DNA from: Jatrophihabitans sp. GAS493
GTDB taxonomy: Bacteria > Actinomycetota > Actinomycetes > Mycobacteriales > Jatrophihabitantaceae
Direction of reading: 5' to 3'
DNA length: 64,000 nt
Assembly (NCBI RefSeq): GCF_900230215.1
Contig: NZ_LT907982.1
Span: forward strand, 1,302,001 to 1,366,000
A program made the position numbers and the translations under genes. Shown in pieces: positions 1-64,000 of the stretch. The first letter of the stretch is position 1. The number at the start of each line of letters is the position of its first letter. The notes under the pieces are model-generated. The model saw only the letters and a list, made by a program, of their open reading frames with translations, had not been told where the DNA came from and made no database searches.

Positions 1-803
1 CCGCGACCCCCGCCGGTAGCGAAGCGATCGTCGCGACCATCGTCGAGGTGGCCCGGCTACTGCGCACCGATCGGACGCAGGCGCTGGGCGTCGTCGTGCC
101 GGGTGTCGTGGACGTCGAGGCCGGTGTCGCCCGACGGGCGGCGAACCTCGGTTGGCAGGATCTGGCCCTACGGGCCGAGCTGAGCTCTGAGCTCGACCTA
201 CCGGTGAACCTCGATCACGATGTTGCCGCGGCGACCTTGGCGGAGAGCCTTTACAGCAATGAGGATCTGCTCTTCGTGTCACTCGGGACCGGCGTCGCCG
301 CCGGGCACGTCGTGGACGGAGAGGTGTGGCGCGGGGCCACCGGTCGAGCCGGCGAACTGGGGCATATCTGCGTGGTCGACGGCGGCGAGCGCTGTGGCTG
401 TGGACAGCACGGCTGCCTGGAGGTCTATGCCTCGGCCACCGGTATCGCCCGGCGCTATGTGGCGGCCGGGGGAGTCGTCGGGCTGGGGTCGGCTGAGATT
501 GCCCAGCGGCTGAACAGCGATCTGATCGCAGCACAGGTCTGGGCGGAGGCGGTCAACGCATTGGCGACGGCGCTGGCCACCGACGTGCAGATCTTCGACC
601 CGGCCTGCATCGTGATAGGCGGTGGGCTAGCCGGGGCTCGAGACCTGCTGCTGGACCCGCTGACCGCCGCCCTCGATCGTCGACTCCGCTGGCGATCGGC
701 GCCGCCGATTCGGCTGGCCGCGCTCGGCGTCGAGTCCGGCCGCCGCGGCGCCGCGGAGCTCACCTGGCGGATGGTCGATCGGCCTTTGGTGGAGCAGCGA
801 TGA
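1..803 (+). CDS. ROK family sugar kinase (5' truncated by window edge)
   Basis: This encodes a ROK-family sugar kinase that probably phosphorylates N-acetylglucosamine or a related hexose in the cytoplasm. The frame is open to the left edge (first whole codon at base 3), so the N-terminus with the ATP-binding DxGxT motif lies outside the window. The ROK zinc motif is visible as CGCGQHGCLE, and VVVPGVVD is the usual strand before the sugar site. The stop overlaps the start of nagA (ATGA), which suggests co-transcription and supports an amino-sugar substrate. Glucokinase or a ROK repressor remain possible because the N-terminus is not visible; the rest has the length of a kinase without a helix-turn-helix. 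Confidence 0.85.
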   Translation, partial: ATPAGSEAIVATIVEVARLLRTDRTQALGVVVPGVVDVEAGVARRAANLGWQDLALRAELSSELDLPVNLDHDVAAATLAESLYSNEDLLFVSLGTGVAAGHVVDGEVWRGATGRAGELGHICVVDGGERCGCGQHGCLEVYASATGIARRYVAAGGVVGLGSAEIAQRLNSDLIAAQVWAEAVNALATALATDVQIFDPACIVIGGGLAGARDLLLDPLTAALDRRLRWRSAPPIRLAALGVESGRRGAAELTWRMVDRPLVEQR

Positions 804-1939
804 GCATCCTGACCGGGGCCCGGGTGGTTACCCCGGGCGGCGTGATCGACGACGGGCGGATCGAGATCGTCGACGACCGCATCGTCTCGGTCGCGGCGGC
901 GGAGAACTCCCCGGCGGCTGCAGATCACCTCCGCGATGAAATGGACCTCACCGGAAGCTGGCTGCTGCCGGGCTTCATCGACCTGCACATGCACGGTGGC
1001 GGGGGGTATGACGTCACCCGCTCGGCCTCGGACATGGCGGCGGCGGTGGCGTTCCACCGCGGTCACGGCACCACCCGCACGCTCGTCTCCTTGATGGCCC
1101 AGCAGATCGATGCCATGTGCGACCAACTCGCCTGGGTCAGTGACCTGGCCGCGGCGGGCGTCGTGGCCGGGGCCCACTTGGAGGGGCCTTTCCTCAGCGC
1201 CGCTCGCTGCGGAGCGCAGCGGCCGGAGAACCTGCTGGCGCCGGACCCGCTGGTGCTGCACAAACTTCTGGAGGCCGGTCAGGGAGTGGTGCGGACCGTC
1301 ACCATCGCCCCCGAGCTTCCGGGCGCCCTGGAGCTGATCCGGGACATGGTGGCCGCCGGGGTCGTGGCGGCCGTCGGACACACCGACGCCAGCTATGAGC
1401 AGACCGCCGCCGCCTTCGCCGCTGGGGCCAGTCTGGCCACGCATCTGTTCAATGCGATGGGTTCTTTCAACCAGCGCGCCCCGGGGCCGGCGATCGCCGC
1501 GCTCGACGCCGGCGTCTTCGTCGAGATGATCAACGACGGGGTACACGTCCATGAGTCTCTGACCCGTCTGGTCGAGCGGACCGCGCCGGATCGGCTGGCC
1601 TTCATCACCGATGCGATCAGCGCGACCGGGGTCGGCGACGGCGAGTATTCACTGGGCGATCAGGCGGTCCGGGTCCGCGACGGGCAGGCGCGGCTGAGTA
1701 ACGGCCACAGCCTGGCCGGCAGCACACACACCATGGACGAGGCGGTCCGGCGCGCGGTGCTGGAGGTGGGCATGTCGATCGAGGCGGCGTCGCTGGCGGC
1801 CTCCGGAACGCCGGCCCGGGTCCTCGGACTCGAGCAGACCTGTGGCGCCATAGCGCCTGGGCTGAACGCCGACCTGGTGCAACTGGACGATGACCTGCGG
1901 GTGCAGCGGGTGATGGTCGGAGGTCGCTGGATATCCTAA
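800..1939 (+). CDS. nagA: N-acetylglucosamine-6-phosphate deacetylase
   Basis: NagA removes acetate from GlcNAc-6-phosphate to give glucosamine-6-phosphate, the committed step of cytoplasmic amino-sugar catabolism. The 379-residue length is normal for the family. Metal and active-site motifs of the amidohydrolase barrel are visible: HMHGGGG (His63, His65), AHLEGP (Glu128), GHTD (His194), THLFNAM (His215) and FITDA (Asp271, the catalytic base). It starts at the ATG that overlaps the stop of the ROK kinase, so the two form a kinase-deacetylase pair. No NagB is present in the window. Confidence 0.95.
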   Translation: MSILTGARVVTPGGVIDDGRIEIVDDRIVSVAAAENSPAAADHLRDEMDLTGSWLLPGFIDLHMHGGGGYDVTRSASDMAAAVAFHRGHGTTRTLVSLMAQQIDAMCDQLAWVSDLAAAGVVAGAHLEGPFLSAARCGAQRPENLLAPDPLVLHKLLEAGQGVVRTVTIAPELPGALELIRDMVAAGVVAAVGHTDASYEQTAAAFAAGASLATHLFNAMGSFNQRAPGPAIAALDAGVFVEMINDGVHVHESLTRLVERTAPDRLAFITDAISATGVGDGEYSLGDQAVRVRDGQARLSNGHSLAGSTHTMDEAVRRAVLEVGMSIEAASLAASGTPARVLGLEQTCGAIAPGLNADLVQLDDDLRVQRVMVGGRWIS

Positions 1940-1995
1940 AATTCAGATTTTCAAAAGGCTTGATTCCATAAGTAACTCGTGAGTAACCTCCTGGC

Positions 1996-3771
1996 ATGAG
2001 CCGTTCAGGGAGTAAGCGATTCGCGACCGCGCTGCTGGCCGGAGCGGTACTGGCCACGAGTGCGGTGGCCGCCACGGCCCTGCTGGGCGCCGACGCCGCC
2101 TCAGGTGCCGCCGGGGCCAACCGCACCGAATCGATCGTGACGACGAGTTCGCCGATCACATCGGTGGTCGAATCGGTGGTGAGCCTGAAGGATCCGCTGC
2201 CGGCCGCCGACGGCGCCCGCCCGGCCGCCTGCGACTGGATCTCCTATCTGCGTTACCGCGACGCCGCCGGCCCGAGCGACTACAGCAAAGCCGACAAGAT
2301 CCTCATCGCCCAGCCGGGAATCTTCGAAGGGGCGGGGGCCTTCGACAGCGTCGCCCGCAACACCGTGGCGGCGGCGGCGAAGCTGGGCAAGCACATCGAG
2401 TTCTGGGCTCTGGACCGCCGCTCGAACTGCCTGGAGGATCACACCGGAATCCAGGCCGGCCTAGCCGCGCGGGATCCCAAGACCGCGATCGACTACTACT
2501 ACCACCACACGTCGGTGAACGGTAAGACGTTCGCCGGATTCCAGAGCAGCGACCAGATCGCCTGGCTCGGCCACGTCGGCATGGAGCAGACGGTGCGCGA
2601 CCAGTACGACGTCATGACCGCGGCCTTCCCCAGCCAGTCCCAGCGTAAGCAGAAGTTCCTCTGCGGCGGCCACTCCCTCGGCGGCATCGTCACCGGGTTC
2701 TTCGCCGAGTGGGACTTCGACGGCCTCCCCTGGACCAAGTCCGACGCCGGCTACAACCAATGTGGCGGATTCTTCGCGCTGGACACGGTCATCTCCACCT
2801 CGATGGCCAGCCTCACCGGTATGCCCGACTCCGGGGATGTGAACACCGGTGGCATCAGCTCGGTGGGGAATGCCCTTGGCTATGCGGCGACGGAGGCCGG
2901 GCTGAATCTCGGGATCATCCCGCGGTCGGTCTCGCTGCCCACGCTGATCAACCCGGAGACGACGAACCTGCTGAGCGTGGCCGGGCTGGCGTCAGCCCTC
3001 GATCCGAACGGCAAGTCGACGCTCACCACCGACGCCCCGGACAACTTCAATCTGGACTCGACGTTGCAGATTCTCTTCTCACGGAATCTCCAGTCTTTCA
3101 TTGCTGGTTCGCCGTCAATCCGTACCTTCAACATCACCAACGACGCGGTGCTGGGCGGCCTGATGGATGACAACTCCGAGCCCCTGGGCTTCCTGCAGTC
3201 AAGCGTGGGCTTCTTCACCGGCGGCCCGGTCGCCGACAAGGACTTCCCACTGTCGGGCGATCAGCTCAACGATCCGATGCTGGCCAGCCTGGCCAGCACC
3301 TTCGGTCACGACACCAAGGCGATTCCGACCCAGCCGAATGGCCCCCTCTACGGCTGGCTGAACTACGACCAGGTCGGCGGCCCGAATGACCCGGTGGCTC
3401 TGGACCGCAACGGCAAGCCGTTCACCAGTGCGGCGAAGGAGGTCACCGACATCCACGAGCTGGCGCGCAGCATGGGCGAGCAACCCCTTGATTTCACTGA
3501 GGATTACTTCCCGACCAAGATCCTGACCGACATTGCCGAGGCCGCGGCCCCGCAACTGTCGAGCAAGGCCAGCCACCCTGAGGGGCTCACCGCCGATCCC
3601 GTGCTCACCATTCGGGGCGGCGACGGGTTGATCGCCCCGGCGGTCGCGCCGGCGGGCACGGTCACCGCACCCGGCTACAACCACATCGACCTGCTCACCG
3701 CCTCGCCGGTGCAGAACGACGGCAAGCCGGAGATCGTCTCCACCACGCTGGCCGGATTCGCAGCCAAGTAG
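1996..3771 (+). CDS. secreted alpha/beta-hydrolase
   Basis: This 591-residue protein begins with a classical secretion signal (basic residues 3-8, hydrophobic stretch of about 10-35, then small residues), so it is probably exported. The nucleophile elbow GGHSLGG is seen with Ser227, as in lipases and esterases. The later acid and histidine are not certain; His near residue 575 in the NHIDLL segment is a reasonable catalytic histidine. The long Asn/Asp/Thr-rich middle part does not match a family I can name. It stands alone, 56 bases after nagA, with an AT-rich gap before it. The substrate is unknown; a lipid or ester is only an inference. Confidence 0.7.
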   Translation: MSRSGSKRFATALLAGAVLATSAVAATALLGADAASGAAGANRTESIVTTSSPITSVVESVVSLKDPLPAADGARPAACDWISYLRYRDAAGPSDYSKADKILIAQPGIFEGAGAFDSVARNTVAAAAKLGKHIEFWALDRRSNCLEDHTGIQAGLAARDPKTAIDYYYHHTSVNGKTFAGFQSSDQIAWLGHVGMEQTVRDQYDVMTAAFPSQSQRKQKFLCGGHSLGGIVTGFFAEWDFDGLPWTKSDAGYNQCGGFFALDTVISTSMASLTGMPDSGDVNTGGISSVGNALGYAATEAGLNLGIIPRSVSLPTLINPETTNLLSVAGLASALDPNGKSTLTTDAPDNFNLDSTLQILFSRNLQSFIAGSPSIRTFNITNDAVLGGLMDDNSEPLGFLQSSVGFFTGGPVADKDFPLSGDQLNDPMLASLASTFGHDTKAIPTQPNGPLYGWLNYDQVGGPNDPVALDRNGKPFTSAAKEVTDIHELARSMGEQPLDFTEDYFPTKILTDIAEAAAPQLSSKASHPEGLTADPVLTIRGGDGLIAPAVAPAGTVTAPGYNHIDLLTASPVQNDGKPEIVSTTLAGFAAK

Positions 3772-3788
3772 GTCGGCGAAGTAGATCG

Positions 3789-4595
3789 CTACTTGGAGAC
3801 GCGGCGGACGACCTGCCGGGTCACCCAGTCCGGGCTGATGGCCGAGCCGGCCGCCATCAGGCGGGTCTGCCGGCCGACGGTGCGATGGGGCGAGCGCAGC
3901 GGTACCGGCCGCTCGGTGACCGTCTTCCAGGCCGCGGCCGCCACGTCCTGGGCGCTGAGGCGGACACCGAACTTCTGGGTGCCGAGCATCCGGTCGCCGT
4001 CGACGTGCACCATGTCGGTTGCGACGAACATCGGGATGAGGCTGCGTACCTTGATCCCGCTGCTCTGCCACTCCAGGTCCAGGGCCTCGGTCAGCGACTT
4101 CACCGCCGCCTTCGTCGCCGCGTAGGTGGCGATGGTCGGCTGGCCGAAGAAGGAGGAGGCCGAGCACATGTTCAGCAGCATTCCGCGCGCGGCGAGCAGG
4201 TAGGGGTAACCCTCCTTGCTGCCGTTGATGACACCCATGATGTTGATGTCGACGATCCGGCGATGGGTCTGCTCGTCCATCTCGATGAAGGGGCCGGAAG
4301 CTAGGACCCCGGCATTGTTCATCAGCACGTCCACCCCCGAACCGTGACCGCCCTCGGTGAAGGTGGCCAGCGCCGTACGCCACTCTTCGGCGCTGCGCAC
4401 GTCGAGCGCCCCGCTGACCAACTCGGCTGGACTGCTGGCGCTGCGGCGGATCTCAGCGGTGGCGACGGAGACCGCGTCGGCGTCGATATCGAAGAGGCCC
4501 ACCCGCCAGCCCCGGGAGTGGAAGAGCGCCGCGGTCGCCCGCCCGATTCCCTTCGCCGCGCCGCTGATGAAGATGCTCTTGGGTGACGCAGTCAT
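3789..4595 (-). CDS. short-chain dehydrogenase/reductase
   Basis: An NAD(P)-dependent SDR oxidoreductase of about 268 residues. The cofactor motif GAAKGIGRA lies near the N-terminus, NNAG follows mid-protein, and the catalytic set is seen as the Ser in CSASSF and YAATK. I chose the ATG at 4595 rather than an upstream in-frame start because an AGGAG ribosome site lies 5-6 bases before it. The C-terminal extension rich in Arg and Val is like that of SDRs acting on hydrophobic alcohols, but the substrate cannot be read. It is convergent with the hydrolase and divergent from the malyl-CoA lyase gene. Confidence 0.88.
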   Translation of the reverse strand: MTASPKSIFISGAAKGIGRATAALFHSRGWRVGLFDIDADAVSVATAEIRRSASSPAELVSGALDVRSAEEWRTALATFTEGGHGSGVDVLMNNAGVLASGPFIEMDEQTHRRIVDINIMGVINGSKEGYPYLLAARGMLLNMCSASSFFGQPTIATYAATKAAVKSLTEALDLEWQSSGIKVRSLIPMFVATDMVHVDGDRMLGTQKFGVRLSAQDVAAAAWKTVTERPVPLRSPHRTVGRQTRLMAAGSAISPDWVTRQVVRRVSK

Positions 4596-4750
4596 GACAC
4601 TCCTGATATCGGCCCGGATCCGGTGAGTTCGGATCAAGCTAACCACCGTGGTCTAGGCCTCAACGTCTAGGTACTGCTCGGACGTCCTAGTAGCTTTACA
4701 GCGTTGTCCAGCAGTCCCAACAGCAGACCCGATTCCCAGGAGCCGACCCG

Positions 4751-5806
4751 ATGCGTAACCCCAGAGCCTTCTTCCGTCCGTTGGCGGTCGGCGCCCCGGA
4801 GCCGGTGCAGGAGGTGCCGTTCAAGCCGTCGCGGATGATCCATTTCTTCGACCCGAGCAACGAGCGGATGGCGGCCAAGGTGCCGGCACTGGTCGGCACC
4901 GTCGACATCCTGCTCGGCAACCTGGAGGATGCGATCCAGGCCGACCGCAAGGAGGCCGCTCGCGCGGGGCTGATCAACATCGCCCAGACGACGGACTTCG
5001 GTGCGACCCAGCTCTGGACCCGGATCAACAGCCTCGACTCCCCGTGGGTGCTGGACGACCTGCTCGCGCTGGTGCCGGCGATCGGGGAGAAGCTCGACGT
5101 GATCATGGTCCCGAAGGTCGAAGGCCCGGAGGACATCTACTACATCGATAGGTTGCTGGCCCAACTGGAGGCGAAGGCCGGGATCTCGCGCCCCATCCTG
5201 GTCCACGCGATCCTGGAGACCGCGGCCGGAGTCAATAACGTGGAGGCGATCGCCGCCGCCAGCCCGCGTATGCAGGGGATGTCGCTCGGCCCGGCCGATC
5301 TGGCCGCCAGCCGGCGGATGAAGACGACCCGGGTCGGCGGCGGCCACCCGGGCTACCTGGTCCGGACCGACCCGGTCGACGGCGAGATCAACGCCGACCG
5401 TCCGATTTTCCAGCAGGATCTCTGGCATTACACGATCGCTGCGATGGTCGATGCGTGCGCGGCGAACGAGATCCTGCCGTTCTACGGGCCCTTCGGCGAC
5501 ATCGCCGATGTGGTGGCCTGTGAGGACCAGTTCCGCAATGCCTTCCTGCTCGGATGCGTGGGCACCTGGACGCTGCACCCGGTTCAGGTGGGCATCGCGC
5601 GCAAGGTCTTCAGCCCGTCGGCGCAGGACGTGGCGTGGGCCCGCAAGGTGATCGACGCGATGGGCGACGGGACCGGTGCGGTGATGATCGACGGCAAGAT
5701 GCAGGACGATGCCACGGTGAAGCAGTGCCGGGTGGTCGTCGGTCTGGCCGACGCGCTGGCCGCCAACGACCCGGAGCTGGCCGCGGCATACGCGTCAAAC
5801 GTCTGA
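4751..5806 (+). CDS. mcl: L-malyl-CoA / beta-methylmalyl-CoA lyase (CitE superfamily)
   Basis: This cytoplasmic lyase reversibly splits malyl-CoA into acetyl-CoA and glyoxylate, or methylmalyl-CoA into propionyl-CoA and glyoxylate, using Mg2+. The 351-residue length and blocks such as [47 protein letters not shown] and FYGPFGDI match my memory of the Chloroflexus/Rhodobacter-type enzyme nearly word for word, much more closely than generic HpcH/HpaI aldolases. No other ethylmalonyl-CoA or 3-hydroxypropionate cycle gene is adjacent, so its pathway here is open; glyoxylate assimilation is the simplest guess. Confidence 0.9.
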
Positions 5807-5886
5807 TTCGCAGGCAACGTCTGAATGATTCTTAGAAACCGCAGCGAGGTCTGGCTTCTCGCGCCGCGTTGCCGCAAGATATATAC

Positions 5887-7224
5887 ATGCGTCTAGAAGC
5901 TCGTTGGTTCGTGTTGCACGGCATCGTCAGGTTCGCCACCAAGCGCTGGGCCAAACAAGGGGATACCCAGGCCCGGCTCATCGCTGATCCGTCGACCCGG
6001 ATCGATCCGGTGCCACTCTTCGAGCAGATCCGATCCGACGGGCCGGTGAGCAAGACTCGCGTCTCCAACATCACCGTCGACCACGCCATCACGCACGCCG
6101 TGTTGCGGTCGGACGACTTCCGGGTCATCTCGGTCGGGGTGAACATCCCCAAGCCGCTGCGCTGGGTGGAGGCCCGTACCCGCAGTGGGTCGCTGCACCC
6201 CCTGCAGGAGCCGTCGCTACTGGCCGTCGAGCCACCGGAGCACACCCGCTACCGCACGCTCGTCTCCTCTGTCTTCACCGCGCGAGCCGTGAATGGGCTG
6301 CGTGACCGGGTCCAGCAGCGAGCCGACGGTCTGCTGGACGGGCTCCTGGCCGATGCCGCCGCTGGTACCGAGGTCGACATCGTGGCTCGGTACTGCGCGC
6401 AGCTGCCGGTGCTGGTCATCAGCGAGATCCTCGGCGTCCCCGAGTCCGAGCGGGAACGGGTGCTGAAGTTCGGCGAATATGCCGCGCCCAGCCTGGATAT
6501 CGGCCTCACGCTGCAGGAGTTTCGCCTGGTGGATAAGGGACTGCGTGAATTCGACGAGTGGCTCGGTGGTCACCTGGAGAACCTGCGGCGAAACCCGGGC
6601 GAGGACCTGATGAGCCAGTTGACTCGGGCCTCGCAGGACGGCGAGAGGCTGAACGACCGTGAGCTGCGGGCGACGGCTGGTCTGGTGCTGGCCGCCGGCT
6701 TCGAGACGACCGTGAACCTGCTGGGCAGTGGGGTGCGACTCCTGCTCGACAATCCCGAGCAGCTGGCCCGGCTGCGGGCCGACCCGGCGCTCTGGTCGAC
6801 GGCGGTGGATGAGGTGCTGCGGCTGGAGTCCCCGGTGCAGCTCACGGCGCGAGTGGCCCGACGGGACACCGTGCTGAGCGGAGTTCCCATGGTCGCCGGC
6901 GAGATGATCGCGCTCGTGCTGGCCGGGGCGAATCGTGATCCGAACGTCTTCGACGATCCGCACAGCTTCGATGTGACGCGGGCGAACGCCAGCAAGCACC
7001 TCTCCTTCTCTGGTGGTCGTCATTACTGTCTCGGCGCGGCGCTGGCCCGAGTTGAGGGCGATGTGGGGCTACGCAGCCTCTTCGACCGCTTCCCGGAGCT
7101 GACGCTGGCCGGCGCCGGAACGAGGCGCACGACCCGGGTGCTGCGAGGCTGGTCGAGCCTTCCCGTGCTGCTCGGCACGCCCGCCCAGCGTCCGGTGAAT
7201 GTGGGCGTCTCCGCCGGGGGGTAG
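5887..7224 (+). CDS. cytochrome P450
   Basis: A soluble class I bacterial P450 of about 445 residues. Visible signatures are the I-helix AGFETT, the K-helix ExxR in DEVLRLE, and the heme loop FSGGRHYCLG with the cysteine ligand. I prefer the ATG at 5887; a TTG at 5869 would add six residues and neither has a convincing ribosome site. No ferredoxin or reductase gene lies beside it, so redox partners must come from elsewhere. The substrate cannot be inferred. Confidence 0.92.
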   Translation: MRLEARWFVLHGIVRFATKRWAKQGDTQARLIADPSTRIDPVPLFEQIRSDGPVSKTRVSNITVDHAITHAVLRSDDFRVISVGVNIPKPLRWVEARTRSGSLHPLQEPSLLAVEPPEHTRYRTLVSSVFTARAVNGLRDRVQQRADGLLDGLLADAAAGTEVDIVARYCAQLPVLVISEILGVPESERERVLKFGEYAAPSLDIGLTLQEFRLVDKGLREFDEWLGGHLENLRRNPGEDLMSQLTRASQDGERLNDRELRATAGLVLAAGFETTVNLLGSGVRLLLDNPEQLARLRADPALWSTAVDEVLRLESPVQLTARVARRDTVLSGVPMVAGEMIALVLAGANRDPNVFDDPHSFDVTRANASKHLSFSGGRHYCLGAALARVEGDVGLRSLFDRFPELTLAGAGTRRTTRVLRGWSSLPVLLGTPAQRPVNVGVSAGG

Positions 7225-7282
7225 TTAAATCACGGTGAGTTCGACCGCTGGCCAGTTAGGGAATCCCCGCCCTCCAATGCTG

Positions 7283-7300
7283 TAGTTGAGTAATCAACTA
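7283..7300. promoter_or_regulatory. inverted repeat, candidate operator
   Basis: The site reads TAGTTGA, a four-base spacer (GTAA), then TCAACTA: seven-base perfect arms ending 16 bases before the ATG of the luciferase-like gene. The size and TTGA/TCAA halves resemble MarR-type operators, and the position overlaps the expected promoter. No regulator gene is adjacent. Confidence 0.5.
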
Positions 7301-7316
7301 GATCATTGGAGTGGTA

Positions 7317-8414
7317 ATGCAGTTCGGAGTATTCACCGTCGGCGACGTGACGCCGGACCCGACGACCGGTAGGGCGCCGACTGAGCATGAGCGGATCAGG
7401 TCGATGATCGCGATCGCGCTCAAGGCCGAGGAGGTCGGGCTCGATGTCTTCGCCTCCGGTGAGCACCACAATCCTCCGTTCGTCCCGTCCTCGCCGACGA
7501 CCCTGCTCGGGTACATCGCGGCCCAGACCTCCAAGCTCCTGCTCTCGACGTCGACGACACTGATCACCACCAATGACCCGGTGAAGATCGCCGAGGACTA
7601 CGCCTTTCTCCAGCATCTGGCCGACGGCCGGGTGGACCTGATGCTGGGACGGGGCAACACCGGCCCGGTCTATCCGTGGTTCGGTCAGGACATCCAGCAG
7701 GGGATCGGGCTGGCCGTGGAGCACTACGCGCTGCTGCGACGACTCTGGCGCGAGGAGGAGGTGGACTGGGCCGGGGAGTTCCGTACGCCGCTGCAGGGCT
7801 TCACCTCGACCCCGCGACCGCTCGATGGAGTGCCGCCGTTCGTCTGGCACGGTTCGATCCGCAGCCCCGAGATCGCCGAGCAGGCCGCGTTCTACGGTGA
7901 TGGATTCTTCGCCAACCACATCTTCTGGCCGAAGGAGCACTTCATCCAGCTCATCGACTTCTATCGGCAGCGCTTTGCGCACTACGGTCACGGGACGCCG
8001 GAGCAGGCCATCGTCGGGTTGGGTGGTCAGGTCTTCATGCGGCGGAACTCGCAGGACGCCATCCGGGAATTCCGCCCCTACTTCGACAAGGCGCCGGTGT
8101 ACGGGCACGGCGCGTCGCTGGAGGAGTTCATGGCGCAGACCCCGTTGACCGTCGGCAGTCCGGCCGAGGTGATCGAGAAGACCCTTACTTTCCAAGAACA
8201 TTTCGGTGACTACCAGCGTCAGCTCTTCCTCATCGACCACGCTGGATTGCCGTTGAAGTCAGTGCTGGAGCAACTTGACCTGCTAGGTGAGATCGTGCCG
8301 GTGCTGCGTAGGGAGCTCGAAGCTCGTCGGGCTCCCGGTGTGCCGCAGGCCCCGATGCATCCGTCTCTCAAGTCGTCGATGAGCGGGACGCCCGAGCCGG
8401 CACCGGCCAGCTGA
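7317..8414 (+). CDS. luciferase-like (LLM class) flavin monooxygenase
   Basis: A TIM-barrel oxidoreductase of the bacterial luciferase superfamily, about 365 residues, using FMNH2 or F420. The N-terminal strand MQFGVFTVGD, the segment ASGEHHNPP and the loop LMLGRGNTGPVYPWFG are family hallmarks. I start it at the ATG at 7317, with GGAG at 7307-7310, rather than at the GTG six bases earlier. An inverted repeat sits just upstream, so it is probably repressed by a ligand-responsive regulator. Its stop is directly followed by the stop of the convergent BKACE gene, with no bases between. Confidence 0.9.
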   Translation: MQFGVFTVGDVTPDPTTGRAPTEHERIRSMIAIALKAEEVGLDVFASGEHHNPPFVPSSPTTLLGYIAAQTSKLLLSTSTTLITTNDPVKIAEDYAFLQHLADGRVDLMLGRGNTGPVYPWFGQDIQQGIGLAVEHYALLRRLWREEEVDWAGEFRTPLQGFTSTPRPLDGVPPFVWHGSIRSPEIAEQAAFYGDGFFANHIFWPKEHFIQLIDFYRQRFAHYGHGTPEQAIVGLGGQVFMRRNSQDAIREFRPYFDKAPVYGHGASLEEFMAQTPLTVGSPAEVIEKTLTFQEHFGDYQRQLFLIDHAGLPLKSVLEQLDLLGEIVPVLRRELEARRAPGVPQAPMHPSLKSSMSGTPEPAPAS

Positions 8415-9149
8415 CTACCGTCGGCCGGTAGCGGCCGCCCCGGCGCCCAGACGGTGCGCCGCGCGCACCAGGGAGCCGTTACTGCTGATCGCCGCGCCCG
8501 ATCGGTCGCGCTGCGTGTCCTCCAGTCCGATGCGGGTGTCGATGCCTCGCGCCACCGCGTCCTCGAGCAGAATCCAGGCGGCGTCCCCCTCGCCGTGCTG
8601 TAGTCGTGGCGCGCCGAGGCGGCGGCGATCCAGCACGGCGTGAATCTCGTCGACCATCGCGACCGACGTGCCGGCCGGCGCATTGACCGGCTCGATCAGG
8701 ATTCGCGAGACGAGATTGCCGTAGCCCGACCGAGCCAGCCGCTCGGCGTCGTCGACGCTGGAGATCCCGGCCTCAATGCCGATGCCGCAGTCCAGGCAGG
8801 CCCGCATCACCGCCATGACGCCGCGCTCGGAGAGGTTCACCGACGCCGAATCGGGCCAGCGCCAGGTGCGTACGTGCTTGGCTCGCTGCTCCGGATCAGG
8901 TTCGATCCAGGCCCCGGTGGTGACGCCGACCGGTACCCGGCAGAGCTCCTTCACCCGGCGAACCGCGTCATCGACGACCTCGGCGGTGAGCTGCTCCCGG
9001 CCGCTGGCGTCGCGGGGGTGCAGGTGAATCGCTCCCGCGCCGGCCAGCACGCACTCGGCGGCGTCGGCTGCGAGTTCCGCCGGTGAGATCGGCACGGTGG
9101 CGAAGCTGTCCCTCTGGTGCGCTCCGTTGAGCGCCGCCTGCAGTAACAC
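8415..9149 (-). CDS. BKACE (DUF849) beta-keto acid cleavage enzyme
   Basis: BKACE enzymes condense a beta-keto acid with acetyl-CoA to release acetoacetate and a new acyl-CoA. The 244-residue protein shows the zinc-site HLHPRD near residue 43, EAGISSVDDAE in the barrel and GLEDT near the C-terminus, as expected. It is somewhat shorter than the roughly 270-300 residues of characterised members. It converges on the luciferase-like gene. The acid used is unknown; 3-keto-5-aminohexanoate is only the founding substrate of the family. Confidence 0.85.
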   Translation of the reverse strand: MLLQAALNGAHQRDSFATVPISPAELAADAAECVLAGAGAIHLHPRDASGREQLTAEVVDDAVRRVKELCRVPVGVTTGAWIEPDPEQRAKHVRTWRWPDSASVNLSERGVMAVMRACLDCGIGIEAGISSVDDAERLARSGYGNLVSRILIEPVNAPAGTSVAMVDEIHAVLDRRRLGAPRLQHGEGDAAWILLEDAVARGIDTRIGLEDTQRDRSGAAISSNGSLVRAAHRLGAGAAATGRR

Positions 9150-9176
9150 GACTGGCCCCGACTCGTCGCGCAGCGG

Positions 9177-9368
9177 TTAGCGATTGAGGATTCGACGGAC
9201 GACCAGCAGGATCAGGATCGCGGCGATGCCGAGGCCGATCGCGTTACGTTTGGTGTTCGACTTGCCCGCCGTCGCCGCTTCGGTTGCGGCCTGCAGCCGG
9301 TCGCGGATCTCGCTGCTCAAGTCGTCGATGCTGTCGCGGATCTCGTCTGCGGAGTGAGTCGTCGCCAT
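9177..9368 (-). CDS. small membrane protein, DUF3618-like
   Basis: About 63 residues: an N-terminal amphipathic region containing ADEIRDSIDDLSSEIRDRL, then a hydrophobic segment (GLGIAAILILLVV) ending in RRILNR. This is the layout of DUF3618 proteins, common in actinobacteria and often thought to affect the cell envelope. The ATG at 9368 is preferred because AGGAG precedes it; the upstream in-frame extension has no such site. No function is known. Confidence 0.7.
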   Translation of the reverse strand: MATTHSADEIRDSIDDLSSEIRDRLQAATEAATAGKSNTKRNAIGLGIAAILILLVVRRILNR

Positions 9369-9821
9369 AATGCTGCTCCTCGGATCGAAGGCCATGGGCT
9401 GCGTTCGAGCCGCGAAGGCGTGCGGCTCGACCTGTTACCCAGAGTAGTGATCGGTTGCTGTGGTCCGCGTGAGGTCCGGAATAGCTGGCCCTTAGCGCAT
9501 CGCGAAACAACTCGGGCAAACGTAATACAGGTGTGAGGGTGGGCACTTGGGTGCGCTGCCCCTTGACGGCGAATAGTTTCCTAGGAAACATTGTCTTCAC
9601 GCAGTACTGGGGGGTACGGCGAAGCAGCGCAGCAGGGTAGTACGGCAGGTCACCGTCTCGGGGGATTCGGTGGGCGTCGCACCTGATCGACTCGGGGGAC
9701 GAGATCGGGACACCACCCCGCAGGCGCGCTACACAAGTAGAAGCGCGGTTTCGGGCAGCGAGAGCGGCCCGGAACCGCGTTCTGCATTTCTCGCCCCATC
9801 AGCCGCCCAGCCGCCGCCCGC
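9369..9821. other. 453-base stretch without a convincing gene
   Basis: Open frames here have no family resemblance and appear to be chance GC-rich frames. The stretch holds a perfect 14-base palindrome (9576-9589) preceded by a TTGACG hexamer at 9563-9568, so it may contain a promoter or a short untranslated RNA. Nothing else stands out. Confidence 0.5.
9576..9589. promoter_or_regulatory. perfect 14-base palindrome, candidate operator
   Basis: GTTTCCTAGGAAAC is a perfect palindrome, AT-richer than its surroundings, with TTGACG just upstream on the + strand. Such sites are typical of dimeric MarR or TetR regulators. The nearest gene starts at 9368 on the minus strand, about 208 bases away, and no + strand gene follows, so the target is unclear. 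Confidence 0.4.
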
Positions 9822-10490
9822 TCAGCCGCCGAAGCTCATGTCGAAGTCGTGCATGGTCAGCGTGAGGATGGGTCGACGGCCAGCCAGAAACGCCAACGGC
9901 CCGGCCGGGTTCGCCGTGAAGGTGGCGGCGGCGACACCGAGTCCGGCCCGCGAGCGAACCGGCGTGACCTTGGCGCGTCCATGTAACCGCTGAACGACCC
10001 GAAACCGGACTGGAACGCGGACCGGCAGCCGTCGCCGCGGACGGATGGTGCCGGCGGCGATCGCGCCTGACTCGTCGGCCGCGGTGAAGTCCCGGCCCCG
10101 AGCGGGCGCCGGGGCAGGCTCAGCTGAATCGTCGGAGAAGTCGAAGTCGGCCAGCTGCTTGGGGATTCCCCACAGCGCCTTACCGCCGTCGCGCGACTGC
10201 TCGCTGTCCACCCAGATATGGGTGATCGTCGGCAGCAGGCGCCACCGGCTGCGCACCAGGAGCGTCGACATCAATTCGCGGTAGTGGAGCACGCCGCCGG
10301 GCTGGTAGTCGACCCATGCCGTTGCGACCACGCATCGGCCGCCGAGGCGAACCAGGTGCACGCCCGGCGGCAGGCCCCGCGACGGTGCATCCGTCAGAGC
10401 TTCCTGCACTTCGGCCAGCGGGACCAGGAAGACCGAGGCGTGCAGTTGCCCGACGAGATGCCACGGCTCGGCCGGGTACTCAGCCGTCAT
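9822..10490 (-). CDS. acetoacetate decarboxylase-like protein
   Basis: A 222-residue member of the acetoacetate decarboxylase fold. The key segment ALWGIPKQLADF corresponds to the Schiff-base region of the family; the first Lys is kept but the neighbouring Lys of true decarboxylases is Gln here, so another reaction on a keto acid or steroid-like ligand is possible. Its ATG overlaps the stop of the GMC oxidoreductase by four bases, and with TetR they form one operon. I take it as the downstream partner of the oxidase; the assignment to the superfamily is firm, the reaction is not. Confidence 0.75.
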   Translation of the reverse strand: MTAEYPAEPWHLVGQLHASVFLVPLAEVQEALTDAPSRGLPPGVHLVRLGGRCVVATAWVDYQPGGVLHYRELMSTLLVRSRWRLLPTITHIWVDSEQSRDGGKALWGIPKQLADFDFSDDSAEPAPAPARGRDFTAADESGAIAAGTIRPRRRLPVRVPVRFRVVQRLHGRAKVTPVRSRAGLGVAAATFTANPAGPLAFLAGRRPILTLTMHDFDMSFGG

Positions 10491-12277
10491 GACTGCTCCC
10501 CAGCGCTCGGGGCGGCGGCCGGTAGGAAGATCGGCAGACGCAGCGCGCCGGGCGCGGGCTCCGGCACCACCGGAGACCGCGGCGTGGTGGCCGCGATTCG
10601 CCGGTAAGGGGTGCCGAGCGGAGCGCGCAGATCGTCCTCCCCGTTGTTCGGCCAGAACGAGAGCGCACGTTCGGCCTGGGCGGTGATGGTGAGCGAGGGG
10701 TTGACGCCCAGATTCACCGAGACGGTCGAGCCGTCGATGACATGCAGGCCGGTGTAGCCGTAGAGGCGCTGGTAGGCGTCGACGACCCCGGTGGACGGCG
10801 AATCGCCGATCACGCAGCCGCCGATCAGATGACCGGTGACCGGCATGTTGATGATGTCCCCGAGCGAGCCCGAGGGGGTGCCGCCGATCGTGGCGGCGAC
10901 CTCGCGGGCGACCTCGTGCCCGGCCGGGATCCAGCTGGGGTTGGGCTCACCCTCGCCCGGTGTGCTGCGCAGTCGCCGCCACCCCAGACGGGACCTCATC
11001 GAGGTGGTGATCGAGTTGTCGAGACTCTGCATGACGAGCAGCACGATCGTCTGCTCGGACCAGTGCCGCGGATCGTGCAGTCCGGCCAGTTCGCGGCGGT
11101 GACGCCACATCTGTACCGCGGCCTGCCGCCAGCGAGCCTTCCCGGCCGCGTTCCCATCGATCAGGATCGCACCCATGAGGCTCAGTAGATTACTGCCCTT
11201 CCCGTACCGCACCGGCTCGACGTGGGTCGAGGGGTCGGGGTGGATCGAGGAGGTGATCGAGACGCCGCGGGAGTAGTCCCCGCCGCCGGCCGGTGGCACC
11301 TTGCTGCGGGCGGCCAGGATGGCCTCGGAGTTGGTGCGGGTGAGCTTGCCGACCCGATCGGAGATCAACGGCAGCGAGCCATCGGCCCGCAGGGTGTGCA
11401 GCAGCTTCGCCGTTCCGAGCGCACCGGCCGCGAAGATCACCTGGTCGGCGGTGAAGGTCCGGCGCTGGCCCCTTCGCTGGCCCCTTCGCTGGCCCCGACG
11501 CCCACGGCGACTGCGCCCGGTTCGATGCGTCTCGACCGTATAGCCGCCATCGGCGCGCGGGCGAACCGTCTGGACCGTGGTCATCGGATGAACCTCGGCG
11601 CCGGCCTGTTCGGCCAGGTAGAGGTAGTTCTTCACCAGCGTGTTCTTGGCATTGTGCCGGCATCCGGTCATGCACTCACCGCAGTGGATGCAGGAGCGCC
11701 GGGCTGGCCCGACCCCGCCGAAGTACGGGTCGGGGACCTCGACACCCGGTCGGGACCCGGGGGGGTCGCCCGCAGCGGTGTCGCCGAAGAAGACGCCGAC
11801 ATCGGCCCGCTGGAACGTCTCGCCGAAGCCGAGCTTCGTGGCGACGTCCCGCATCACGCGATCCGACGGGGTCATCCCCGGATAGGTGGCGACGCCGAGC
11901 ATCCGCCGGGCCTGGTCGTAGTAGGGAGCCAGCTCAGCCCGCCAGTCGGTGATATGCGCCCACTGCCGGTCGGCGAAGACCGAATCCGGCGGTTGGTAAA
12001 GGGTGTTCGCGTAGCCGAGCGAGCCGCCACCGACGCCGGCGCCGGTGAGGATGAGCACGTCGCGCAGCGGCGTCATCCGGAAGAACCCGTAGCAGCCGGC
12101 CCGCGGAGCGAAGATGTAGTCCCGTACGTGCCAGGAGGTCTTCGGGAAGTCCTCGTCGGCGAATCGGCGGCCGGCTTCCAGGACGCCGACCCGGTACCCC
12201 TTCTCGGTGAGACGCAGCGCGCTGACGCTCCCGCCGAAGCCCGAGCCGATGACAAGGACGTCGTAGTGATCGCTCAC
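10487..12277 (-). CDS. GMC oxidoreductase, cholesterol-oxidase-like
   Basis: A flavin-dependent alcohol oxidoreductase of about 596 residues. The N-terminal FAD motif is VIGSGFGGSV, followed by GGGSLGYANT and the cysteine-rich segment CIHCGECMTGC, which I recall from mycobacterial ChoD-type proteins. The start is the GTG at 12277 that overlaps the TetR stop; upstream frame is shadow coding. A basic repeat of RRGQ units around 11464-11499 is an unusual insertion. It sits between TetR and the decarboxylase-like gene. A sterol or other secondary alcohol is a reasonable substrate, but ChoD homologues have disputed activity. Confidence 0.85.
   Translation of the reverse strand: MSDHYDVLVIGSGFGGSVSALRLTEKGYRVGVLEAGRRFADEDFPKTSWHVRDYIFAPRAGCYGFFRMTPLRDVLILTGAGVGGGSLGYANTLYQPPDSVFADRQWAHITDWRAELAPYYDQARRMLGVATYPGMTPSDRVMRDVATKLGFGETFQRADVGVFFGDTAAGDPPGSRPGVEVPDPYFGGVGPARRSCIHCGECMTGCRHNAKNTLVKNYLYLAEQAGAEVHPMTTVQTVRPRADGGYTVETHRTGRSRRGRRGQRRGQRRGQRRTFTADQVIFAAGALGTAKLLHTLRADGSLPLISDRVGKLTRTNSEAILAARSKVPPAGGGDYSRGVSITSSIHPDPSTHVEPVRYGKGSNLLSLMGAILIDGNAAGKARWRQAAVQMWRHRRELAGLHDPRHWSEQTIVLLVMQSLDNSITTSMRSRLGWRRLRSTPGEGEPNPSWIPAGHEVAREVAATIGGTPSGSLGDIINMPVTGHLIGGCVIGDSPSTGVVDAYQRLYGYTGLHVIDGSTVSVNLGVNPSLTITAQAERALSFWPNNGEDDLRAPLGTPYRRIAATTPRSPVVPEPAPGALRLPIFLPAAAPSAGEQS
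11464..11499. repeat. 12-base tandem repeat inside the GMC oxidoreductase gene
   Basis: CTGGCCCCTTCG occurs twice exactly, followed by a third copy with two changes, all in frame. On the minus strand it encodes a run of Arg-Gly-Gln-Arg units, giving a strongly basic insertion between two structured parts of the enzyme. Slipped-strand expansion is the likely origin. Confidence 0.8.
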
Positions 12278-12975
12278 GACGCAACTCCGATCGATGCCGA
12301 TGAGATGACGACGGCGACGAGGCGGCGCGCGTGGGCCGTCCGCACCCGCTTGGTGGTGCCGTAGAGGACGAGTGCGGAGTCCAGCCCCGGCTCGAACGGG
12401 GCCAGGGCGAGATGGGGGAGCAGCAGGATGGTGATGCTCAGCAGGGCGTCCACGTCGGTCTCCTCGGCGAGTTCTCCGCGGGCGATCGCATCGGCGAAGA
12501 GCGGTCGCAGCGCCTGGGCGTAGAGACGATGAACGGGCTCCCGGACGGCCAGCCGGATCGCCGGGTCGAGCTCGAAGTTGGTCGCTGCGGTGACTCCGCG
12601 CTCCAACGGGTGTGAGCTCATGTAGTCGATCCACACCTCGACCAGTCGCGTGAAGGTCTCCAGAAATGCATCGCTCGCTGCATCGCCGGCTCCGTCGCCA
12701 GCTCCGTGGCCCGCTCCGGGTTCGGCCTCCGCGCGGTCGAGATGGGGGGCGAGAGCGGCGTAGATGCTAAGTGACACGTGCTCGGCGATGTGGGCGAAGA
12801 GGTCGAACTTGTCCTCGAAGTACTGGAAGAGGGAGCCCTTCGCGACCCCGGCCTCGCGGGCGATGACGTTGAGGCTGCCGCCCGAGTAGCCCCGCCGCCC
12901 GAACTCGGACATGGCGGCCAGCAGCACCCGTTCGCGGCGCTGCTCATCGAGATTCACCCAAGTTGATCTTGGCAT
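12274..12975 (-). CDS. TetR family transcriptional regulator
   Basis: A 233-residue TetR-type repressor. The N-terminal helix-turn-helix is clear (VIAREAGVAKGSLFQYF, about residues 38-54), followed by an all-helical ligand domain rich in Ala and Glu. It is the first gene of the TetR-GMC-decarboxylase operon and is divergent from the flavin monooxygenase gene. An inverted repeat between them (13009-13022) is its probable operator, so it likely controls both sides and itself. The ligand is unknown. Confidence 0.9.
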   Translation of the reverse strand: MPRSTWVNLDEQRRERVLLAAMSEFGRRGYSGGSLNVIAREAGVAKGSLFQYFEDKFDLFAHIAEHVSLSIYAALAPHLDRAEAEPGAGHGAGDGAGDAASDAFLETFTRLVEVWIDYMSSHPLERGVTAATNFELDPAIRLAVREPVHRLYAQALRPLFADAIARGELAEETDVDALLSITILLLPHLALAPFEPGLDSALVLYGTTKRVRTAHARRLVAVVISSASIGVAS

Positions 12976-13008
12976 TGCGCACCCGTCTGCTCGCTGTCAT
13001 AGTGAGTA

Positions 13009-13022
13009 TGACCACCCGGTCA
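13009..13022. promoter_or_regulatory. inverted repeat between tetR and the flavin monooxygenase
   Basis: TGACC, four bases (ACCC), GGTCA: a 5-4-5 inverted repeat in the 151-base gap between the divergent genes. The position and form suit a TetR-type operator controlling both directions. Confidence 0.55.
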
Positions 13023-13126
13023 CAATTAGACAAGCTATCGGCCGTAGCTGCTTGAAAATTGCTCCGGCTCGGTCGGGTGCCGGTCGGACACAAGTCGAAT
13101 ACCTGTCGGATACAGCGGAGGAATAC

Positions 13127-14512
13127 ATGAACGAACGGGTCTGCATCATCGGTGCAGGGTCATCCGGAATCGCGGCGGCGCAGGTTCTGGCCGATCGCGG
13201 GATCGACTTCGACTGCTTCGAGGCGGGCTCGGAGGTCGGCGGAAACTGGCGCTACCTCAACGACAACGGCATGTCCTCCTCCTACCGTTCGCTGCACATC
13301 AACACCTCGCGGCAGATCATGGAATATGCCTCGTACGGCATGGACGACAGTTACCCGACCTACCCCAATCACGTGCAGATCGCGCGGTACTTCGACGAGT
13401 TCGTCGACCACTGGGGACTGCGTAAATACATCCAGTTCCGCACCGAGGTGACCAATGTGGTGCCGGCCGCGGGCGGTGGCTGGGAGGTGAGCACCCGGCC
13501 GCGGGGAAGCGCGGAGCTGACTACCGAGCACTACGCCGCGGTGATCGTCGCCAACGGCCATCACTGGGACGCGCGGATGCCGGAGCCGGCCTTCCCCGGT
13601 GCCGAGACCTTCACTGGCGAGCAGACGCACTCGCACTACTACAAGACGTTCGATGGCTTCGAGGGGAAGCGGGTGCTCGTGCTGGGCATCGGCAACTCAG
13701 CCTGCGACATCGCCGTCGAGACCTCCAAGGTGTCGGCCCGGACGTTCCTGGCCATGCGCCGTGGCGCGCACGTGCTCCCCAAGTACGTCTTCGGCATCCC
13801 GACCGACCACCTCACCACCTCGCCCCTGGCCCGGATCCGGATCTTTCCGATGCAGCGGACGCTGCTGGGACTGACCGTCCGGCTGGCTCGCGGGAATGTC
13901 GTCGACTACGGTCTGCCGGCCCCGGACCACAAGATCGCGTCGGCCCACCCGACCATCTCCGACGACCTGCTCACCCGACTCGGTCACGGAGACATCACAG
14001 TGAAGCCGAACATCGAACGGATCGACGGAGACACTGTGCACTTCGTCGATGGAACGTCCGAGCAGATCGACCGGATCGTCTACTGCACCGGATACAAGAT
14101 CAGCTTCCCGTTCCTCGACCCGCAGCTGATCACCGCGCCCGACAACCAGATCGAGCTCTACCACCGGGTGGTCGATCCGAACCATCCCGGGCTCTACTTC
14201 GTGGGGCTGGTGCAGCCGCTGGGCGCGATCATGCCGCTGGCCGAGGCGCAGGCGGGCTGGGTGGCCGATCTCCTCGACGGCACCGCGACGCTCCCCAGCC
14301 AGGGCGAGATGCAGAAGGAGATCAGCGGTTACCGCCGCTCGATCGCGAAGCGCTACGTCGCCTCCAAGCGGCACACCATCCAGGTCGACTTCCTGGAGCA
14401 CCTGCGCGAGATCAAGTTGGAACGGGCAGCGGGAGCCCGGCGGCACGGCCAGTCACGGGCCCTGATCAAGGATCGGACACAGGTGGTACGTCCGCTCGGA
14501 AATTCTGCATAA
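13127..14512 (+). CDS. flavin-containing monooxygenase (FMO/Baeyer-Villiger type)
   Basis: A 461-residue NADPH- and FAD-dependent monooxygenase. The first Rossmann motif IGAGSSGIAAA is at residues 6-16, and the second, LGIGNSACDIAVE, comes mid-protein; EVGGNWRY matches the FMO flavin region. The start at 13127 has a strong ribosome site (GCGGAGGA). It is transcribed away from TetR and probably repressed by it. Together with the GMC oxidase on the other side it suggests oxidation of an alcohol to a ketone, then oxygen insertion, but this is inference. Confidence 0.9.
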   Translation: MNERVCIIGAGSSGIAAAQVLADRGIDFDCFEAGSEVGGNWRYLNDNGMSSSYRSLHINTSRQIMEYASYGMDDSYPTYPNHVQIARYFDEFVDHWGLRKYIQFRTEVTNVVPAAGGGWEVSTRPRGSAELTTEHYAAVIVANGHHWDARMPEPAFPGAETFTGEQTHSHYYKTFDGFEGKRVLVLGIGNSACDIAVETSKVSARTFLAMRRGAHVLPKYVFGIPTDHLTTSPLARIRIFPMQRTLLGLTVRLARGNVVDYGLPAPDHKIASAHPTISDDLLTRLGHGDITVKPNIERIDGDTVHFVDGTSEQIDRIVYCTGYKISFPFLDPQLITAPDNQIELYHRVVDPNHPGLYFVGLVQPLGAIMPLAEAQAGWVADLLDGTATLPSQGEMQKEISGYRRSIAKRYVASKRHTIQVDFLEHLREIKLERAAGARRHGQSRALIKDRTQVVRPLGNSA

Positions 14513-14521
14513 ACTCAGCCA

Positions 14522-15421
14522 ATGACCGCGCAATATCTCCGACGGCAGGCCGAGCAAGGGGTCCTGGTAGCCGTCGGCGACCTCGTCGAGGACATCGTGG
14601 TCTGGCGTACCCGCGACGTTCACCCCGGCACCGACAATGAGGCGGCCATCTTCCGCTCGCGCGGTGGTAGCGCCGCGAATGTCGCTTTTTTTGCGGCTGA
14701 TCTGGTCCCGTCCCGCTTCATCGGCTGTGTCGGTGAGGACGCGGCGGCAACCATGCTGGTCGCCGAGCTGACCGATCGGGGCGTCGACGTACGGGTCCAG
14801 CGTCGAGGGCGCACCGGCACCATCGTGGTGCTCGTCGACGCCGACGGTGAGCGCACCATGTACCCGGATCGGGCGGCCGCCGGTCAGCTGCAGGAGGTCT
14901 CGGACATGTGGCTGGTCTCAGCCGGTTGCCTGCACGTCCCCGCCTACTGCTTCGCCACCGAGCCGACTGCGGGCTCGGTGCGCCGCCTCATCGACTCGGC
15001 CCGCCGGCGCGGTGTGCCGGTCTCGATCGACGCCTCGTCGACCGGGATGATCACCGACTACGGCGTCGAGCGTTTCCGTCAGCTGCTGGACTCGGTGCAG
15101 CCTCAGTTGCTCTTCGCCAACGCCGACGAAGCGGCGCTGCTCGACCTGGCCAACGATCGTTTCAGCGGCACCCTCACGGTGGTGAAGGACGGCCCCCGAC
15201 CGACGGCCGTCCGCCCGGTCTTCGGCGACGAGCTGCTCGTTCCGGTCCCGCCGCTGGCCGGGGTGCGCGACTCGACGGGCGCCGGTGACGCCTTCGCGGC
15301 GGGCTTCCTCAGTGCCTGGCTGGGGCACAGCGACCTGGCCGAGTGTGCCCGCTTCGGCCATGCGCTGGCCCGCTCGGTGCTACTCACTCCGGGGGCCCAG
15401 TCGAGCAGCCCGGTGGGCTGA
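14522..15421 (+). CDS. psuK: PfkB family kinase, probable pseudouridine kinase
   Basis: A ribokinase/PfkB-fold kinase of 299 residues. The C-terminal signature DSTGAGDAFAAGF with the catalytic Asp is clear, and the N-terminal GxGD-type motif appears as AVGDLVEDIVVW. It lies 9 bases after the flavin monooxygenase and 82 bases before psuG. The pairing with PsuG is the basis for calling it a pseudouridine kinase, which makes pseudouridine 5'-phosphate; a different nucleoside or sugar is possible from sequence alone. Confidence 0.8.
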   Translation: MTAQYLRRQAEQGVLVAVGDLVEDIVVWRTRDVHPGTDNEAAIFRSRGGSAANVAFFAADLVPSRFIGCVGEDAAATMLVAELTDRGVDVRVQRRGRTGTIVVLVDADGERTMYPDRAAAGQLQEVSDMWLVSAGCLHVPAYCFATEPTAGSVRRLIDSARRRGVPVSIDASSTGMITDYGVERFRQLLDSVQPQLLFANADEAALLDLANDRFSGTLTVVKDGPRPTAVRPVFGDELLVPVPPLAGVRDSTGAGDAFAAGFLSAWLGHSDLAECARFGHALARSVLLTPGAQSSSPVG

Positions 15422-15503
15422 AGCTTCCGGCCGGCGCCCCGAGGACCGCCCCGGCCGGCGGTTTCGCTGTCGTGCGGCGGGGCCGGGCTGGAATGATCGC
15501 GGT

Positions 15504-16430
15504 ATGACTGAACAAGCTGCGCACCTTCCGGCGACGGCGTTACGGGTCTCGGAGGCAGTGGCGACGGCGCTGGCCGAGGGGCGTCCGATCGTGGCGATGG
15601 AGTCGACCATCTTCTCCAGCCTCGGCCTCCCCTCGCCGGCCAATCTGGAGGCGCTGCGGCGCTGTGAGGCGGCGGTGACGGCGGCCGGTGCGCTCCCCGC
15701 GGTCACCGCGATCCTCGACGGCCAGGCCCGCATCGGGCTCGAACCCGGTGAGGAACTGCGCGTGCTGGCCGGCACCCGGAAGGTGGCCGAACGAGATATC
15801 GCGGTGGCCCTGGCCGAGCGGATCGAGGTCGGCGTCACCACGGTCTCGGCCTCGGTGGCGCTGGCCCACGCCGTCGGGATAGAGGTCTTCGCCACCGGCG
15901 GGATCGGCGGAGTGCACCGGCAGGCCGAGATCACCGGGGACATCTCGGCCGACCTCGATGCCCTGGCCAACCATCCCGTCGTCACGGTCTGCGCCGGCGC
16001 GAAGGCCTTCCTGGACCTACCGCGAACCCTGGAGTACCTGGAGGCGGCCGGCGTTCCGGTGCTCGGCTGGCAGCACGACTGGTTCCCGGCGTTCTACACC
16101 CGCTCCAGCGGGCTGCCGGTGCCGCACCGGGTCGAGTCGGCCGCAGTGGTGGCGAGGGTGCTGCGAAATCGGATCCGGGCGCGCAGCGGTGTGCTGCTGA
16201 CCGTGCCGGTCCCGGAGGCCGACGAGCTCGACGCCGAGCATCTCGCCGGTGCCCTGGAGGCGGCGCTGGCCGACTCTGCGGCGCAGGGCATCACCGGCGC
16301 CGCGGTCACCCCGTTCATCCTCGGCCGCATCGGTGAAGCGACGGCCGGCGCGAGCGTGCCGGCCAACCTGGCGCTGGCCGAGAACAACGCTCGGGTGGCC
16401 GCACTGGTCGCGATCGAGTTGGCGGGCTGA
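15504..16430 (+). CDS. psuG: pseudouridine-5'-phosphate glycosidase
   Basis: PsuG breaks the C-C glycosidic bond of pseudouridine 5'-phosphate into uracil and ribose 5-phosphate. The 308-residue length and the blocks VAMESTIFSSLGLP, VSASVALAHA, FATGGIGGVHR, VCAGAKAFLDLP and LAENNARVAA are highly characteristic. The start is the ATG at 15504; the frame is open upstream but not coding-like. With the kinase immediately upstream it forms a complete pseudouridine salvage pair. Confidence 0.95.
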   Translation: MTEQAAHLPATALRVSEAVATALAEGRPIVAMESTIFSSLGLPSPANLEALRRCEAAVTAAGALPAVTAILDGQARIGLEPGEELRVLAGTRKVAERDIAVALAERIEVGVTTVSASVALAHAVGIEVFATGGIGGVHRQAEITGDISADLDALANHPVVTVCAGAKAFLDLPRTLEYLEAAGVPVLGWQHDWFPAFYTRSSGLPVPHRVESAAVVARVLRNRIRARSGVLLTVPVPEADELDAEHLAGALEAALADSAAQGITGAAVTPFILGRIGEATAGASVPANLALAENNARVAALVAIELAG

Positions 16431-16439
16431 GTCGGCTCG

Positions 16440-17234
16440 CTAGAGAACCTGGCTTCCGGGCGGCGAGCCGTCGCCGGGGAGCGCTTGCGGGTGCTGCTCC
16501 GGCTGCGTCTGGGTCTTGGGTTCGGTCTCGGTGGCGGCGGCCGCCTCTCGCTCCCGGGCCGCACTGGCCATCTCCTCCTCGGTGATCGGTCCGACGGCCG
16601 CCGCGAGCAGAGCGCCGTTGGGGATGTTGAGCGGGCCGTCAGCGGTGACCACCATCGTGTACAGGAGGCCGACAGTGGTGACCACCCCATCATGCGGGCC
16701 GCCGAGCGCGCCCGAGTGGATCCGCACCCGCTCGCCCGGTACGTACGGGCGGGAGAAGAGCAGCACCAGCCCGGCGACCAGATTCCCGAGGACCTGCTGT
16801 CCGGCGATGCCGAGGATGATCGCGGTGAAGCCGCCGCCGACCAGGAACCGTCCGGCATCGATCTCGAGCACGTTGATGACCGCGGTGAAGGTGAAGAGGA
16901 AGCCGACCAGCAGCACGCCGACGCGCAGGGCCGCCGCCGCCGACGCTCCGGCTCGGGCGTCGCTGACCCGGGAGACCTCATTGGCCGCGCTGCGGGTGCC
17001 CAGCACACCGAAGATCGCCACCAGCGCGGCGCAGCCCCAGGAGATCAGGCGGACGTGCAGCGTTTCGTCGTGCACACCGCCGAGGGTCGCGTTGAGGATC
17101 AGCGCGCAGACCGCCAGGACGCCGAAGACGACGCTACGCCGGAAATCGGGGCGGACCCGCGACTCCAGGGTGCGCAGGGCATCTATCGTCGCCGGCGGGA
17201 GCATTTGCTTGGCCCGTCCCCGATGCCACCTCAT
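16440..17234 (-). CDS. MscS-type mechanosensitive channel family protein
   Basis: A 264-residue inner-membrane protein with predicted helices at about 35-55, 70-85 and 105-130, then the conserved pore-lining and beta domain segment (GQQVLGNLVAGLVLLFSR and PGERVRIHSG). It should release osmolytes on osmotic downshift. The tail is rich in Glu, Thr and Pro and probably disordered. It converges with psuG and lies 9 bases downstream of the HAD gene, so the two may be co-transcribed. Confidence 0.85.
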   Translation of the reverse strand: MRWHRGRAKQMLPPATIDALRTLESRVRPDFRRSVVFGVLAVCALILNATLGGVHDETLHVRLISWGCAALVAIFGVLGTRSAANEVSRVSDARAGASAAAALRVGVLLVGFLFTFTAVINVLEIDAGRFLVGGGFTAIILGIAGQQVLGNLVAGLVLLFSRPYVPGERVRIHSGALGGPHDGVVTTVGLLYTMVVTADGPLNIPNGALLAAAVGPITEEEMASAAREREAAAATETEPKTQTQPEQHPQALPGDGSPPGSQVL

Positions 17235-17243
17235 AGCTACTGT

Positions 17244-17990
17244 CTAGCAGCAAATCCCGGCGGCCTGCCGCAGGGCGTCGGCGGCACGCAGCGCCGGGTC
17301 GGGCTCGACGAAGACAAACGGGCAGCCAATCGCAGTCGACCCGCCGTCGGCGTGTGGGTTGTCACCGACCATCACGCAGTGCGCGGGCGTGACGCCCAGG
17401 TGCGCGCAGGCGATCCGGAAGATCTCCGGATCGGGCTTCATCACACCTACCTCATAAGAGAGGACGAGTTCATCGATGAGGCCGAGGGCGCCGTGGGTGG
17501 ATAGCACCGGGCGCGGGTCCCAGCCGATGTTGCTCACCATGGCCGTCGGAATCCCCAGGGCCTTCAGGCGCGTCAAGACCGCCAAAGTCTCCGGATAGGG
17601 TCGCCAGGCGGCCACGCTGACGCCCCGTTCGTAGAGGCGCGCCGCTTCGTCGGCCGAGAGCCCGGTATGCCGGCTCATCCCGGAGTAGGCCTCCCGGTGG
17701 GCGGCCAATGAGAGGTCCCGGCGAGCCCAGACGTCCTGCAAATGTAGGGGTATCTGCTCCGGGCCGCTGCTTCCGTTCAGAGCGCCACCGTCGTGCAGGC
17801 GCTTGGCCCATCGAGCCGGGTCCAGCCCCGCCGCCGTGGTGGCCGCCTCGGACGATTCGATGTAGAAGAGCGTGGCCGAGAAGTCGAAGAGGACACCCCG
17901 GTAACGGCCCCCGACGTCGCCTTCGACGTCGCCTCCGACATCGCCTCCGACATCGGCCTCGCGCTGGCCGCTGCCGTGCTCGTCCGTCAC
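17244..17990 (-). CDS. HAD superfamily hydrolase
   Basis: A haloacid-dehalogenase-fold phosphatase. The nucleophile motif reads VLFDFSATLF, where the second Asp of DxDxT is replaced by Ser, an unusual change; motif II is MVSNIG, motif III Lys is in MKPDPEIF, and motif IV is MVGDNPHAD. The N-terminus before the fold has an acidic-glycine repeat (DVGGDVEG units) created by a DNA tandem repeat, and the GTG at 17990 lacks a well-spaced ribosome site, so the true start could be slightly further in. Substrate unknown. Confidence 0.8.
   Translation of the reverse strand: MTDEHGSGQREADVGGDVGGDVEGDVGGRYRGVLFDFSATLFYIESSEAATTAAGLDPARWAKRLHDGGALNGSSGPEQIPLHLQDVWARRDLSLAAHREAYSGMSRHTGLSADEAARLYERGVSVAAWRPYPETLAVLTRLKALGIPTAMVSNIGWDPRPVLSTHGALGLIDELVLSYEVGVMKPDPEIFRIACAHLGVTPAHCVMVGDNPHADGGSTAIGCPFVFVEPDPALRAADALRQAAGICC
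17911..17957. repeat. 12-base imperfect tandem repeat at the HAD gene 5' end
   Basis: About four copies of a unit like CCTCCGACATCG run in frame through the start of the HAD gene and encode the Gly-Asp-Val repeat. It is probably a slippage product. Confidence 0.7.
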
Positions 17991-18013
17991 CTCGGCGACG
18001 CTATCAGCGCTCC

Positions 18014-20080
18014 TCAGCGGACCCCGATTCGCCCCGCATAGCGGTAGGCGAAGTGCGGGTCGGTGTCGGCGGTGATGGTGAAGTCATAACGCCCCTCGAC
18101 CGTCGGCCAGGTCAACTCGCTGTGTCCGCCGCCGGTTACCAGCACGGTGACCTTTCGCGGTCCGTGGTCGTTCGAGCGGATGGTGAAGCGTTCCCCGGCC
18201 CGTCCGCGGTTCTCCAGCCGGATGAGCACGGCGTCAGTGGCCGTCTTCGGCAGCCTCACCGACGCCCCCGGGATTGCCCCGGCGTGTGGAAGGACCAGGG
18301 TGACCGCCCCCGCGAAGGTGCGCAGGAAGCCATCGGGGCCGTGCAGCGCCAGGTCGTAGCGCAGCCCACTGAGCAGCGTCTCGTTCGGGTAGCTCGCGCT
18401 CTCACCGGGTCGGACCAGCAGCGGCGTCGCCACGAACGGGACGCGGTGCGTGGAGTAGACCGACAGCGGTAGCGCCAGCGAGCCGAGGTTGGTGACGGTG
18501 GCGGTTACCTGGCCGGTCTTGGTGTCGACGCTCAGGTTCCCGTCGGCCCGGTACCCGAGCGTCCGGGACTTCCGCCCGCCCAGTTCGGTGATCGGCGCCG
18601 GCTGGCCTCCCAGTGCCGGGATGGCCACCGCCGGAAGGGATTTCTCCCGGTCCGCCTCGGCCACCAGTTCGGCGGTGTCGGGCAGCTTGGGAATGCTGGG
18701 GTCGAAGGAGTCGAAGTCGAAGCAGCTGGTGAGGTCACCACAGACGGCGCGGCGCCAGTCGGAGATATTCGGTTCGCGGACTCCCGTCACTTGTTCAAGG
18801 AAGCGGATCACCGAGGTGTGGTCGTGCGTCTGGGAGTTGACCCAGCCGCCGCGACTCCACGGCGAGACGACGGTCATCGGCACCCGGGGACCGAGCCCGA
18901 TCGGAAGTCCGTCGACGATCTCGCCTGGGGTACCGGGCCCCGCGAAGGGGGCCGGGATGTGGTCGAAGAACCCGTCATTCTCGTCGAAGTTGATGAGCAC
19001 GGCGGTGGACTCCCAGAGCTTCGGGTTCTCCCACAGAGCCCTGAGCACCCGGTTGGTGTAGTTCGCCCCGTCGGCCGGGCGAGCCCGCGGGTGCTCGCAG
19101 TACCCGTACGGGGCCACCACCCAGGAGACGGTCGGTAGCGAACCGCTGGCGCAATCGTCAATGAATTGCTGCAGAACATGGTCGACGTTCTGGCCTTGAC
19201 CGGAGTCCGGCTTCCATTCGGTACGCAGGCTGGCCCGATCGGCGAGCTGGCGGACCTTCGGGTCGGACGAGGCGAGCGCGTCATGGTAGGCCTGGAAGAG
19301 CCAGAGCGGGTTGTCGCCGTAGTCGCCCAGCCAGCCGTCGTCCCCGTCGCCGACCTCGTCATTGGCGTAGACCTGCCAGCTGACACCGGCCTGCTGCAGC
19401 CGCTCCGGATAGGTCTTCCAGTTGTAGACCGGCAGGTAGTCGTCCGGGTTGGAGATCGCCGGACCCCCGGCCTGACCCTGCGGGTCGATCGTCCCGGTCC
19501 AGAGGTAGAGCCGGTTCGGTGTCGTCGGGCCCTGGATGGAGCAGAAGTACTGATCGCAGATGGTGAAGGCGTCGGCCAGCGCGTACTGCCAGGGAATGTC
19601 GGCCCGGGTGAAGTAGCCCATGGTCTCCTCGCCCTTCGCGCCGACCCACCCGTCCCAGGCCCCGCCGTTCCAGGCCGCGTGCGTCCCCAGCCAGCTGTGG
19701 TCGAGGTCGCTGGCCTCCTGGGCGTTGAACCTGGTGGTGTCCATGTGGAATGGGCTCAGCGTGGAGGTGCCGAGGCGGGCCAGGTCGGGTTGGGCGAAGA
19801 CGTCGCCGCCGCGGGGGTAGGTGAGTGCCTGGCGGTCGGCGAAGCCGCGGACACCGCCGAGTGATCCGTAGTAATGGTCGAAGGAGCGGTTCTCCTGCAT
19901 CAGGATCACCACATGCTTGACGTCCTTGATGCTGCCCCGGTGACCGCGTTTCGCGGCGGGATCGGCTGACGGCACGGTCGCCGCGTCGGCCGTGCCGGCT
20001 CCGGGCAGTTGGCTCGCCGCCACCGCACCGGCCGCGGCGGCCGCGCCGCCCAGGAAGTTTCGTCGCGACACGCCGCTCAT
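18014..20080 (-). CDS. Tat-exported phospholipase C
   Basis: A phosphoesterase-family phospholipase C of 688 residues that cleaves phosphatidylcholine or sphingomyelin outside the cell. The Tat signal is SRRNFLGG followed by an Ala-rich hydrophobic stretch. The catalytic domain opens with the hallmark VVILMQENRSFDHYYG, and later shows NFDENDGFFDH and RVPMTVVSPWSRGGWVN. The last 200 residues carry the pair of beta domains found in phosphocholine-specific PLCs. It stands alone; a phosphate-starvation promoter is possible but not visible. Confidence 0.93.
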   Translation of the reverse strand: MSGVSRRNFLGGAAAAAGAVAASQLPGAGTADAATVPSADPAAKRGHRGSIKDVKHVVILMQENRSFDHYYGSLGGVRGFADRQALTYPRGGDVFAQPDLARLGTSTLSPFHMDTTRFNAQEASDLDHSWLGTHAAWNGGAWDGWVGAKGEETMGYFTRADIPWQYALADAFTICDQYFCSIQGPTTPNRLYLWTGTIDPQGQAGGPAISNPDDYLPVYNWKTYPERLQQAGVSWQVYANDEVGDGDDGWLGDYGDNPLWLFQAYHDALASSDPKVRQLADRASLRTEWKPDSGQGQNVDHVLQQFIDDCASGSLPTVSWVVAPYGYCEHPRARPADGANYTNRVLRALWENPKLWESTAVLINFDENDGFFDHIPAPFAGPGTPGEIVDGLPIGLGPRVPMTVVSPWSRGGWVNSQTHDHTSVIRFLEQVTGVREPNISDWRRAVCGDLTSCFDFDSFDPSIPKLPDTAELVAEADREKSLPAVAIPALGGQPAPITELGGRKSRTLGYRADGNLSVDTKTGQVTATVTNLGSLALPLSVYSTHRVPFVATPLLVRPGESASYPNETLLSGLRYDLALHGPDGFLRTFAGAVTLVLPHAGAIPGASVRLPKTATDAVLIRLENRGRAGERFTIRSNDHGPRKVTVLVTGGGHSELTWPTVEGRYDFTITADTDPHFAYRYAGRIGVR

Positions 20081-20163
20081 AGCTCTGCTCCATTGGTCGG
20101 GGGACAGCGAAGGAAGAAGTGCATTCAGCTCAGCCCACGAAGGTGGAACTGAGGTGAACGGTT

Positions 20164-20189
20164 CGCCTCAGCCAGGCGAAACTGAGGCG
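20164..20189. promoter_or_regulatory. inverted repeat between divergent PLC and GNAT genes
   Basis: CGCCTCAG and CTGAGGCG form eight-base perfect arms with ten bases between, inside the 159-base gap. A nested TTCGCC/GGCGAA repeat overlaps it. It may be an operator for either direction. Confidence 0.35.
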
Positions 20190-20239
20190 ACATCCGCGCC
20201 AGCCCGGCTCCTGCGCGAGGTCCGCGTAAAATTTCACCT

Positions 20240-20713
20240 GTGGATGACAGCGTGATCTCGACCGAAGACCCCCGGACGCCCGACATTCGCGCCCTGCTGG
20301 AGCGCCATCTTGCCTTCGCCAACCTGCACAGCCCGCCCGAAGACGTCCATGCGCTGAACGTCGAGGCGCTGCTGGATCCGAGCATCTCCTTCTTCGCGCT
20401 GCGGCGAGCCGGCGCGCTGCTCGGGGTGGGTGCGCTGCGGCAATTCAACGCCCATGAGGGCGAGTTGAAGTCGATGCACGTGGCGGCGGAGGCTCGGGGG
20501 GAGGGCGCCGGGCGAAGAATACTCAATCATTTGCTGGGAGTTGCGCGAGAGCGCGGGCTGCGTCGGGTCAGCCTGGAGACCGGCACGATGGCCGCCTTCG
20601 ACGCGGCGCGCTCACTCTATGAGAGTGCCGGGTTCGTGCCGTGTGGACCGTTCAGTGACTATCCGCTGAGCTCGAACAGTGCCTACCTGACGCTGACGCT
20701 GGAGGTCGACTAG
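20240..20713 (+). CDS. GNAT family N-acetyltransferase
   Basis: A 157-residue acetyl-CoA-dependent acetyltransferase. The acetyl-CoA motif A is EARGEGAGRRILNHLL, and the segment SLYESAGFVPCGPFSDY is typical of the C-terminal half. The start is a GTG with no strong ribosome site. It is first in a close set with the Ddn-like and bioA genes (gaps of 11 and 9 bases). The acceptor is unknown. Confidence 0.85.
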   Translation: MDDSVISTEDPRTPDIRALLERHLAFANLHSPPEDVHALNVEALLDPSISFFALRRAGALLGVGALRQFNAHEGELKSMHVAAEARGEGAGRRILNHLLGVARERGLRRVSLETGTMAAFDAARSLYESAGFVPCGPFSDYPLSSNSAYLTLTLEVD

Positions 20714-20724
20714 AAGGGATCGTC

Positions 20725-21117
20725 ATGCCCGTTCCGAGAATGGTGGCCCGGCTCAATCGGGCCGGTCTGAACAAGGTGACGAGTCGAGTTGTGCCCTGGG
20801 CTCCCGGGTTCGGCCTGGTCACCCACCACGGACGCCGTTCGGGGCGGGAGTTCCATACGCCGGTCAACGTCTTCACAGTCGCCGACGGGTTCCTGATCGC
20901 GCTGACCTATGGCGTCGAGAGTGACTGGGTGAAGAACGTGCTGGCCGAGGGCGGGTGCGGGCTCACCACCCGCAGCCGGACGTACCAGCTCACCGCGCCG
21001 CGGGTGCTGCACGATCCGTCCCGCGCGCAGGCCCGGGTGGTGGAGCGGCAGATTCTCGGCTTGCTGCGCGTCTATGACTTCCTGCTGCTGAAGAGGAGCG
21101 ACCCAGCCTCGAACTAG
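20725..21117 (+). CDS. deazaflavin (F420)-dependent nitroreductase family protein
   Basis: A 130-residue split-barrel protein of the Ddn/DUF385 family, which binds F420 or, in some branches, fatty acids. The core GFGLVTHHGRRSGREFHTPV matches the family. AAGGG lies 7 bases before the ATG. It sits in a tight group between the acetyltransferase and bioA. Quinone or enone reduction is the usual chemistry. Confidence 0.8.
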   Translation: MPVPRMVARLNRAGLNKVTSRVVPWAPGFGLVTHHGRRSGREFHTPVNVFTVADGFLIALTYGVESDWVKNVLAEGGCGLTTRSRTYQLTAPRVLHDPSRAQARVVERQILGLLRVYDFLLLKRSDPASN

Positions 21118-21126
21118 GCTGCCGGG

Positions 21127-22416
21127 ATGGCATCCGCGTGGGAGCAGCTCGTCCGGTACGACTCCGGCCACGTCTGGCACCCGTACGGTCCGATGCCGGC
21201 CCGAACTCAGCCGTTGCCGGTCAGCTCAGCCCGCGGGGTGCGCCTGCGCCAGCCGGACGGCGAGGATCTGATCGACGGCATGTCCTCTTGGTGGGCGGCG
21301 ATCCACGGCTATCGCCACCCGGAACTGGACACGGCGATTCAGGAGCAGCTCGGCGAGATGGCCCACGTGATGTTCGGCGGGCTCACCCATGAACCCGGTA
21401 TCCGGTTGGCCCAACGGCTGATCGAGATGACCCCGGCCGGGCTGGAGCACGTCTTCTTCGCCGATTCGGGTTCGGTCTCGGTCGAGGTGGCGATCAAGCT
21501 CAGCCTGCAGTACTGGCAGGCCCGTGGCCGGGGCGGGAAGACGCGCCTGCTGGCCCTGCGCGGCGGTTACCACGGTGACACCTTCGGGGCTATGTCCGTC
21601 TGTGATCCGGTGGGTGGGATGCACAGCATGTTCGCCGGTGTACTGCCCAAACACCTCTTCGCCGACCGGCCGCCGGCCGGGTTCGAGACGCCGCTGCAGC
21701 CTCAGTATCTGGCCCACCTCGAGGAGTTGGTCGCCGGTCACGCCGATGAGTTGGCCGCGGTGATCGTCGAGCCGGTGGTCCAGGGCGCCGGTGGGATGCA
21801 CTTCTACAACCCGGGCTACCTGCGGGTGCTGCGTGAGCTCTGCGACGAGCACGGAGTGCTCCTCATCCTTGATGAGATCGCCACCGGCTTCGGTCGCAGT
21901 GGGGCTCTCTTCGCGGCCGAGCATGCCGGCATCAGTCCCGATCTGATGTGCGTCGGCAAAGCACTCACCGGGGGGTATCTCTCCCTGGCGGCGGCGCTCT
22001 GCACGAGCGAGGTGGCGGCGGTGGTCTCGGCCGGCGAGGCGGGCGGCCTCATGCATGGCCCGACCTTCATGGCCAACCCGCTGGCCTGCGCGGTCGCCCT
22101 GGCCAGCACCGATCTCATTCAGCGGGGTGGCTGGCGCCGCGGCGTGCCGCGGATCGAAGGGGTGCTGCGGGCACAGCTGGAGCCGGCCCGAGAACTGCCG
22201 AGCGTGGCCGATGTACGGGTGCTCGGAGCAATCGGCGTCATCGAACTGCACCAGCCGGTCGACGTGCCCGCGGCCACGGTGGTGGCGACCCGGCGCGGCG
22301 TGTGGCTAAGGCCCTTCCGCAACCTGGTCTACACGATGCCGCCGTACGTCAGCACGGATGCTGACGTACGGCAGATCGCGGACGCTGCGGTTGCGGTTGC
22401 GGTTGCGGCCGGTTAG
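21127..22416 (+). CDS. bioA: adenosylmethionine-8-amino-7-oxononanoate aminotransferase
   Basis: BioA is the PLP enzyme that makes 7,8-diaminopelargonate in biotin synthesis, with S-adenosylmethionine as amino donor. At 429 residues it is full length. Landmarks are [46 protein letters not shown] and the PLP lysine in [10 protein letters not shown]. No bioB, bioD or bioF is adjacent. Its stop lies one base from the stop of the convergent lipoprotein gene. Confidence 0.93.
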
Positions 22417-22417
22417 G

Positions 22418-22996
22418 TCAGCTGTTCTCTAGGGCGGCGCACTTGGTCAGGCCGTAGCTGGTCATGAACTTCGCCAGCTGGGCGCTGTGGTCCGGTGTCT
22501 TGCCCACGGCCGTGAGGAGGGTATTCACCTTGGCCTCGTCCTCCGCCTGAGCGGCCGCGATGAGCTCGTCGAAGATCGGCTTCGACGCCGTCCAATCCGC
22601 GTTCTCGATGCTAAGCCACTTAGCCTGTAGGGTCGCGGCGTCGGCTGCCTGGCTGACAAGCGGGGTCAGAGCGGCGAAGTACTCGGAGTGGACCTCCTCC
22701 TCCTGCGCGCTGCTCGAGGCCACAGCCGCGAAGCTCCCCTCCTCGCTCGGGTCGGGAATGGCGTCCGACTTCTTCTTGGTGGCCGTGCAGAGCGCGTTGG
22801 CCTGGACGATGAACTGCGCCTTGGTGAGCGGGGTCGGGGTGGGCACCGGGGTGGCCGTGGGGGCCGGCGTTGCCGAGGCGGACACCTTGCTCGGCGCCGA
22901 GGCGGCGGTGGAGGCGTCGCTGCCGCAGGCGGCGAGGGTGAGGGTGAGTGCCGCAGCTGCGGCAGCGCTGCCGACAGCGATGGGGAATTTGCGCAT
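22418..22996 (-). CDS. putative lipoprotein of unknown function
   Basis: A 192-residue exported lipoprotein: a hydrophobic signal ending in the lipobox LAAC with the lipidated Cys at position 24, then a Ser/Ala/Pro/Thr-rich linker to about residue 58, then a helical domain with one further Cys pair (CTATKK and KCAALENS). I do not recognise the domain. It is divergent from the Ter operon across a 320-base gap. Confidence 0.75.
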   Translation of the reverse strand: MRKFPIAVGSAAAAAALTLTLAACGSDASTAASAPSKVSASATPAPTATPVPTPTPLTKAQFIVQANALCTATKKKSDAIPDPSEEGSFAAVASSSAQEEEVHSEYFAALTPLVSQAADAATLQAKWLSIENADWTASKPIFDELIAAAQAEDEAKVNTLLTAVGKTPDHSAQLAKFMTSYGLTKCAALENS

Positions 22997-23219
22997 TTCG
23001 TTCGGCTCCAGGCGATGGAAGGACGGTGGAAGTGGTCTTAATTAACCGCTAAACCGCAACAAATCCCATTCAATCGGACAGGTATGCGGTAAAGCGCAGG
23101 TAAGCAGAACCCGTGCGCTGCCCTTACGCAACTCAAAGCGATTCATCTCTCGCTCCCAGCGTCAGTCGCCGTGGGGCATCGAGCAGACTGGGACGCGGAA
23201 CTGTGAGGACTCGTCGTGA

Positions 23220-23234
23220 GTTCTCAGTGAGAAC
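23220..23234. promoter_or_regulatory. 15-base palindrome upstream of terD, candidate operator
   Basis: GTTCTCA, one base, TGAGAAC: perfect seven-base arms located 82 bases before the terD start, so well placed to control the ten-gene Ter operon. Confidence 0.45.
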
Positions 23235-23242
23235 GCAGTCCC

Positions 23243-23267
23243 CACCGTCGCCAGCACTGCGACGGTG
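23243..23267 (+). promoter_or_regulatory. leader hairpin of the Ter operon
   Basis: Nine-base perfect stem with a seven-base loop in the probable untranslated leader of terD. It lacks a following T run, so a stabilising or regulatory role is more likely than termination. Confidence 0.4.
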
Positions 23268-23316
23268 AGCCACTTCGGCCCGGCACCCTGCCCCGCCGAC
23301 AACCTCTGGAGTCAAA

Positions 23317-23892
23317 GTGTCAGTCAGCCTCACCAAGGGCGGGAACGTCTCGCTCACCAAGCAAGCCCCCGGCCTGACCGCTGTCCTCGTCGGCCTCGGC
23401 TGGGACGCCCGAACCACCGACGGGCAGGAGTTCGACCTCGATGCCAGCGCCATCGCGTGCGACGCCAACAACCGGGTGCTCTCCGACGGGCACTTCGTCT
23501 TCTTCAACAACCTCACCAGCCCGGACGGATCGATCGAGCACACCGGTGACAACCTCACCGGCGAGGGCGAAGGCGACGACGAGGCGATCAAGGTGAACCT
23601 CGCGGCCGTGCCGGCCGAGATCGACAAGATCGTCTTCCCGGTCTCCATCTACAACGCCGAGGCCGGCGGACAGAGCTTCGGGCAGGTGCGCAACGCCTTC
23701 ATCCGGATCGTCAACCAGGCCGGCGGGGCGGAGATCGCTCGCTACGACCTCAGCGAGGACGCCTCCACCGAGACCGCGATGGTCTTCGGCGAGCTCTACC
23801 GCAACGCCGGTGAGTGGAAGTTCCGGGCCGTGGGTCAGGGATATGCCGCGGGACTGGCCGGGATCGCCCGCGACTATGGCGTGAACGTCTAG
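23317..23892 (+). CDS. terD: TerD family stress protein (canonical)
   Basis: A 191-residue cytoplasmic TerD protein, a calcium-binding beta-sandwich linked to tellurite resistance and general stress. All hallmarks are present: [33 protein letters not shown], and the acidic loop [13 protein letters not shown] that binds Ca2+. Its end, [24 protein letters not shown], is the standard C-terminal block (two parts of it are typical, [11 protein letters not shown] and LAGIARDYG). It heads the Ter operon from a GTG start with GGAG seven bases upstream. Confidence 0.95.
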
Positions 23893-23962
23893 GTCCGGCA
23901 ACCTCTTAACCGGCAACCTCTTCGACTGGCAACGTCCGACCGCCGACAACAGCTAGGAAATA

Positions 23963-25150
23963 ATGCTGCTCCGCACCTTCCGCGTGTCCTTCGGGATAAC
24001 GCTGCTGGGATTGCTCGCTGCCTTCCTCTATGGCGGCACCACCGCGCTGACGGTGACCGCGATCCTGGCGGTGCTCGAGGTCTCCGTCTCCTTCGACAAT
24101 GCGGTCGTCAACGCGACCGTATTGGAGCGGATGAACGACTTCTGGCAGCGCATCTTCCTCACCGTGGGTGTGCTGATCGCCGTCTTCGGCATGCGGCTGC
24201 TCTTCCCGGTGCTGATCGTCTGTGTCACCGCGAAGCTCTCTCCCTCTGAGGCGTACCGGCTGGCGATCGAGGGTGGCAGCATCGACACCCCCGGGACGTA
24301 CGCCTACCTGCTGCACGACGCCCACCCGGCCATCGCGGCCTTCGGCGGCATCTTCCTGCTGATGCTTTTCCTCGACTTCATCTTCGAGGAGCGGGAGATC
24401 ACCTGGCTGACCTGGATCGAGAAGCCGCTGGCCAAGATCGGGATGCTCGACCAGCTCTCGGTCGTGGTGGCGGTGGTGGCGCTGCTGATCACCGCGAACA
24501 CGTTGGCGCCGGAGGGGAAGGACAGCACCGTCCTGGTCTCCGGTTGCATGGGGTTGATCGTCTATCTACTCGTCAACGGGCTCGGTTCGCTATTCGAGGC
24601 CGGTGAGGACGAGATGATCGAGGCGGCGGTAGAAGAGTCGGTGGCCGACGGTTCGGCCGACACCAGCGCCGAATTGACTGGTTCTGAGCAGACTGCTTCT
24701 GGGGCGGGCGACTCTGTTCGCAGCGTGGTGAAGGTGGCCGGCAAGGCGGCGTTCTTCCTCTTCCTCTACCTCGAGGTGCTCGACGCCACCTTCAGCTTCG
24801 ACGGTGTCATCGGGGCCTTCGCCATCACCTCCGACCCGATCATCATCGCGATCGGGCTCGGCATCGGCGCGCTCTATATCCGTTCGCTCACCGTTTTCCT
24901 GGTGCGGAAGGGGACGCTGGCCGAGTACGTCTTCCTGGAGCATGGGGCACAGTGGGCGATCGGCGCCCTCGCGGTGTTGCTGCTCTTCACCATCAAGTAC
25001 GAGGTGCCCGAGGTCGTCACCGGCCTCATCGGGGTCTCCTTCATCGGCGCCGCGCTCGCCTCGTCGATCAGGCGCAATCGTCGGCTGGCGGCGGAGGCGG
25101 CGGCCGCGTCCCAGAGTACGGCCGTCGCGACGACGACGGCGGCCGGATGA
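23963..25150 (+). CDS. TerC-superfamily (DUF475) membrane protein
   Basis: A 395-residue integral membrane protein with about nine hydrophobic segments. It carries the two acidic TerC motifs inside helices, VSFDNAVVN near residue 46 and FSFDGVIGAF in the second half, suggestive of metal ion transport. A soluble acidic loop (about residues 215-250) separates the halves. TerC proteins are proposed to export or handle metal ions, notably Mn2+, with TerD proteins at the membrane. It follows terD by 70 bases. Confidence 0.88.
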   Translation: MLLRTFRVSFGITLLGLLAAFLYGGTTALTVTAILAVLEVSVSFDNAVVNATVLERMNDFWQRIFLTVGVLIAVFGMRLLFPVLIVCVTAKLSPSEAYRLAIEGGSIDTPGTYAYLLHDAHPAIAAFGGIFLLMLFLDFIFEEREITWLTWIEKPLAKIGMLDQLSVVVAVVALLITANTLAPEGKDSTVLVSGCMGLIVYLLVNGLGSLFEAGEDEMIEAAVEESVADGSADTSAELTGSEQTASGAGDSVRSVVKVAGKAAFFLFLYLEVLDATFSFDGVIGAFAITSDPIIIAIGLGIGALYIRSLTVFLVRKGTLAEYVFLEHGAQWAIGALAVLLLFTIKYEVPEVVTGLIGVSFIGAALASSIRRNRRLAAEAAAASQSTAVATTTAAG

Positions 25151-25274
25151 GATGGCTGATGGGCGACGCCAACGACAGGCGGTGCCCCGGGATTACCATC
25201 GGGGACACGCTGCAGAAGCACGGCTGCCGTCGCAGCACAGCGACGCACGATTCGAGCAGAGGGAAGTACAGCTA

Positions 25275-25988
25275 ATGGGTATCGACTACACGAAACGACC
25301 GAAGGCCGCCGAACCGGTCGCACCAGTGGCTGAGGCCGCACCGGCACCGGCTGCATCCCCGGCGCCGGCCAAGGTGACCCTGACCAAGGCGGCGCCCACC
25401 GTGTCGCTCACCAAGCGCGGCTCAGCGGGCGGGATGCTGCGGGTCAATCTGAACTGGAACGCCCGCCCGGCCGCGGCCGCGGGCGCGGGATTCTTCAAGC
25501 GACTCGCCCCCCAGGCCGGTATCGACCTCGACCTGGGTTGCCTCTTCGAGTTCACCGACGGCTCCAAGGGCGTGGTGCAGGCATTGGGTAACGCCTTCTC
25601 CGCCAGCCCGAAGGGCGTCATGGCGCCGGTGATCCGTCTCGACGGTGATGACCGTTCGGGCACGAACAACGCCGGTGAGAACCTCTTCGTCGACCTCAGC
25701 TACGTCAACCAGATCAAGCGGATCATGGTCTTCGCCTTTATTTACCAGGGTGTTGCCAACTGGGCGGCGGCCGACGGGCTGGTCACGCTCTATCCGGCAG
25801 CGGGTCCGCAGGTCGAGGTGCGGCTGGATGAGGCGCGTGACGGCGCGCGGATCTGTGGCATCGCGCTACTGGAGAGCCACAACGGCGAACTGACCGTTCG
25901 CCGTGAGGTGAACTACGTCGACGGCGGTCAGAGTGCATTGGATCGGGCCTACGGTTGGGGTATGAATTGGGCCCCGGGCCGCAAGTAA
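25275..25988 (+). CDS. TerA-like TerD-superfamily protein with Ala/Pro linker
   Basis: A 237-residue protein. Residues 1-35 form an Ala/Pro-rich linker, and residues 36-237 are a TerD-like domain of the TerA type: VNLNWNARP, GIDLDLGCLFEFTDGSKG, VIRLDGDDRSGTNNAGE and IMVFAFIYQGVANW. The linker suggests it is tethered or modular. It lies between the TerC-like and TelA genes in the same operon. Confidence 0.88.
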   Translation: MGIDYTKRPKAAEPVAPVAEAAPAPAASPAPAKVTLTKAAPTVSLTKRGSAGGMLRVNLNWNARPAAAAGAGFFKRLAPQAGIDLDLGCLFEFTDGSKGVVQALGNAFSASPKGVMAPVIRLDGDDRSGTNNAGENLFVDLSYVNQIKRIMVFAFIYQGVANWAAADGLVTLYPAAGPQVEVRLDEARDGARICGIALLESHNGELTVRREVNYVDGGQSALDRAYGWGMNWAPGRK

Positions 25989-26095
25989 TGGGCTTCTCGG
26001 GAGGAAGCGCCCGCGCAGCTGTCCGGCCTGCAGTGGTTCTCAGCGTCGACGAGTAAGTTTCAACTGGTTTCATTCCTGGAGAAGGAGCTTCACCT

Positions 26096-27373
26096 ATGTC
26101 AGAGCTTGACCTCGGGGCGACCCCGGCGCCGGCCCCGGCCGCCGCGCCGGCAACGAGCACGGCGCTGGTCCTCACCCCTCCGGCTCCGGTCCCGGTCGTC
26201 GAGCAGGAGCAGGCCGCCGGCGCGGTTCCGGTGGACAGCGCCCGCCAGTTGGAGCTGAAGGCGCGGGCCGACTCGTTCGCCACCGAACTGGCCGCCCTGG
26301 ATGTCCGGTCGCCGGAGTTCTCGCAGAAGGTCAACGCGATCACCACGATGGGCGACGCCGACATGCGCTCCTCGGCCAACGTCTCCAGCCGGATGCTCGA
26401 TCGCCCGGCCGCGGCTCTGAGCGCGGCGAAGGGGAAGGGCGGTGGAGACGCCCAGACCCGGGTGGCGAACACCCTCGTCGACCTGCGGGCCACCGTAACC
26501 GAACTCGACCCGGCGCGGGCCGATCTGGGCGGTGCGAAGAAGGTGCTCAAATTCCTTCCCGGTGGTGACAAGATTCAGCGCTACTTCGCCAAGTACGAGA
26601 CCGCGCAGAGTCACCTGAATGCCATCATCAAGTCGCTCGCCTCCGGTCAGGACGAACTGCGCAAGGACAACGCCAGTATCGAGACCGAGAAGGCGAACAT
26701 GTGGACGGCGATGGAGAAACTCAGCGAGTACAACGAGCTGGCCTCCGCCCTCGACGCCGCCGTGGAGGCGAAGGCAGCTGAGCTTGACGCGGCCGGCAAC
26801 ACTCAGGCTGCCACGACGCTGCGGGCCGATGCGCTCTTCCCGATCCGGCAGCGCCGTCAGGACATCATGACGCAGATGGCGGTCTCGGTGCAGGGTTACA
26901 TGGCGCTTGATCTCGTCCGCAAGAACAACATCGAGCTCATCAAGGGCGTGGACCGCGCCCAGACCACCACCATCGCCGCGCTGCGCACCGCCGTCATCGT
27001 GGCCCAGGCCCTCTCCCGGCAGAAGCTAGTGCTCGACCAGATCACCGCGCTCAACACGGTCACCTCGAACCTCATCGAATCGACCTCCGAGCAGCTGCGC
27101 ATCCAGGGCGGGCAGATCAACCAGCAGGCGGCGAGTAGCACGATCGATATCGACAAGCTGCAGACCGCCTTCGACAACGTCTTCCAGACGATGGATGCGA
27201 TCGACACCTTCCGGGCCCAGGCCGTCGACAGCATGAGTCAGACGGTGACCGCCCTGGAGGGGCAGATCACCCGGGCCAAGCCCTACCTGGAGCGCACCCG
27301 CCAGGGTGAGGTCTCCGAGTCGCGGGCCCCGGCCGTGGGCACTTCGACGCCGCCGCCGCAGCTCGGCTCCTGA
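26096..27373 (+). CDS. telA: TelA/KlaB family toxic anion resistance protein
   Basis: A 425-residue soluble protein of the TelA family, associated with resistance to tellurite and some antimicrobials. It has an Ala/Pro-rich N-terminus (residues 1-45), then a long alpha-helical body with family landmarks FLPGGDKIQRYFAKYETAQS and the C-terminal ALEGQITRAKPYLE. AAGGAG stands 12 bases before the ATG. Its biochemical role is not established; co-occurrence with TerD and TerC is its best known trait. Confidence 0.92.
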   Translation: MSELDLGATPAPAPAAAPATSTALVLTPPAPVPVVEQEQAAGAVPVDSARQLELKARADSFATELAALDVRSPEFSQKVNAITTMGDADMRSSANVSSRMLDRPAAALSAAKGKGGGDAQTRVANTLVDLRATVTELDPARADLGGAKKVLKFLPGGDKIQRYFAKYETAQSHLNAIIKSLASGQDELRKDNASIETEKANMWTAMEKLSEYNELASALDAAVEAKAAELDAAGNTQAATTLRADALFPIRQRRQDIMTQMAVSVQGYMALDLVRKNNIELIKGVDRAQTTTIAALRTAVIVAQALSRQKLVLDQITALNTVTSNLIESTSEQLRIQGGQINQQAASSTIDIDKLQTAFDNVFQTMDAIDTFRAQAVDSMSQTVTALEGQITRAKPYLERTRQGEVSESRAPAVGTSTPPPQLGS

Positions 27374-27433
27374 CGAAGGCCGGGGCTGGGCTGAGTACAG
27401 AATTGGATACGCTGGCACGACGGGGAGGGCACG

Positions 27434-27958
27434 GTGGCCTGGTTTCGTAGGGAGATCATGCCGAGCGGAGCCGGCGACGACCGGGCGCGGACCCCGTCGG
27501 GGAAGAAGGGTGTTGCCCCCGCGGCCGACGCCGAGGACAGCCCGGCGATGCTGCGTTGGAACGCCTACGAGCTCAACCGGCTCATCAACTCCAACGCCGG
27601 AAAGCTGCCAGGCGAGGCGGTCGTCGCCGCGCGGCGGGTCACTGACACGCTGCGCGAAGTCATCGACACGTCCGAGGTTCGTGAGCTGGACATCTATGCG
27701 GTGGTTACGGTGAAGGGCGTGCTGAACGACTACCTGCCGACGACGCTGCGCAGCTACCTTGCCCTCGATGCGGGCGTGGTGAACACCCCGCGTCCGTCGG
27801 GACATTCGCCATCCCAGTCGCTGGTCGAGCAGATTGACTCGCTGCGTCTGGCCGGCACCCAACTGCTGTCCGCGGTGCGCGATCAGGACGCCGACGCGCT
27901 GCTGGCCCAGGGGCGATTTCTGCAGGCGAAGTTCACCGGCTCCGACCTGGATCTGTAG
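27434..27958 (+). CDS. Ter-operon protein of unknown function
   Basis: A 174-residue, mostly helical, soluble protein starting at a GTG with a strong GGGGAGGG site. The core (residues 38-115) includes LRWNAYELNRLINSNAGKLP and TLREVIDTSEVRELDIYAVV, and LNDYLPTTLRSYLAL follows. I recognise no domain. It is held between telA and the second terD gene with short gaps (60 and 17 bases), so it is probably part of the same stress complex. Confidence 0.75.
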   Translation: MAWFRREIMPSGAGDDRARTPSGKKGVAPAADAEDSPAMLRWNAYELNRLINSNAGKLPGEAVVAARRVTDTLREVIDTSEVRELDIYAVVTVKGVLNDYLPTTLRSYLALDAGVVNTPRPSGHSPSQSLVEQIDSLRLAGTQLLSAVRDQDADALLAQGRFLQAKFTGSDLDL

Positions 27959-27975
27959 GGGGATCTGCAAGCACA

Positions 27976-28539
27976 ATGGCGACGATGATGCGCGGGGCGA
28001 ATGTGTCCCTAACCCGTGAGATACCCACCCTCACGGGGGTGGTTCTCGGCATCAGCTGGGACGCCGGGTCGGAGGCTGCGCTGGCCGAGAACCTGGTAGT
28101 GGCGGCGCTGCTCTGCGACGCCGACCAGCGGGTTCTCTCCGCGGAGCACTTCGTCTTCTTCAACCAGCTCACCTCACCGGACCTCTCGGTCAGCCAGCTG
28201 GAACAGGCGCTGGGTGGCGACGACGAACAGATCGAGATCGCGCTCGACCAGGTGCCGCCGGAGGTGAGCCGGATAGTCGTGATTCTCTACGTCAACGAGG
28301 GGTCGCTGCAGCGGCGCACCCTCGGGCAACTGCGCCACTGCACGGTTCGGGTGCTGAACCGGGACGGAGACGCTGAACTGGTCCGCTCCGAGGACCTGGC
28401 TGCCTCGCTGGCCGGGGAGATGGCGGCATCGCTGGGCGAGCTGTACCGGCGCGGGGACGAGTGGAAGTTCAAAGTGCTGGGCCAGGGCTACTCGAAGGGA
28501 ATCGCCGGGCTGGCCGCCGACTACGGGCTGACCCTGTGA
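27976..28539 (+). CDS. divergent TerD family protein lacking the Ca2+ loop
   Basis: A 187-residue TerD paralogue: VVLGISWDAGS, VVAALLCDADQRVL, FVFFNQLTSPDLS and EWKFKVLGQGYSKGIAGLAADYGL are family blocks. The acidic GDNLTGEG loop of the first copy is replaced by QLEQALGGDDE, so Ca2+ binding is probably altered or lost. It overlaps the next gene by four bases (GTGA). Confidence 0.88.
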   Translation: MATMMRGANVSLTREIPTLTGVVLGISWDAGSEAALAENLVVAALLCDADQRVLSAEHFVFFNQLTSPDLSVSQLEQALGGDDEQIEIALDQVPPEVSRIVVILYVNEGSLQRRTLGQLRHCTVRVLNRDGDAELVRSEDLAASLAGEMAASLGELYRRGDEWKFKVLGQGYSKGIAGLAADYGLTL

Positions 28540-29498
28540 CGCCGGCCGACCCCCGCTCACCGCAGAGCGCGCCGCCGCGCGGTGATCTGACCTTTCTGCG
28601 GCACCGCTCCCGCCCGCGACCGGCGCCGCCGTCCGTGCGGACCCCAGCTCCCGCGGCAGAACCAGCGCCCGCGGCAAAACCGGCTCCCGCGGCAAAACCA
28701 GCAGCCGCCCCAGCCGCCCCAGCCGCCCCAGCCGCGCCGGTCTCCGGCTCGCTGCTGGATCTCTCCTCCCCGGCTACACCCACGGCGCCGACCGCGGCAC
28801 CCACGGCGCCTCCCACGGCGCCGACTGCGGCACCGGCTCCGGTCGCCGCAGCGGGGGAGCAACGAATTCACGTCACCCACCGCACGACCCGGCGCGCACC
28901 GACCTTCGTGGAGCCGCGCGCGATCTCCGGAACGCGAACAATTCTCAGTGCAAAGTCCCCGACCATAACGCTCACGCGGCTCCAGAGCGGCGTCGGATCG
29001 CTGAAATTCGAAGCGGCCTGCTCGCCGGCGGTCGGCGACCTTCGTCTCGGTTGCGCTTATCAGCTTCGCGATGGGCACGCCTCCACCGCCCAGCACGCCC
29101 AGGGCAGTCGCTACGGACCGAAGTCGTCCAAGCGGCCGGTGGTGATGACGTCCCGCGATGAATACGAAGAGATCTCGTTGGATCTTCGGCAGAACCAGCT
29201 CCTGGAGCGAGTGCTCATCTACGCCTTCTCCGAGAGCGGTGCCTACGCGGGCGGGCAGACACCGCTGAACTGGGGCGGCACCTTTGTAGTCACAACCTTC
29301 GGCGGCGCCCGCATCGAGGTACCGATCGAGCTGGCTCCGGCCGCCGGCACCCTGGCTCTCATGTCGCTCTACAACATCCGGGGCGAGTTCGTGCTCCGGG
29401 CCGAGATGGAACTCATTGCCGGGCCGATACGTGAAGCATGTAAGGCCTATGGGTATGACCGGATCAGCTGGTTGGACGATCGCACCCCGGTCGAGTAG
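28536..29498 (+). CDS. TerA-like protein with long Pro/Ala linker
   Basis: A 320-residue protein that starts at the GTG overlapping the previous stop. Residues 1-110 are low-complexity Pro/Ala/Thr repeats written by tandem DNA repeats; residues 125-320 form a TerA-like TerD-superfamily domain (ITLTRLQSGVGSLKFE, VGDLRLGCAYQLRDG, LERVLIYAFSESG). The acidic metal loop is poor. The linker suggests a flexible tether joining partners in the Ter complex. Confidence 0.82.
   Translation: MTPADPRSPQSAPPRGDLTFLRHRSRPRPAPPSVRTPAPAAEPAPAAKPAPAAKPAAAPAAPAAPAAPVSGSLLDLSSPATPTAPTAAPTAPPTAPTAAPAPVAAAGEQRIHVTHRTTRRAPTFVEPRAISGTRTILSAKSPTITLTRLQSGVGSLKFEAACSPAVGDLRLGCAYQLRDGHASTAQHAQGSRYGPKSSKRPVVMTSRDEYEEISLDLRQNQLLERVLIYAFSESGAYAGGQTPLNWGGTFVVTTFGGARIEVPIELAPAAGTLALMSLYNIRGEFVLRAEMELIAGPIREACKAYGYDRISWLDDRTPVE
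28660..28835. repeat. low-complexity Pro/Ala coding repeats
   Basis: Short in-frame repeats such as CCCGCGGCAAAACCAG and CCCAGCCG tracts encode AKPAPA and APAAP units in the linker of the TerA-like protein. Confidence 0.7.
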
Positions 29499-29576
29499 CA
29501 CCCAGCCCAGTTTGTGTGTCGTTCAACTACGTCAGGTAGACCATCCGAACAGACCTTCCAAGCAAGGGGGACTCAG

Positions 29577-30773
29577 ATGCGACACTTCCATTTCCTCAAT
29601 GAGTCCGAACGGTCGCGCCTGTTCCACCGAGAACCGCAGGATTTCTCCGCCGACGGTGACAGCGAACTGCTGGCCATCGCCCTCGGTGCGACGCTCTACA
29701 CGCCGGGCACCCGGCGCACTCTGGCCGACGACCTCGCCAAGCGAAATGCCGAGGGGCTGGTCAGCAGCGTGATCTGCCTGGAGGACTCGGTGCCCGACGA
29801 CGAGGTCGACACCGCCGAAGTGAACGTCGTCGCGCAGATCCGGGAGTATGCCCGCCGGGGCGGGGGCGGCCCGGTGAACGGGCCGCTCATCTTCGTCCGG
29901 GTGCGATCGGCCGACCAGATCGCCACCATCGTCACCGGGCTCGGGGAGCACGTCGACGTCCTCACCGGCTTCGTACTGCCCAAGTTCACCCCGCAGACCG
30001 GGCCCCCCTTTCTGGAGAGCGTTGAGAAGGCGAGTGCGGAGATCGGTCGGCAACTGCTGGCGATGCCGGTCATCGAATCGCCCGAGGTGATCTTCGCCGA
30101 GTCCCGGATCCCGACCCTGCTCGCGATCCGTGACCTGCTGCGCCAACACCGTCAGAGCGTGCTGGCGGTGCGCATCGGGGCCACCGATCTCTCTTCGGTC
30201 TACGGTCTGCGCCGGGCGCGCGGCCTCACAGTCTATGACGTGCGGATCATCGCTGATGTGATCGCCGACGTGGTCAACGTGATCGGCCGGCGGGATACGG
30301 CGGGTGAGGCAGACGGGGCTGATGAGGGCTTCATCGTCACTGGGCCGGTGTGGGAGTACTTCGCGGCGGCCGAGCGCATCTTCAAGCCGCAGTTGCGCGA
30401 GTCGCCCTTCATCGTGCGCGAAGAGCGAGCGCTGCGTACCCAGCTGATCGCCAAGGACCTGGACGGCCTGATCCGGGAGGTGGCCCTGGACAAGGCCAAT
30501 GGACTGACCGGCAAGACGGTGATTCACCCGACGCACGTCGCCGCCGTCCATGCGCTCTCAGTGGTAACGCACGAGGAGTTCGTCGATGCCCTCGACGTGG
30601 TCGGCACGGCGGCCCAGGGGGGAGCGGCGGCGTCGCCGTACAACAACAAGATGAACGAGAGCAAGCCGCACGCCGCCTGGGCCCGGCGCATCCTGCTGCG
30701 CGCCCGCGTCTTCGGTGTCGCCAATCCGGAAGTCTCCTTCGTCGACCTCCTCGGCGCCGGCCTGCATCTGTGA
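29577..30773 (+). CDS. HpcH/HpaI (CitE-like) lyase of the Ter operon
   Basis: A 398-residue TIM-barrel lyase related to citrate lyase beta subunit. It carries LYTPGTRRTLADD, VICLEDSVPDDEV, MPVIESPEVIFAES and KTVIHPTHVAAVHAL. This is the CitE-like branch that travels with PRTase and HAD genes in Ter operons and was proposed by others to act in making a nucleotide-like metabolite. I start it at 29577, where AAGGGGG precedes the ATG. It overlaps the following gene by four bases. Confidence 0.88.
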   Translation: MRHFHFLNESERSRLFHREPQDFSADGDSELLAIALGATLYTPGTRRTLADDLAKRNAEGLVSSVICLEDSVPDDEVDTAEVNVVAQIREYARRGGGGPVNGPLIFVRVRSADQIATIVTGLGEHVDVLTGFVLPKFTPQTGPPFLESVEKASAEIGRQLLAMPVIESPEVIFAESRIPTLLAIRDLLRQHRQSVLAVRIGATDLSSVYGLRRARGLTVYDVRIIADVIADVVNVIGRRDTAGEADGADEGFIVTGPVWEYFAAAERIFKPQLRESPFIVREERALRTQLIAKDLDGLIREVALDKANGLTGKTVIHPTHVAAVHALSVVTHEEFVDALDVVGTAAQGGAAASPYNNKMNESKPHAAWARRILLRARVFGVANPEVSFVDLLGAGLHL

Positions 30774-33424
30774 CCGACAATCTCAGCGCGATCGTCGCCG
30801 ACCCGTGGCCTGGCCAATGGGTCAGCGACCGTCTCGATCTGCGTCTCAGGACCCAGAGTTCACCCGTCGGGCTGGAGCTGACCGACCTGCTCGGGCTGGC
30901 GCTGCGGCGCAATCCGCGGCGGGTGCAGTTGCTGGTCTCGACGGTCCTCGGAAAGCACGTGCCGACCGATCCGCGAGTGGTCTACGGGGCCGGGCGGCTG
31001 CTCGGACTGCTGGTCAGCCAACGGCTCGTCGGCGGTCACTCTGACGGGAGCGCTCAACGGCGCGGCGGTGAGCTGCTGCGGGCTGCCCTCGACGGCATTC
31101 CGGGCGCCGGGCCGGCGCTGCTGGAACTCTGTGACGACGAGCAGCGGGTCGGGGTTGATCAACCCCTCCGGCCGATCGTTCTGGGTTACGCCGAGACGGC
31201 GACCGCGTTGGGGCACGCCGTCGCCGACTCGCTGGCGGCCGACTACCTGCACTCGACCCGGCGCCGGGTCCTGACGGGGGTGCCGGTCGGCGGCTTCGAG
31301 GAGGAGCACAGTCACGCCAGCAGTCATCTGCTCCTCCCCGAGGATCCTGCGTTCTTTACCGGCCACTCACCGCTGGTGCTCGTGGATGACGAGTTCTCGA
31401 CCGGCACCACACTCCTCAACACGATCGCTGCGCTACAGGCTCAATCTCCGCGGGGTCACTACGTGGTGGCGGCCCTGGTTGATCTACGCGGTCCGGCCGA
31501 CCGGGCCCGGCTGGACGACCTGGCGGCTGCACTCGGCGTTCGTATCGACGTGGTGTCGCTGGTCGCCGGAACGTTGCCGGTGACGCCGGCGACGATCGAG
31601 CAGGGACAGCGGTTGGTCCAGGGTCGACTGGCCGCCAACGCGACTGCTGAACCGATGTCGGTTGAGCAGCCGGAACAGGAACCGGCCGGCGCGCTGCGGC
31701 GCGTTGAGGTCGGTTGGCCGGTCAGTGTGCCGGATGGAGCTAGACACGGGGTGTCGCCCGTCGGATCGCTGGCCATCCGCCAGGCGGCCACCGCCGCGGC
31801 GGCTGCGATCGCCGAGCAATTGTCAGGTGATTCGGTGCTCGTCCTCGGCTTCGAGGAGCTGATGTACGCGCCGCTGCAGATCGCCTTAGCCCTGGCCGTA
31901 GCCCTGGCTGAGGCGCCCGACCATCCCGACCAGCCCGGTCCACCCCGTCAACCCGGTCAGCCCGATCACCCTAACGGCGTGCGCTTCTCCAGCACCACCC
32001 GTTCGCCGGTGCTGGCCGTCGACGAACCGGGGTACGCCATCAGGACGGGGCTGCGCTTCGACAGCATCGATGAAGTGCCAGCCACCGCCGACGCCGCGCG
32101 CTACGCCTACAACGTAGCCGGGCACGCCTTCACCGACGTCGTCCTCGTAGTCGATGCCGTCGCCGATACTCCAGCGCTCCGCCACGCCGACGGACTGCTC
32201 GAAAAACTAAGGGAGATCGTCCCGAACGTGCTGCTCGTGGTGCTGCCCAGCAAGGTGCCATCGCTACCCTCACCGTTGCACGCGCCGGAGTTCGGCAGCT
32301 ACGCGGCGGAGGAGGTGAGCTGGCTACTCACCGACCTGAGCGGCGTCGACTTGGAGGCGCCGATCGAGGAGCGGGAGGAGGCGATCCAGGCCGGCGGCGC
32401 TCACTACGCCGAGTCCCTGCCGATCGAGTACCAGCCGAGCGTGGAGTACCAGCAGCTCTTCGTCGACGCGCTGGCCGAGTCGGCTGATCGGATCGCCCGG
32501 GCGGTCGGCGTCGTCACCGAACTGGTACTGGACGCCCGCGGTGGCGACACCGTGCTGGTCTCGCTGGCCCGTGCCGGCACCCCGGTCGGGGTCCTGATGC
32601 GCCGCTGGGCCGCCGCGACCCATGACCTGCAGTTGCCACACTTCGCGGTGAGCATCGTCCGTGGCCGCGGCATCGACAGCGTCGCACTGCGGTACCTCGT
32701 CGCCCAGTTCGGCGCATCAAGGCTGATGTTCGTCGACGGGTGGACCGGCAAGGGGGCGATCACCCGTGAACTCAGTGACGCCGTGGCGCAGGCCAACCGG
32801 GAGTTCGGCCTCGCGGGCGCCGACCGCCTCTCGCCGGAGTTGGCCGTGCTGGCCGACACCGGTGGGTGCACCGAGTTCTTCGGCACCCGGGACGATTTCC
32901 TCATCCCGTCGGCCTGCCTGAACTCGACCGTCTCCGGGCTTGTGTCGCGGACGGTACTCAACGACCGGATCGGACCGCGCCAGTTCCACGGCGCCAAGTT
33001 CTACCGGGAGCTGGCCGGCGTCGACGTCTCGGCCACCTTTCTGGACGCGGTGAGCAGACGGTTCCCCGCCGTGGCCGACCGGGTGGCGACTGAGTGGCGG
33101 CAGCTTCGGGACAGCGATCGGCACCCGACCTGGGCCGGCTGGACGGCCGTGGAGAAGATCAGCGCCGAGTACGGCATCGGCAACCTCAACCTCGTGAAAC
33201 CGGGGGTCGGTGAGACGACGCGGGTGCTGCTGCGCCGGGTGCCCTGGCGGGTCCTGATGCGTCCGGACGCCGCCGCATCGCTCGGGCACATCAAGCACCT
33301 GGCGGATAGTCGTGGTGTTGGCATCGACTACGTCGAGGATCTGGCCTTCAGCTGTGTCGGGCTCATCCATCCGCAGTTCACCCGGGGCGCCGTGGGGGCC
33401 GATGGAACGGCGGTGCGCCGGTGA
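30770..33424 (+). CDS. PRTase-TRSP-StiP/PELOTA fusion of the Ter operon
   Basis: An 884-residue multidomain protein. Residues 130-290 are a phosphoribosyltransferase with the PRPP loop VLVDDEFSTGTT (203-214). Residues 340-500 hold the TRSP domain with the naming motif STTRSPVLA (about 408-416). Residues 545-870 match the StiP family, formed of a second PRTase-like region (FVDGWTGKGAI, 654-664) and a C-terminal PELOTA-like RNA-binding part (RVLLRRVPWRVLMR). A Pro-rich 20-residue insertion interrupts the TRSP region at about 383-403. The start is the GTG overlapping the previous stop. Such proteins are predicted to make or attach a nucleotide-like metabolite; the reaction is unproven. Confidence 0.85.
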   Translation: MTDNLSAIVADPWPGQWVSDRLDLRLRTQSSPVGLELTDLLGLALRRNPRRVQLLVSTVLGKHVPTDPRVVYGAGRLLGLLVSQRLVGGHSDGSAQRRGGELLRAALDGIPGAGPALLELCDDEQRVGVDQPLRPIVLGYAETATALGHAVADSLAADYLHSTRRRVLTGVPVGGFEEEHSHASSHLLLPEDPAFFTGHSPLVLVDDEFSTGTTLLNTIAALQAQSPRGHYVVAALVDLRGPADRARLDDLAAALGVRIDVVSLVAGTLPVTPATIEQGQRLVQGRLAANATAEPMSVEQPEQEPAGALRRVEVGWPVSVPDGARHGVSPVGSLAIRQAATAAAAAIAEQLSGDSVLVLGFEELMYAPLQIALALAVALAEAPDHPDQPGPPRQPGQPDHPNGVRFSSTTRSPVLAVDEPGYAIRTGLRFDSIDEVPATADAARYAYNVAGHAFTDVVLVVDAVADTPALRHADGLLEKLREIVPNVLLVVLPSKVPSLPSPLHAPEFGSYAAEEVSWLLTDLSGVDLEAPIEEREEAIQAGGAHYAESLPIEYQPSVEYQQLFVDALAESADRIARAVGVVTELVLDARGGDTVLVSLARAGTPVGVLMRRWAAATHDLQLPHFAVSIVRGRGIDSVALRYLVAQFGASRLMFVDGWTGKGAITRELSDAVAQANREFGLAGADRLSPELAVLADTGGCTEFFGTRDDFLIPSACLNSTVSGLVSRTVLNDRIGPRQFHGAKFYRELAGVDVSATFLDAVSRRFPAVADRVATEWRQLRDSDRHPTWAGWTAVEKISAEYGIGNLNLVKPGVGETTRVLLRRVPWRVLMRPDAAASLGHIKHLADSRGVGIDYVEDLAFSCVGLIHPQFTRGAVGADGTAVRR

Positions 33425-34317
33425 GATCGCCGGTGCTGGTCGCCTCCGACCTCGATCGGACCCTCATCTACTCACGGGCCGCGACCGGGCTGGACGGACC
33501 GGTGGGCGCGACGCCGGCCCCGCCGCGGGGGGTGACGGAGCTGCGCTGTGTGGAGGTCTTCGAGGGCGGGCCGTTGTCGTTCATGAGTGAACCGGCCGCT
33601 CAGTCACTGGCCGCACTGGCCGCCGAGTGCACCTTCGTGCCGGTCACCACCCGGACGGTGGCGCAGCTGCGACGGGTTCAGCTGCCCGTCCCGGCGCCCG
33701 CATCCGGCGACGGCTACGCGGTGGCTGCCAATGGCGGGGTGTTGCTGCACGACGGGGAGCCGGACGCCGACTGGGCGGCGCGGGTGGCCGTGGCGATTGG
33801 TGGGTCGCAACCGCACCACCGAGTGTGGGCCGAGTTGCAGGAACTGGCCGGGCGGGACTGGGTGCTCAAGCTACGAAGCGCGGAGGATCTCTTCTGCTAC
33901 GCGGTGCTCGACCGGGGCGCCGTCCCGGCCGATTTCATCGCCGAGACCACCGCCTGGGCATCCCGGTTGGGCTGGCGGACGTCACTTCAGGGGCGCAAGC
34001 TCTACTGGGTCCCCGACGCCCTGACCAAACGGGCCGCAGTGGCCGAGGTGGCCCGTCGCCGAGGTAGTGAACTGGTGCTGGCCGCCGGCGACTCGCTGCT
34101 GGACATCGACCTGCTGGAAGGGGCCGACCGCGGAATCCGGCCCGCCCACGGGGAGTTGGACGAGCAGGGCTGGAGCGCTCCGCACGTCGAAGTGACCCGG
34201 GCGCGGGGCGTTGCCGCCGGTGCCGAGATCCTCGAATGGTTCCGCGAGGGTGTGGCGAGCCACTGCGGCGAAGCCGCCCCGCGCCTTGCCAGTGGGGTGT
34301 CGCTACCGATACGGTGA
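33421..34317 (+). CDS. HAD family phosphatase of the Ter operon
   Basis: A 298-residue Cof-type HAD hydrolase. Motif I is ASDLDRTLIYS with both Asp residues, and motif IV is AAGDSLLDIDLL. It overlaps the fusion gene by four bases and closes the Ter operon. In this gene order it probably dephosphorylates the product of the lyase/PRTase module. The stop lies at the edge of the following cobalamin riboswitch. Confidence 0.88.
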   Translation: MRSPVLVASDLDRTLIYSRAATGLDGPVGATPAPPRGVTELRCVEVFEGGPLSFMSEPAAQSLAALAAECTFVPVTTRTVAQLRRVQLPVPAPASGDGYAVAANGGVLLHDGEPDADWAARVAVAIGGSQPHHRVWAELQELAGRDWVLKLRSAEDLFCYAVLDRGAVPADFIAETTAWASRLGWRTSLQGRKLYWVPDALTKRAAVAEVARRRGSELVLAAGDSLLDIDLLEGADRGIRPAHGELDEQGWSAPHVEVTRARGVAAGAEILEWFREGVASHCGEAAPRLASGVSLPIR

Positions 34318-34430
34318 GCACGCATGATGGCATGAGGAAGCCGGTGGGAATCCGGCACGGTCGCGCCACTGTAAGCAGGCCGCCAGCGCTCAGCGCAGGC
34401 CTGTGAGTCAGATCTTCGGCCATCACCGCA
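34318..34430 (+). ncRNA. cobalamin (AdoCbl) riboswitch
   Basis: The conserved core is readable: GAGGAAGCCGGTGGGAATCC at 34334-34353, then a G/C-rich arm and the B12 box GCCACTGT at 34365-34372. It lies 40-150 bases ahead of cbtB, a known target. A small hairpin AGGGA/TCCCT (34442-34458) just before the cbtB ribosome site could be the expression platform. Outer limits are approximate. It should lower CbtBA expression when cobalamin is plentiful. Confidence 0.9.
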
Positions 34431-34471
34431 TCCCATCGACAAGGGACGCAAGATCCCTGAAGGAGCACCGT

Positions 34472-34699
34472 ATGAGCAACACCGCCGCACCTACCGCCGT
34501 ACCGACCACTGTCGCGACGCCGGTAGTCCTCCCGCTGTCGAAGGCGGTGCTCTGGCTCGTCGGTTCGACGATCCTGGCGCTGGCCGTCTACTACTTCGTC
34601 GGTGTCGACGAGGGTGCCATGTCGGTCTTCGGCAAGAGCATGGTCATCCACGAGTTCGTCCACGACTCGCGCCACTTCCTCGGCTTCCCCTGCCACTAG
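34472..34699 (+). CDS. cbtB: CbtB cobalt transporter subunit
   Basis: A 75-residue protein with one membrane helix (about residues 25-45) and the C-terminal histidine motif, seen as HEFVHDSRHFLGFPCH, which is the putative metal site of CbtB. The ATG at 34472 has a GAAGGAG site. It is read together with cbtA under the cobalamin riboswitch. Confidence 0.93.
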   Translation: MSNTAAPTAVPTTVATPVVLPLSKAVLWLVGSTILALAVYYFVGVDEGAMSVFGKSMVIHEFVHDSRHFLGFPCH

Positions 34700-34727
34700 C
34701 TAGACAAGGCAACGGAGCTAACTGGAC

Positions 34728-35588
34728 ATGGTCAAGAAACTCATCCTGCGCGGCGTTCTCGCCGGCGCAGTTGCAGGCCTGCTCGCATTCGTCTTCGCTC
34801 GCATCTTCGCGGAGCCGATCATCAGCAAGGCGATCAACTATGAATCAGCCCGGGATGCAGCCCAGGAGGCGCTGAACAAGGCGGCCGGGCTGCCGACCGA
34901 GGCCGCCGAATCGGAGATCTTCAGCCGCACCATTCAGGCCAACCTCGGCATCGGGGTCGGCATGATCGCCTTCGGTGCCGCCATGGGGGCGCTCTTCGCG
35001 GTCGTCTATTGCGTCTGCCTCGGCCGGGTCGGGAATCTGCGCCCGCGCAGTCTGGCGATGCTGATCGCCGGCGGCGGGTTCCTCGCGGTCTACCTGGTTC
35101 CCTTCCTCAAGTACCCGGCCAACCCACCGTCGATCGGCCACGCCGACACGATCAAACAGCGGGGTGGTCTCTACCTGCTGATGGTCTTCGCCTCCGTGGT
35201 GCTGCTGGCCGGGGCCGTCTGGCTCGGTCAGCGGCTGAAGGCCCGCTTCGGTAACTGGAACGCCAGCCTGCTGGCCGGCGCCGCGTTCGTGGTGCTGATC
35301 GGGACGCTGATGCTGCTGCTGCCGGAGTTCGGCGAGCTCTCGGCCAACCTGCAGGCCTATGGTCGGCATGCCACCGAGACGCCGCTGCCGCTGCTCGACC
35401 CGAAGGGGAACATCGTCTTCCCGGGCTTCCCGGCCGACGACCTCTTCCAGTTCCGCCTCTATTCGGTGGCCGCGCAGGTGATTCTCTGGGGCTCGCTCGG
35501 GCTCGTCTTCGCACCGTTGGCCGATCGCCTGCTGTCGCCGGGTGCGGAGCAGAAAGCGGCGAACGCCCCGATTCCGGCCGTGGTCTAG
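34728..35588 (+). CDS. cbtA: CbtA cobalt transporter
   Basis: A 286-residue membrane protein with about six helices and the typical opening VKKLILRGVLAGAVAGLLAF. It contains RTIQANLGIGVGMIAFGAAM and the conserved FLKYPANPPSIGH loop of CbtA. With CbtB it imports cobalt for cobalamin. Its amber stop is immediately followed, in the same frame, by sequence resembling the N-terminus of the next protein. Confidence 0.93.
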   Translation: MVKKLILRGVLAGAVAGLLAFVFARIFAEPIISKAINYESARDAAQEALNKAAGLPTEAAESEIFSRTIQANLGIGVGMIAFGAAMGALFAVVYCVCLGRVGNLRPRSLAMLIAGGGFLAVYLVPFLKYPANPPSIGHADTIKQRGGLYLLMVFASVVLLAGAVWLGQRLKARFGNWNASLLAGAAFVVLIGTLMLLLPEFGELSANLQAYGRHATETPLPLLDPKGNIVFPGFPADDLFQFRLYSVAAQVILWGSLGLVFAPLADRLLSPGAEQKAANAPIPAVV

Positions 35589-35648
35589 CTGCCGCAGCTC
35601 GACGCACTGGATCAGCTCGGCGGGTACTTCGCCGTCGAGACGCATCCG

Positions 35649-36344
35649 GTGGACGTCGAGCCCGCACCGCCCTGGCTCACGCTCGAGACGTTGATCGGGT
35701 CGCCGGAGATCCTCTCGCAGCGGATCTCCGGCGTCCGCTCAGCATTGGGGGCGGCGGCCGGACGCTCCGCCGATGAGATCGACCACCGGGTCGCGGCCTC
35801 GGTGGCCCAGCTCGGGCTGGTGGCCCGCCTCATCTCCCCGGTGCTAGGTGCAGCCGTGCTCTCGTCGGTGCCGCTGCGCGTCGAGGCGGCCACCGCCTGG
35901 TGGCAGCCGGTGCTGGGTGGGCCCTATCCGCTATCGCTGCCCGAGTCGGCCGCGGTCACTGCGGCCGACGAGCCGGCCGTCCGCGCAGTGCTGCTGGAGC
36001 TCCTGGACGGTCCCATTCGCGGGATCGTCGAGGTGGTGGCGGCCCGGTCGGTCTCGCCGCTGGTGCTCTGGGGAAACGTCGCGTCGGCGATCAACGGCTC
36101 GGCGTCGATGCTGGTCACGCTGCGCCCGGAGGCGGCGGAGAGCGTCCGCCGAATGGCCGGGTGGATGCTGGGGTATCCACGTCTGCGCGGTGGTTTCACC
36201 GGTGTGCCGGCGGCCGAGCGGGGCGCGGGCGTCCAGTTTCAACGGCGCAGCTGCTGCCTCATCTACCGGATCTCCGAACCGCCCAGCAATGCCTACTGCG
36301 GCGACTGCATCCACCTGCTGCCGCTGTCGAGCGTCTTGCCCTGA
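35649..36344 (+). CDS. FhuF-like ferric reductase/Fe-S protein
   Basis: The C-terminus carries the [2Fe-2S] pattern CCLIYRI...CGDC of FhuF proteins, which release iron from siderophores. The first standard start is the GTG at 35649, giving 231 residues, but the frame is open and protein-like back to 35589 (LPQLDALDQLGGYFAVE), directly after the cbtA stop in the same frame. The real N-terminus may use a CTG there. The link to cobalt uptake suggests handling of metal complexes. Confidence 0.8.
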   Translation: MDVEPAPPWLTLETLIGSPEILSQRISGVRSALGAAAGRSADEIDHRVAASVAQLGLVARLISPVLGAAVLSSVPLRVEAATAWWQPVLGGPYPLSLPESAAVTAADEPAVRAVLLELLDGPIRGIVEVVAARSVSPLVLWGNVASAINGSASMLVTLRPEAAESVRRMAGWMLGYPRLRGGFTGVPAAERGAGVQFQRRSCCLIYRISEPPSNAYCGDCIHLLPLSSVLP

Positions 36345-36397
36345 ACCCTGGTTCCTGGTTGTGATCCGGACTGGAACGCTCAAACGGAACGGCGAAG

Positions 36398-36437
36398 ATC
36401 CTGCGTATCGGGTAGCCCGCTACGCATACCGCAGGAT
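36398..36437. terminator. hairpin between convergent fhuF-like and UBP genes
   Basis: ATCCTGCG and CGCAGGAT are perfect outer arms, with inner GCGTA/TACGC pairs and a GC-rich top, in the gap between the two convergent genes. It suits a bidirectional terminator, although there is no T run. Confidence 0.65.
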
Positions 36438-36472
36438 GTTCGGCGGCTGGACGGGCGATTGGACCGGCGGGG

Positions 36473-36820
36473 TCAGTGCAGGTGGCTCTGCCAGTCGGCC
36501 GGTACCCGTTCCCGAGGGCCGGGCGTGGACTGCGTCGCCGGATGGTGCTGCGGATCGGCCAGCGTCGGGCCGTCGTAGAACTCGTTACGGCTGAAGCTCC
36601 AGAACCAGTTCTCGCCCGGCTCGTAGCTGGTGATGAAGTCGTGCTGCGTCGCCAGCGCGTGCTTCGTCGCGTGCTGGGAGGGTGAGGTGTCGCAGCAGCC
36701 GATGTGCCCGCACTGGGCACAGCGGCGCAGATGCAGCCACCAGCCGTCGGTGGTGTTGCACTCCATACAGCCGTCGCCACTTGGGGCCACCGCTGGGTCG
36801 ATGCCCTCGATCTCTGCCAT
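36473..36820 (-). CDS. UBP-type zinc finger protein
   Basis: A 115-residue protein whose N-terminal half is a UBP zinc finger: CMEC, CAQC, GCCD and the His residues of SQHATKHALATQH. In eukaryotes the fold binds ubiquitin C-termini; bacterial versions have unknown roles and often lie beside redox sensors. The ATG at 36820 is chosen since it lies 8 bases after the histidine kinase stop. It ends a four-gene operon. Confidence 0.85.
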   Translation of the reverse strand: MAEIEGIDPAVAPSGDGCMECNTTDGWWLHLRRCAQCGHIGCCDTSPSQHATKHALATQHDFITSYEPGENWFWSFSRNEFYDGPTLADPQHHPATQSTPGPRERVPADWQSHLH

Positions 36821-36828
36821 GCTGACCT

Positions 36829-38289
36829 CTATCCGATCGGGTCGGTCGCGAGAGCACGCTGCTCCGCGTGTTCGTCGGGTGGGTGGATCGGCAGCGTCAC
36901 GGTGAACCACGTCTGCCCGGGCTTGGAGTCGACCCGAAGGTCGCCGTGATGCTTGTTGACGACTATCCGGTAGGAGATGTCAAGGCCCAGGCCGGTTCCC
37001 TCGCCGACGGCCTTGGTGGTGAAGAACGGTTCGAAGATCCGCTCGATGATCTCCGGGGAGATCCCGCCGCCGGTATCGCCGATCGCCACCTGCACCGAGT
37101 CCTCCACCTGGGAGGTGCGGATGGTCAGTGTCCCCGAACCGGCCATCGCCGCCACCGCATTGTCGATGAGGTTGGTCCAGACCTGATTCAGTTCGGCTGC
37201 GTAGGCCGGCACCGTCGGCACCGAACGGTCGTAGTCCTTGACCACGGTGATCCCGGCGCCGAGCTTGCCCGACAGCATGACGAGCGTACTGTCCAGCAAT
37301 TCATGGACGTTCGCGTTCTGGAAGGGTGCCCGGTCCAGCTGCGAGTACTGCTTGGCCGACTTCACCAAAGCCGAGATCCGCTCGGTCGAGTCCTCGATCT
37401 CGTTCATCAGCAGTTCGGTCTCGATGGTGTAGTCCAGCCACTTCACCGCGCTGGGCAGGCTCGCCTCGCCGACGGTGGCCAGCACCTTGTCCAGCCAGAT
37501 GCTGTCCAGGCCCGCCTGGACCAGGTTCGGAGCGAGTTCGTAGCCCTGGCTGATCCCGTGATCGGCGAACCAGTCGGCGATCTCGTCCTCCCGGTCACTC
37601 GCCTCCAGGGCGCCCAGACGTTCAGCCACGGCGACCTGCTCGGCCGCCACCTCCTGCAGTTCGACCAGCGCGGCCAGATGCTCGGGGTCATACCGTCCGG
37701 AGGCAATGAAAGTAAGCTTCTTGCGCATCCCGGCCACCCGATCACGCAGTGCTCCAGTCGCCCGGACCGCGGCCGAAGCGGGGTTGTTCAGCTCGTGCGT
37801 GAGGCCCGCGGCCAGCGACCCCAGCGCGACCAGGCGCTCGCGCTGCCCCGCCGTCTCGTAGGAGGCCCGCATACCGAAGAAGAGCCCCTCCAGCAGGTGC
37901 AGGGCCATCGGGAACCACTCGCTCATCATCTCCGTGAGGACCTCGCTGTCCAGCACGAAGAAGGCGGCTTCGGTGGTGACCCGCAACGAATTGTTGTACG
38001 CCTGCGGCGCCCGGTCGCCGAGATAGGCCTGCCAGGCCCCGGCGTAGACGCCGCGCTGCGAGGTGCGGGTGGTGTCGACGTCGTCGGACCCGACGCGACG
38101 GGAGAGGACCGCCGTCCCCTCGAGGAGGATGTAGAACTCTCGTGGCGGCTCCCCCTCTCGGTACACGTACCCGGGCTCGAAGACCTCGATGCGCCCCTCC
38201 CGGCAGAGCCAGTCGAGGCGGTCGTCACTCAGCTTCTCGAAGAGGAAGAGGCTCCTCAGCAGATCGATACTGCAGGTGGGTGCGATCAC
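36829..38289 (-). CDS. histidine kinase with N-terminal cyclic-nucleotide-binding domain
   Basis: A cytoplasmic sensor kinase of about 486 residues. Residues 10-125 are a cNMP-binding-like domain ([20 protein letters not shown]). The phosphoacceptor helix has [12 protein letters not shown] with His165, and the ATPase part has the N, G1 and G2 boxes ([26 protein letters not shown]). No membrane segment is seen. It starts from a GTG, 35 bases after the receiver fusion gene, its likely partner. Confidence 0.9.
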
Positions 38290-38324
38290 GGCGTCTCCAA
38301 GTTCACGATCTCTGGCCCATGCCC

Positions 38325-40001
38325 TTACGATTTCGACAGATAACGGTGCACCAGGGTCACGGCCATCGCACCCTCGCCGACGGCTGAGGCGACCCGCTTC
38401 ACCGAGTCCGACCGGACGTCCCCGGCGACGAAGACCCCCGGCAGGCTCGTCTCCAGGTGGTAGGGGTCGCGATCCAGCGGCCACCCCTCCGGCCGCCGCC
38501 CCTCCACGATGAGATCCGGGCCGGCCAGGATGAAGCCGTGGTCGTCGCGGTGGACGGAGCTGTCGAGCCAGTCGGTGCGGGGGGCGGCGCCGATGAAGAC
38601 GAAGAGCCACTGGGTATCGACCGTCTCGCTCTCGCCAGTGGTGGCATTGCGCAGGGTCAGCTGCTGCAGGTGCCCGTCCCCACTGGCCCCTACCACCTCG
38701 GTGCAGGTGCGCACCACGATGTTGTCGATGGCCCGCAGCTGGTCGATCAGGTAGCTCGACATGGACGACTCCAAGCCGCTGCCGCGGACCAGGATGGTCA
38801 CGGTGCGGGAGGTTCGCGCGAAGTGCACCGCCGCCTGGCCGGCCGAGTTGGCGCCGCCGACGATGTAGACGTCCTCACCGGCACAGTTGGCCGCCTCGGT
38901 GAGGGCTGAGCCGTAGTAGATGCCCTGTCCGGTGAAGTCGGCGATGCCGGGCGCGGTGAGTTGACGGTAGGAGACACCGGTGGCGACGACGACGCTGTGC
39001 GCATTCACCGTCGCGTCGTCGGCGAAGCGGACGGTGCGGGCGGCGCCATTGGCCTGGATACCGACGACCTCCCTCGTCGTGATCAGCTCGGCGCCGAACT
39101 TCACGGCCTGCCGGCGAGCTCGTTCGGTCAGCTGCGAACCGGAGACACCGTCCGGGAAACCAAGGTAATTCTCGATCCGTGAGCTCTGCCCGGCCTGGCC
39201 GCCGGTGGCCCGGCTCTCGATTACGACGGTCTTCAGACCCTCGGAGGCGGCGTAGACGGCGGCGCCCAGCCCGGCCGGCCCGCTGCCGATCACCACCACG
39301 TCGTAGAAGTCCTCGGTCGGGGCGACGCTCAGTCCCACGTGCCCGGCGATCTCGGCGTCGGTCGGGTTCACCAGCACGGTGCCGTCGGTCGTGATGATCA
39401 CCGGGATGACCTGGTCGTCGATACCGGCTGCGGCCAGCAGCCGCTCGGCCTCGCTCTCGTCGGAGAAGTACCAGCGGTAGGCGACCTGATTGCGGGCCAG
39501 GAAGTCCCTTACTTTGTAGGAGCGTTGTGACCAGCGGTGCCCGATGACCTTGGTCTGGGCCACGGGGGCGTGATCGCTGGCCGTCCACTCCTTCAACAGC
39601 GTGTCGATCACCGGGTAGAACTTCTCCTCCGGTGGGTCCCACGGCTTGAGCAGGTAGTAGTCGAGGTCGACCACGTTGATCGCCTCGATCGCGGCGTTGG
39701 TGTCGGCGTAGGCGGTGAGCAGCACCCGCTTCGCCGCCGGGTAGATGTCCATCGCCTGTTCGAGAAACTCCAGGCCGTTCATCTCGGGCATCCGGTGGTC
39801 GGCCAGCATCACCGCGACGTCGTCCCCGCGCAGCTTCATCTCACGCAGCGCATCGAGGGCCAGCTGGCCGGACTCTGCGCGAACGATGCGGTACTCCCCG
39901 GCGTACTGCCGCCGTAGATCCCGCGCGACCGCCCGGGAGACGTTCGGGTCGTCGTCGACGGTGAGCAGGGCCGGCCGGCGAGCCGTCTCCGTCTCAGTCA
40001 C
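38325..40001 (-). CDS. receiver-glutaredoxin-thioredoxin reductase fusion
   Basis: A 558-residue three-part protein. Residues 10-130 are a response-regulator receiver with VDDDP, acceptor Asp68 (LADHRMPEMNG), Thr96 and Lys119. Residues 150-225 look like a glutaredoxin fold whose CxxC position reads WSQRS. Residues 233-558 are a thioredoxin-reductase-like FAD/NADPH part (VIGSGPAGLG; VGGANSAGQA) in which the usual CATC is replaced by GSAL. Thus it likely uses flavin chemistry or signalling without the dithiol. The histidine kinase downstream is the expected partner. Confidence 0.9.
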   Translation of the reverse strand: MTETETARRPALLTVDDDPNVSRAVARDLRRQYAGEYRIVRAESGQLALDALREMKLRGDDVAVMLADHRMPEMNGLEFLEQAMDIYPAAKRVLLTAYADTNAAIEAINVVDLDYYLLKPWDPPEEKFYPVIDTLLKEWTASDHAPVAQTKVIGHRWSQRSYKVRDFLARNQVAYRWYFSDESEAERLLAAAGIDDQVIPVIITTDGTVLVNPTDAEIAGHVGLSVAPTEDFYDVVVIGSGPAGLGAAVYAASEGLKTVVIESRATGGQAGQSSRIENYLGFPDGVSGSQLTERARRQAVKFGAELITTREVVGIQANGAARTVRFADDATVNAHSVVVATGVSYRQLTAPGIADFTGQGIYYGSALTEAANCAGEDVYIVGGANSAGQAAVHFARTSRTVTILVRGSGLESSMSSYLIDQLRAIDNIVVRTCTEVVGASGDGHLQQLTLRNATTGESETVDTQWLFVFIGAAPRTDWLDSSVHRDDHGFILAGPDLIVEGRRPEGWPLDRDPYHLETSLPGVFVAGDVRSDSVKRVASAVGEGAMAVTLVHRYLSKS

Positions 40002-40525
40002 GAATTCTCCTCGATGTACTCGGCCGGATCCCGGTCGCTGGGGTCGATGCCGCGTCCGGCCGGATGCTCGGCGTAGAACCCGAGCCAGTCAGCGGCCAGC
40101 TTGGCCCGTAGCTCGTGACTGGCGTGCTTGCGGAAATCGGGGAGAACCTCGTCCTCCTCCTCGGAGAGATGCTCGCTGTTCTCGGTACGGGCGTCACCGA
40201 CGGCCTTGAACCAGGCCTCGCTACCGACCGCCTGGCGAGCGGCCTCGGCTACGGCGTCGCGGATCTTGTTGTGGTCGCGGATCGCGTCGTCGGTCTCATC
40301 CTCCGCATCCTCGCCCCCCTTCTTCAGCAGGAACGGGTAGAAGACGGTCTCCTCGGCCTCCGCGTGCGTGTCCAGGCGCTGGGCCAGTGGCGCCCAGACC
40401 GCCTTGAGCTCGGCGTCAGTGTGGGCATCGTCGAGGCGGGCGAACTGGCGCCGGAACCATTCGTGATCGTCCATGATCAGCGAGGTGATGTCGGCGGCGG
40501 CAATGTCAGGAGCGGCATCCGTCAT
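39998..40525 (-). CDS. hemerythrin-like HHE domain protein
   Basis: A 175-residue four-helix di-iron protein that can bind O2 or NO or sense iron/redox state. Ligand positions are visible as DDHEWFRRQF, HAEAEETVFYPF, DHNKIRD and HLSEEEDEVLPDF. It heads the operon and overlaps the receiver fusion by four bases, so it may feed oxygen or NO signals to it. Confidence 0.9.
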   Translation of the reverse strand: MTDAAPDIAAADITSLIMDDHEWFRRQFARLDDAHTDAELKAVWAPLAQRLDTHAEAEETVFYPFLLKKGGEDAEDETDDAIRDHNKIRDAVAEAARQAVGSEAWFKAVGDARTENSEHLSEEEDEVLPDFRKHASHELRAKLAADWLGFYAEHPAGRGIDPSDRDPAEYIEENS

Positions 40526-40614
40526 ACCGAAAGCCTACGGCGACATCCCGGGCGGCAGTTTCCGCCCACCGCGAACAGCGATCGGCCGCCGACGCGCGAC
40601 GATCAGGTTGTTGC

Positions 40615-41952
40615 TCAGCTCGCAGCGGGGACGGGCTCGCCGGCCTCGGCCGGAAGCGGTGCCTCGGTCGCAAGCGTGTCGACGTTCTGGCTCGCGTTCG
40701 CGGCGCGCTCGGCGGCGCGGGCGTTGACCCGGCGGGCCAGCACCGCGCCGAAGGCGGCGGCGACCAGGCAGGCCACCGCGGCCAGCAGCAGCCCGGCCCG
40801 TCCGCCCCAACGTTCGGAGACCGCGCCGGCGATCGGGCCGCCGATCGGTGTCGAGCCGAGGAACGCCACCGCCCACAGCGCCATCACCCGTCCCCGCATC
40901 GCGGGGGCCGAGGCCAGCTGCAGGGTGCTGTTCCCCTTGGCCAGCACGGCCACGCTGGCCGCGCCGACCAGGAGCAGGGCCAGCAGTTCGACGATGATGT
41001 TCGGCGCGATGGCGGCCAGCAGGATGACCACCCCGAAGATGGTCGAGGAGCGGATCAGTGACTGGATGCCGGTCTTGCCGCGGGCGGCCACGTAGAGCCC
41101 GCCCACGACCGCGCCGACGCCCATCGCCGCGGTCATGAATCCGTAACCGGTGGCTCCGGCGTGGAAGGTCTCGCGGGCGACGACCGGGAGAACCACCTGG
41201 AATTCATAGGCCAGACAGCCGATGATGGCCATCATCAGCAGCGGGACGGCCAGCGCCGAGGTGTGTCGCACGTAGCGCAGCCCCTCGCGCAGCTGTCCCT
41301 TCCCGCGGGGTGTCGGCTTCGGCTGCTGGAGCTTGCTGACGTCCAGGCGCATCAGCGACGTGACCACGGCGATGAAGCTGACCGCGTTGAGCAGGAAGCA
41401 GATGCCCAGGCCGCCGGTCGCGATGATGATCCCGGCGATCGCCGGGCCGACGGCACGGGCCGCATTCACCAGGACGGAGTTGAGACTCACCGCATTGCGC
41501 AGTTCGGCCGGCCCCACCATCTCCAGTACGAAGGACTGGCGGGCCGGGTTCTCGAAGCAGTTGTTCAAGCCGAGGAGGAAGGCCAGCACGTAGATCTGCC
41601 AGAGCGTCACCTGGTGGGTGAGGGTCAGGATGCCGAGAACCAGCGCCAGCACGCCCATCATCGACTGCAGCCCGATCATCAGCTTGCGCTTGTCCATTCG
41701 ATCGGCGACGACTCCGCCGTAGGGGCCGAGCAGCAGGATCGGCAGCGTCTGCAGCGCGACGACGAAGCCGACCTGGGTGCCGGAGCCGGTCAGCTGCAGG
41801 ACCAGCCAGGACTGGGCGACCGTCTGCATCCAGGTGCCGATGAGCGAGATGGATTGGCCGCCGAAGTAGCGGCGGTAGTTGGGGTTGCGTAACGAGGAGA
41901 AGGTCTCGCCGCGCAGCGCGGTGAATTGGGCCCGCCGAATCGCCGCCGTCAT
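40615..41952 (-). CDS. MFS transporter (exporter type)
   Basis: A 445-residue major facilitator with twelve hydrophobic segments, opening FSSLRNPNYRRYFGGQ and containing the loop GVVADRMDKRKLM. It resembles the enterobactin-exporter-like group of drug exporters. It follows marR with a four-base overlap, so it is probably induced when the MarR ligand is bound. Confidence 0.88.
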   Translation of the reverse strand: MTAAIRRAQFTALRGETFSSLRNPNYRRYFGGQSISLIGTWMQTVAQSWLVLQLTGSGTQVGFVVALQTLPILLLGPYGGVVADRMDKRKLMIGLQSMMGVLALVLGILTLTHQVTLWQIYVLAFLLGLNNCFENPARQSFVLEMVGPAELRNAVSLNSVLVNAARAVGPAIAGIIIATGGLGICFLLNAVSFIAVVTSLMRLDVSKLQQPKPTPRGKGQLREGLRYVRHTSALAVPLLMMAIIGCLAYEFQVVLPVVARETFHAGATGYGFMTAAMGVGAVVGGLYVAARGKTGIQSLIRSSTIFGVVILLAAIAPNIIVELLALLLVGAASVAVLAKGNSTLQLASAPAMRGRVMALWAVAFLGSTPIGGPIAGAVSERWGGRAGLLLAAVACLVAAAFGAVLARRVNARAAERAANASQNVDTLATEAPLPAEAGEPVPAAS

Positions 41953-42422
41953 GCCTTAGCCGGTTCGCGTGTCGCTTCGCGTGTCGTCTCACGGGCCATC
42001 TCGACGGCCAGCGCTTCGAGGGCGGGGAGGGCGTCGAGGAGCTTCTGCGCCTGCGGGGTCGGGACCTGGGCCAGTCGCTCGGCCAGCATCCGGGCTCGCT
42101 CGTCGCGCAGCCGGTTGTGCATGCGGGCGCCGGCCGGGGTGACCTTCACCTGCACCACGCGCCGGTCGGTTTCATCGGCGGTCCGCACGACGAGCCCGCG
42201 CTCCTCCAGCTTGCTGAGGATGCGGGAGAGCATGGTCGGGTTGATCCCCTCGTGGTCGGCCAGTTCGCTGGCCCCGATCGGTCCGCGGCGCCCGATCGCG
42301 CCGAGTACCGAGAGGTTCGTCCGGGTCATGCCGTCGCCGGAGACCTGGCGGTCCAGCAGTCGGGAGATACGACCGAGGGCGGCCCGCAGCCGCACGATCT
42401 CGTCGTCGTCGAAGTCTGGCAT
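41949..42422 (-). CDS. MarR family transcriptional regulator
   Basis: A 157-residue winged-helix regulator. The recognition region is GPIGASELADHEGINPTMLS and the wing lies at ERGLVVRTADETDRR. It is first in a two-gene operon with the MFS exporter; an inverted repeat lies 17-32 bases upstream of its start. Confidence 0.92.
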   Translation of the reverse strand: MPDFDDDEIVRLRAALGRISRLLDRQVSGDGMTRTNLSVLGAIGRRGPIGASELADHEGINPTMLSRILSKLEERGLVVRTADETDRRVVQVKVTPAGARMHNRLRDERARMLAERLAQVPTPQAQKLLDALPALEALAVEMARETTREATREPAKA

Positions 42423-42438
42423 CTACTCACTCCAATTA

Positions 42439-42454
42439 CTTGCCTGCTAGCAAG
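42439..42454. promoter_or_regulatory. inverted repeat upstream of marR, candidate operator
   Basis: CTTGC, six bases (CTGCTA), GCAAG: a 16-base imperfect palindrome overlapping the probable promoter of the marR-MFS operon, as expected for autoregulation. Confidence 0.55.
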
Positions 42455-42563
42455 CATATACCTCGCCGAGGAGTTCGGCGACCGAGATTCTCGGTACGCG
42501 GCGGCGGTGTTGGCGACGGCGACGGCGGTGGCGGTGTTGGCGGTGGCCGTGTTGGCGGTGGCG

Positions 42564-43178
42564 TCAGGCCCGGGCGTGGGCGGCGAACATCTCCCGGGCC
42601 GACGCCAGCGGCAGGCCCTGGGGGCCGAGCTTGGCTTCAGTGCGCCGCTGTCGGCGTCGCGAGTAGGTGGCGGTGCAGTCGATGACGATGTTGGCGTCGA
42701 AACCCATCCGGCGCGCGGTACGCAGCGTCTTGCTGACGCACTGGTCGGTGGTGAAGCCGGCGATGAGGACGGCGCTGGCATTCAACGCGGTGAGCTGCTC
42801 CTGCAGGTCGCTGTCGGTGAAGGCGTCGAAGGCGGTACGGCCGCGGGCTATGAGGTCGCCGACCCGATAGATGTCAGGTGTCAGTTCTGAGGTCGCCTTA
42901 CCGCGGGTGAAGACCAGGCCACGGGTCAATTTGGCGAAGCGGCCGTGGAGGGCGTGGGGGTCGATCACCAGTGGCGCGTGGATGATCGGCACTCCGCAGC
43001 TGCGGGCATGTTCGGCCAGCGCGACGGTGCTGGCTACGACGTCTCGTCGCGTGAGATCGGGCTCCAGGAGGCGGCGGTAGAGCCCGGCGTCCGTCCACTG
43101 CCGCTGGAACTCGACGAGCAGCAGCACCGGCCGCCGCTCGCGCTCCGGCTGCCCTGGTGATGCGGTGTCTGACTGCAC
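42564..43178 (-). CDS. isochorismatase-like hydrolase with altered triad
   Basis: A 204-residue cysteine-hydrolase-fold protein. The cysteine nucleophile region is GFTTDQCVSKTLRTA (Cys147). The usual Asp in the first strand is Glu (LLVEFQRQW, Glu23) and the usual Lys is Arg (ARGRTAFDAF, Arg114). Related proteins hydrolyse amides or N-carbamoyl compounds. It stands alone in orientation, divergent from the second MFS gene. The substrate is unknown. Confidence 0.82.
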   Translation of the reverse strand: MQSDTASPGQPERERRPVLLLVEFQRQWTDAGLYRRLLEPDLTRRDVVASTVALAEHARSCGVPIIHAPLVIDPHALHGRFAKLTRGLVFTRGKATSELTPDIYRVGDLIARGRTAFDAFTDSDLQEQLTALNASAVLIAGFTTDQCVSKTLRTARRMGFDANIVIDCTATYSRRRQRRTEAKLGPQGLPLASAREMFAAHARA

Positions 43179-43278
43179 GTGCGGCCTCCCATCGCGTCGT
43201 CCCTCCAGCGTACGAGGTTGGCCGGTGGCCTGCGGTAGGGATCTGATCAGATCTCGCCGGTGTTCCGTGGGTGCTCAG

Positions 43279-43301
43279 TGTGTCTTGCTATATGAGACAC
43301 A
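43279..43301. promoter_or_regulatory. inverted repeat overlapping the promoter of the second MFS gene
   Basis: TGTGTCT, nine bases, AGACACA: perfect seven-base arms flanking a TATATG box. The site lies 36 bases before the chosen start and is a strong operator candidate. Confidence 0.55.
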
Positions 43302-43337
43302 AATCCTAGAGCGCGAGACGTGAGCTACGCTCGTCCT

Positions 43338-44537
43338 ATGCTCGATCCATCCGCCCACCCCCGCTATCGATGGGTGATCCTGGTTATCGGGGTGCTGGCC
43401 CAGGCCGCCACCTGCACCTTCATCTACGGTCTGCCGACGCTGGTTCCGGCGCTGCGCTCGGCCGACCAGCTCACCCTGCTGCAGGCCAGCCTGGTCATCT
43501 CCGCCCCGACGGCCGGGCTGCTGCTGACGTTGATTCTCTGGGGTGCGGCGGCGGATCGTTACGGCGAGCGCATCGTGATGGCTTCGGGCACCGGGATGGC
43601 GGCGCTGCTGCTCGCGGTCAGCACCCAGCTCAGCGGCGTCGGGCCGCTGTGCATCGTGCTCGGGTTGGCCGGCGCGGCCGGGGCGTCGGTGAACGCGGCC
43701 AGTGGACGGGTGGTGATGGGCTGGTTCGCGGTCAACGAGCGGGGCTTGGCGATGGGCGCCCGCCAGACCGCCCAGCCGCTCGGAGTCGCCATTGCCGCGC
43801 TCACCCTGCCGCTGCTGGCGCACCGCTACAGCGTCGCGGTCGCCCTCGCCTTCCCGGCGGTGTTCTGCGGACTCATCGCCGTGGTGATCGCGTTCTGTGT
43901 CGTCGATCCGCCCCGCCCCGCGCCGAAGCCGGGGGAGCGCGTCGGGTCGCCGTACCGCGAGGCGACGATCTGGCGGATCCACGCCTCGAGTGCCTGCCTG
44001 GTGGTTCCGCAGTTCGCCATCTCGGCGTTCACCTTGGTCTATCTGGTCGGGGAGCGGGACTGGACGCCGGTGGATGCCGGACGACTGATCTTCATCTTCC
44101 AGCTGGCCGGCGCCTTCGGCCGGATCGGCTCGGGCGTCTGGTCGGACCGGGTGGCGAGCCGGCTGCGTCCGATGCGGCAGCTGGCCGTCGCCAGCATGCT
44201 GTTGATGCTGGCCCTGGTGCTCGGCTCGATCACCGGGCAGGCGTGGATCCTCGTCGCCTTCGGGCTGGCGGCGATCGTCACCGTCGCCGACAACGGACTG
44301 GCGTACACGTCAGTGGCTGAGATGGCCGGGCCGGCCTGGACCGGACGGGCGCTCGGGGTGCAGAACACCGGGCAGAACATCGCGTCTCTGATCACCGCTC
44401 CGGTGCTGGCCGTGGTGATCGGCTCCGGCAGCAACTATGCCGGAGCGTTCCTGCTCGCCGCCGCCCTACCCGCGCTGGCGATCGGGTTGATTCCGGTGCG
44501 GGCCGAGCAGCGCGAAGCGGAGCTGGTCAACGCCTGA
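43338..44537 (+). CDS. MFS transporter (uptake type)
   Basis: A major facilitator of about 399 residues with twelve membrane segments and the conserved loop WGAAADRYGERIVMASG. I take the ATG at 43338; a GTG at 43320 would add six residues. It resembles MFS proteins for organic acids. An inverted repeat precedes it. It converges with the hypothetical gene, with a terminator hairpin between. Confidence 0.87.
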   Translation: MLDPSAHPRYRWVILVIGVLAQAATCTFIYGLPTLVPALRSADQLTLLQASLVISAPTAGLLLTLILWGAAADRYGERIVMASGTGMAALLLAVSTQLSGVGPLCIVLGLAGAAGASVNAASGRVVMGWFAVNERGLAMGARQTAQPLGVAIAALTLPLLAHRYSVAVALAFPAVFCGLIAVVIAFCVVDPPRPAPKPGERVGSPYREATIWRIHASSACLVVPQFAISAFTLVYLVGERDWTPVDAGRLIFIFQLAGAFGRIGSGVWSDRVASRLRPMRQLAVASMLLMLALVLGSITGQAWILVAFGLAAIVTVADNGLAYTSVAEMAGPAWTGRALGVQNTGQNIASLITAPVLAVVIGSGSNYAGAFLLAAALPALAIGLIPVRAEQREAELVNA

Positions 44538-44545
44538 TTCCGGCT

Positions 44546-44593
44546 GAACCTCCTGCTGTTTGGGCGCCCCGACCCTCAGATGGCAGGAGGTTC
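44546..44593. terminator. hairpin between convergent genes
   Basis: GAACCTCCTGC and GCAGGAGGTTC are perfect 11-base arms with a 26-base loop in the gap between two convergent genes, so a bidirectional terminator is likely. Confidence 0.6.
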
Positions 44594-44622
44594 GCCGCGA
44601 GTGTCGCTCCCGGGGTGGCTCG

Positions 44623-45351
44623 TCAGCGCTCGTCGAACCCGCATTGCAGCTCAACCCGATGCACGGTGGCGACGATCTGCGGATCGGCCAGCGCGGTCCG
44701 CATCGCGGTGCCGGTGAACCACTCCTGCGCCCACTCGTGCTGATCGAAGAGGATCAGGATGAACGCCAACGTGCTGCTCGCCGGTAGCAGGGTGCGCACC
44801 GGTCGCTGACCGGGGAGGTCGATGGCCACGGCCCCTGATTCGCTCAACACGGAATCCTCGATGATGGCCCGCAGCCCGTAGGCGTCGCGCCCCGCCTCGA
44901 CCAGCTGTCGACGTAACCGCTGCACCGCCACCGCACGACCCGCCGGGGAGAGAGTGGGGGCAGCGATCTCCAGCAGATAGGCCTCGAAGGCACTCTGGCC
45001 CCGGCGGCTGTCGTAGAGCGTCTGCTGCTCAGTGGCGAAGCCGTGCCAATCCTGCAGGAAATTGCGGTGATCCTGGGCGATCTCCTCCTCGGTCGCCGCG
45101 TCGAAGGCGGCGACCCGGCCGGGGTGGCGGCGCAGCAGCACGTAGCGCCACCGAGAAGGCGGGGCGTCGAATCCGGATTCGCTCAGCCGCGATATCGCCA
45201 GCGCCGTGTGATAGGACTCGAAGGCGCCGGTTGCGCGCAGCATGCGCCGGGCCCAGACGGTGTGCCGCTGGCGGTAGTGCCGATCGCAGTCGGCGCTCGG
45301 CAGCGTCGAGGCGGGGGCGAAGAGCGAGACGGAAGCAGGGTGCATCGACAT
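44623..45351 (-). CDS. hypothetical protein at the edge of the catabolic island
   Basis: A 242-residue soluble protein I cannot assign. The part around residues 60-110 (WRYVLLRRHPGR, DHRNFLQDWHGF) and the C-terminal half (FILILFDQHEWAQEWF) loosely recall EthD-type dimeric alpha/beta barrels, possibly two in tandem. The ATG at 45351 is taken because GAAGGCGAG precedes it; a much longer open frame upstream is antisense to the CoA transferase. It is divergent from the CoA transferase across 69 bases, so they probably share control. Confidence 0.65.
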   Translation of the reverse strand: MSMHPASVSLFAPASTLPSADCDRHYRQRHTVWARRMLRATGAFESYHTALAISRLSESGFDAPPSRWRYVLLRRHPGRVAAFDAATEEEIAQDHRNFLQDWHGFATEQQTLYDSRRGQSAFEAYLLEIAAPTLSPAGRAVAVQRLRRQLVEAGRDAYGLRAIIEDSVLSESGAVAIDLPGQRPVRTLLPASSTLAFILILFDQHEWAQEWFTGTAMRTALADPQIVATVHRVELQCGFDER

Positions 45352-45397
45352 TTCGCTCGCCTTCGTAAGGGAGTCGGCAGGGTCTGCCGCTTTCCAT

Positions 45398-45414
45398 AAT
45401 TTAATCGTATAGTT
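45398..45414 (+). promoter_or_regulatory. shared AT-rich promoter element, copy A
   Basis: AATTTAATCGTATAGTT differs at only two positions from the copy upstream of livK (57848-57864). It includes TATAGT (45408-45413), which would serve as a -10 box and end 7 bases before the GTG of the CoA transferase, the spacing of a leaderless mRNA. Confidence 0.55.
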
Positions 45415-45420
45415 CGCAGA

Positions 45421-46593
45421 GTGATCCCAAACGCTGCCCTCTGCTGCCTCGATGACGTGCATGTCCTTGACTTCGGCATGAACATCGCCGGCCCCCAATC
45501 GACCAGCCTGCTCAGTGACCTCGGGGCCGACGTCATCAAGGTCGAGTCGCCGCAGGGTGACACCAGCCGCTCCTTCACGCCCAAGGTAGCCGGGCTGAGC
45601 GCGATGTTCGCGGCGATGAACCGGAACAAGCGCTACCTCGCGCTCGACCTCACCCATCCCAACGCCGCCGAAGTGCTCGATCCGCTGCTGCGGTGGGCCG
45701 ATGTCGTCGTGCAGAACCTTCGCCCCGGCAAGGCCGGTGAGCTGGGGATCTCGGCCGAACAGTGCCACGACATCAACCCGCGGATCGTGCACGCCAGCGT
45801 TGAGGCGTTCTATCCGGCCGAGCTGACCCGACCCGGCTACGACCTGCTGGTGCAGGCCGAGACCGGAATGATGAGTCTCACCGGAGATCCCGACGGTGAG
45901 CCGTCGCGGCTGCCGGGGAGCATCCTCGACCATGTCACCGGCCTCTGGACCGCATTCGGCGTCCTGGCCGCGTTGAACGGGACGCGCGATCGGGTCGCGC
46001 TGAACATCTCCATGAGTGACGTCGCGCAGACGCTGCTGGCCGACCGGGTCTCCGCCTATCTCCTCTCCGGCGACGTCCCGACCCGGATGGGGTCGGCGAT
46101 CGGCACCAGCACCCCGCTGCAGGCGTATCCGACGGCTGACGGGGAGATCGTCGTCGGCGCGGTGAGCGATGCGCTCTTCCGGCGACTCTGCGCGGTGGTC
46201 GCCCCGGACCTCAACCAGGAACCGGAGTTCGAGACGGTCGGCGGCCGGGTGGCCCACCGCGACGAGCTCAACCGGCGGCTCTCGGCGGCCTTCGCCGGTG
46301 ACTCCGCACAGGCCTGGTACGACCGGCTGGACGCCGTCGGCGTCCCCGTCGGGCGCGTGCGCACCATGCCTGATGCGGTGGCCCGCCACCGGGAACTCAG
46401 CCGCACCGGCCTGGTCGAAGTGCCGGGTATGGAGGGCATGGAGGTGGTGGCGAACCCGCTGGGGATGCGGCAGTCGCTGCCCTGTCCGGGCGCTCTCGGA
46501 GCCGACTCCGAGAGCATCGCCACTGAACTGCTGGGGCTGAGCAAGGAGCAGGTGCAGACACTCGTCGCCGACGGCGTGGTGCTGCACCGATGA
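45421..46593 (+). CDS. family III (CaiB/BaiF) CoA transferase
   Basis: A 390-residue acyl-CoA transferase that would activate a carboxylic acid by moving CoA from a donor. Landmarks are VHVLDFGMNIAGPQ, LGADVIKVESPQGD, GYDLLVQAETGMM, and the catalytic Asp170 in ILDHVTGLW. The GTG start has no ribosome site but sits 7 bases after a TATAGT box, so a leaderless transcript is likely. It overlaps the luciferase-like gene (ATGA) and opens a three-gene operon. It is probably the entry step of the island's pathway. Confidence 0.9.
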   Translation: MIPNAALCCLDDVHVLDFGMNIAGPQSTSLLSDLGADVIKVESPQGDTSRSFTPKVAGLSAMFAAMNRNKRYLALDLTHPNAAEVLDPLLRWADVVVQNLRPGKAGELGISAEQCHDINPRIVHASVEAFYPAELTRPGYDLLVQAETGMMSLTGDPDGEPSRLPGSILDHVTGLWTAFGVLAALNGTRDRVALNISMSDVAQTLLADRVSAYLLSGDVPTRMGSAIGTSTPLQAYPTADGEIVVGAVSDALFRRLCAVVAPDLNQEPEFETVGGRVAHRDELNRRLSAAFAGDSAQAWYDRLDAVGVPVGRVRTMPDAVARHRELSRTGLVEVPGMEGMEVVANPLGMRQSLPCPGALGADSESIATELLGLSKEQVQTLVADGVVLHR

Positions 46594-47558
46594 CGGTGTC
46601 CGACACCGGCGCTCGAGGGGTCCTCGTCGGCTCCTGGCCGCTGGGGATGCCGGCCGGTCCGGAGCACTTCTATGCCGACCTGGCCGCCGCCGTCGAGACG
46701 GGTGGCTTCGACTCGCTCTTCGTGGGCGACCATCTCTTCGCGGCCGGTCCCGGTCCGGACTCCCTGGCCCTGCTGGCCTACTTCGCCGCCCGGACGAGCC
46801 GGCTGAAGATCGGGACCTCAGTGTTACAGCTCGCACTGCGCGAGCCGGTGGCGGCGGCCAAACAGATCGCCACGATCGACGCCCTCAGCGGTGGGCGACT
46901 GCTGCTCGGAGTCGGCGTCGGCGGCGAGTTCGCCGATGAGTGGTCCGCGGCGGGGGTACCTACCGCCGGACGGGGTCGCCGCCTGGACGAGTGGCTCGAA
47001 CTCGCCTCCCAACTCTGGAGCGGCCAACCGGTCGATCATCAGGGTCCACTGCGGACGGTCGCGGGGGTGGTCGGCTCCCCGGCGCCGCATCGGTCCGGCG
47101 GCCCGCCGATCTGGGTCGGCGGCCGCTCCGAGGCGGCGCTGCAGCGGGCGGCCCGCCACGACGGCTGGATCGCCTATGCCTCTAGCCTGCGCCGCATTCG
47201 CGCCTCGGTCGAGACGCTGGCCGAGCTGCGCGCCGGCGGTGCCAGTGCCAGTGGCAGTGGCGGATTGGACGGCTACCCGATCTCACTCGTCCTGTGGACC
47301 TACATCGGCGCCTCCCGTGCGCAGGCCCGCCGCGGCGTGGCCGAGGTACTCGGGGCCCGCTACCGCCAGGACTTCGACCAATTCGTCGACTCCTTCTGTG
47401 CCGTAGGCGAGGCGGCGGAGGTGCAGGATCGGATCGCGGCGTTCCGGGAGGCCGGCGTGACCAACATCCTCTTCAATCCGCAGTGTCCGGCCGGGGAGTT
47501 CCTCGAGCAGGTGCAGCGGTTGAGCGAATTGGAGACAGCGCCGTGCCCGGTCCGCTAG
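46590..47558 (+). CDS. LLM class (F420-type) oxidoreductase
   Basis: A 322-residue luciferase-fold enzyme. GFDSLFVGDHLF, SGGRLLLGVGVGG and PPIWVGGRSEAAL are standard for F420- or flavin-dependent members. It is flanked in one operon by the CoA transferase and the racemase, with overlaps at both ends, so it probably oxidises the acid or its CoA ester. The cofactor cannot be settled from sequence. Confidence 0.88.
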   Translation: MTVSDTGARGVLVGSWPLGMPAGPEHFYADLAAAVETGGFDSLFVGDHLFAAGPGPDSLALLAYFAARTSRLKIGTSVLQLALREPVAAAKQIATIDALSGGRLLLGVGVGGEFADEWSAAGVPTAGRGRRLDEWLELASQLWSGQPVDHQGPLRTVAGVVGSPAPHRSGGPPIWVGGRSEAALQRAARHDGWIAYASSLRRIRASVETLAELRAGGASASGSGGLDGYPISLVLWTYIGASRAQARRGVAEVLGARYRQDFDQFVDSFCAVGEAAEVQDRIAAFREAGVTNILFNPQCPAGEFLEQVQRLSELETAPCPVR

Positions 47559-48709
47559 CGGGAGTGCGGGTCCTGGAGCTGGCCGGCCAGGGCGGCGTCC
47601 CGTTCGCCGGAATGGCGCTGGCCGACATGGGAGCCGAGGTGCTGCGCCTGGAGCGTCCCAGTGGGCGGGCGGTGAAACTCGTGCCCCCGCAGTTCGACGT
47701 CGTCGGCCGGGGTCGGCGCTCGGTCGCGATCGACTTGAAGGCCGACGGTGCCGCCGACCTGGTGCTGCAGCTCGTCACCACTGCTGACGTGCTGCTCGAA
47801 GGTTTCCGCCCCGGGGTGACCGAGCGACTCGGCCTGGGACCCGATGAGTGCCTCGCGGCCAACCCGTCGCTGGTCTACGCCCGCGTCACCGGCTGGGGGC
47901 AGCGCGGTCCGCGGGCGCTACTAGGCGGGCACGACATCAACTACATCGCGGTGACCGGGGCGCTGGCGGCGATCGGCGAACGTGATCGTCGGCCGGTGCC
48001 CCCGCTGAACCTGGTCGGAGACTTCGCCGGCGGTGGGCTCTCCGCCCTCGTCGGAATCCTCGCCGCGCTGCACAGCGTGACGACCGGGGGAGCCGGGCAG
48101 GTCGTCGACGTCGCCATGCTCGACGGCGTCAGCTCGCTGCTGAGCACGGCCTACGGCTACCGCAGCGCCGGAGCGACCAGCGATGACCGGGAGTCGAACT
48201 TCGTCGACGGTGGGTCGCCGCACTACCGCACCTACGAATGTCGCGACGGCGGCTACGTCGCGGTGGGCGCGGTTGAGCCGGTCTTCTTCGCCCGGCTCAT
48301 CGAGACGCTGGGCGTGGACGTCGATCCATCCGACCAGCTGGATCGCAGTCGCTGGGCGGCGATCACCGAAGCGCTGGCCGCGGCCTTCATGACCCGCGAC
48401 CGGGACGAATGGGCAGAGATCTTCGGTGATGTGGACGCGTGCGTCACCCCGGTGCTCTCACTGGTCGAGGCTCAGCAGGATCGACAGGTGCGGGCCCGGG
48501 ACATCCTCATCGAGCGGGCCGGGGTCATCCAGCCGGCGCCGTCTCCCCGCTTCAGCGCGACACCCTCGGCGGCTGGACTACCGCCGCGGGTGCCGGGAGA
48601 GGACACGGTCGAGGCCCTGCTGGATTGGGGCGTACCCCGCGAGCGGATCGACGGACTGCTGGCGGGCGGCGTGCTGCGGGATGCCTCAGCTCACCGTTCC
48701 GACGGGTAG
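47543..48709 (+). CDS. alpha-methylacyl-CoA racemase
   Basis: A 388-residue family III CoA transferase relative of the racemase branch. The three catalytic residues of the mycobacterial MCR enzyme (His126, Asp156, Glu241) appear at a constant offset of four: His130 in GGHDINY, Asp160 in VGDFAGGG and Glu245 in VGAVEPVFF. It would interconvert 2R and 2S methylacyl-CoA, which beta-oxidation of methyl-branched chains requires. It starts at a GTG inside the preceding gene (16-base overlap) and converges with the crotonase gene with 19 shared bases. Confidence 0.88.
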   Translation: MPGPLAGVRVLELAGQGGVPFAGMALADMGAEVLRLERPSGRAVKLVPPQFDVVGRGRRSVAIDLKADGAADLVLQLVTTADVLLEGFRPGVTERLGLGPDECLAANPSLVYARVTGWGQRGPRALLGGHDINYIAVTGALAAIGERDRRPVPPLNLVGDFAGGGLSALVGILAALHSVTTGGAGQVVDVAMLDGVSSLLSTAYGYRSAGATSDDRESNFVDGGSPHYRTYECRDGGYVAVGAVEPVFFARLIETLGVDVDPSDQLDRSRWAAITEALAAAFMTRDRDEWAEIFGDVDACVTPVLSLVEAQQDRQVRARDILIERAGVIQPAPSPRFSATPSAAGLPPRVPGEDTVEALLDWGVPRERIDGLLAGGVLRDASAHRSDG

Positions 48710-49482
48710 TTCGGCGGACGCCGCTGCAGGGTGGCCCGCACCGCCTCCTGGGAGTCCGGGTCGGCGCAGATGAGTGCGGTGAGGGACTGCTCGAAGGTGT
48801 AGCCCTGCTGCAACGGCAGGTTCTCGATGGTGTCCAGCGATCGCTTGGCCATCCGGATCAGTGCGCTGCTGTGGCGGGCGATCCGGGCGGCGTGCTCGTG
48901 AGCGGCGGTCAGCAGTTCGGCTTCCGGCACCACCGCGACGACCCCGCCGAGCCGCAGGAGCTGCTCGGCGGAGACGGCGTCCCCGCTGAGGTACATCCAG
49001 CGGACCCACGCCTCGGGTACGAGCCGAGCCAGGTGGCGGGCGCCGCCCATGATCCCGACCCCGATCTCGGGGGTGCCGAAGCGAGCGGTATCGGCGGCGA
49101 CCACGAAGTCGCAGGAGGCGGCCAGGGCGAGGCCGGTTCCCAGCGCCACGCCGTGTACAGCGGCGATGACCGGGATCGGTGCCTCCTGTACGGCGAAGAA
49201 GGCCGCTCGGACGTCGCTCATCCGGGCTTCGCTGTTCTCCGCCGAGAGGGTGGCGAACTCCTGCAGGTCATTCCCGCCGCAGAAGTGCCGCCCCGCGCCG
49301 GTGAGGATGATGACCTTCACTCCGGCGCCGAGAAGGGTGATGTCGGCGAAGAGCCGGCGGATCTCCCGGTACATCGCCTGGCTAACCGAGTTAACCGGCG
49401 GCCGCGCCAGGTACACCGTGGCGATCGCCCCGGCGCGCTCCCAGCGCAGATGCTCGAACCCGGTCTCCTCCGGCGGCGTCAT
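48691..49482 (-). CDS. enoyl-CoA hydratase/isomerase family protein
   Basis: A 263-residue crotonase-fold enzyme. The oxyanion segment is GAGRHFCGGNDLQEF, and the second Glu of hydratases is kept in FGTPEIGVG. The first catalytic Glu (in GGGCELA of classical hydratases) is replaced in ALGTGLALAASCD, so simple hydration is doubtful; isomerase or hydrolase activity is possible. It overlaps the LLM gene upstream by four bases and converges with the racemase. Confidence 0.87.
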   Translation of the reverse strand: MTPPEETGFEHLRWERAGAIATVYLARPPVNSVSQAMYREIRRLFADITLLGAGVKVIILTGAGRHFCGGNDLQEFATLSAENSEARMSDVRAAFFAVQEAPIPVIAAVHGVALGTGLALAASCDFVVAADTARFGTPEIGVGIMGGARHLARLVPEAWVRWMYLSGDAVSAEQLLRLGGVVAVVPEAELLTAAHEHAARIARHSSALIRMAKRSLDTIENLPLQQGYTFEQSLTALICADPDSQEAVRATLQRRPPNYPSER

Positions 49483-50432
49483 TCGCCGGCTCCGGCCGCA
49501 GGCTGGTCGGTCCCGGCGCCCCAGTCCCGGGACGAGACGAGCGGCTGCGCGCCGAGGTCGGCAGCGAGCTCGGCGGGGAGCTCATCGGCGCACCGCTCGA
49601 CCCACTCGACGGCCTGCTCGCACGACATGTTCGCGAAGTCGGCGTCGAGCACCACGAAATCCGCGCCGGCCGCGCTCAGCTCCTGCACGACGGACCGCGC
49701 CTCGACCGCCGCGACGACTCGGGGGCGCACGCCGACCAGCAGTTCACGACCCGGGCTGGTGCTCTGCTGAACTCGTCTGACCTCGGCCGCGAGATCCTTG
49801 AACTGCGCACCGCTGACGTTGCTGGCGTACCACCCGTCGCCCAGACGGACGGCACGGCTGATCGCCGCTGAGCTGTGCCCACCGACCAGGATCGGCAGCC
49901 TCCGACCCTGCGTCGGAGGCGGCGCGATCCCGATGGACGGGCCGCCGTCCGGCAGTGCCGAAGGGTAGGGCCCCCAGCAGGCCCGCATGGTGCGCATCGC
50001 CAGGTCGGTGCGCCGGCCGCGATCGCCCCAGCCCTGGTCAAGCAGGGCGAACTCCTCCTGCATCCATCCCGCGCCGATGCCGAGGATGAGCCGCCCGCCG
50101 GAGAGGACGTCCAGGGAGGCCGCCTGCTTGGCCGTGACGATGGGCTGGCGCAGCGGCAGGACCAGGACGCCGGTCGCCAGCTGGACACGAGTGGTCACCG
50201 CGGCCAAGTAGGAGAGCGTGACGAACGGGTCGATGAAGGCGGTCGAGGAGTCGAACGGCGGCTTGGCGGTCTCGCTGTAGGGGTAGGCCTCGGGCGGCCG
50301 CCCCGGCATGACGATGTGGTCGGAGACCCAGACGGATCCGAATCCCCGCTGCTCGGCCGCCCGGGCGACTCGCGCCAGCGCATCAGGGCCGGCCAGCGGC
50401 CCCCAGTTCGGAACTTTGATGCCGATATGCAC
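49479..50432 (-). CDS. LLM class (F420-type) oxidoreductase
   Basis: A second luciferase-fold enzyme of the island, 317 residues, with HIGIKVPNWGPLAGPD, GFGSVWVSDHIVMPGR and SGGRLILGIGAGWMQEEF. The start is the GTG at 50432 with GGAAGGAA upstream. It forms an operon with the crotonase and is divergent from the SDR across 120 bases holding a related promoter motif (50487-50502). Confidence 0.88.
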   Translation of the reverse strand: MHIGIKVPNWGPLAGPDALARVARAAEQRGFGSVWVSDHIVMPGRPPEAYPYSETAKPPFDSSTAFIDPFVTLSYLAAVTTRVQLATGVLVLPLRQPIVTAKQAASLDVLSGGRLILGIGAGWMQEEFALLDQGWGDRGRRTDLAMRTMRACWGPYPSALPDGGPSIGIAPPPTQGRRLPILVGGHSSAAISRAVRLGDGWYASNVSGAQFKDLAAEVRRVQQSTSPGRELLVGVRPRVVAAVEARSVVQELSAAGADFVVLDADFANMSCEQAVEWVERCADELPAELAADLGAQPLVSSRDWGAGTDQPAAGAGE

Positions 50433-50486
50433 GGTGACGAATTCCTTCCCTTTGCGGGTATGCGGGCCTAGAGTGATTTCAAGGAT

Positions 50487-50502
50487 AACTATGTGCATCA
50501 TT
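50487..50502 (-). promoter_or_regulatory. related AT-rich promoter element, copy D
   Basis: On the minus strand the site contains CATAGTTAT, nine bases identical with the livK copy, including a CATAGT box about 55 bases ahead of the LLM gene. It is weaker than the other copies. Confidence 0.35.
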
Positions 50503-50552
50503 TCCGTCGAGGCCCAGCCGCCCGACGGGAGCCGAGGACGGATGGAGCGCTC

Positions 50553-51359
50553 ATGGGAACACTTGACGGCAGGGTGGCATTGGTGACCGGAGCCGGATCC
50601 GGAGTCGGTCGCGCGGTCGCACTGCGTTACGTGCGGGCCGGGGCGTCGGTGGTCGGGTTCGATCGCAACGCCGACGGCCTGGCCCGCAGCGTCGAGTTTA
50701 GCGACGGAGCCATGGTCGCCGCCGTCGGTGATGTCTGCGACCGGGCCACCCTCGATGCGGCGGTCGCCACCGCCGTGGAGCGGTTTGGAGGACTCGACAT
50801 CATCGCCGCGATCGCCGGTATCTCGAAGACCGGATCGCTGTTAGAGATGTCTGATGAGGACCGGGATGCGATTCTGGGCGTCAACCTGGTGGGGGTCTGG
50901 AACGCGGCGAAGGCCGGATTGCCGGCCCTGCTGGAGCGCGGCGCCGGCGGTCGAATCCTGGCCTGTGGCTCGATCGAGTCGGTGCTGGGCGGGGCGGGAC
51001 TGGCCGCGTACGTGGCCTCCAAGCATGGACTGATCGGATTGATCAAGTCGATCGCCCTGGAGCTGGCCCGGACCGGCATCACCGCCAACGTCATCTCCCC
51101 GGCCGGTGTGGACACCGAACTGCTGCGCGCCGTCGTCCCGCCGGCGAGTATCGCCCACATTGCCCACAGCACGCCGGTGGATCGGCTGAGCACGCCGGAG
51201 GAGGTGGCTGCCTTCTTCGAGTTCATGGCTGGACCGGAGACCGGGTACATGACCGGCGGCAATCTGGTCGTCGACGGTGGCGTCGCCCTGCTCAACAGTC
51301 ACACCACCGGGCAATCGTGGGCCGAGACGCCCGTGACCGTAGCTATTTCTGATAACTAG
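50553..51359 (+). CDS. short-chain dehydrogenase/reductase
   Basis: A 268-residue NAD(P)-dependent SDR. The cofactor motif TGAGSGVG is at 12-19, Asn111 in NLVGVWN, Ser140, and Tyr153/Lys157 in YVASK; the usual NNAG reads IAAIAG. The ATG at 50553 is used. Likely a hydroxyacyl-CoA or alcohol dehydrogenase in the island's pathway. Its stop codon begins the repeated promoter element of the transporter operon. Confidence 0.9.
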   Translation: MGTLDGRVALVTGAGSGVGRAVALRYVRAGASVVGFDRNADGLARSVEFSDGAMVAAVGDVCDRATLDAAVATAVERFGGLDIIAAIAGISKTGSLLEMSDEDRDAILGVNLVGVWNAAKAGLPALLERGAGGRILACGSIESVLGGAGLAAYVASKHGLIGLIKSIALELARTGITANVISPAGVDTELLRAVVPPASIAHIAHSTPVDRLSTPEEVAAFFEFMAGPETGYMTGGNLVVDGGVALLNSHTTGQSWAETPVTVAISDN

Positions 51360-51390
51360 TCGTATGGTTACCACTTTATCGTTGAACTGC
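51340..51390 (+). promoter_or_regulatory. livH promoter region with shared element, copy B
   Basis: From 51357 a 34-base stretch matches the livK upstream copy (57852-57885) at 23 positions without gaps, including TAGTCG, GTTA and TTGAACT. Just before it, TAGCTATTTCTGAT (51340-51353) recurs with one change in the minus-strand promoter at 59791-59804. Two regulatory inputs are therefore plausible. Confidence 0.55.
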
Positions 51391-51441
51391 ATCGACCGCG
51401 GCGCTATCGTTGCGCCACCTGATTGCGACGGAAGGTACGGC

Positions 51442-51546
51442 ATGACTCGTCTTCGTCTCGCGGCCGAGGTCCCGGCTACTGGTCGCGACAGGCACAAGTG
51501 TCAGACAACTGGTGCGGCGACCCGACTGTCGGCGGTGAAATCGTGA
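51442..51546 (+). CDS. small leader ORF overlapping livH
   Basis: A 34-codon frame with GGAAGG 8 bases before its ATG ends in a TGA that overlaps the livH GTG (GTGA), the usual arrangement for translational coupling. The peptide has no recognisable family and is Arg/Thr/Ala-rich. It fills much of the otherwise long 183-base leader. It may be a regulatory uORF or only a coupling device. Confidence 0.4.
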   Translation: MTRLRLAAEVPATGRDRHKCQTTGAATRLSAVKS

Positions 51547-52424
51547 GCGACGCATTGGCTCAGGCCCTGGTCGGCGCCTTGGTGCTGGGTAGCCTCTACA
51601 CGGTCGTCGGTATCGGCTTCGTCATCCTGTACAAGGCCACCCACGTCCTGAACTTCGCCCAGGGCAGCCTGATGCTGCTCGGCGGCCTCATCTTCTTCAC
51701 GATCAACCAGAGCATGGGCGTTCCCTGGCCGTTTGCCATGGTGCTCAGCCTGCTGGCCATGTCGGTGATCGGCTCGGCGCTCTATCTGGTCTTCTTCCGG
51801 CGCCTGGTCGGCGCGAAGGAGTTCACCCTGGTAATCGCCACGCTGGGTCTCAGCGTCGTACTCCTAACCGTCGCGCTCATCGTCTGGGGGCCGGGCACCC
51901 GCACCATGCCGGAGCTGCTCTCCCGCCAGACGCTCGTCTCGTTCGGCAACCTGAAGTTCTCGAGTATCGACGTCTTCTCCATCGCCACCGCGCTCGTGGT
52001 CGTCTTCGTACTCGACCTGAGCCTGCGCCACACCCGGATCGGCATAAAGATGCGCGCGGTGGCCGACGAGCCGCTGCTGGCGTCGCTGATGAAGGTCAAC
52101 GTCAACCGGATGTCGGCTATCGCCTGGGGGATCGCGGCGTTCTGCGCCGGGGTCGCCGGTATCGCCTACTCGATGCGGCTGTCGATCGACCCGGTCGGCT
52201 TGACCGGACTCGGGCTGCTGGCCTTTCCGGCGGTGCTGCTCGGTGGCCTCGACTCGGTACGCGGTGTGCTGGTCGGCGGCTTCCTCCTGGCCATCGTGCA
52301 GAGCGCCGCCACCTACATCTTCGGCGGTATCTGGGCCGACGTCTCGGCCTATGCGGTGCTGCTGGTCGTCCTGCTGGTCCGTCCGCGGGGCTTCTTCGGA
52401 TCACGGACGGCGGTGCGGTTGTGA
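51543..52424 (+). CDS. livH: branched-chain-amino-acid-type ABC permease LivH
   Basis: A 293-residue inner-membrane permease with about eight helices; LYKATHVLNFAQGSLMLLGG and MRAVADEPLLASLMKVNVNR are the LivH signature blocks. The GTG start is supported by the family N-terminus. It overlaps the following fused gene by four bases. In catabolic islands such importers often carry aromatic or steroid-like acids rather than amino acids. Confidence 0.93.
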   Translation: MSDALAQALVGALVLGSLYTVVGIGFVILYKATHVLNFAQGSLMLLGGLIFFTINQSMGVPWPFAMVLSLLAMSVIGSALYLVFFRRLVGAKEFTLVIATLGLSVVLLTVALIVWGPGTRTMPELLSRQTLVSFGNLKFSSIDVFSIATALVVVFVLDLSLRHTRIGIKMRAVADEPLLASLMKVNVNRMSAIAWGIAAFCAGVAGIAYSMRLSIDPVGLTGLGLLAFPAVLLGGLDSVRGVLVGGFLLAIVQSAATYIFGGIWADVSAYAVLLVVLLVRPRGFFGSRTAVRL

Positions 52425-54361
52425 GCCAGACCAATGAACATGCAGAGGAGCGTTCCTTGTCCGTTCTAGAGAAGCCGCAAGGAACGCCGCCGCCCGCACC
52501 GCCAAGCGTGGCACCGCCGTCCGATTCCCCCAGTGGATGGCGCGGCCGGCTGGCCGGCGACCTTGCGAATGTCTCCGGCCAGCGCTGGTATCGCATCGCC
52601 ATGACCTTCGGGCCCTGGATCGTCGGTGCGCTGATCTTCCTGGCCTTCGCCAACTCGGCCAGCACCTACATCCTCATCATCGCCGGCACCGTTCTCATCT
52701 ACTCGATCAGCGCCATCGGGCTGAACCTGCTGATGGGGCAGGCCGGTCTGGTGTCGATCGGTAACGCGGCGCTGATGGCGGTCGGTGCGTACACGACCGG
52801 GATCCTCAGCTCCAAGGCCGGTTGGTCGGTCTTTCCCATACCTTTCCTGGTGAGTGCCTTCGTCGGCGGCCTGGTCGGCCTGATCATCGCCCTGCCGGCC
52901 CTGCGGCTGCGCGGCATCTACCTGGCCCTGGCCACCCTCTCCCTGCAGTTCTTCGTGGCGTTCGCCGGTGACCGTTACCAGGCGCATACCGGTGCGGTCT
53001 CCGGAGTGGCGGTAACGCCGCTGAAGATCGGCGGGACGACCTTCGTGCAGGGGAAGGACTTCGTGCTGCTGCTCGGAGTCTTCCTGGCCCTCACCGTGCT
53101 GATGGTCCGCGCGCTGACCCGGCACGCCCCCGGGCGCATGTGGAATGCGCTGCGGGAGAGCGAACTCGCGGCCACCGCGATCGGCGTCAACGCGGCCCGC
53201 TGGAAGCTCGCCGCCTTCGTCGTCAGCTCGTCGATCATCGCCGTCTCCGGCTCCCTGCTGGGCTACTACAACCAGATCGTCTCCTCGGACGCCTTCACCC
53301 TCGACTTCGCCGTGACGTTCATCGTCATGCTGATCCTCGGCGGAATGGGGCGCATATCCGGGGCCATTCTCGGCGCCACGATCGTCGTCTCGCTGCCCTA
53401 CGTCCTGACGAACCTCACCGCGAACCTGCCGCAGAGCGGTGGCTTCGGCAAGTGGATCAACGACAACATCTTCTATCTGAACAACGGCCTCTACGGCATC
53501 CTGGTCCTGATCATCCTGCTCTATCTGCCCGAGGGGATCACCCCGGCGCTGGCTCGACTCGCGCGCCAGAGCGGGCAGCGACTACTGGGAACCGACACCG
53601 GTCGCACCCGGCGGGTCCGGAAGCCACGGGCGGCGATTGTGAGCCGGCCCGGTGCCGACGCGGCGCTGCTGCAGGTCGCCGGACTCGACGTCATGTACCA
53701 GACCGGAGCCCGGGCGGTCAGCGATCTTCAGCTGCGCGTGCCCGAGGGGAGCATCGTCGCGCTACTCGGTCGCAATGGGGCCGGAAAGACCAGCACACTG
53801 CGAGCGATCAGCGGATTCCTGGTTGCCGAGTCGGTGCGCGTCGACGGATCCGTTGAGTTGGCCGGCCGCGACGTGGTGGATCTCTCCCCGGCCAAGACGG
53901 CCGCCCTCGGCGTCGTCCTCGTCCCGGAGCGGAACAAGATCTTTCCGAGCCTTACGGTCGAGGAGCACTTGAAGCTGGTCACCACCCGCGGCTACGCACA
54001 GGTGCTGGAACGCCCTTATTTCCATCGGCTGAAGGAGCGGCTGGACCAACCAGCCGGCCTGCTCAGTGGCGGGGAGCGGCAGTTGCTGGCGCTCGCCTCG
54101 GCGTCGCTGCTGGAACCCAAGTTGCTCATGGTCGACGAGTTCTCCCTCGGGCTGGCTCCGGTGATGATCCAGGAGGTGGCCCGAGTGATCCGAGGGTTGC
54201 GCGATGACGGGATGACCATCCTGCTGGTCGAACAGAACGCCGCAGCGGCACTGGCTCTCGCCGATTGGTCCTACCTGATGGAAGGCGGCGAGGTCGTCGC
54301 CGAGGGAGCAGCCGCCGAGATGGCCGAACGGCTGGGCATCACGAAGGGAGCCGTATCGTGA
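52421..54361 (+). CDS. fused LivM permease-LivF ATPase
   Basis: A 646-residue fusion. Residues 1-45 are a Pro/Ser-rich cytoplasmic tail, residues 55-375 a LivM permease (LNLLMGQAGLVSIGNAALM; RLRGIYLALATLSLQF), and residues 410-646 an ABC ATPase of LivF type with Walker A LGRNGAGKTST, signature LSGGERQ and Walker B LLMVDEF. The fusion fixes permease and ATPase in one chain. It overlaps livH and livG by four bases each. Confidence 0.92.
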   Translation: MSQTNEHAEERSLSVLEKPQGTPPPAPPSVAPPSDSPSGWRGRLAGDLANVSGQRWYRIAMTFGPWIVGALIFLAFANSASTYILIIAGTVLIYSISAIGLNLLMGQAGLVSIGNAALMAVGAYTTGILSSKAGWSVFPIPFLVSAFVGGLVGLIIALPALRLRGIYLALATLSLQFFVAFAGDRYQAHTGAVSGVAVTPLKIGGTTFVQGKDFVLLLGVFLALTVLMVRALTRHAPGRMWNALRESELAATAIGVNAARWKLAAFVVSSSIIAVSGSLLGYYNQIVSSDAFTLDFAVTFIVMLILGGMGRISGAILGATIVVSLPYVLTNLTANLPQSGGFGKWINDNIFYLNNGLYGILVLIILLYLPEGITPALARLARQSGQRLLGTDTGRTRRVRKPRAAIVSRPGADAALLQVAGLDVMYQTGARAVSDLQLRVPEGSIVALLGRNGAGKTSTLRAISGFLVAESVRVDGSVELAGRDVVDLSPAKTAALGVVLVPERNKIFPSLTVEEHLKLVTTRGYAQVLERPYFHRLKERLDQPAGLLSGGERQLLALASASLLEPKLLMVDEFSLGLAPVMIQEVARVIRGLRDDGMTILLVEQNAAAALALADWSYLMEGGEVVAEGAAAEMAERLGITKGAVS

Positions 54362-55263
54362 CCGTCTCGACGGCGGAGGCCTCGACGCCGGAGACTTCCA
54401 CGCCGGAGGTACCCGCGCTGGTGGTCTCGAACGCGATCCTCAAGTTCGGCGGTATCACCGCCCTCGACGACGTCAGCTTCCACGTTGAGCCCGGCGAGAC
54501 GTTCGGCATTATCGGGCCGAATGGCGCCGGCAAGACGGCGCTGCTCAACTGCATCTCGGGGGTGTACCGACTCACCTCGGGCTCTACGCAGCTGTACGGC
54601 GATTCGATCAGCGGCGTTCCCCCGCACCGGATCGCCGCGCTAGGTCTGTCGCGCACCTTCCAGAACATGGAGCATTTCAAGCAATTCCGGGTGATCGACT
54701 ACGTGATGCTCGGCCGTATGCATCAGTCCCGCAGCTCCGTCGTGGCATCGCTGGTGGCCTGGCCCTGGATGGAGCGCGTTGAACGCCAGGAGCGGGCTCG
54801 CGCGATGGATCTGCTCGAACGCCTGCACCTGGAGCACGTGGCCCGCCGCGAACTCTCCGACCTTCCCTACGGCGTGCAGAAGCGGGTGGATATCGCCCGC
54901 GCCCTCTCGAGCAGTCCGAAGGTGCTGCTGCTCGACGAGCCGACGTCCGGGACGATCACCAGCGAGCGGGCCGATGTATCGGAGGCTATTCAGTTGGTCA
55001 CCGACTACGGCGTGCCGACGGTCCTGGTCGACCATGACGTCGACTTCGTCTCCCGGCACTGCAGTCGGGTGCTGGTGCTGAGCTACGGCAAGCCGATCGG
55101 CATCGGTACGCCTGAGGCGATGCTGCGTCGCCCGGACGTGATCGAGACCTTCCTCGGATCGGTGACCGAGGACGTGGTGGAAGAGATCGAGGCGGAGATC
55201 GAAGCCGAGATCGAAGCAGGGACCGAAGCGGGGACCGAAGCAGGGACCGAAGCCGGCTCCTGA
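54358..55263 (+). CDS. livG: ABC transporter ATPase LivG
   Basis: A 301-residue LivG-type ATPase: Walker A GPNGAGKTALL, the LivG insert FQNMEHFKQFRVIDYVMLGR, Walker B LLLDEP and switch His in LVDHDVDFV. The signature reads LPYGVQKR. The last 30 residues are an acidic repeat tail (EIEA and GTEA units). It completes the livH-livMF-livG operon; livK lies 2.7 kb downstream. Confidence 0.92.
   Translation: MTVSTAEASTPETSTPEVPALVVSNAILKFGGITALDDVSFHVEPGETFGIIGPNGAGKTALLNCISGVYRLTSGSTQLYGDSISGVPPHRIAALGLSRTFQNMEHFKQFRVIDYVMLGRMHQSRSSVVASLVAWPWMERVERQERARAMDLLERLHLEHVARRELSDLPYGVQKRVDIARALSSSPKVLLLDEPTSGTITSERADVSEAIQLVTDYGVPTVLVDHDVDFVSRHCSRVLVLSYGKPIGIGTPEAMLRRPDVIETFLGSVTEDVVEEIEAEIEAEIEAGTEAGTEAGTEAGS
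55186..55257. repeat. 12-base tandem repeat at the livG 3' end
   Basis: About six imperfect in-frame copies of GAGATCGAAGCC and GGGACCGAAGCA write the acidic tail of LivG. A slippage origin is likely. Confidence 0.75.
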
Positions 55264-55274
55264 CAGCAAGCTCG

Positions 55275-55307
55275 GATAGGCCCGGTGTCGGATCACCCGG
55301 GCCTATC
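55275..55307. terminator. terminator hairpin after livG
   Basis: GATAGGCCCGG and CCGGGCCTATC are perfect 11-base arms with an 11-base loop, 12 bases after the livG stop. Confidence 0.75.
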
Positions 55308-55308
55308 T

Positions 55309-55342
55309 GCCTCTCCGGCCGGCGCCGGCCAGCCGGAGAGGC
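55309..55342. terminator. second terminator hairpin, facing the convergent P450
   Basis: GCCTCTCCGGC and GCCGGAGAGGC are perfect 11-base arms with a 12-base loop. It lies beside the first hairpin and 5 bases from the P450 stop, so the pair insulates the two convergent units. Confidence 0.72.
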
Positions 55343-55347
55343 GCCGG

Positions 55348-56619
55348 CTAGTTTCCCAGCACGACGGGCAGGTACTCCGGGCCGCGGTTCATATGCGTCG
55401 AGCGCCACTGGATAGTGTCGGTCGCCACGCGCATGGCGGGGAACTTGCTGGTCAGAACACTCAATGAAATCTGGGCCTCCATGCGGGCCAATGACGCGCC
55501 CAGGCAGTGATGGGCGCCCCGCCCGAAGGTCAAGTGGGCGACGCTCGGGCGCCGGATGTCCAGCTCGTCGGCCCGCTCGAACGCCTCCTCGTCGCGATTG
55601 GCCGAGGCAATCATGACGTTGATGGTGTCGCCCTCCCGCACCGGCACCCCACCGATCTCGAAGTCAGCCGCGGCCAACTTGTCGATGTTGTGCGTCGGGG
55701 AGTCGAAGCGAAGCAGCTCCTCCACCGCGCCGGGAATCAGCTCCGGCTCGGCACAGAGTGCGTCCCAATCAGCGCGGCTCGGCCCAAGCAGTTGCACCAG
55801 CGCGTTGCCCAGAAACATCGTGGAGGTCTCGTGCCCGGCGAAGATGAACTGGGTGATCATGGCGACCAGCTCGTCTTCGGTGAAGCGGTCTCCGCCATCC
55901 CCCTCGGCCTCGATGAGCGCGGAGAGGAGGTTGGAGGTGGGGCGCCCGCGCCGATCGTCGAAGACCGCGGTCAGGTAGCTGCGGAGCTTGAAGACGCTCT
56001 CGTGCCCCTCGGCGATGATGTCCGGGTCTCGCCAGTCGGCTCCGACGAATTTCCCCAATGAATTGGCCCAGGTTCGGAGGTCATCGCGGTCGTCGGGGGA
56101 GATGTCGAGCATCTCGCTGATCACGATGAGCGGGAGGTGGAAGGCGTAGGCATCGATCAGTTCGACCGTCCCCTCACGGGGCAGCGGAGCCACCAGGCGC
56201 TCGGCGATCTCGGTGATGCGTTCGTGCATGAGCGCGACCATCTTCGGGGTGAAGGCCCGCTGCGAGAGCTTGCGAAGCCGCATGTGATGGGCCCCGTTGG
56301 TGCCGCCGAGGCGCTTCTCCAGGAAGCCGAACATCTCGGCCAGGCGGATCCGTTCGCGCTCGTCGACCTGGCTGGCCGCGGTGCGGTAGCGGGTGCCCTT
56401 GATGGCCAATCCCTGATGCACCGCCGGCGAGGTGAGGATCGTCTTGCAGTCCTCGTAGCGCGAGATGAGCACCTTGTCGACGTGTCGGAAGACCGGTGCC
56501 TGCTCGCGAATGCGTTGGTACAGCGGATAGGGATCAGCAACAAAACGATAGTCAAGAGCGAAGAAAGCGGCGACATCGTCGGCCAGTGCGCGGTTGTCCT
56601 GGAGCAAGGTTGATTCCAC
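55348..56619 (-). CDS. cytochrome P450
   Basis: A 423-residue soluble P450 with I-helix FAGHETST, K-helix EELLRF and heme loop FGRGAHHCLG. The GTG at 56619 lies 6 bases after a TAGCAT box, so it may be leaderless. It is divergent, across 20 bases, from a SnoaL-VOC-ferredoxin operon whose ferredoxin is the probable electron donor. It probably hydroxylates the island's substrate. Confidence 0.92.
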   Translation of the reverse strand: MESTLLQDNRALADDVAAFFALDYRFVADPYPLYQRIREQAPVFRHVDKVLISRYEDCKTILTSPAVHQGLAIKGTRYRTAASQVDERERIRLAEMFGFLEKRLGGTNGAHHMRLRKLSQRAFTPKMVALMHERITEIAERLVAPLPREGTVELIDAYAFHLPLIVISEMLDISPDDRDDLRTWANSLGKFVGADWRDPDIIAEGHESVFKLRSYLTAVFDDRRGRPTSNLLSALIEAEGDGGDRFTEDELVAMITQFIFAGHETSTMFLGNALVQLLGPSRADWDALCAEPELIPGAVEELLRFDSPTHNIDKLAAADFEIGGVPVREGDTINVMIASANRDEEAFERADELDIRRPSVAHLTFGRGAHHCLGASLARMEAQISLSVLTSKFPAMRVATDTIQWRSTHMNRGPEYLPVVLGN

Positions 56620-56622
56620 AAT

Positions 56623-56642
56623 TTATGCTAACGTTAATTATG
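56623..56642. promoter_or_regulatory. very short divergent promoter with TAACGTTA palindrome
   Basis: The 20 bases between the two start codons (56619 and 56640) are AT-rich and hold the palindrome TAACGTTA (56629-56636). TANNNT boxes face both ways at leaderless-like spacing (TAACGT before 56640, TAGCAT before 56619), so the two promoters overlap and share any regulator. Confidence 0.5.
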
Positions 56643-57176
56643 GATTTAGGGCAAGAGCCGTTTGCCGAGATCGTCGCCCGGCTGAAGGTGCTGGAGGACG
56701 AGCGAGACCTGCGCCGCCTCCTCGCGCAGTACGCCTTCTACGCCGACACCGGGCGCTCTCGTGACTGGGTGGCTCTCTTCACCGCCGATGGCGCGATCGA
56801 CCTCGGAGACACCGTGCACTCCATGAGCGGCGCTGCTGCCCCCGACGGATACCCGAGCCGGGCCCGCTTCGTCGGCCATGAGGCGTTGCTCCTCGACTTC
56901 ATCACCGCACTGCCCCATCGCCGGGTCGAGCGCCGCTCGGCGCATCACACGACGAGCGGCCCCATCACCTTCGATATCGACGGTGACGACGCGATCGCGG
57001 TCGGCTACTCGGTGCTGATAGCCCGAGACCCGGACGGCTTCCACGTGGAGATGGCCGCCTTCAATCGCTGGACGTTTCGGTGTGAGTCCGGGCGGTGGCT
57101 CATCGCCGAGCGGAAGATGCGACCGATCGGCTCGGCGGAGGCGATCGGCATTCTGGAAGGCAGTTCGGGTGAGTGA
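56640..57176 (+). CDS. SnoaL-like (NTF2-fold) protein
   Basis: A 178-residue SnoaL-like protein: VLEDERDLRRLLAQYAFYAD and DWVALFTADGAIDLGD are the usual opening, and the C-terminus ends FNRWTFRCESGRWLIAERKM. These cone-shaped folds catalyse ring cyclisation, epoxide hydrolysis or dehydration, or bind ligands. A start 15 bases upstream (56625) is possible. It overlaps the VOC gene by eight bases. Confidence 0.82.
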   Translation: MDLGQEPFAEIVARLKVLEDERDLRRLLAQYAFYADTGRSRDWVALFTADGAIDLGDTVHSMSGAAAPDGYPSRARFVGHEALLLDFITALPHRRVERRSAHHTTSGPITFDIDGDDAIAVGYSVLIARDPDGFHVEMAAFNRWTFRCESGRWLIAERKMRPIGSAEAIGILEGSSGE

Positions 57177-57660
57177 CCCGGCGGCCGGAGCGGCGGGATG
57201 GCCGAAGCCGGCCATCCCGGTTCACATCGGTCTGGCGGTGGCTGACCTGGACGCCGCGATGGCGAAGTTCGGTCCACTGCTGGGTCTCACCTGGGGTGAA
57301 CCGGTGCGTGGACTGTGGCAGGAGTATCTGGTGGCTGGGTCGCGGGTGCGCTGGTCGCTGAGCTACGTCAAGTCAACCGTCGGGCAGCCGCAGATCGAAC
57401 TGCTGCAGGGTGGACCAGGGTCGACGTGGCACACCGACGCCTCCGGCGCGCTGCACCACTACGCCTTCGCCACGCCCCGCCCGGCCGCCGATCGCCGCCG
57501 GTTCCTCGGTCTCGGATGGCGGCTGGACCTGTGCCGCGCCGACGCCGACCCCGACACGTCCTTCGCATATCTGACCCGCGCCGGAGACGTGCGCGTCGAG
57601 CTTGTGCCGATTGACTCGACTCCGGTGCAACCGGTGTCCCAACAAGGAGGAAGAGCATGA
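57169..57660 (+). CDS. VOC superfamily (glyoxalase/dioxygenase fold) protein
   Basis: A 163-residue protein of the vicinal-oxygen-chelate fold: IPVHIGLAVADLDAAMAKFG opens the first module, and GALHHYAFATP provides a metal-site His in the second. It could be an epimerase, lyase or dioxygenase; methylmalonyl-CoA-epimerase-like action is one option. The GTG start overlaps the SnoaL-like stop, and the gene overlaps the ferredoxin by four bases. Confidence 0.8.
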   Translation: MSDPAAGAAGWPKPAIPVHIGLAVADLDAAMAKFGPLLGLTWGEPVRGLWQEYLVAGSRVRWSLSYVKSTVGQPQIELLQGGPGSTWHTDASGALHHYAFATPRPAADRRRFLGLGWRLDLCRADADPDTSFAYLTRAGDVRVELVPIDSTPVQPVSQQGGRA

Positions 57661-57854
57661 AAGTTATCGCTGACGACACCAGATGCATCGGCTCCGGCCA
57701 GTGCTACCTACAGGCGCCGGGTGTCTTCGACATCGACGACGAGGAGGGGACCGTCGTCGTGCTGCAGGAGCAGCCGCCGGTCGAGTCGGAGCGTGACGTA
57801 CGCGCGGCGGCGGAGATCTGCCCGTCCGGCGCGATCAAGGTTCTCGAAATTTAG
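57657..57854 (+). CDS. [3Fe-4S] ferredoxin for P450
   Basis: A 65-residue ferredoxin with cysteines 10, 16 and 55 in CIGSGQC and CPSGAI; the fourth cysteine position is Ser13, as in 3Fe-4S ferredoxins that serve bacterial P450s. AAGGAGGAA precedes its ATG. The divergent P450 is its likely partner. Its stop codon starts the repeated element that precedes livK. Confidence 0.93.
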   Translation: MKVIADDTRCIGSGQCYLQAPGVFDIDDEEGTVVVLQEQPPVESERDVRAAAEICPSGAIKVLEI

Positions 57855-57885
57855 TCGCATAGTTATTATATTGGTATTGAACTCC
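57848..57885 (+). promoter_or_regulatory. livK promoter region with shared element, copy C
   Basis: Contains AATTTAGTCGCATAGTT (two changes from copy A) and, from 57852, the 34-base stretch shared with the livH upstream region. CATAGT at 57858-57863 may be a -10 box. It lies 54 bases before the livK start. Confidence 0.6.
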
Positions 57886-57939
57886 GCGTTCTGGAGAGGT
57901 ACGTTTGCGGCCACCCTTCGTTACGTCGAGAGGCCTTAC

Positions 57940-59142
57940 ATGTATCAGGCACGTTTCACAGCAGTCCTAGCAGTGGCGGTCGTGACGTCGGTGACGCTCG
58001 CCGCCTGTAGCAGTGGAAGCAGTAGTGGTAGCGCCAGTGGAGGCGGCGGCGACTATCAGGTCGGGTTCAACTCAGACCTCTCCGGCAAGTACTCCCTCAA
58101 CGGGGTCGGCCAGCGAGACGGTTACAAGGCGTACTTCGACTACGTGAACAGCAAAGGCGGTATCAACGGCCACAAGGTGAATGTCAACGTCACCGACGAC
58201 GCATCCGACGTCACCCGCGGTACCACCAACACCACCCAGCTGATGACGGCCAAGAAGGTGTCGGCGGTCGGCGGGTACATCCTGAGCAACGTCTGTGGGG
58301 CGGCGGCGACGATCGCGGCGACCAACAAGGTGCCGATCAACTGCGGTTCGCTGGCCGAGGACCTGCTCAACCCGGCCAAGCCGTTCGTGTACTCCGCGGC
58401 GATCTCGCAGAACATGGAGGCCGGCCCGATCTTCAACATGGGCAAGACCCTCGTCGCCGACAAGCCCGCACCCAAGGCGGCGATCATCATCTTCGCCTCC
58501 GCGGCGAGCGTCTCGCTGCAGCAGGGTCTCGAGCGTTACGTGAAGTCGGCCGGTTGGAATCTGGTCGCCAACCAGTCCGTTCCGCTGACCGCGACCGACG
58601 TCAGTGCCCAGGCGGCCACCATCATCGCGGCTAAGCCGGACGTCATCATGGGTTCGCTCTACGACCCACTGGCCGTGTCGATGATGCGGGCGCTGAAGGC
58701 AGCCAATCTGTCGGTTCCGTTCGTGGACTACGACGGCGCGACCTACAAGAGCGGCCTACTCGCGCTGAAGGACCCGAACTTCTACCTCCTCTCAGCCAAG
58801 ACGGCTGACGGTGTCGGTGACACGCAGTACCTGAAGGACTATCAGGCCGCGGCGGCGATGGCCGGCAAGGATCCGACCACCCCGTTCTTCAACACCGGCT
58901 ACGTCCAGGCGCTGGAGATCGGCGAGGGTCTGAAGAAGTGTGGCTACCCGTGTGACGGGGCGAAACTGCAGACCACGCTCGACACGCTCGACGTCGACAC
59001 TCAGGGTGTCACCAGTGGCAACGTGACCTACACCGCCTCCAACCATGAGGCAGTGCACAGCGCCAGCTTCTACGTCTGGGACGCCAGCAAGAACGCAGCA
59101 GTCGTCGCCGCAAAGGATCTACCCGAAGGCGATGGCAAGTAA
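57940..59142 (+). CDS. livK: ABC transporter substrate-binding lipoprotein LivK
   Basis: A 400-residue periplasmic-type binding protein, lipidated at Cys23 (TLAAC), followed by a Ser/Gly linker and a Leu/Ile/Val-binding fold (VGFNSDLSGKYSLNGVGQRD; GYKAYFDYVNSKGGINGH). The ATG has GAGAGG 8 bases upstream. It completes the LivHMFG importer although its gene is separated by the P450 and ferredoxin units, and it shares their promoter element. The ligand is unlikely to be an amino acid given the context. Confidence 0.93.
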   Translation: MYQARFTAVLAVAVVTSVTLAACSSGSSSGSASGGGGDYQVGFNSDLSGKYSLNGVGQRDGYKAYFDYVNSKGGINGHKVNVNVTDDASDVTRGTTNTTQLMTAKKVSAVGGYILSNVCGAAATIAATNKVPINCGSLAEDLLNPAKPFVYSAAISQNMEAGPIFNMGKTLVADKPAPKAAIIIFASAASVSLQQGLERYVKSAGWNLVANQSVPLTATDVSAQAATIIAAKPDVIMGSLYDPLAVSMMRALKAANLSVPFVDYDGATYKSGLLALKDPNFYLLSAKTADGVGDTQYLKDYQAAAAMAGKDPTTPFFNTGYVQALEIGEGLKKCGYPCDGAKLQTTLDTLDVDTQGVTSGNVTYTASNHEAVHSASFYVWDASKNAAVVAAKDLPEGDGK

Positions 59143-59182
59143 CCGCTGAACCAGCGCACCACCAGCACCGCCCCGGTAAGAA

Positions 59183-59222
59183 GACTGCGGCCCCGCTCCT
59201 CCTGAGGAGCGGGGCCGCAGTC
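59183..59222. terminator. strong bidirectional terminator after livK
   Basis: An 18-base perfect stem (GACTGCGGCCCCGCTCCT and its complement) with a four-base loop lies 40 bases after livK and 19 bases from the stop of the convergent SnoaL-like gene. Confidence 0.88.
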
Positions 59223-59241
59223 TGTCGTTGTGCCGAACTGT

Positions 59242-59736
59242 TCAGTGCTGCAGTTCTGCGGCCTGCTTGTTGTCGTGACGGCTCCACCACTTGTCCGTCA
59301 GCGGCTCGCCGTGGGACCAGTCGTAGACGCACTGGCGATGGGTGATGGCCCAGACGCCGCCCCGCCGTTCGAAGGCGTCGAGGTAGCGCCCGGCATTCAT
59401 ATAGTCGCGAGCGCCGCTGTCCTCATTGACCGTGAGAACGCAGACGAAGTAGGACTGGCAGTCGGCCCGGTCGCCGTCCACCTCGATCTCGGTGTTTCCG
59501 ATCAGGTGAAAGTTGATGGCTACCGGTGAGTTCCCCACGAAGACCGGTGAGGTGCTGCTGAGGTACTCCCGGATCGGGCCGTTGAAGCCCTCGTGATCCT
59601 CGGTGGCGTCCTCGTGGTAGCAGGAGAGGGCGGAGGCGAGGTCGCGGCTGTCGGTGGCTCGGGCCCGCCGGTACAGCACTCGCTGGATTGCGCGCTCGTC
59701 CAATAGTCGTTGTAACTCGTTGCGGTCGAGATCCAT
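59242..59736 (-). CDS. SnoaL-like (NTF2-fold) protein
   Basis: A 164-residue SnoaL_4-type protein: LLDERAIQRVLYRRARATDS, DLASALSCYHEDATEDHEGF and a Trp/His-rich C-terminus (ITHRQCVYDWSHGEPL). This branch is frequent in steroid and aromatic catabolic clusters and is close to dehydratases. It is divergent from the UGSC gene; its promoter shares a motif with livH. Confidence 0.83.
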   Translation of the reverse strand: MDLDRNELQRLLDERAIQRVLYRRARATDSRDLASALSCYHEDATEDHEGFNGPIREYLSSTSPVFVGNSPVAINFHLIGNTEIEVDGDRADCQSYFVCVLTVNEDSGARDYMNAGRYLDAFERRGGVWAITHRQCVYDWSHGEPLTDKWWSRHDNKQAAELQH

Positions 59737-59783
59737 CCGAACTCCAATCGTCAGAAGCCTTGTTCCGTTTGGTGGTTAGTGGA

Positions 59784-59804
59784 TACTATAATCAGAAATA
59801 CCTA
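59784..59804 (-). promoter_or_regulatory. promoter element shared with livH, copy E
   Basis: The minus strand contains TAGGTATTTCTGAT followed by TATAGT; the first block differs by one base from the one upstream of livH. It lies about 50 bases ahead of the SnoaL-like gene, and on the + strand a TATAAT box faces the UGSC gene. Confidence 0.5.
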
Positions 59805-59822
59805 ACGATGCCGGAGGTTCTG

Positions 59823-60359
59823 ATGGTCGCAGTCCTATCGCCGCAACCAGCGCGGGTGAAGGTGAGCAAGGCGAAGTGTCCGCCGGTTGGCGGCCTGCGC
59901 GGCAAGCGGGTTGGCCTGCGGCGTGACCGGTTCTGGCTGTCTTGGGACTGGATCACCGACGAGTGGTCGCAGCTGCTGGAGAAGGACGGCGCCGAGGTCG
60001 TCATCTGGCGCGCGCCGGTCGGCAAGGGTGACAAGGAGATGGTGGAGGGCGGCGAAGAGTACGTCGAGTTCCTGGCCGCCATTGATGTGGCAGTGAGCGG
60101 CTTGGGCAACTGCGGCTCCTGCACGCTCTGGGCGATCCATGACGCCGTCGGGGCGCTTGACACCGGGCTGCCGACGGCCGCCGTGGCCAGTGAGCACTTC
60201 GAACCGCTGGCCCGCACGCTGGCCGCTCAGCGCGGGCACGATGATCTGCGGCTCAAGATCATGCCGTACCCCATTGAGGGGAAGCCGGAGGACGAGGTGC
60301 GCCAGATCGCCCGGGACAACTACGAAGACCTCCTCGCCACCTTGGGGGCCACTCGATGA
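59823..60359 (+). CDS. UGSC-motif protein (Cys form)
   Basis: A 178-residue protein with the motif GNCGSCTLW (Cys97 and Cys100), the cysteine version of the UGSC pattern known from selenoproteins; the codon is TGC, not TGA. The opening KCPPVGGLRGKRVGLRRD and the motif in the second half match what I recall of that family. The role is unknown, perhaps a thiol-based reductase or lyase. GGAGG precedes the ATG at 59823. It overlaps the next gene by four bases. Confidence 0.75.
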   Translation: MVAVLSPQPARVKVSKAKCPPVGGLRGKRVGLRRDRFWLSWDWITDEWSQLLEKDGAEVVIWRAPVGKGDKEMVEGGEEYVEFLAAIDVAVSGLGNCGSCTLWAIHDAVGALDTGLPTAAVASEHFEPLARTLAAQRGHDDLRLKIMPYPIEGKPEDEVRQIARDNYEDLLATLGATR

Positions 60360-61435
60360 CGGCAACGCTGACCGGCGAACGCGTCGAGGTCCCCGACGAC
60401 GTGGTCGCCTTCTCCGAGGACGCGCTGCGCCGGGGCTGGTCGGATGGCCTGCCCTGCGTGCCGCCGACCGAGGAGCGCGTGCAGGCCTACGTCGAAGCAT
60501 CTGGACTGGATGCCCAGCACACGCTGGGGATTCTCTACCCGCTGGGCATCGATTGCACGGTGGAGTTACTGGCCGTCAACGCGGTCATGGCCGGCGCCCC
60601 CGCCGCGGCGATGCCGCTGATGGCGGCCTGCGTGTCGGCGATGGCCGACCAGGCCTTCGATCTGGCTGGAATCAACGCGACCACGGCCTCCGTCGTACCG
60701 GCGTTCGTCGTCAGTGGACCGGTACGCGACGAGCTGGGTCTGCCATACAAGCACTCGGCGATCGGAGGCGCGGCCGGTCCGGCGCCGGCCATCGGCCGTG
60801 CCCTGCGCCTGCTGGTCCGAAACGTCGCCGGACAGGTGGCCGGTCTCAGCTCGGAGTCCGTCTTCGGCCAGCCCGGACGGGTCACCGGCATCGTCACATC
60901 GGAGTGGCTGGAGGAGTCCCCCTGGCCATCGCTGGGCGAGCGCCGCGGTTTTCCGGGCGATTCGGTCACCGTCTTCGGCGTGCTCGGCACCGCGAACATT
61001 CTCAACAGCTACGGAAGCAGCGGCAGCGAGATCCTCGAAGTCGTCGGGAAGTCGCTCTCCTACATGGGCAACAACAACATGGACCACTCGGCCCAGTTCG
61101 CCCACCAACTGGTTGCGCTGAACCCGGTATGGGCGCGCATCGTGGCTCGGGAGTTCCCGGACATGCAGGACGTCCAGGAGCGGCTGTACCACCACTCGGC
61201 GGTGCCGATCGAGAACTTCCCCGAATCCCTGCACGGCCCGCTGCAGGAGGCCCACGACGTACGGTCGGACGGGAAGGTGTACCTGATGGACACACCGGAG
61301 GACGTCTCCGTCATCGTCAACGGCGGCAAGGGGAGTCTGCACGCGTGCATGTTCCCGGCGATGTCGAACATGCTGCCGGTGACCCGCTCACTGAACCCGG
61401 AGACTTGGCAACCACCGACCGGCACGAGCGACTGA
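60356..61435 (+). CDS. conserved protein of unknown function, partner of UGSC protein
   Basis: A 359-residue soluble protein with no domain I can name. It has RRGWSDGLPCVPPTEERV near residue 22, then Ala-rich helices, a Gly-rich turn (AIGGAAGPAPAIGRAL) and GNNNMDHSAQFAHQLVALNP late in the chain. I recall similar sequence fused to UGSC domains in single proteins, so this is probably the other half of a two-subunit version. The start overlaps the UGSC stop. It may be an enzyme subunit of the island's pathway. Confidence 0.7.
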   Translation: MTATLTGERVEVPDDVVAFSEDALRRGWSDGLPCVPPTEERVQAYVEASGLDAQHTLGILYPLGIDCTVELLAVNAVMAGAPAAAMPLMAACVSAMADQAFDLAGINATTASVVPAFVVSGPVRDELGLPYKHSAIGGAAGPAPAIGRALRLLVRNVAGQVAGLSSESVFGQPGRVTGIVTSEWLEESPWPSLGERRGFPGDSVTVFGVLGTANILNSYGSSGSEILEVVGKSLSYMGNNNMDHSAQFAHQLVALNPVWARIVAREFPDMQDVQERLYHHSAVPIENFPESLHGPLQEAHDVRSDGKVYLMDTPEDVSVIVNGGKGSLHACMFPAMSNMLPVTRSLNPETWQPPTGTSD

Positions 61436-61471
61436 TACCCAGATGCGATACCTAGATGAGCGGAGAACGAC

Positions 61472-61729
61472 GTGACAGCAACTACTGAGGACCTGCGCGC
61501 GGCCATCACCGAGATCCAGAGCATCGTCTCGGCCGACGGCGCCCGACTGGATGTGGTCGACGAGACGCAGAGTGCGGTGCGCTTCCGCCTCGACCTGAGC
61601 GATGCGTCGTGTGCCGACTGCGTGCTGCCGCCGGCCAGCCTGCTCGACGTCGTGCAGCTGTCGATGCGCCGGCGGACCGGCGATGACGATCTCACCGTGC
61701 GCATCGACGACCCCCGCGACGGTGAGTGA
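61472..61729 (+). CDS. small NifU-like CxxC protein
   Basis: An 85-residue protein shaped like the NifU C-terminal domain: an opening helix, a strand VRFRLDLSDASCADC with the CxxC pair, and a last helix. True NifU domains carry GxCxxC and transfer Fe-S clusters; here the context differs and the CxxC is followed by LPPASL. It follows the UGSC pair by 36 bases and overlaps the P450 by eight bases, so a redox or Fe-S role with them is plausible. Confidence 0.6.
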   Translation: MTATTEDLRAAITEIQSIVSADGARLDVVDETQSAVRFRLDLSDASCADCVLPPASLLDVVQLSMRRRTGDDDLTVRIDDPRDGE

Positions 61730-62999
61730 CGGGGACGACCCTGGGCGGACGGGCCCGAGTGGACTGAACGGGCTGGCTCTGCTGCCGGTTGACCTGCAGT
61801 CGGTCGACGTCCTCGAATGTCCTTACCCGGCCTATAAAACGCTGCGCGAATCCGCACCGGTCTTCCACAGCGACCGGGGCTACTGGGTGGTGACGCGCTA
61901 TGAGGACGTGGCCGCGATCCTGCTGGACACCGCGCGCTTCAGCGGCTACGTGCCGCGCCCACCGGACGCCGAGATCGACGCCATCCTCGACGAGGGCTAC
62001 CCCGAGATACCAACCCTGATCTCGGCCGACGCGCCGATGCACAGCCAGTACCGGGCGTTGGTGAACAAGGCGTTCCTACCCGGCCGGGTGGCGCAGCTGG
62101 AGTCGGAGATCGCCGCGATCGCCGACGAGTTGATCGATCGTTTCATCGACGCCGGCCGGGTCGAGCTGATCGGCCAGTTCGCCGTCGGTCTCCCGCTCAC
62201 CGTGATCGCCGACGCGCTCGGGGTCTCCCGGGCGGACCTGCCGACCTTCAAACGGTGGAGTGATGACATCGTCGCCCCGCGATCGGGCCTGCTCACCCGC
62301 CCCGAGTTGCTCGCCGCGACCCGCAGCCTGGTCGAGATGCAGCAATACATGGCGCAGCGCTGCGAGCAGCGTCGCCGCGAACCGAGGGACGACCTGCTCA
62401 CCGACCTCGTGCAGGCCACCTTCGATGCCGGCGATCGAGCCGGCGAGCAGCTGAGCCTGAACGAGGTGATCGGAATCATCCGGCAATTACTGGTTGCCGG
62501 CAACGAGACGACCACCTCGCTCATCGCCAACGTGATGACCCTGCTGATCGAGCACCCGGAGCAGATGCAGGCCGTCCGAGCCGACTCGGCCCAGCTGACA
62601 CCGATCATCGAGGAGTCGCTGCGTCTCGATGCACCGATCCAGATGCTGCCGCGCCGGGCCCGGGTGGACGTCGAGATCGGCGGTACCAGGGTGGCGGCCG
62701 GAGATCTGCTCTACGTCGTCTACGCCTCGGCCAACCACGATGAGAGCCGATTTGCCGTTCCCGCCGAGTTCGATCCGCAGCGTGCCAATATTCGCAAGCA
62801 CCTCGCTTTCGGCAAGGGCGCGCACTTCTGCGTCGGTGCATCGCTGGCCCGGGGGGAGGCCCGGATCGCCTTCGAGCGACTTCTGAGCCGGGCCACTGAC
62901 TGGGCGCTGGCGACCGACCGGGACGAACCGGTGCGGCGAGGGCTCTCCATGCAGTTGCGTGGCCTCTCCCATCTCGACCTGACCTTCCGAGCTCGCTGA
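61722..62999 (+). CDS. cytochrome P450
   Basis: A 425-residue P450 with I-helix VAGNETTT, K-helix EESLRL and heme loop FGKGAHFCVG. The GTG at 61722 lies inside the end of the small CxxC gene, giving tight coupling. It overlaps the SDR by one base (TGATG). No second ferredoxin is adjacent; the 3Fe-4S ferredoxin at 57.7 kb may serve both P450s. Confidence 0.92.
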   Translation: MSDGDDPGRTGPSGLNGLALLPVDLQSVDVLECPYPAYKTLRESAPVFHSDRGYWVVTRYEDVAAILLDTARFSGYVPRPPDAEIDAILDEGYPEIPTLISADAPMHSQYRALVNKAFLPGRVAQLESEIAAIADELIDRFIDAGRVELIGQFAVGLPLTVIADALGVSRADLPTFKRWSDDIVAPRSGLLTRPELLAATRSLVEMQQYMAQRCEQRRREPRDDLLTDLVQATFDAGDRAGEQLSLNEVIGIIRQLLVAGNETTTSLIANVMTLLIEHPEQMQAVRADSAQLTPIIEESLRLDAPIQMLPRRARVDVEIGGTRVAAGDLLYVVYASANHDESRFAVPAEFDPQRANIRKHLAFGKGAHFCVGASLARGEARIAFERLLSRATDWALATDRDEPVRRGLSMQLRGLSHLDLTFRAR

Positions 63000-63742
63000 T
63001 GGGCGTGCTGCTCATCAGCGGGGCCGCCGGCGGCATCGGTGCGGCACTATGTGAGTCGCTGGCCCGGCGCGGACACACCGTGGTCGGCGGCGACATCGCA
63101 CCCGGACGGCCGCCGGGGGCGGCGGCGACCATGCATCTGGACGTCACCGACGCCGGGTCGTGGGCCCAGGTCGTCGCCGCGGTCGGTGAGCGCTACGGCC
63201 GACTCGACGGGCTGGTCAACAACGCCGGAGTGCTCGGAGTGGGTAGCCTGCTCGACCTCTCCCCGGCCGACTTCGACGCTGTCTGCGCGGTGAATCAGCG
63301 GGGCTGCTTCCTCGGGATGCGCGCGGCGGCGGCGTCGATGCGCCACACCGGCGGCGGGTCGATCGTGAACCTCTCCTCGGTGGCCGGCCTCGGCGGATCG
63401 GCCGACCTCTTCGCCTATACGACGACGAAGTGGGCCGTGCGGGGTATGACCCGATCGGCCGCGCTGGAGCTCGGACCGTTGGGTATCCGGGTCAACGCGG
63501 TACTGCCGGGAACCGTCGCCGCCGGGCTGGCCGACGGGGTCGATGACCAGGCCCGGGCCGAATTCTTCGAGCGTCTGCCGCTGGGGCGAAAGGCTCATCC
63601 GGTCGAGATCGCCGACGCCGTGGCCTATCTGCTGGGGCCGGAGAGTAGCTATCTGACCGGCACCGATCTGGTGGTCGACGGTGGTCTCAGCGCCCGCGTG
63701 CCGATGCCACCGCGCCTGAGCCCGCCTGAGCCCGCCTGCTAG
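62999..63742 (+). CDS. short-chain dehydrogenase/reductase
   Basis: A 247-residue SDR with GAAGGIGAA, NNAG, Ser in NLSSVAG and YTTTK. It is last in the operon that begins with the UGSC gene, so it may oxidise the alcohol made by the P450 before it. Its stop overlaps that of the convergent lyase (CTAG). Confidence 0.9.
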   Translation: MGVLLISGAAGGIGAALCESLARRGHTVVGGDIAPGRPPGAAATMHLDVTDAGSWAQVVAAVGERYGRLDGLVNNAGVLGVGSLLDLSPADFDAVCAVNQRGCFLGMRAAAASMRHTGGGSIVNLSSVAGLGGSADLFAYTTTKWAVRGMTRSAALELGPLGIRVNAVLPGTVAAGLADGVDDQARAEFFERLPLGRKAHPVEIADAVAYLLGPESSYLTGTDLVVDGGLSARVPMPPRLSPPEPAC

Positions 63743-64000
63743 CGGGCGCGGGCCACCAGGCTGCGGGCCTTCTCGTAGTCGTGCACGAGCACCGTCTCAC
63801 CGCTGGCGGTCAGGGCGGCCGGGCGGCCCTGGGCGAGTACCTCTTCGTAGAGCTCGATCAGCTCCTGGGCCGCCTCGATCTCCTCGGCGCTGGGTGTGAA
63901 GATCTCATGGATGATCGCGACGTGCGGCGGGTAGAACGTCGAGAGCGCGGTGAAGCCCTGCCGGCGTGACTCCACGCCCCGACGGCGTACCTCCGCGTAG
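63739..64000 (-). CDS. CitE-type (HpcH/HpaI) lyase, C-terminal part
   Basis: Only the last 87 codons are in the window; the frame runs past the right edge. The segment RQGFTALSTFYPPHVAIIHE followed by IFTPS is the CitE C-terminal block, where many relatives read G.AIHP.QI..IN..F.P. It may be a malyl- or citramalyl-CoA lyase, an enzyme suitable for releasing acetyl-CoA or pyruvate at the end of the island's pathway. Confidence 0.8.
   Translation of the reverse strand, partial: YAEVRRRGVESRRQGFTALSTFYPPHVAIIHEIFTPSAEEIEAAQELIELYEEVLAQGRPAALTASGETVLVHDYEKARSLVARAR

Follow-up and report, generated by a model that had tools for sequence, protein, structure and literature searches.

We propose that a 35-kb block of genes in Jatrophihabitans sp. 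GAS493 directs the breakdown of a methyl-branched acid, a reading to which we give an even chance. The predicted sequence of events is import of the acid, its loading onto CoA, epimerisation of the 2-methyl group, phosphorylation and subsequent elimination of a 4-hydroxyl, and thiolysis. The most specific clue to this route is a pair of genes, an APH-type kinase and an acyl-CoA dehydrogenase (ACAD) of the ACAD11/LvaC type. The block, at 45.4–80.1 kb, is part of a 59-kb island that runs to 103.7 kb in the whole genome. Positions are those of the window, the 64-kb stretch of DNA that was analysed, which truncates the island.

An Island Beside a tRNA Gene

The right border of the island is formed by tRNA-Ser(GGA) (103668–103755, minus strand), SRP RNA, and dnaX at 103.7 kb, and the island abuts the 3′ end of the tRNA gene. 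Both flanks are present, and the island is absent, in two of three same-family genomes examined. In the same-family genome G006, the MFS gene of the left flank is only 0.24 kb from tRNA-Ser; in G001, of the same genus, 10.7 kb of unrelated genes lie between the two. In the third, G011, that MFS gene was not found within 20 kb on the corresponding side of dnaX. An abutted tRNA 3′ end and relatives carrying the site without the island fit a tRNA-associated island. A search for a direct repeat of the tRNA end gave no exact match of at least 11 bases near the left end of the island and none of at least 14 bases anywhere in 30–103.6 kb. No integrase was noticed among the island gene calls, part of which were covered by the HMM scan. 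Mean GC3 is 0.861–0.869 within the island and 0.868 outside. The first-pass annotation had missed the 59-kb extent, the tRNA-Ser border, and the kinase/ACAD11-like pair.

Predicted Uptake, CoA Loading, and Epimerisation

Gene identities were taken from HMM matches or matches to solved structures. By these means, the enzyme classes previously named for 45.4–64.0 kb are all present, with the second SDR recognised by its GxGxxG start. The combination of uptake, CoA activation, epimerisation, and oxygenation that had been read from them is likewise supported. In what follows, percentages given with a gene are identities to its match in Nocardioides caldifontis.

The branched-chain-type (Liv/HAAT) ABC importer is complete, with two permeases, two ATPases, and one binding protein, all on the plus strand. 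These are LivH (51543–52424; PF02653, E 2.9e-31; 73%), a LivM permease–LivF ATPase fusion (52421–54361; PF02653 and PF00005 in one chain; 69% across 586 aligned residues), LivG (54358–55263; PF00005, E 1.6e-28; 73%), and a LivK-type substrate-binding protein (57940–59142; PF13458, E 9.6e-47; 58%), for which only remote solved relatives were found.

The block opens with a family III CoA transferase (45421–46593, plus strand; PF02515, E 5e-93), whose closest solved relatives are CoA transferases and which has a reciprocal best hit at 64%; it probably loads the acid onto CoA. The gene at 47564–48709 (plus strand; 69%) matches the α-methylacyl-CoA racemase of M. tuberculosis, MCR, at E 4.4e-108, compared with 1.6e-34 for the best CoA transferase. 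Its GHDINY and LVGDF stretches align with those of MCR and presumably hold the MCR catalytic pair, His and Asp. By sequence it is an MCR-type racemase, and epimerisation of a 2-methylacyl-CoA is predicted. It is this gene, and no other, that speaks for the methyl-branched acid suggested earlier; the isoprenoid acid suggested along with it found no support of its own.

The redox genes nearby include two LLM-class (F420/flavin) oxidoreductases, at 46590–47558 (plus strand; TIGR03619, 168.4 bits against a cut-off of 166.9) and 49479–50432 (minus strand; TIGR03619, 209.5 bits; 49%). A crotonase, that is, an enoyl-CoA hydratase/isomerase, is at 48691–49482 (minus strand; PF00378, E 1.2e-45). An SDR dehydrogenase (50553–51359, plus strand; 74%) matches PF13561 when scanned from an internal start and shows GxGxxG when read from the ATG at 50553. 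The second SDR (62999–63742, plus strand) has BLAST similarity to N. caldifontis SDRs. An HpcH/HpaI (CitE-type) protein (63739–64638, minus strand) runs past the window end at 64000; the full gene matches PF03328 at E 1.9e-21.

Conservation in Nocardioides caldifontis

The genes had been regarded as one functional set, and the set is kept as a unit in N. caldifontis. Rather than being split among unrelated loci, 26 of the 35 genes called at 45421–80097 have reciprocal best hits (E 1e-5; 39–81% identity) in one segment of that genome (NZ_VHIB01000001.1, about 941–976 kb), where all 26 fall inside 34.8 kb. Of 46 genes in a 50-kb control segment from the same genome, 7 had reciprocal best hits, one of them at 40% and none higher; the shared set therefore exceeds chance. 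Common to both blocks are the importer, the racemase, a P450, the UGSC trio described below, ACADs, a thiolase, and one GntR regulator (74%). The host, which would have matched, was not among the hits in a search of genomes of N. caldifontis' family, so the two bacteria belong to different families.

The remaining 9 of the 35 called genes lack a reciprocal best hit there. Among them are six listed in the first-pass annotation, namely the crotonase, the first of the two LLM and of the two SnoaL genes, the P450 at 61683–62999, the SDR at 62999–63742, and the CitE-type protein. The VOC gene was skipped by the gene caller and thus lay outside the 35-gene comparison. Gene and block order are rearranged in N. 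caldifontis, whose block also has a ferredoxin-reductase-type protein, a MaoC hydratase, its own crotonase, and a disulfide-reductase-type FAD protein.

These observations bear on the foremost alternative, in which several catabolic operons have gathered at one landing site without having a common substrate. The island would then be a mosaic, and the block a group of two or three modules moving together by chance or because of their general usefulness. The differing block order and the unshared genes are what such a mosaic would show, as are the location of genes on both strands in several runs and the mere three reciprocal best hits of the right third of the island. Nevertheless, 26 genes kept within 35 kb in a genome of another family, with a shared GntR regulator, argue against it, and we consider a mosaic possible but rather unlikely.

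Occurrence elsewhere was followed with the 359-residue partner of the UGSC protein. No homologue was found at 1e-40 in any of 60 relatives, the host's own genome aside. At 1e-60, a different genus of the order yielded one in 150 genomes, in surroundings unlike the island, and in the family of N. caldifontis (341 genomes) it was confined to N. caldifontis itself. Since close homologues are this rare, co-conservation of the whole set is seen in one pair of genomes.

Predicted Oxygenation and Chain Shortening

Two cytochromes P450 are encoded, at 55348–56619 (minus strand; PF00067, E 4.4e-25; 50%) and 61683–62999 (plus strand; PF00067, E 7.4e-30). The former is the conserved one; its N. caldifontis orthologue comes after the NifU-like gene. 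Near it are a SnoaL-like protein (56625–57176, plus strand; PF13577, E 3.3e-20), a VOC/glyoxalase-fold protein (57169–57660, plus strand, start read by eye; PF13669, E 2.6e-13), and a small ferredoxin with a 3Fe-4S pattern (57657–57854, plus strand; PF13370, E 1.3e-13; Cys 10, 16, and 55), which has a 39% reciprocal best hit. A second, conserved SnoaL-like protein is at 59242–59736 (minus strand; PF13577, E 4.5e-21; 71%).

The first-pass annotation had noted the lack of a thiolase and an acyl-CoA dehydrogenase. This holds inside the window; beyond it, both occur at 74.6–80.1 kb and further right. The whole genome supports its guess that the missing β-oxidation enzymes lie outside the window: acyl-CoA dehydrogenases, thiolases, a CoA ligase, and an aldehyde dehydrogenase are encoded in the 27 kb that follow the window. 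A second family III CoA transferase is at 64638–65831, a pair of acyl-CoA dehydrogenases at 76311–78505, and a thiolase with a ChsH2-like OB protein at 78545–80097. The thiolase, through its N. caldifontis orthologue, matches BbsB and SCP2-thiolase, and its OB partner matches zf-ChsH2. The right third (80.1–103.6 kb) contains a second thiolase, the CoA ligase, a further kinase/ACAD pair, an HgmA-like cupin, and a sugar-type ABC importer; its three reciprocal best hits in the Nocardioides stretch are at 35–39%.

The SCP2-type thiolase and its partner could instead cut the side chain of a polycyclic acid such as a steroid or terpenoid acid, with the P450s hydroxylating side chain or ring. The racemase would fit, as would the 'CYP125MRCA' chains among the nearest solved relatives of the P450 at 61683–62999. 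That P450, however, is the one not matched in N. caldifontis, and the conserved P450 is closest to TamI and other P450s of secondary metabolism. We consider a polycyclic substrate improbable.

The Kinase and ACAD11-Like Dehydrogenase

The phosphate-handling residues of ACAD11/LvaC named in PMC12440821 are R626, H634, R637, and the catalytic Asp D753. Equivalents of all four are found in the ACADs at 74619–75926 and 95055–96239, here called signature ACADs, and in the N. caldifontis orthologue of the former. The pattern is absent from the other ACADs tested, three in the island and three in N. caldifontis. The protein at 74619–75926 scores 237.2 bits with an uncharacterised ACAD (4hr3) and 227.8 with ACAD11, compared with 156.5 for the best ordinary ACAD. 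It and its orthologue have HAMR where ACAD11, like the second signature ACAD, has HCMR.

The kinase at 70731–71753 (PF01636) matches the kinase domain of ACAD11. It is 2.9 kb from the signature ACAD in the island; in N. caldifontis the two are neighbours, and the kinase orthologues share just 44% identity. A second kinase (96232–97617; PF01636) accompanies the second signature ACAD. HGDxxxxN was found in three kinases, these two among them. LvaB, the 12-kDa partner of the lva kinase, is a DUF6285 protein; the second kinase ends in a C-terminal DUF6285, which may correspond to it, and the kinase at 70731–71753 lacks this domain.

An HGDxxxxN APH-type kinase with these ACAD residues is likewise found in the lva operon of Pseudomonas putida (LvaA, LvaC) and in mammalian ACAD10/ACAD11. 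Unlike those systems, the island has separate genes 2.9 kb apart, HAMR, and a setting among a racemase, P450, Liv importer, and the UGSC trio. A parallel in content is an uncharacterised set on a plasmid of Streptomyces sp. NBC_00080 (NZ_CP108236.1, 426–451 kb), which has a signature ACAD and kinase with a racemase-type GHDxxY protein, CoA transferase, P450, VOC, LLM, amidohydrolase, ALDH, and a thiolase plus OB protein. In that stretch no Liv importer is annotated, and CGSC and partner-motif patterns found nothing. R. rhodochrous pGD02.2.1 carries a further uncharacterised set with signature ACAD and kinase, and the portion of it that was read includes neither a P450 nor a racemase. On a Sulfitobacter plasmid, an APH–DUF6285 pair is beside an ACAD without the signature; on a Rhodococcus DMU1 plasmid, an ACAD has an HHAMR helix, and pattern searches for the catalytic-Asp stretch and for the kinase motif gave nothing. 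These two cases show that kinase–ACAD adjacency proves nothing by itself.

It is very doubtful that the block extends a levulinate-type pathway to handle 4-oxo or 4-hydroxy acids that are short and unbranched, with a side intermediate as the substrate of the racemase: kinase, LvaC-like ACAD, SDR, and CoA ligase do make up the lva set (PMC6692424), and the consecutive phosphotransferase, signature ACAD, and 'glucose 1-dehydrogenase' of pGD02.2.1 resemble lvaA, lvaC, and lvaD in kind, but racemase, P450, ferredoxin, and LLM, which are conserved with the block, play no part in levulinate catabolism in the available part of that paper.

For a methyl-branched acid, the steps would be as follows. 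LivKHM-FG would import the acid, and either family III CoA transferase (45421–46593 or 64638–65831) would form the CoA ester. The 4-hydroxyl might come from the P450 at 55348–56619 with the three-Cys ferredoxin, or an SDR might form it from a 4-oxo acid. The racemase would give the 2S-methyl form, accepted by the acyl-CoA dehydrogenases. The kinase at 70731–71753 would phosphorylate the 4-hydroxyacyl-CoA, and the ACAD11/LvaC-type protein would eliminate phosphate to give the enoyl-CoA. The ACAD pair and the thiolase with its OB protein would then shorten the chain, and the UGSC, partner, and NifU-like proteins may carry out one further thiol-dependent step. The locus suggests that the 4-phospho-acyl-CoA route of levulinate and ACAD10/11 also serves actinobacterial branched acids, together with a P450 and racemase.

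The UGSC Trio

The 'UGSC set' of the first-pass annotation was taken to be three plus-strand genes: a UGSC-family protein in its CGSC (Cys) form (59823–60359; PF24696; 75%), its 359-residue partner of no named family (60356–61435; 77%), and an 85-residue NifU-like protein (61472–61729; 52%), whose PF01106 match, at E 0.087, is below the cut-off. The partner has no Pfam match up to E 10. Of 20 contexts sampled, 16 have UGSC adjoining the partner, and in P0092 the two are fused. NifU–UGSC fusions also occur, with both Pfam labels on 5 of 115 proteins among the matches listed. Co-conservation and two kinds of gene fusion make it likely that the trio is one unit.

It is tempting to propose, though we regard it as speculative, that the trio forms one Cys/Sec-based enzyme of an undescribed class, with an alternating α/β fold rather than that of thioredoxin, and that it is obligatory in the breakdown of γ-oxygenated methyl-branched acids. 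If so, the island would give the widespread orphan selenoprotein family UGSC a metabolic job. Here UGSC belongs to a gene set that is bounded, recurs, and comes with a transporter, a regulator, and a candidate class of substrate, which makes its function testable by growth and deletion. The family was reported in 2008 to be among the major marine selenoprotein families and was described as likely Trx-like (both in PMC2398784); a 2026 review (PMC13188914) lists UGSC in a selenoprotein group that is largely functionally uncharacterised.

The UGSC protein has no match up to E 10 to the GrdB/PrdB selenoprotein reductase family PF07355, and a profile–profile comparison aimed at homology with the C-terminal part of GrdB (11 rows) gave a probability of 7%, with an E of 0.005 that applies to a single pair. 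It scores 70.9 bits on NF041046, under the equivalog cut-off of 125. The protein shares with its family a PF24696 score of 109.3 bits (gathering cut-off 25) and CGSC, invariant across 51 aligned rows, and differs in being a Cys form; its structure model is a five-strand alternating α/β fold.

A locus larger than the window

The window (bases 1302001–1366000 of a 4.88-Mb genome on a single contig) cuts a locus that continues beyond its end; coordinates below are those of the window, extended past 64000. The gene set described in the first-pass annotation is a real locus, conserved as a set, and it is larger than was described there. Its enzymes are of familiar kinds, joined by a single orphan trio, and we propose that it encodes a catabolic pathway. 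Genes were called with a simple codon-position script, and because of this the starts are approximate and a VOC gene was missed. HMM scans bore out the earlier gene list for 45.4–64.0 kb, the exception being the SDR at 62999–63742, whose identity comes from its GxGxxG start and from BLAST. The racemase is firmly assigned by sequence, with an E-value of 4.4e-108 to M. tuberculosis MCR versus 1.6e-34 to the best CoA transferase. A single fused chain holds both LivM and LivF. A Pfam search with the ORF at 44623–45351 gave no match.

Conservation in Nocardioides caldifontis

A scan of named genomes with the UGSC partner protein, a method that depends on short exact peptides, had as its sole match N. 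caldifontis, a member of another family, at 77%. A comparison with 50 kb of that genome gave 30 reciprocal best hits. Twenty-six of these lie in 45421–80097, a segment with 35 called genes in the 59-kb block called the island here, and all fall within one 34.8-kb N. caldifontis segment at 39–81% identity; the remaining four are ordinary (33–39%). A control 50-kb segment gave seven matches for 46 genes, the best at 40%. As to whether the genes are split among unrelated loci in relatives, the comparison, which is of one genome pair, came out for one set.

The conserved 26 comprise a CoA transferase, the racemase, two LLM proteins, an SDR, LivKHM-FG, a P450, the ferredoxin, two SnoaL-like proteins and the UGSC trio, as well as a CoA transferase (81%), an aldehyde dehydrogenase, GntR, a kinase (44%), an acyl-CoA dehydrogenase (ACAD, 80%), a CMD-like protein, an ACAD pair, a thiolase (76%) and an OB protein. 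Without a reciprocal best hit in the N. caldifontis segment are the crotonase, the first LLM, the first SnoaL, the second P450, the second SDR, CitE, the amidohydrolase, the SDR at 70054 and the CoA transferase at 72709.

Genes past the window end

The suggestion that an acyl-CoA dehydrogenase and a thiolase might lie outside the window proved correct: ACADs and the first thiolase are found within 17 kb of its end. The CitE-type protein ends at 64638 and is followed by a CoA transferase (64638–65831), an aldehyde dehydrogenase (66002–67492), an amidohydrolase (67576–68844), GntR (68922–69698), an SDR (70054–70734), an APH-type kinase (70731–71753), an LLM protein (71836–72708), and a CoA transferase (72709–73944) and SnoaL-like protein (74022–74510) that were both named from BLAST or sequence reading rather than an HMM scan. 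Next come an ACAD (74619–75926), a CMD-like protein (75916–76299) scoring under the model's cut-off, two ACAD-family proteins (76311–78505, the second named from BLAST or reading), a thiolase (78545–79678) and a ChsH2-like OB protein (79675–80097). The conserved thiolase, placed through its N. caldifontis orthologue, is nearest to benzoylsuccinyl-CoA thiolase and SCP2-thiolases.

After 80.1 kb, where SDRs, LLM, crotonases and one ACAD were named from BLAST or from reading the sequence, an SDR and then an LLM protein precede a CoA ligase (82667–84205), an SMP-30 lactonase, a CoA transferase, an HgmA-like cupin (87082–88194), an alpha/beta hydrolase, a thiolase (89505–90713), crotonases, ACADs, a kinase with DUF6285 (96232–97617), a sugar-type ABC importer and an HMG-CoA lyase (102675–103595). 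The cupin of this right-hand stretch is remotely homogentisate 1,2-dioxygenase-like (E 1.2e-10 to a solved HGD).

Proposed removal of a 4-hydroxyl

The ACAD at 74619–75926 scored 237.2 bits with 4hr3, a putative, uncharacterised ACAD, and 227.8 with ACAD11; no ordinary ACAD scored above 156.5. By alignment and pattern test, residues corresponding to R626, H634, R637 and D753 of ACAD11, named in PMC12440821, are present in this protein, in its N. caldifontis orthologue and in the ACAD at 95055–96239; the six others of the nine ACADs pattern-tested lack this signature. In two of the three signature ACADs, HCMR is replaced by HAMR. The kinases at 70731–71753 and 96232–97617, and that of N. caldifontis, carry HGDxxxxN. 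The two-step reaction of such a pair is described in PMC11342911. From the signature residues, the kinase motif and this reaction we infer that a 4-hydroxyl would be taken off through a 4-phosphoacyl-CoA by the kinase and the signature ACAD. There are, however, two counter-examples: the ACAD that adjoins an APH–DUF6285 pair in Sulfitobacter lacks the signature, and of the patterns used, the Rhodococcus DMU1 set matches no more than the helix part.

Further right in the island, the kinase with C-terminal DUF6285 (96232–97617) adjoins the signature ACAD at 95055–96239, and 95055–97617 is a candidate second 4-hydroxyacyl-CoA module. Clusters of like make-up occur on plasmids of Rhodococcus sp. 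DMU1 and Streptomyces sp. NBC_00080, both with P450, CoA transferases, thiolase and OB protein, a phosphotransferase and an ACAD with an HHAMR helix.

The UGSC trio

The trio consists of UGSC (59823–60359), its partner (60356–61435, 359 aa) and a NifU-like protein (61472–61729). The CGSC of UGSC is invariant in 51 aligned rows. UGSC adjoins the partner in 16 of 20 sampled contexts, and one of the remaining four lacks a called UGSC. One UGSC–partner fusion, P0092, is found among the 120 partner homologues listed, and NifU and UGSC labels fall on the same protein in five of the 115 UGSC homologues listed, with three more read by eye. Given the adjacency and both kinds of fusion, the three genes are likely one unit.

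The AlphaFold model of UGSC (pLDDT 92.8) confidently predicts an alternating alpha/beta fold, with CGSC where a helix starts. Its best structural neighbours have alpha/beta arrangements of a common sort: Foldseek gave NQO1 and WrbA-like proteins, and a second look gave MilB and DNPH1. PMC2398784 describes UGSC as likely Trx-like. In the fusion-protein model the partner half is good and the UGSC half poor, and a structure search with the partner half returned no convincing solved relative.

A second, distant UGSC–partner pair (33% partner identity) lies at 4505449–4506928 of the same genome, where none of the neighbouring genes was recognised as island-type. Elsewhere, a UGSC gene (G528:C94:10862-11362) has one in-frame TGA within the match and may encode a selenocysteine form within that class. 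Plasmid pFER4 of Paracoccus ferrooxidans carries a partner homologue with selA within ~8 kb, selB within 4 kb and sulfur-carrier genes near. Of the 396 genomes sampled from the phylum, 15 have full-length proteins of the GrdB family, to which UGSC may be linked. The selenocysteine position is an in-frame TGA in 11 of 14 loci fetched, and many genomes have a short protein whose match is confined to the C-terminal third of GrdB.

Rarity of close partner homologues

In its close form the partner protein is rare. Among 61 genomes it was matched in six, the own genome and five others, none of the five better than 4e-38; among 396, matches to 1e-50 came from the own genome and from one other (35%). 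One of 5 genomes had a close match, N. caldifontis itself, and among 341 genomes of the N. caldifontis family that same genome alone reached 1e-60. One of 150 genomes of another genus of the order reached 1e-60 (51%), with surroundings unlike the island except for single genes. A protein-level search listed closer homologues on further contigs, mostly from metagenomes; close ones also come from Monashia sp. NPDC004114 and Rhodococcus sp. Eu-32, on contigs of 73 kb and 349 kb. The best named ones are actinobacterial, one from a Jatrophihabitantaceae metagenome-assembled genome.

Borders and origin of the island

On the right, tRNA-Ser(GGA) at 103668–103755 is followed by SRP RNA and dnaX. In a genome of the same family (G006), the orthologue (61%) of the left-flank MFS gene is 0.24 kb away from the same tRNA. 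A genome of the same genus (G001) keeps both the left flank (nine genes, 67–96%) and the dnaX side, and unrelated genes fill the 10.7 kb from the tRNA to the MFS gene. In another genome of the family, 20 kb on the corresponding side of dnaX did not contain a recognisable MFS gene. The flanks of G006 and G001, lacking the island, therefore mark the 59-kb stretch as accessory. Its acquisition at a hot spot beside a tRNA gene is likely, though it may instead have been lost in relatives. If gained, it was probably not recently, since GC3 equals that of the flanks and no attachment repeat was seen (exact matches of 11 or more bases near the left end, 14 or more across 30–103.6 kb). The tRNA-Ser/ffs/dnaX junction differs in content among three genomes (59 kb, 10.7 kb and 0.24 kb) and is a probable insertion hot spot in Jatrophihabitantaceae.
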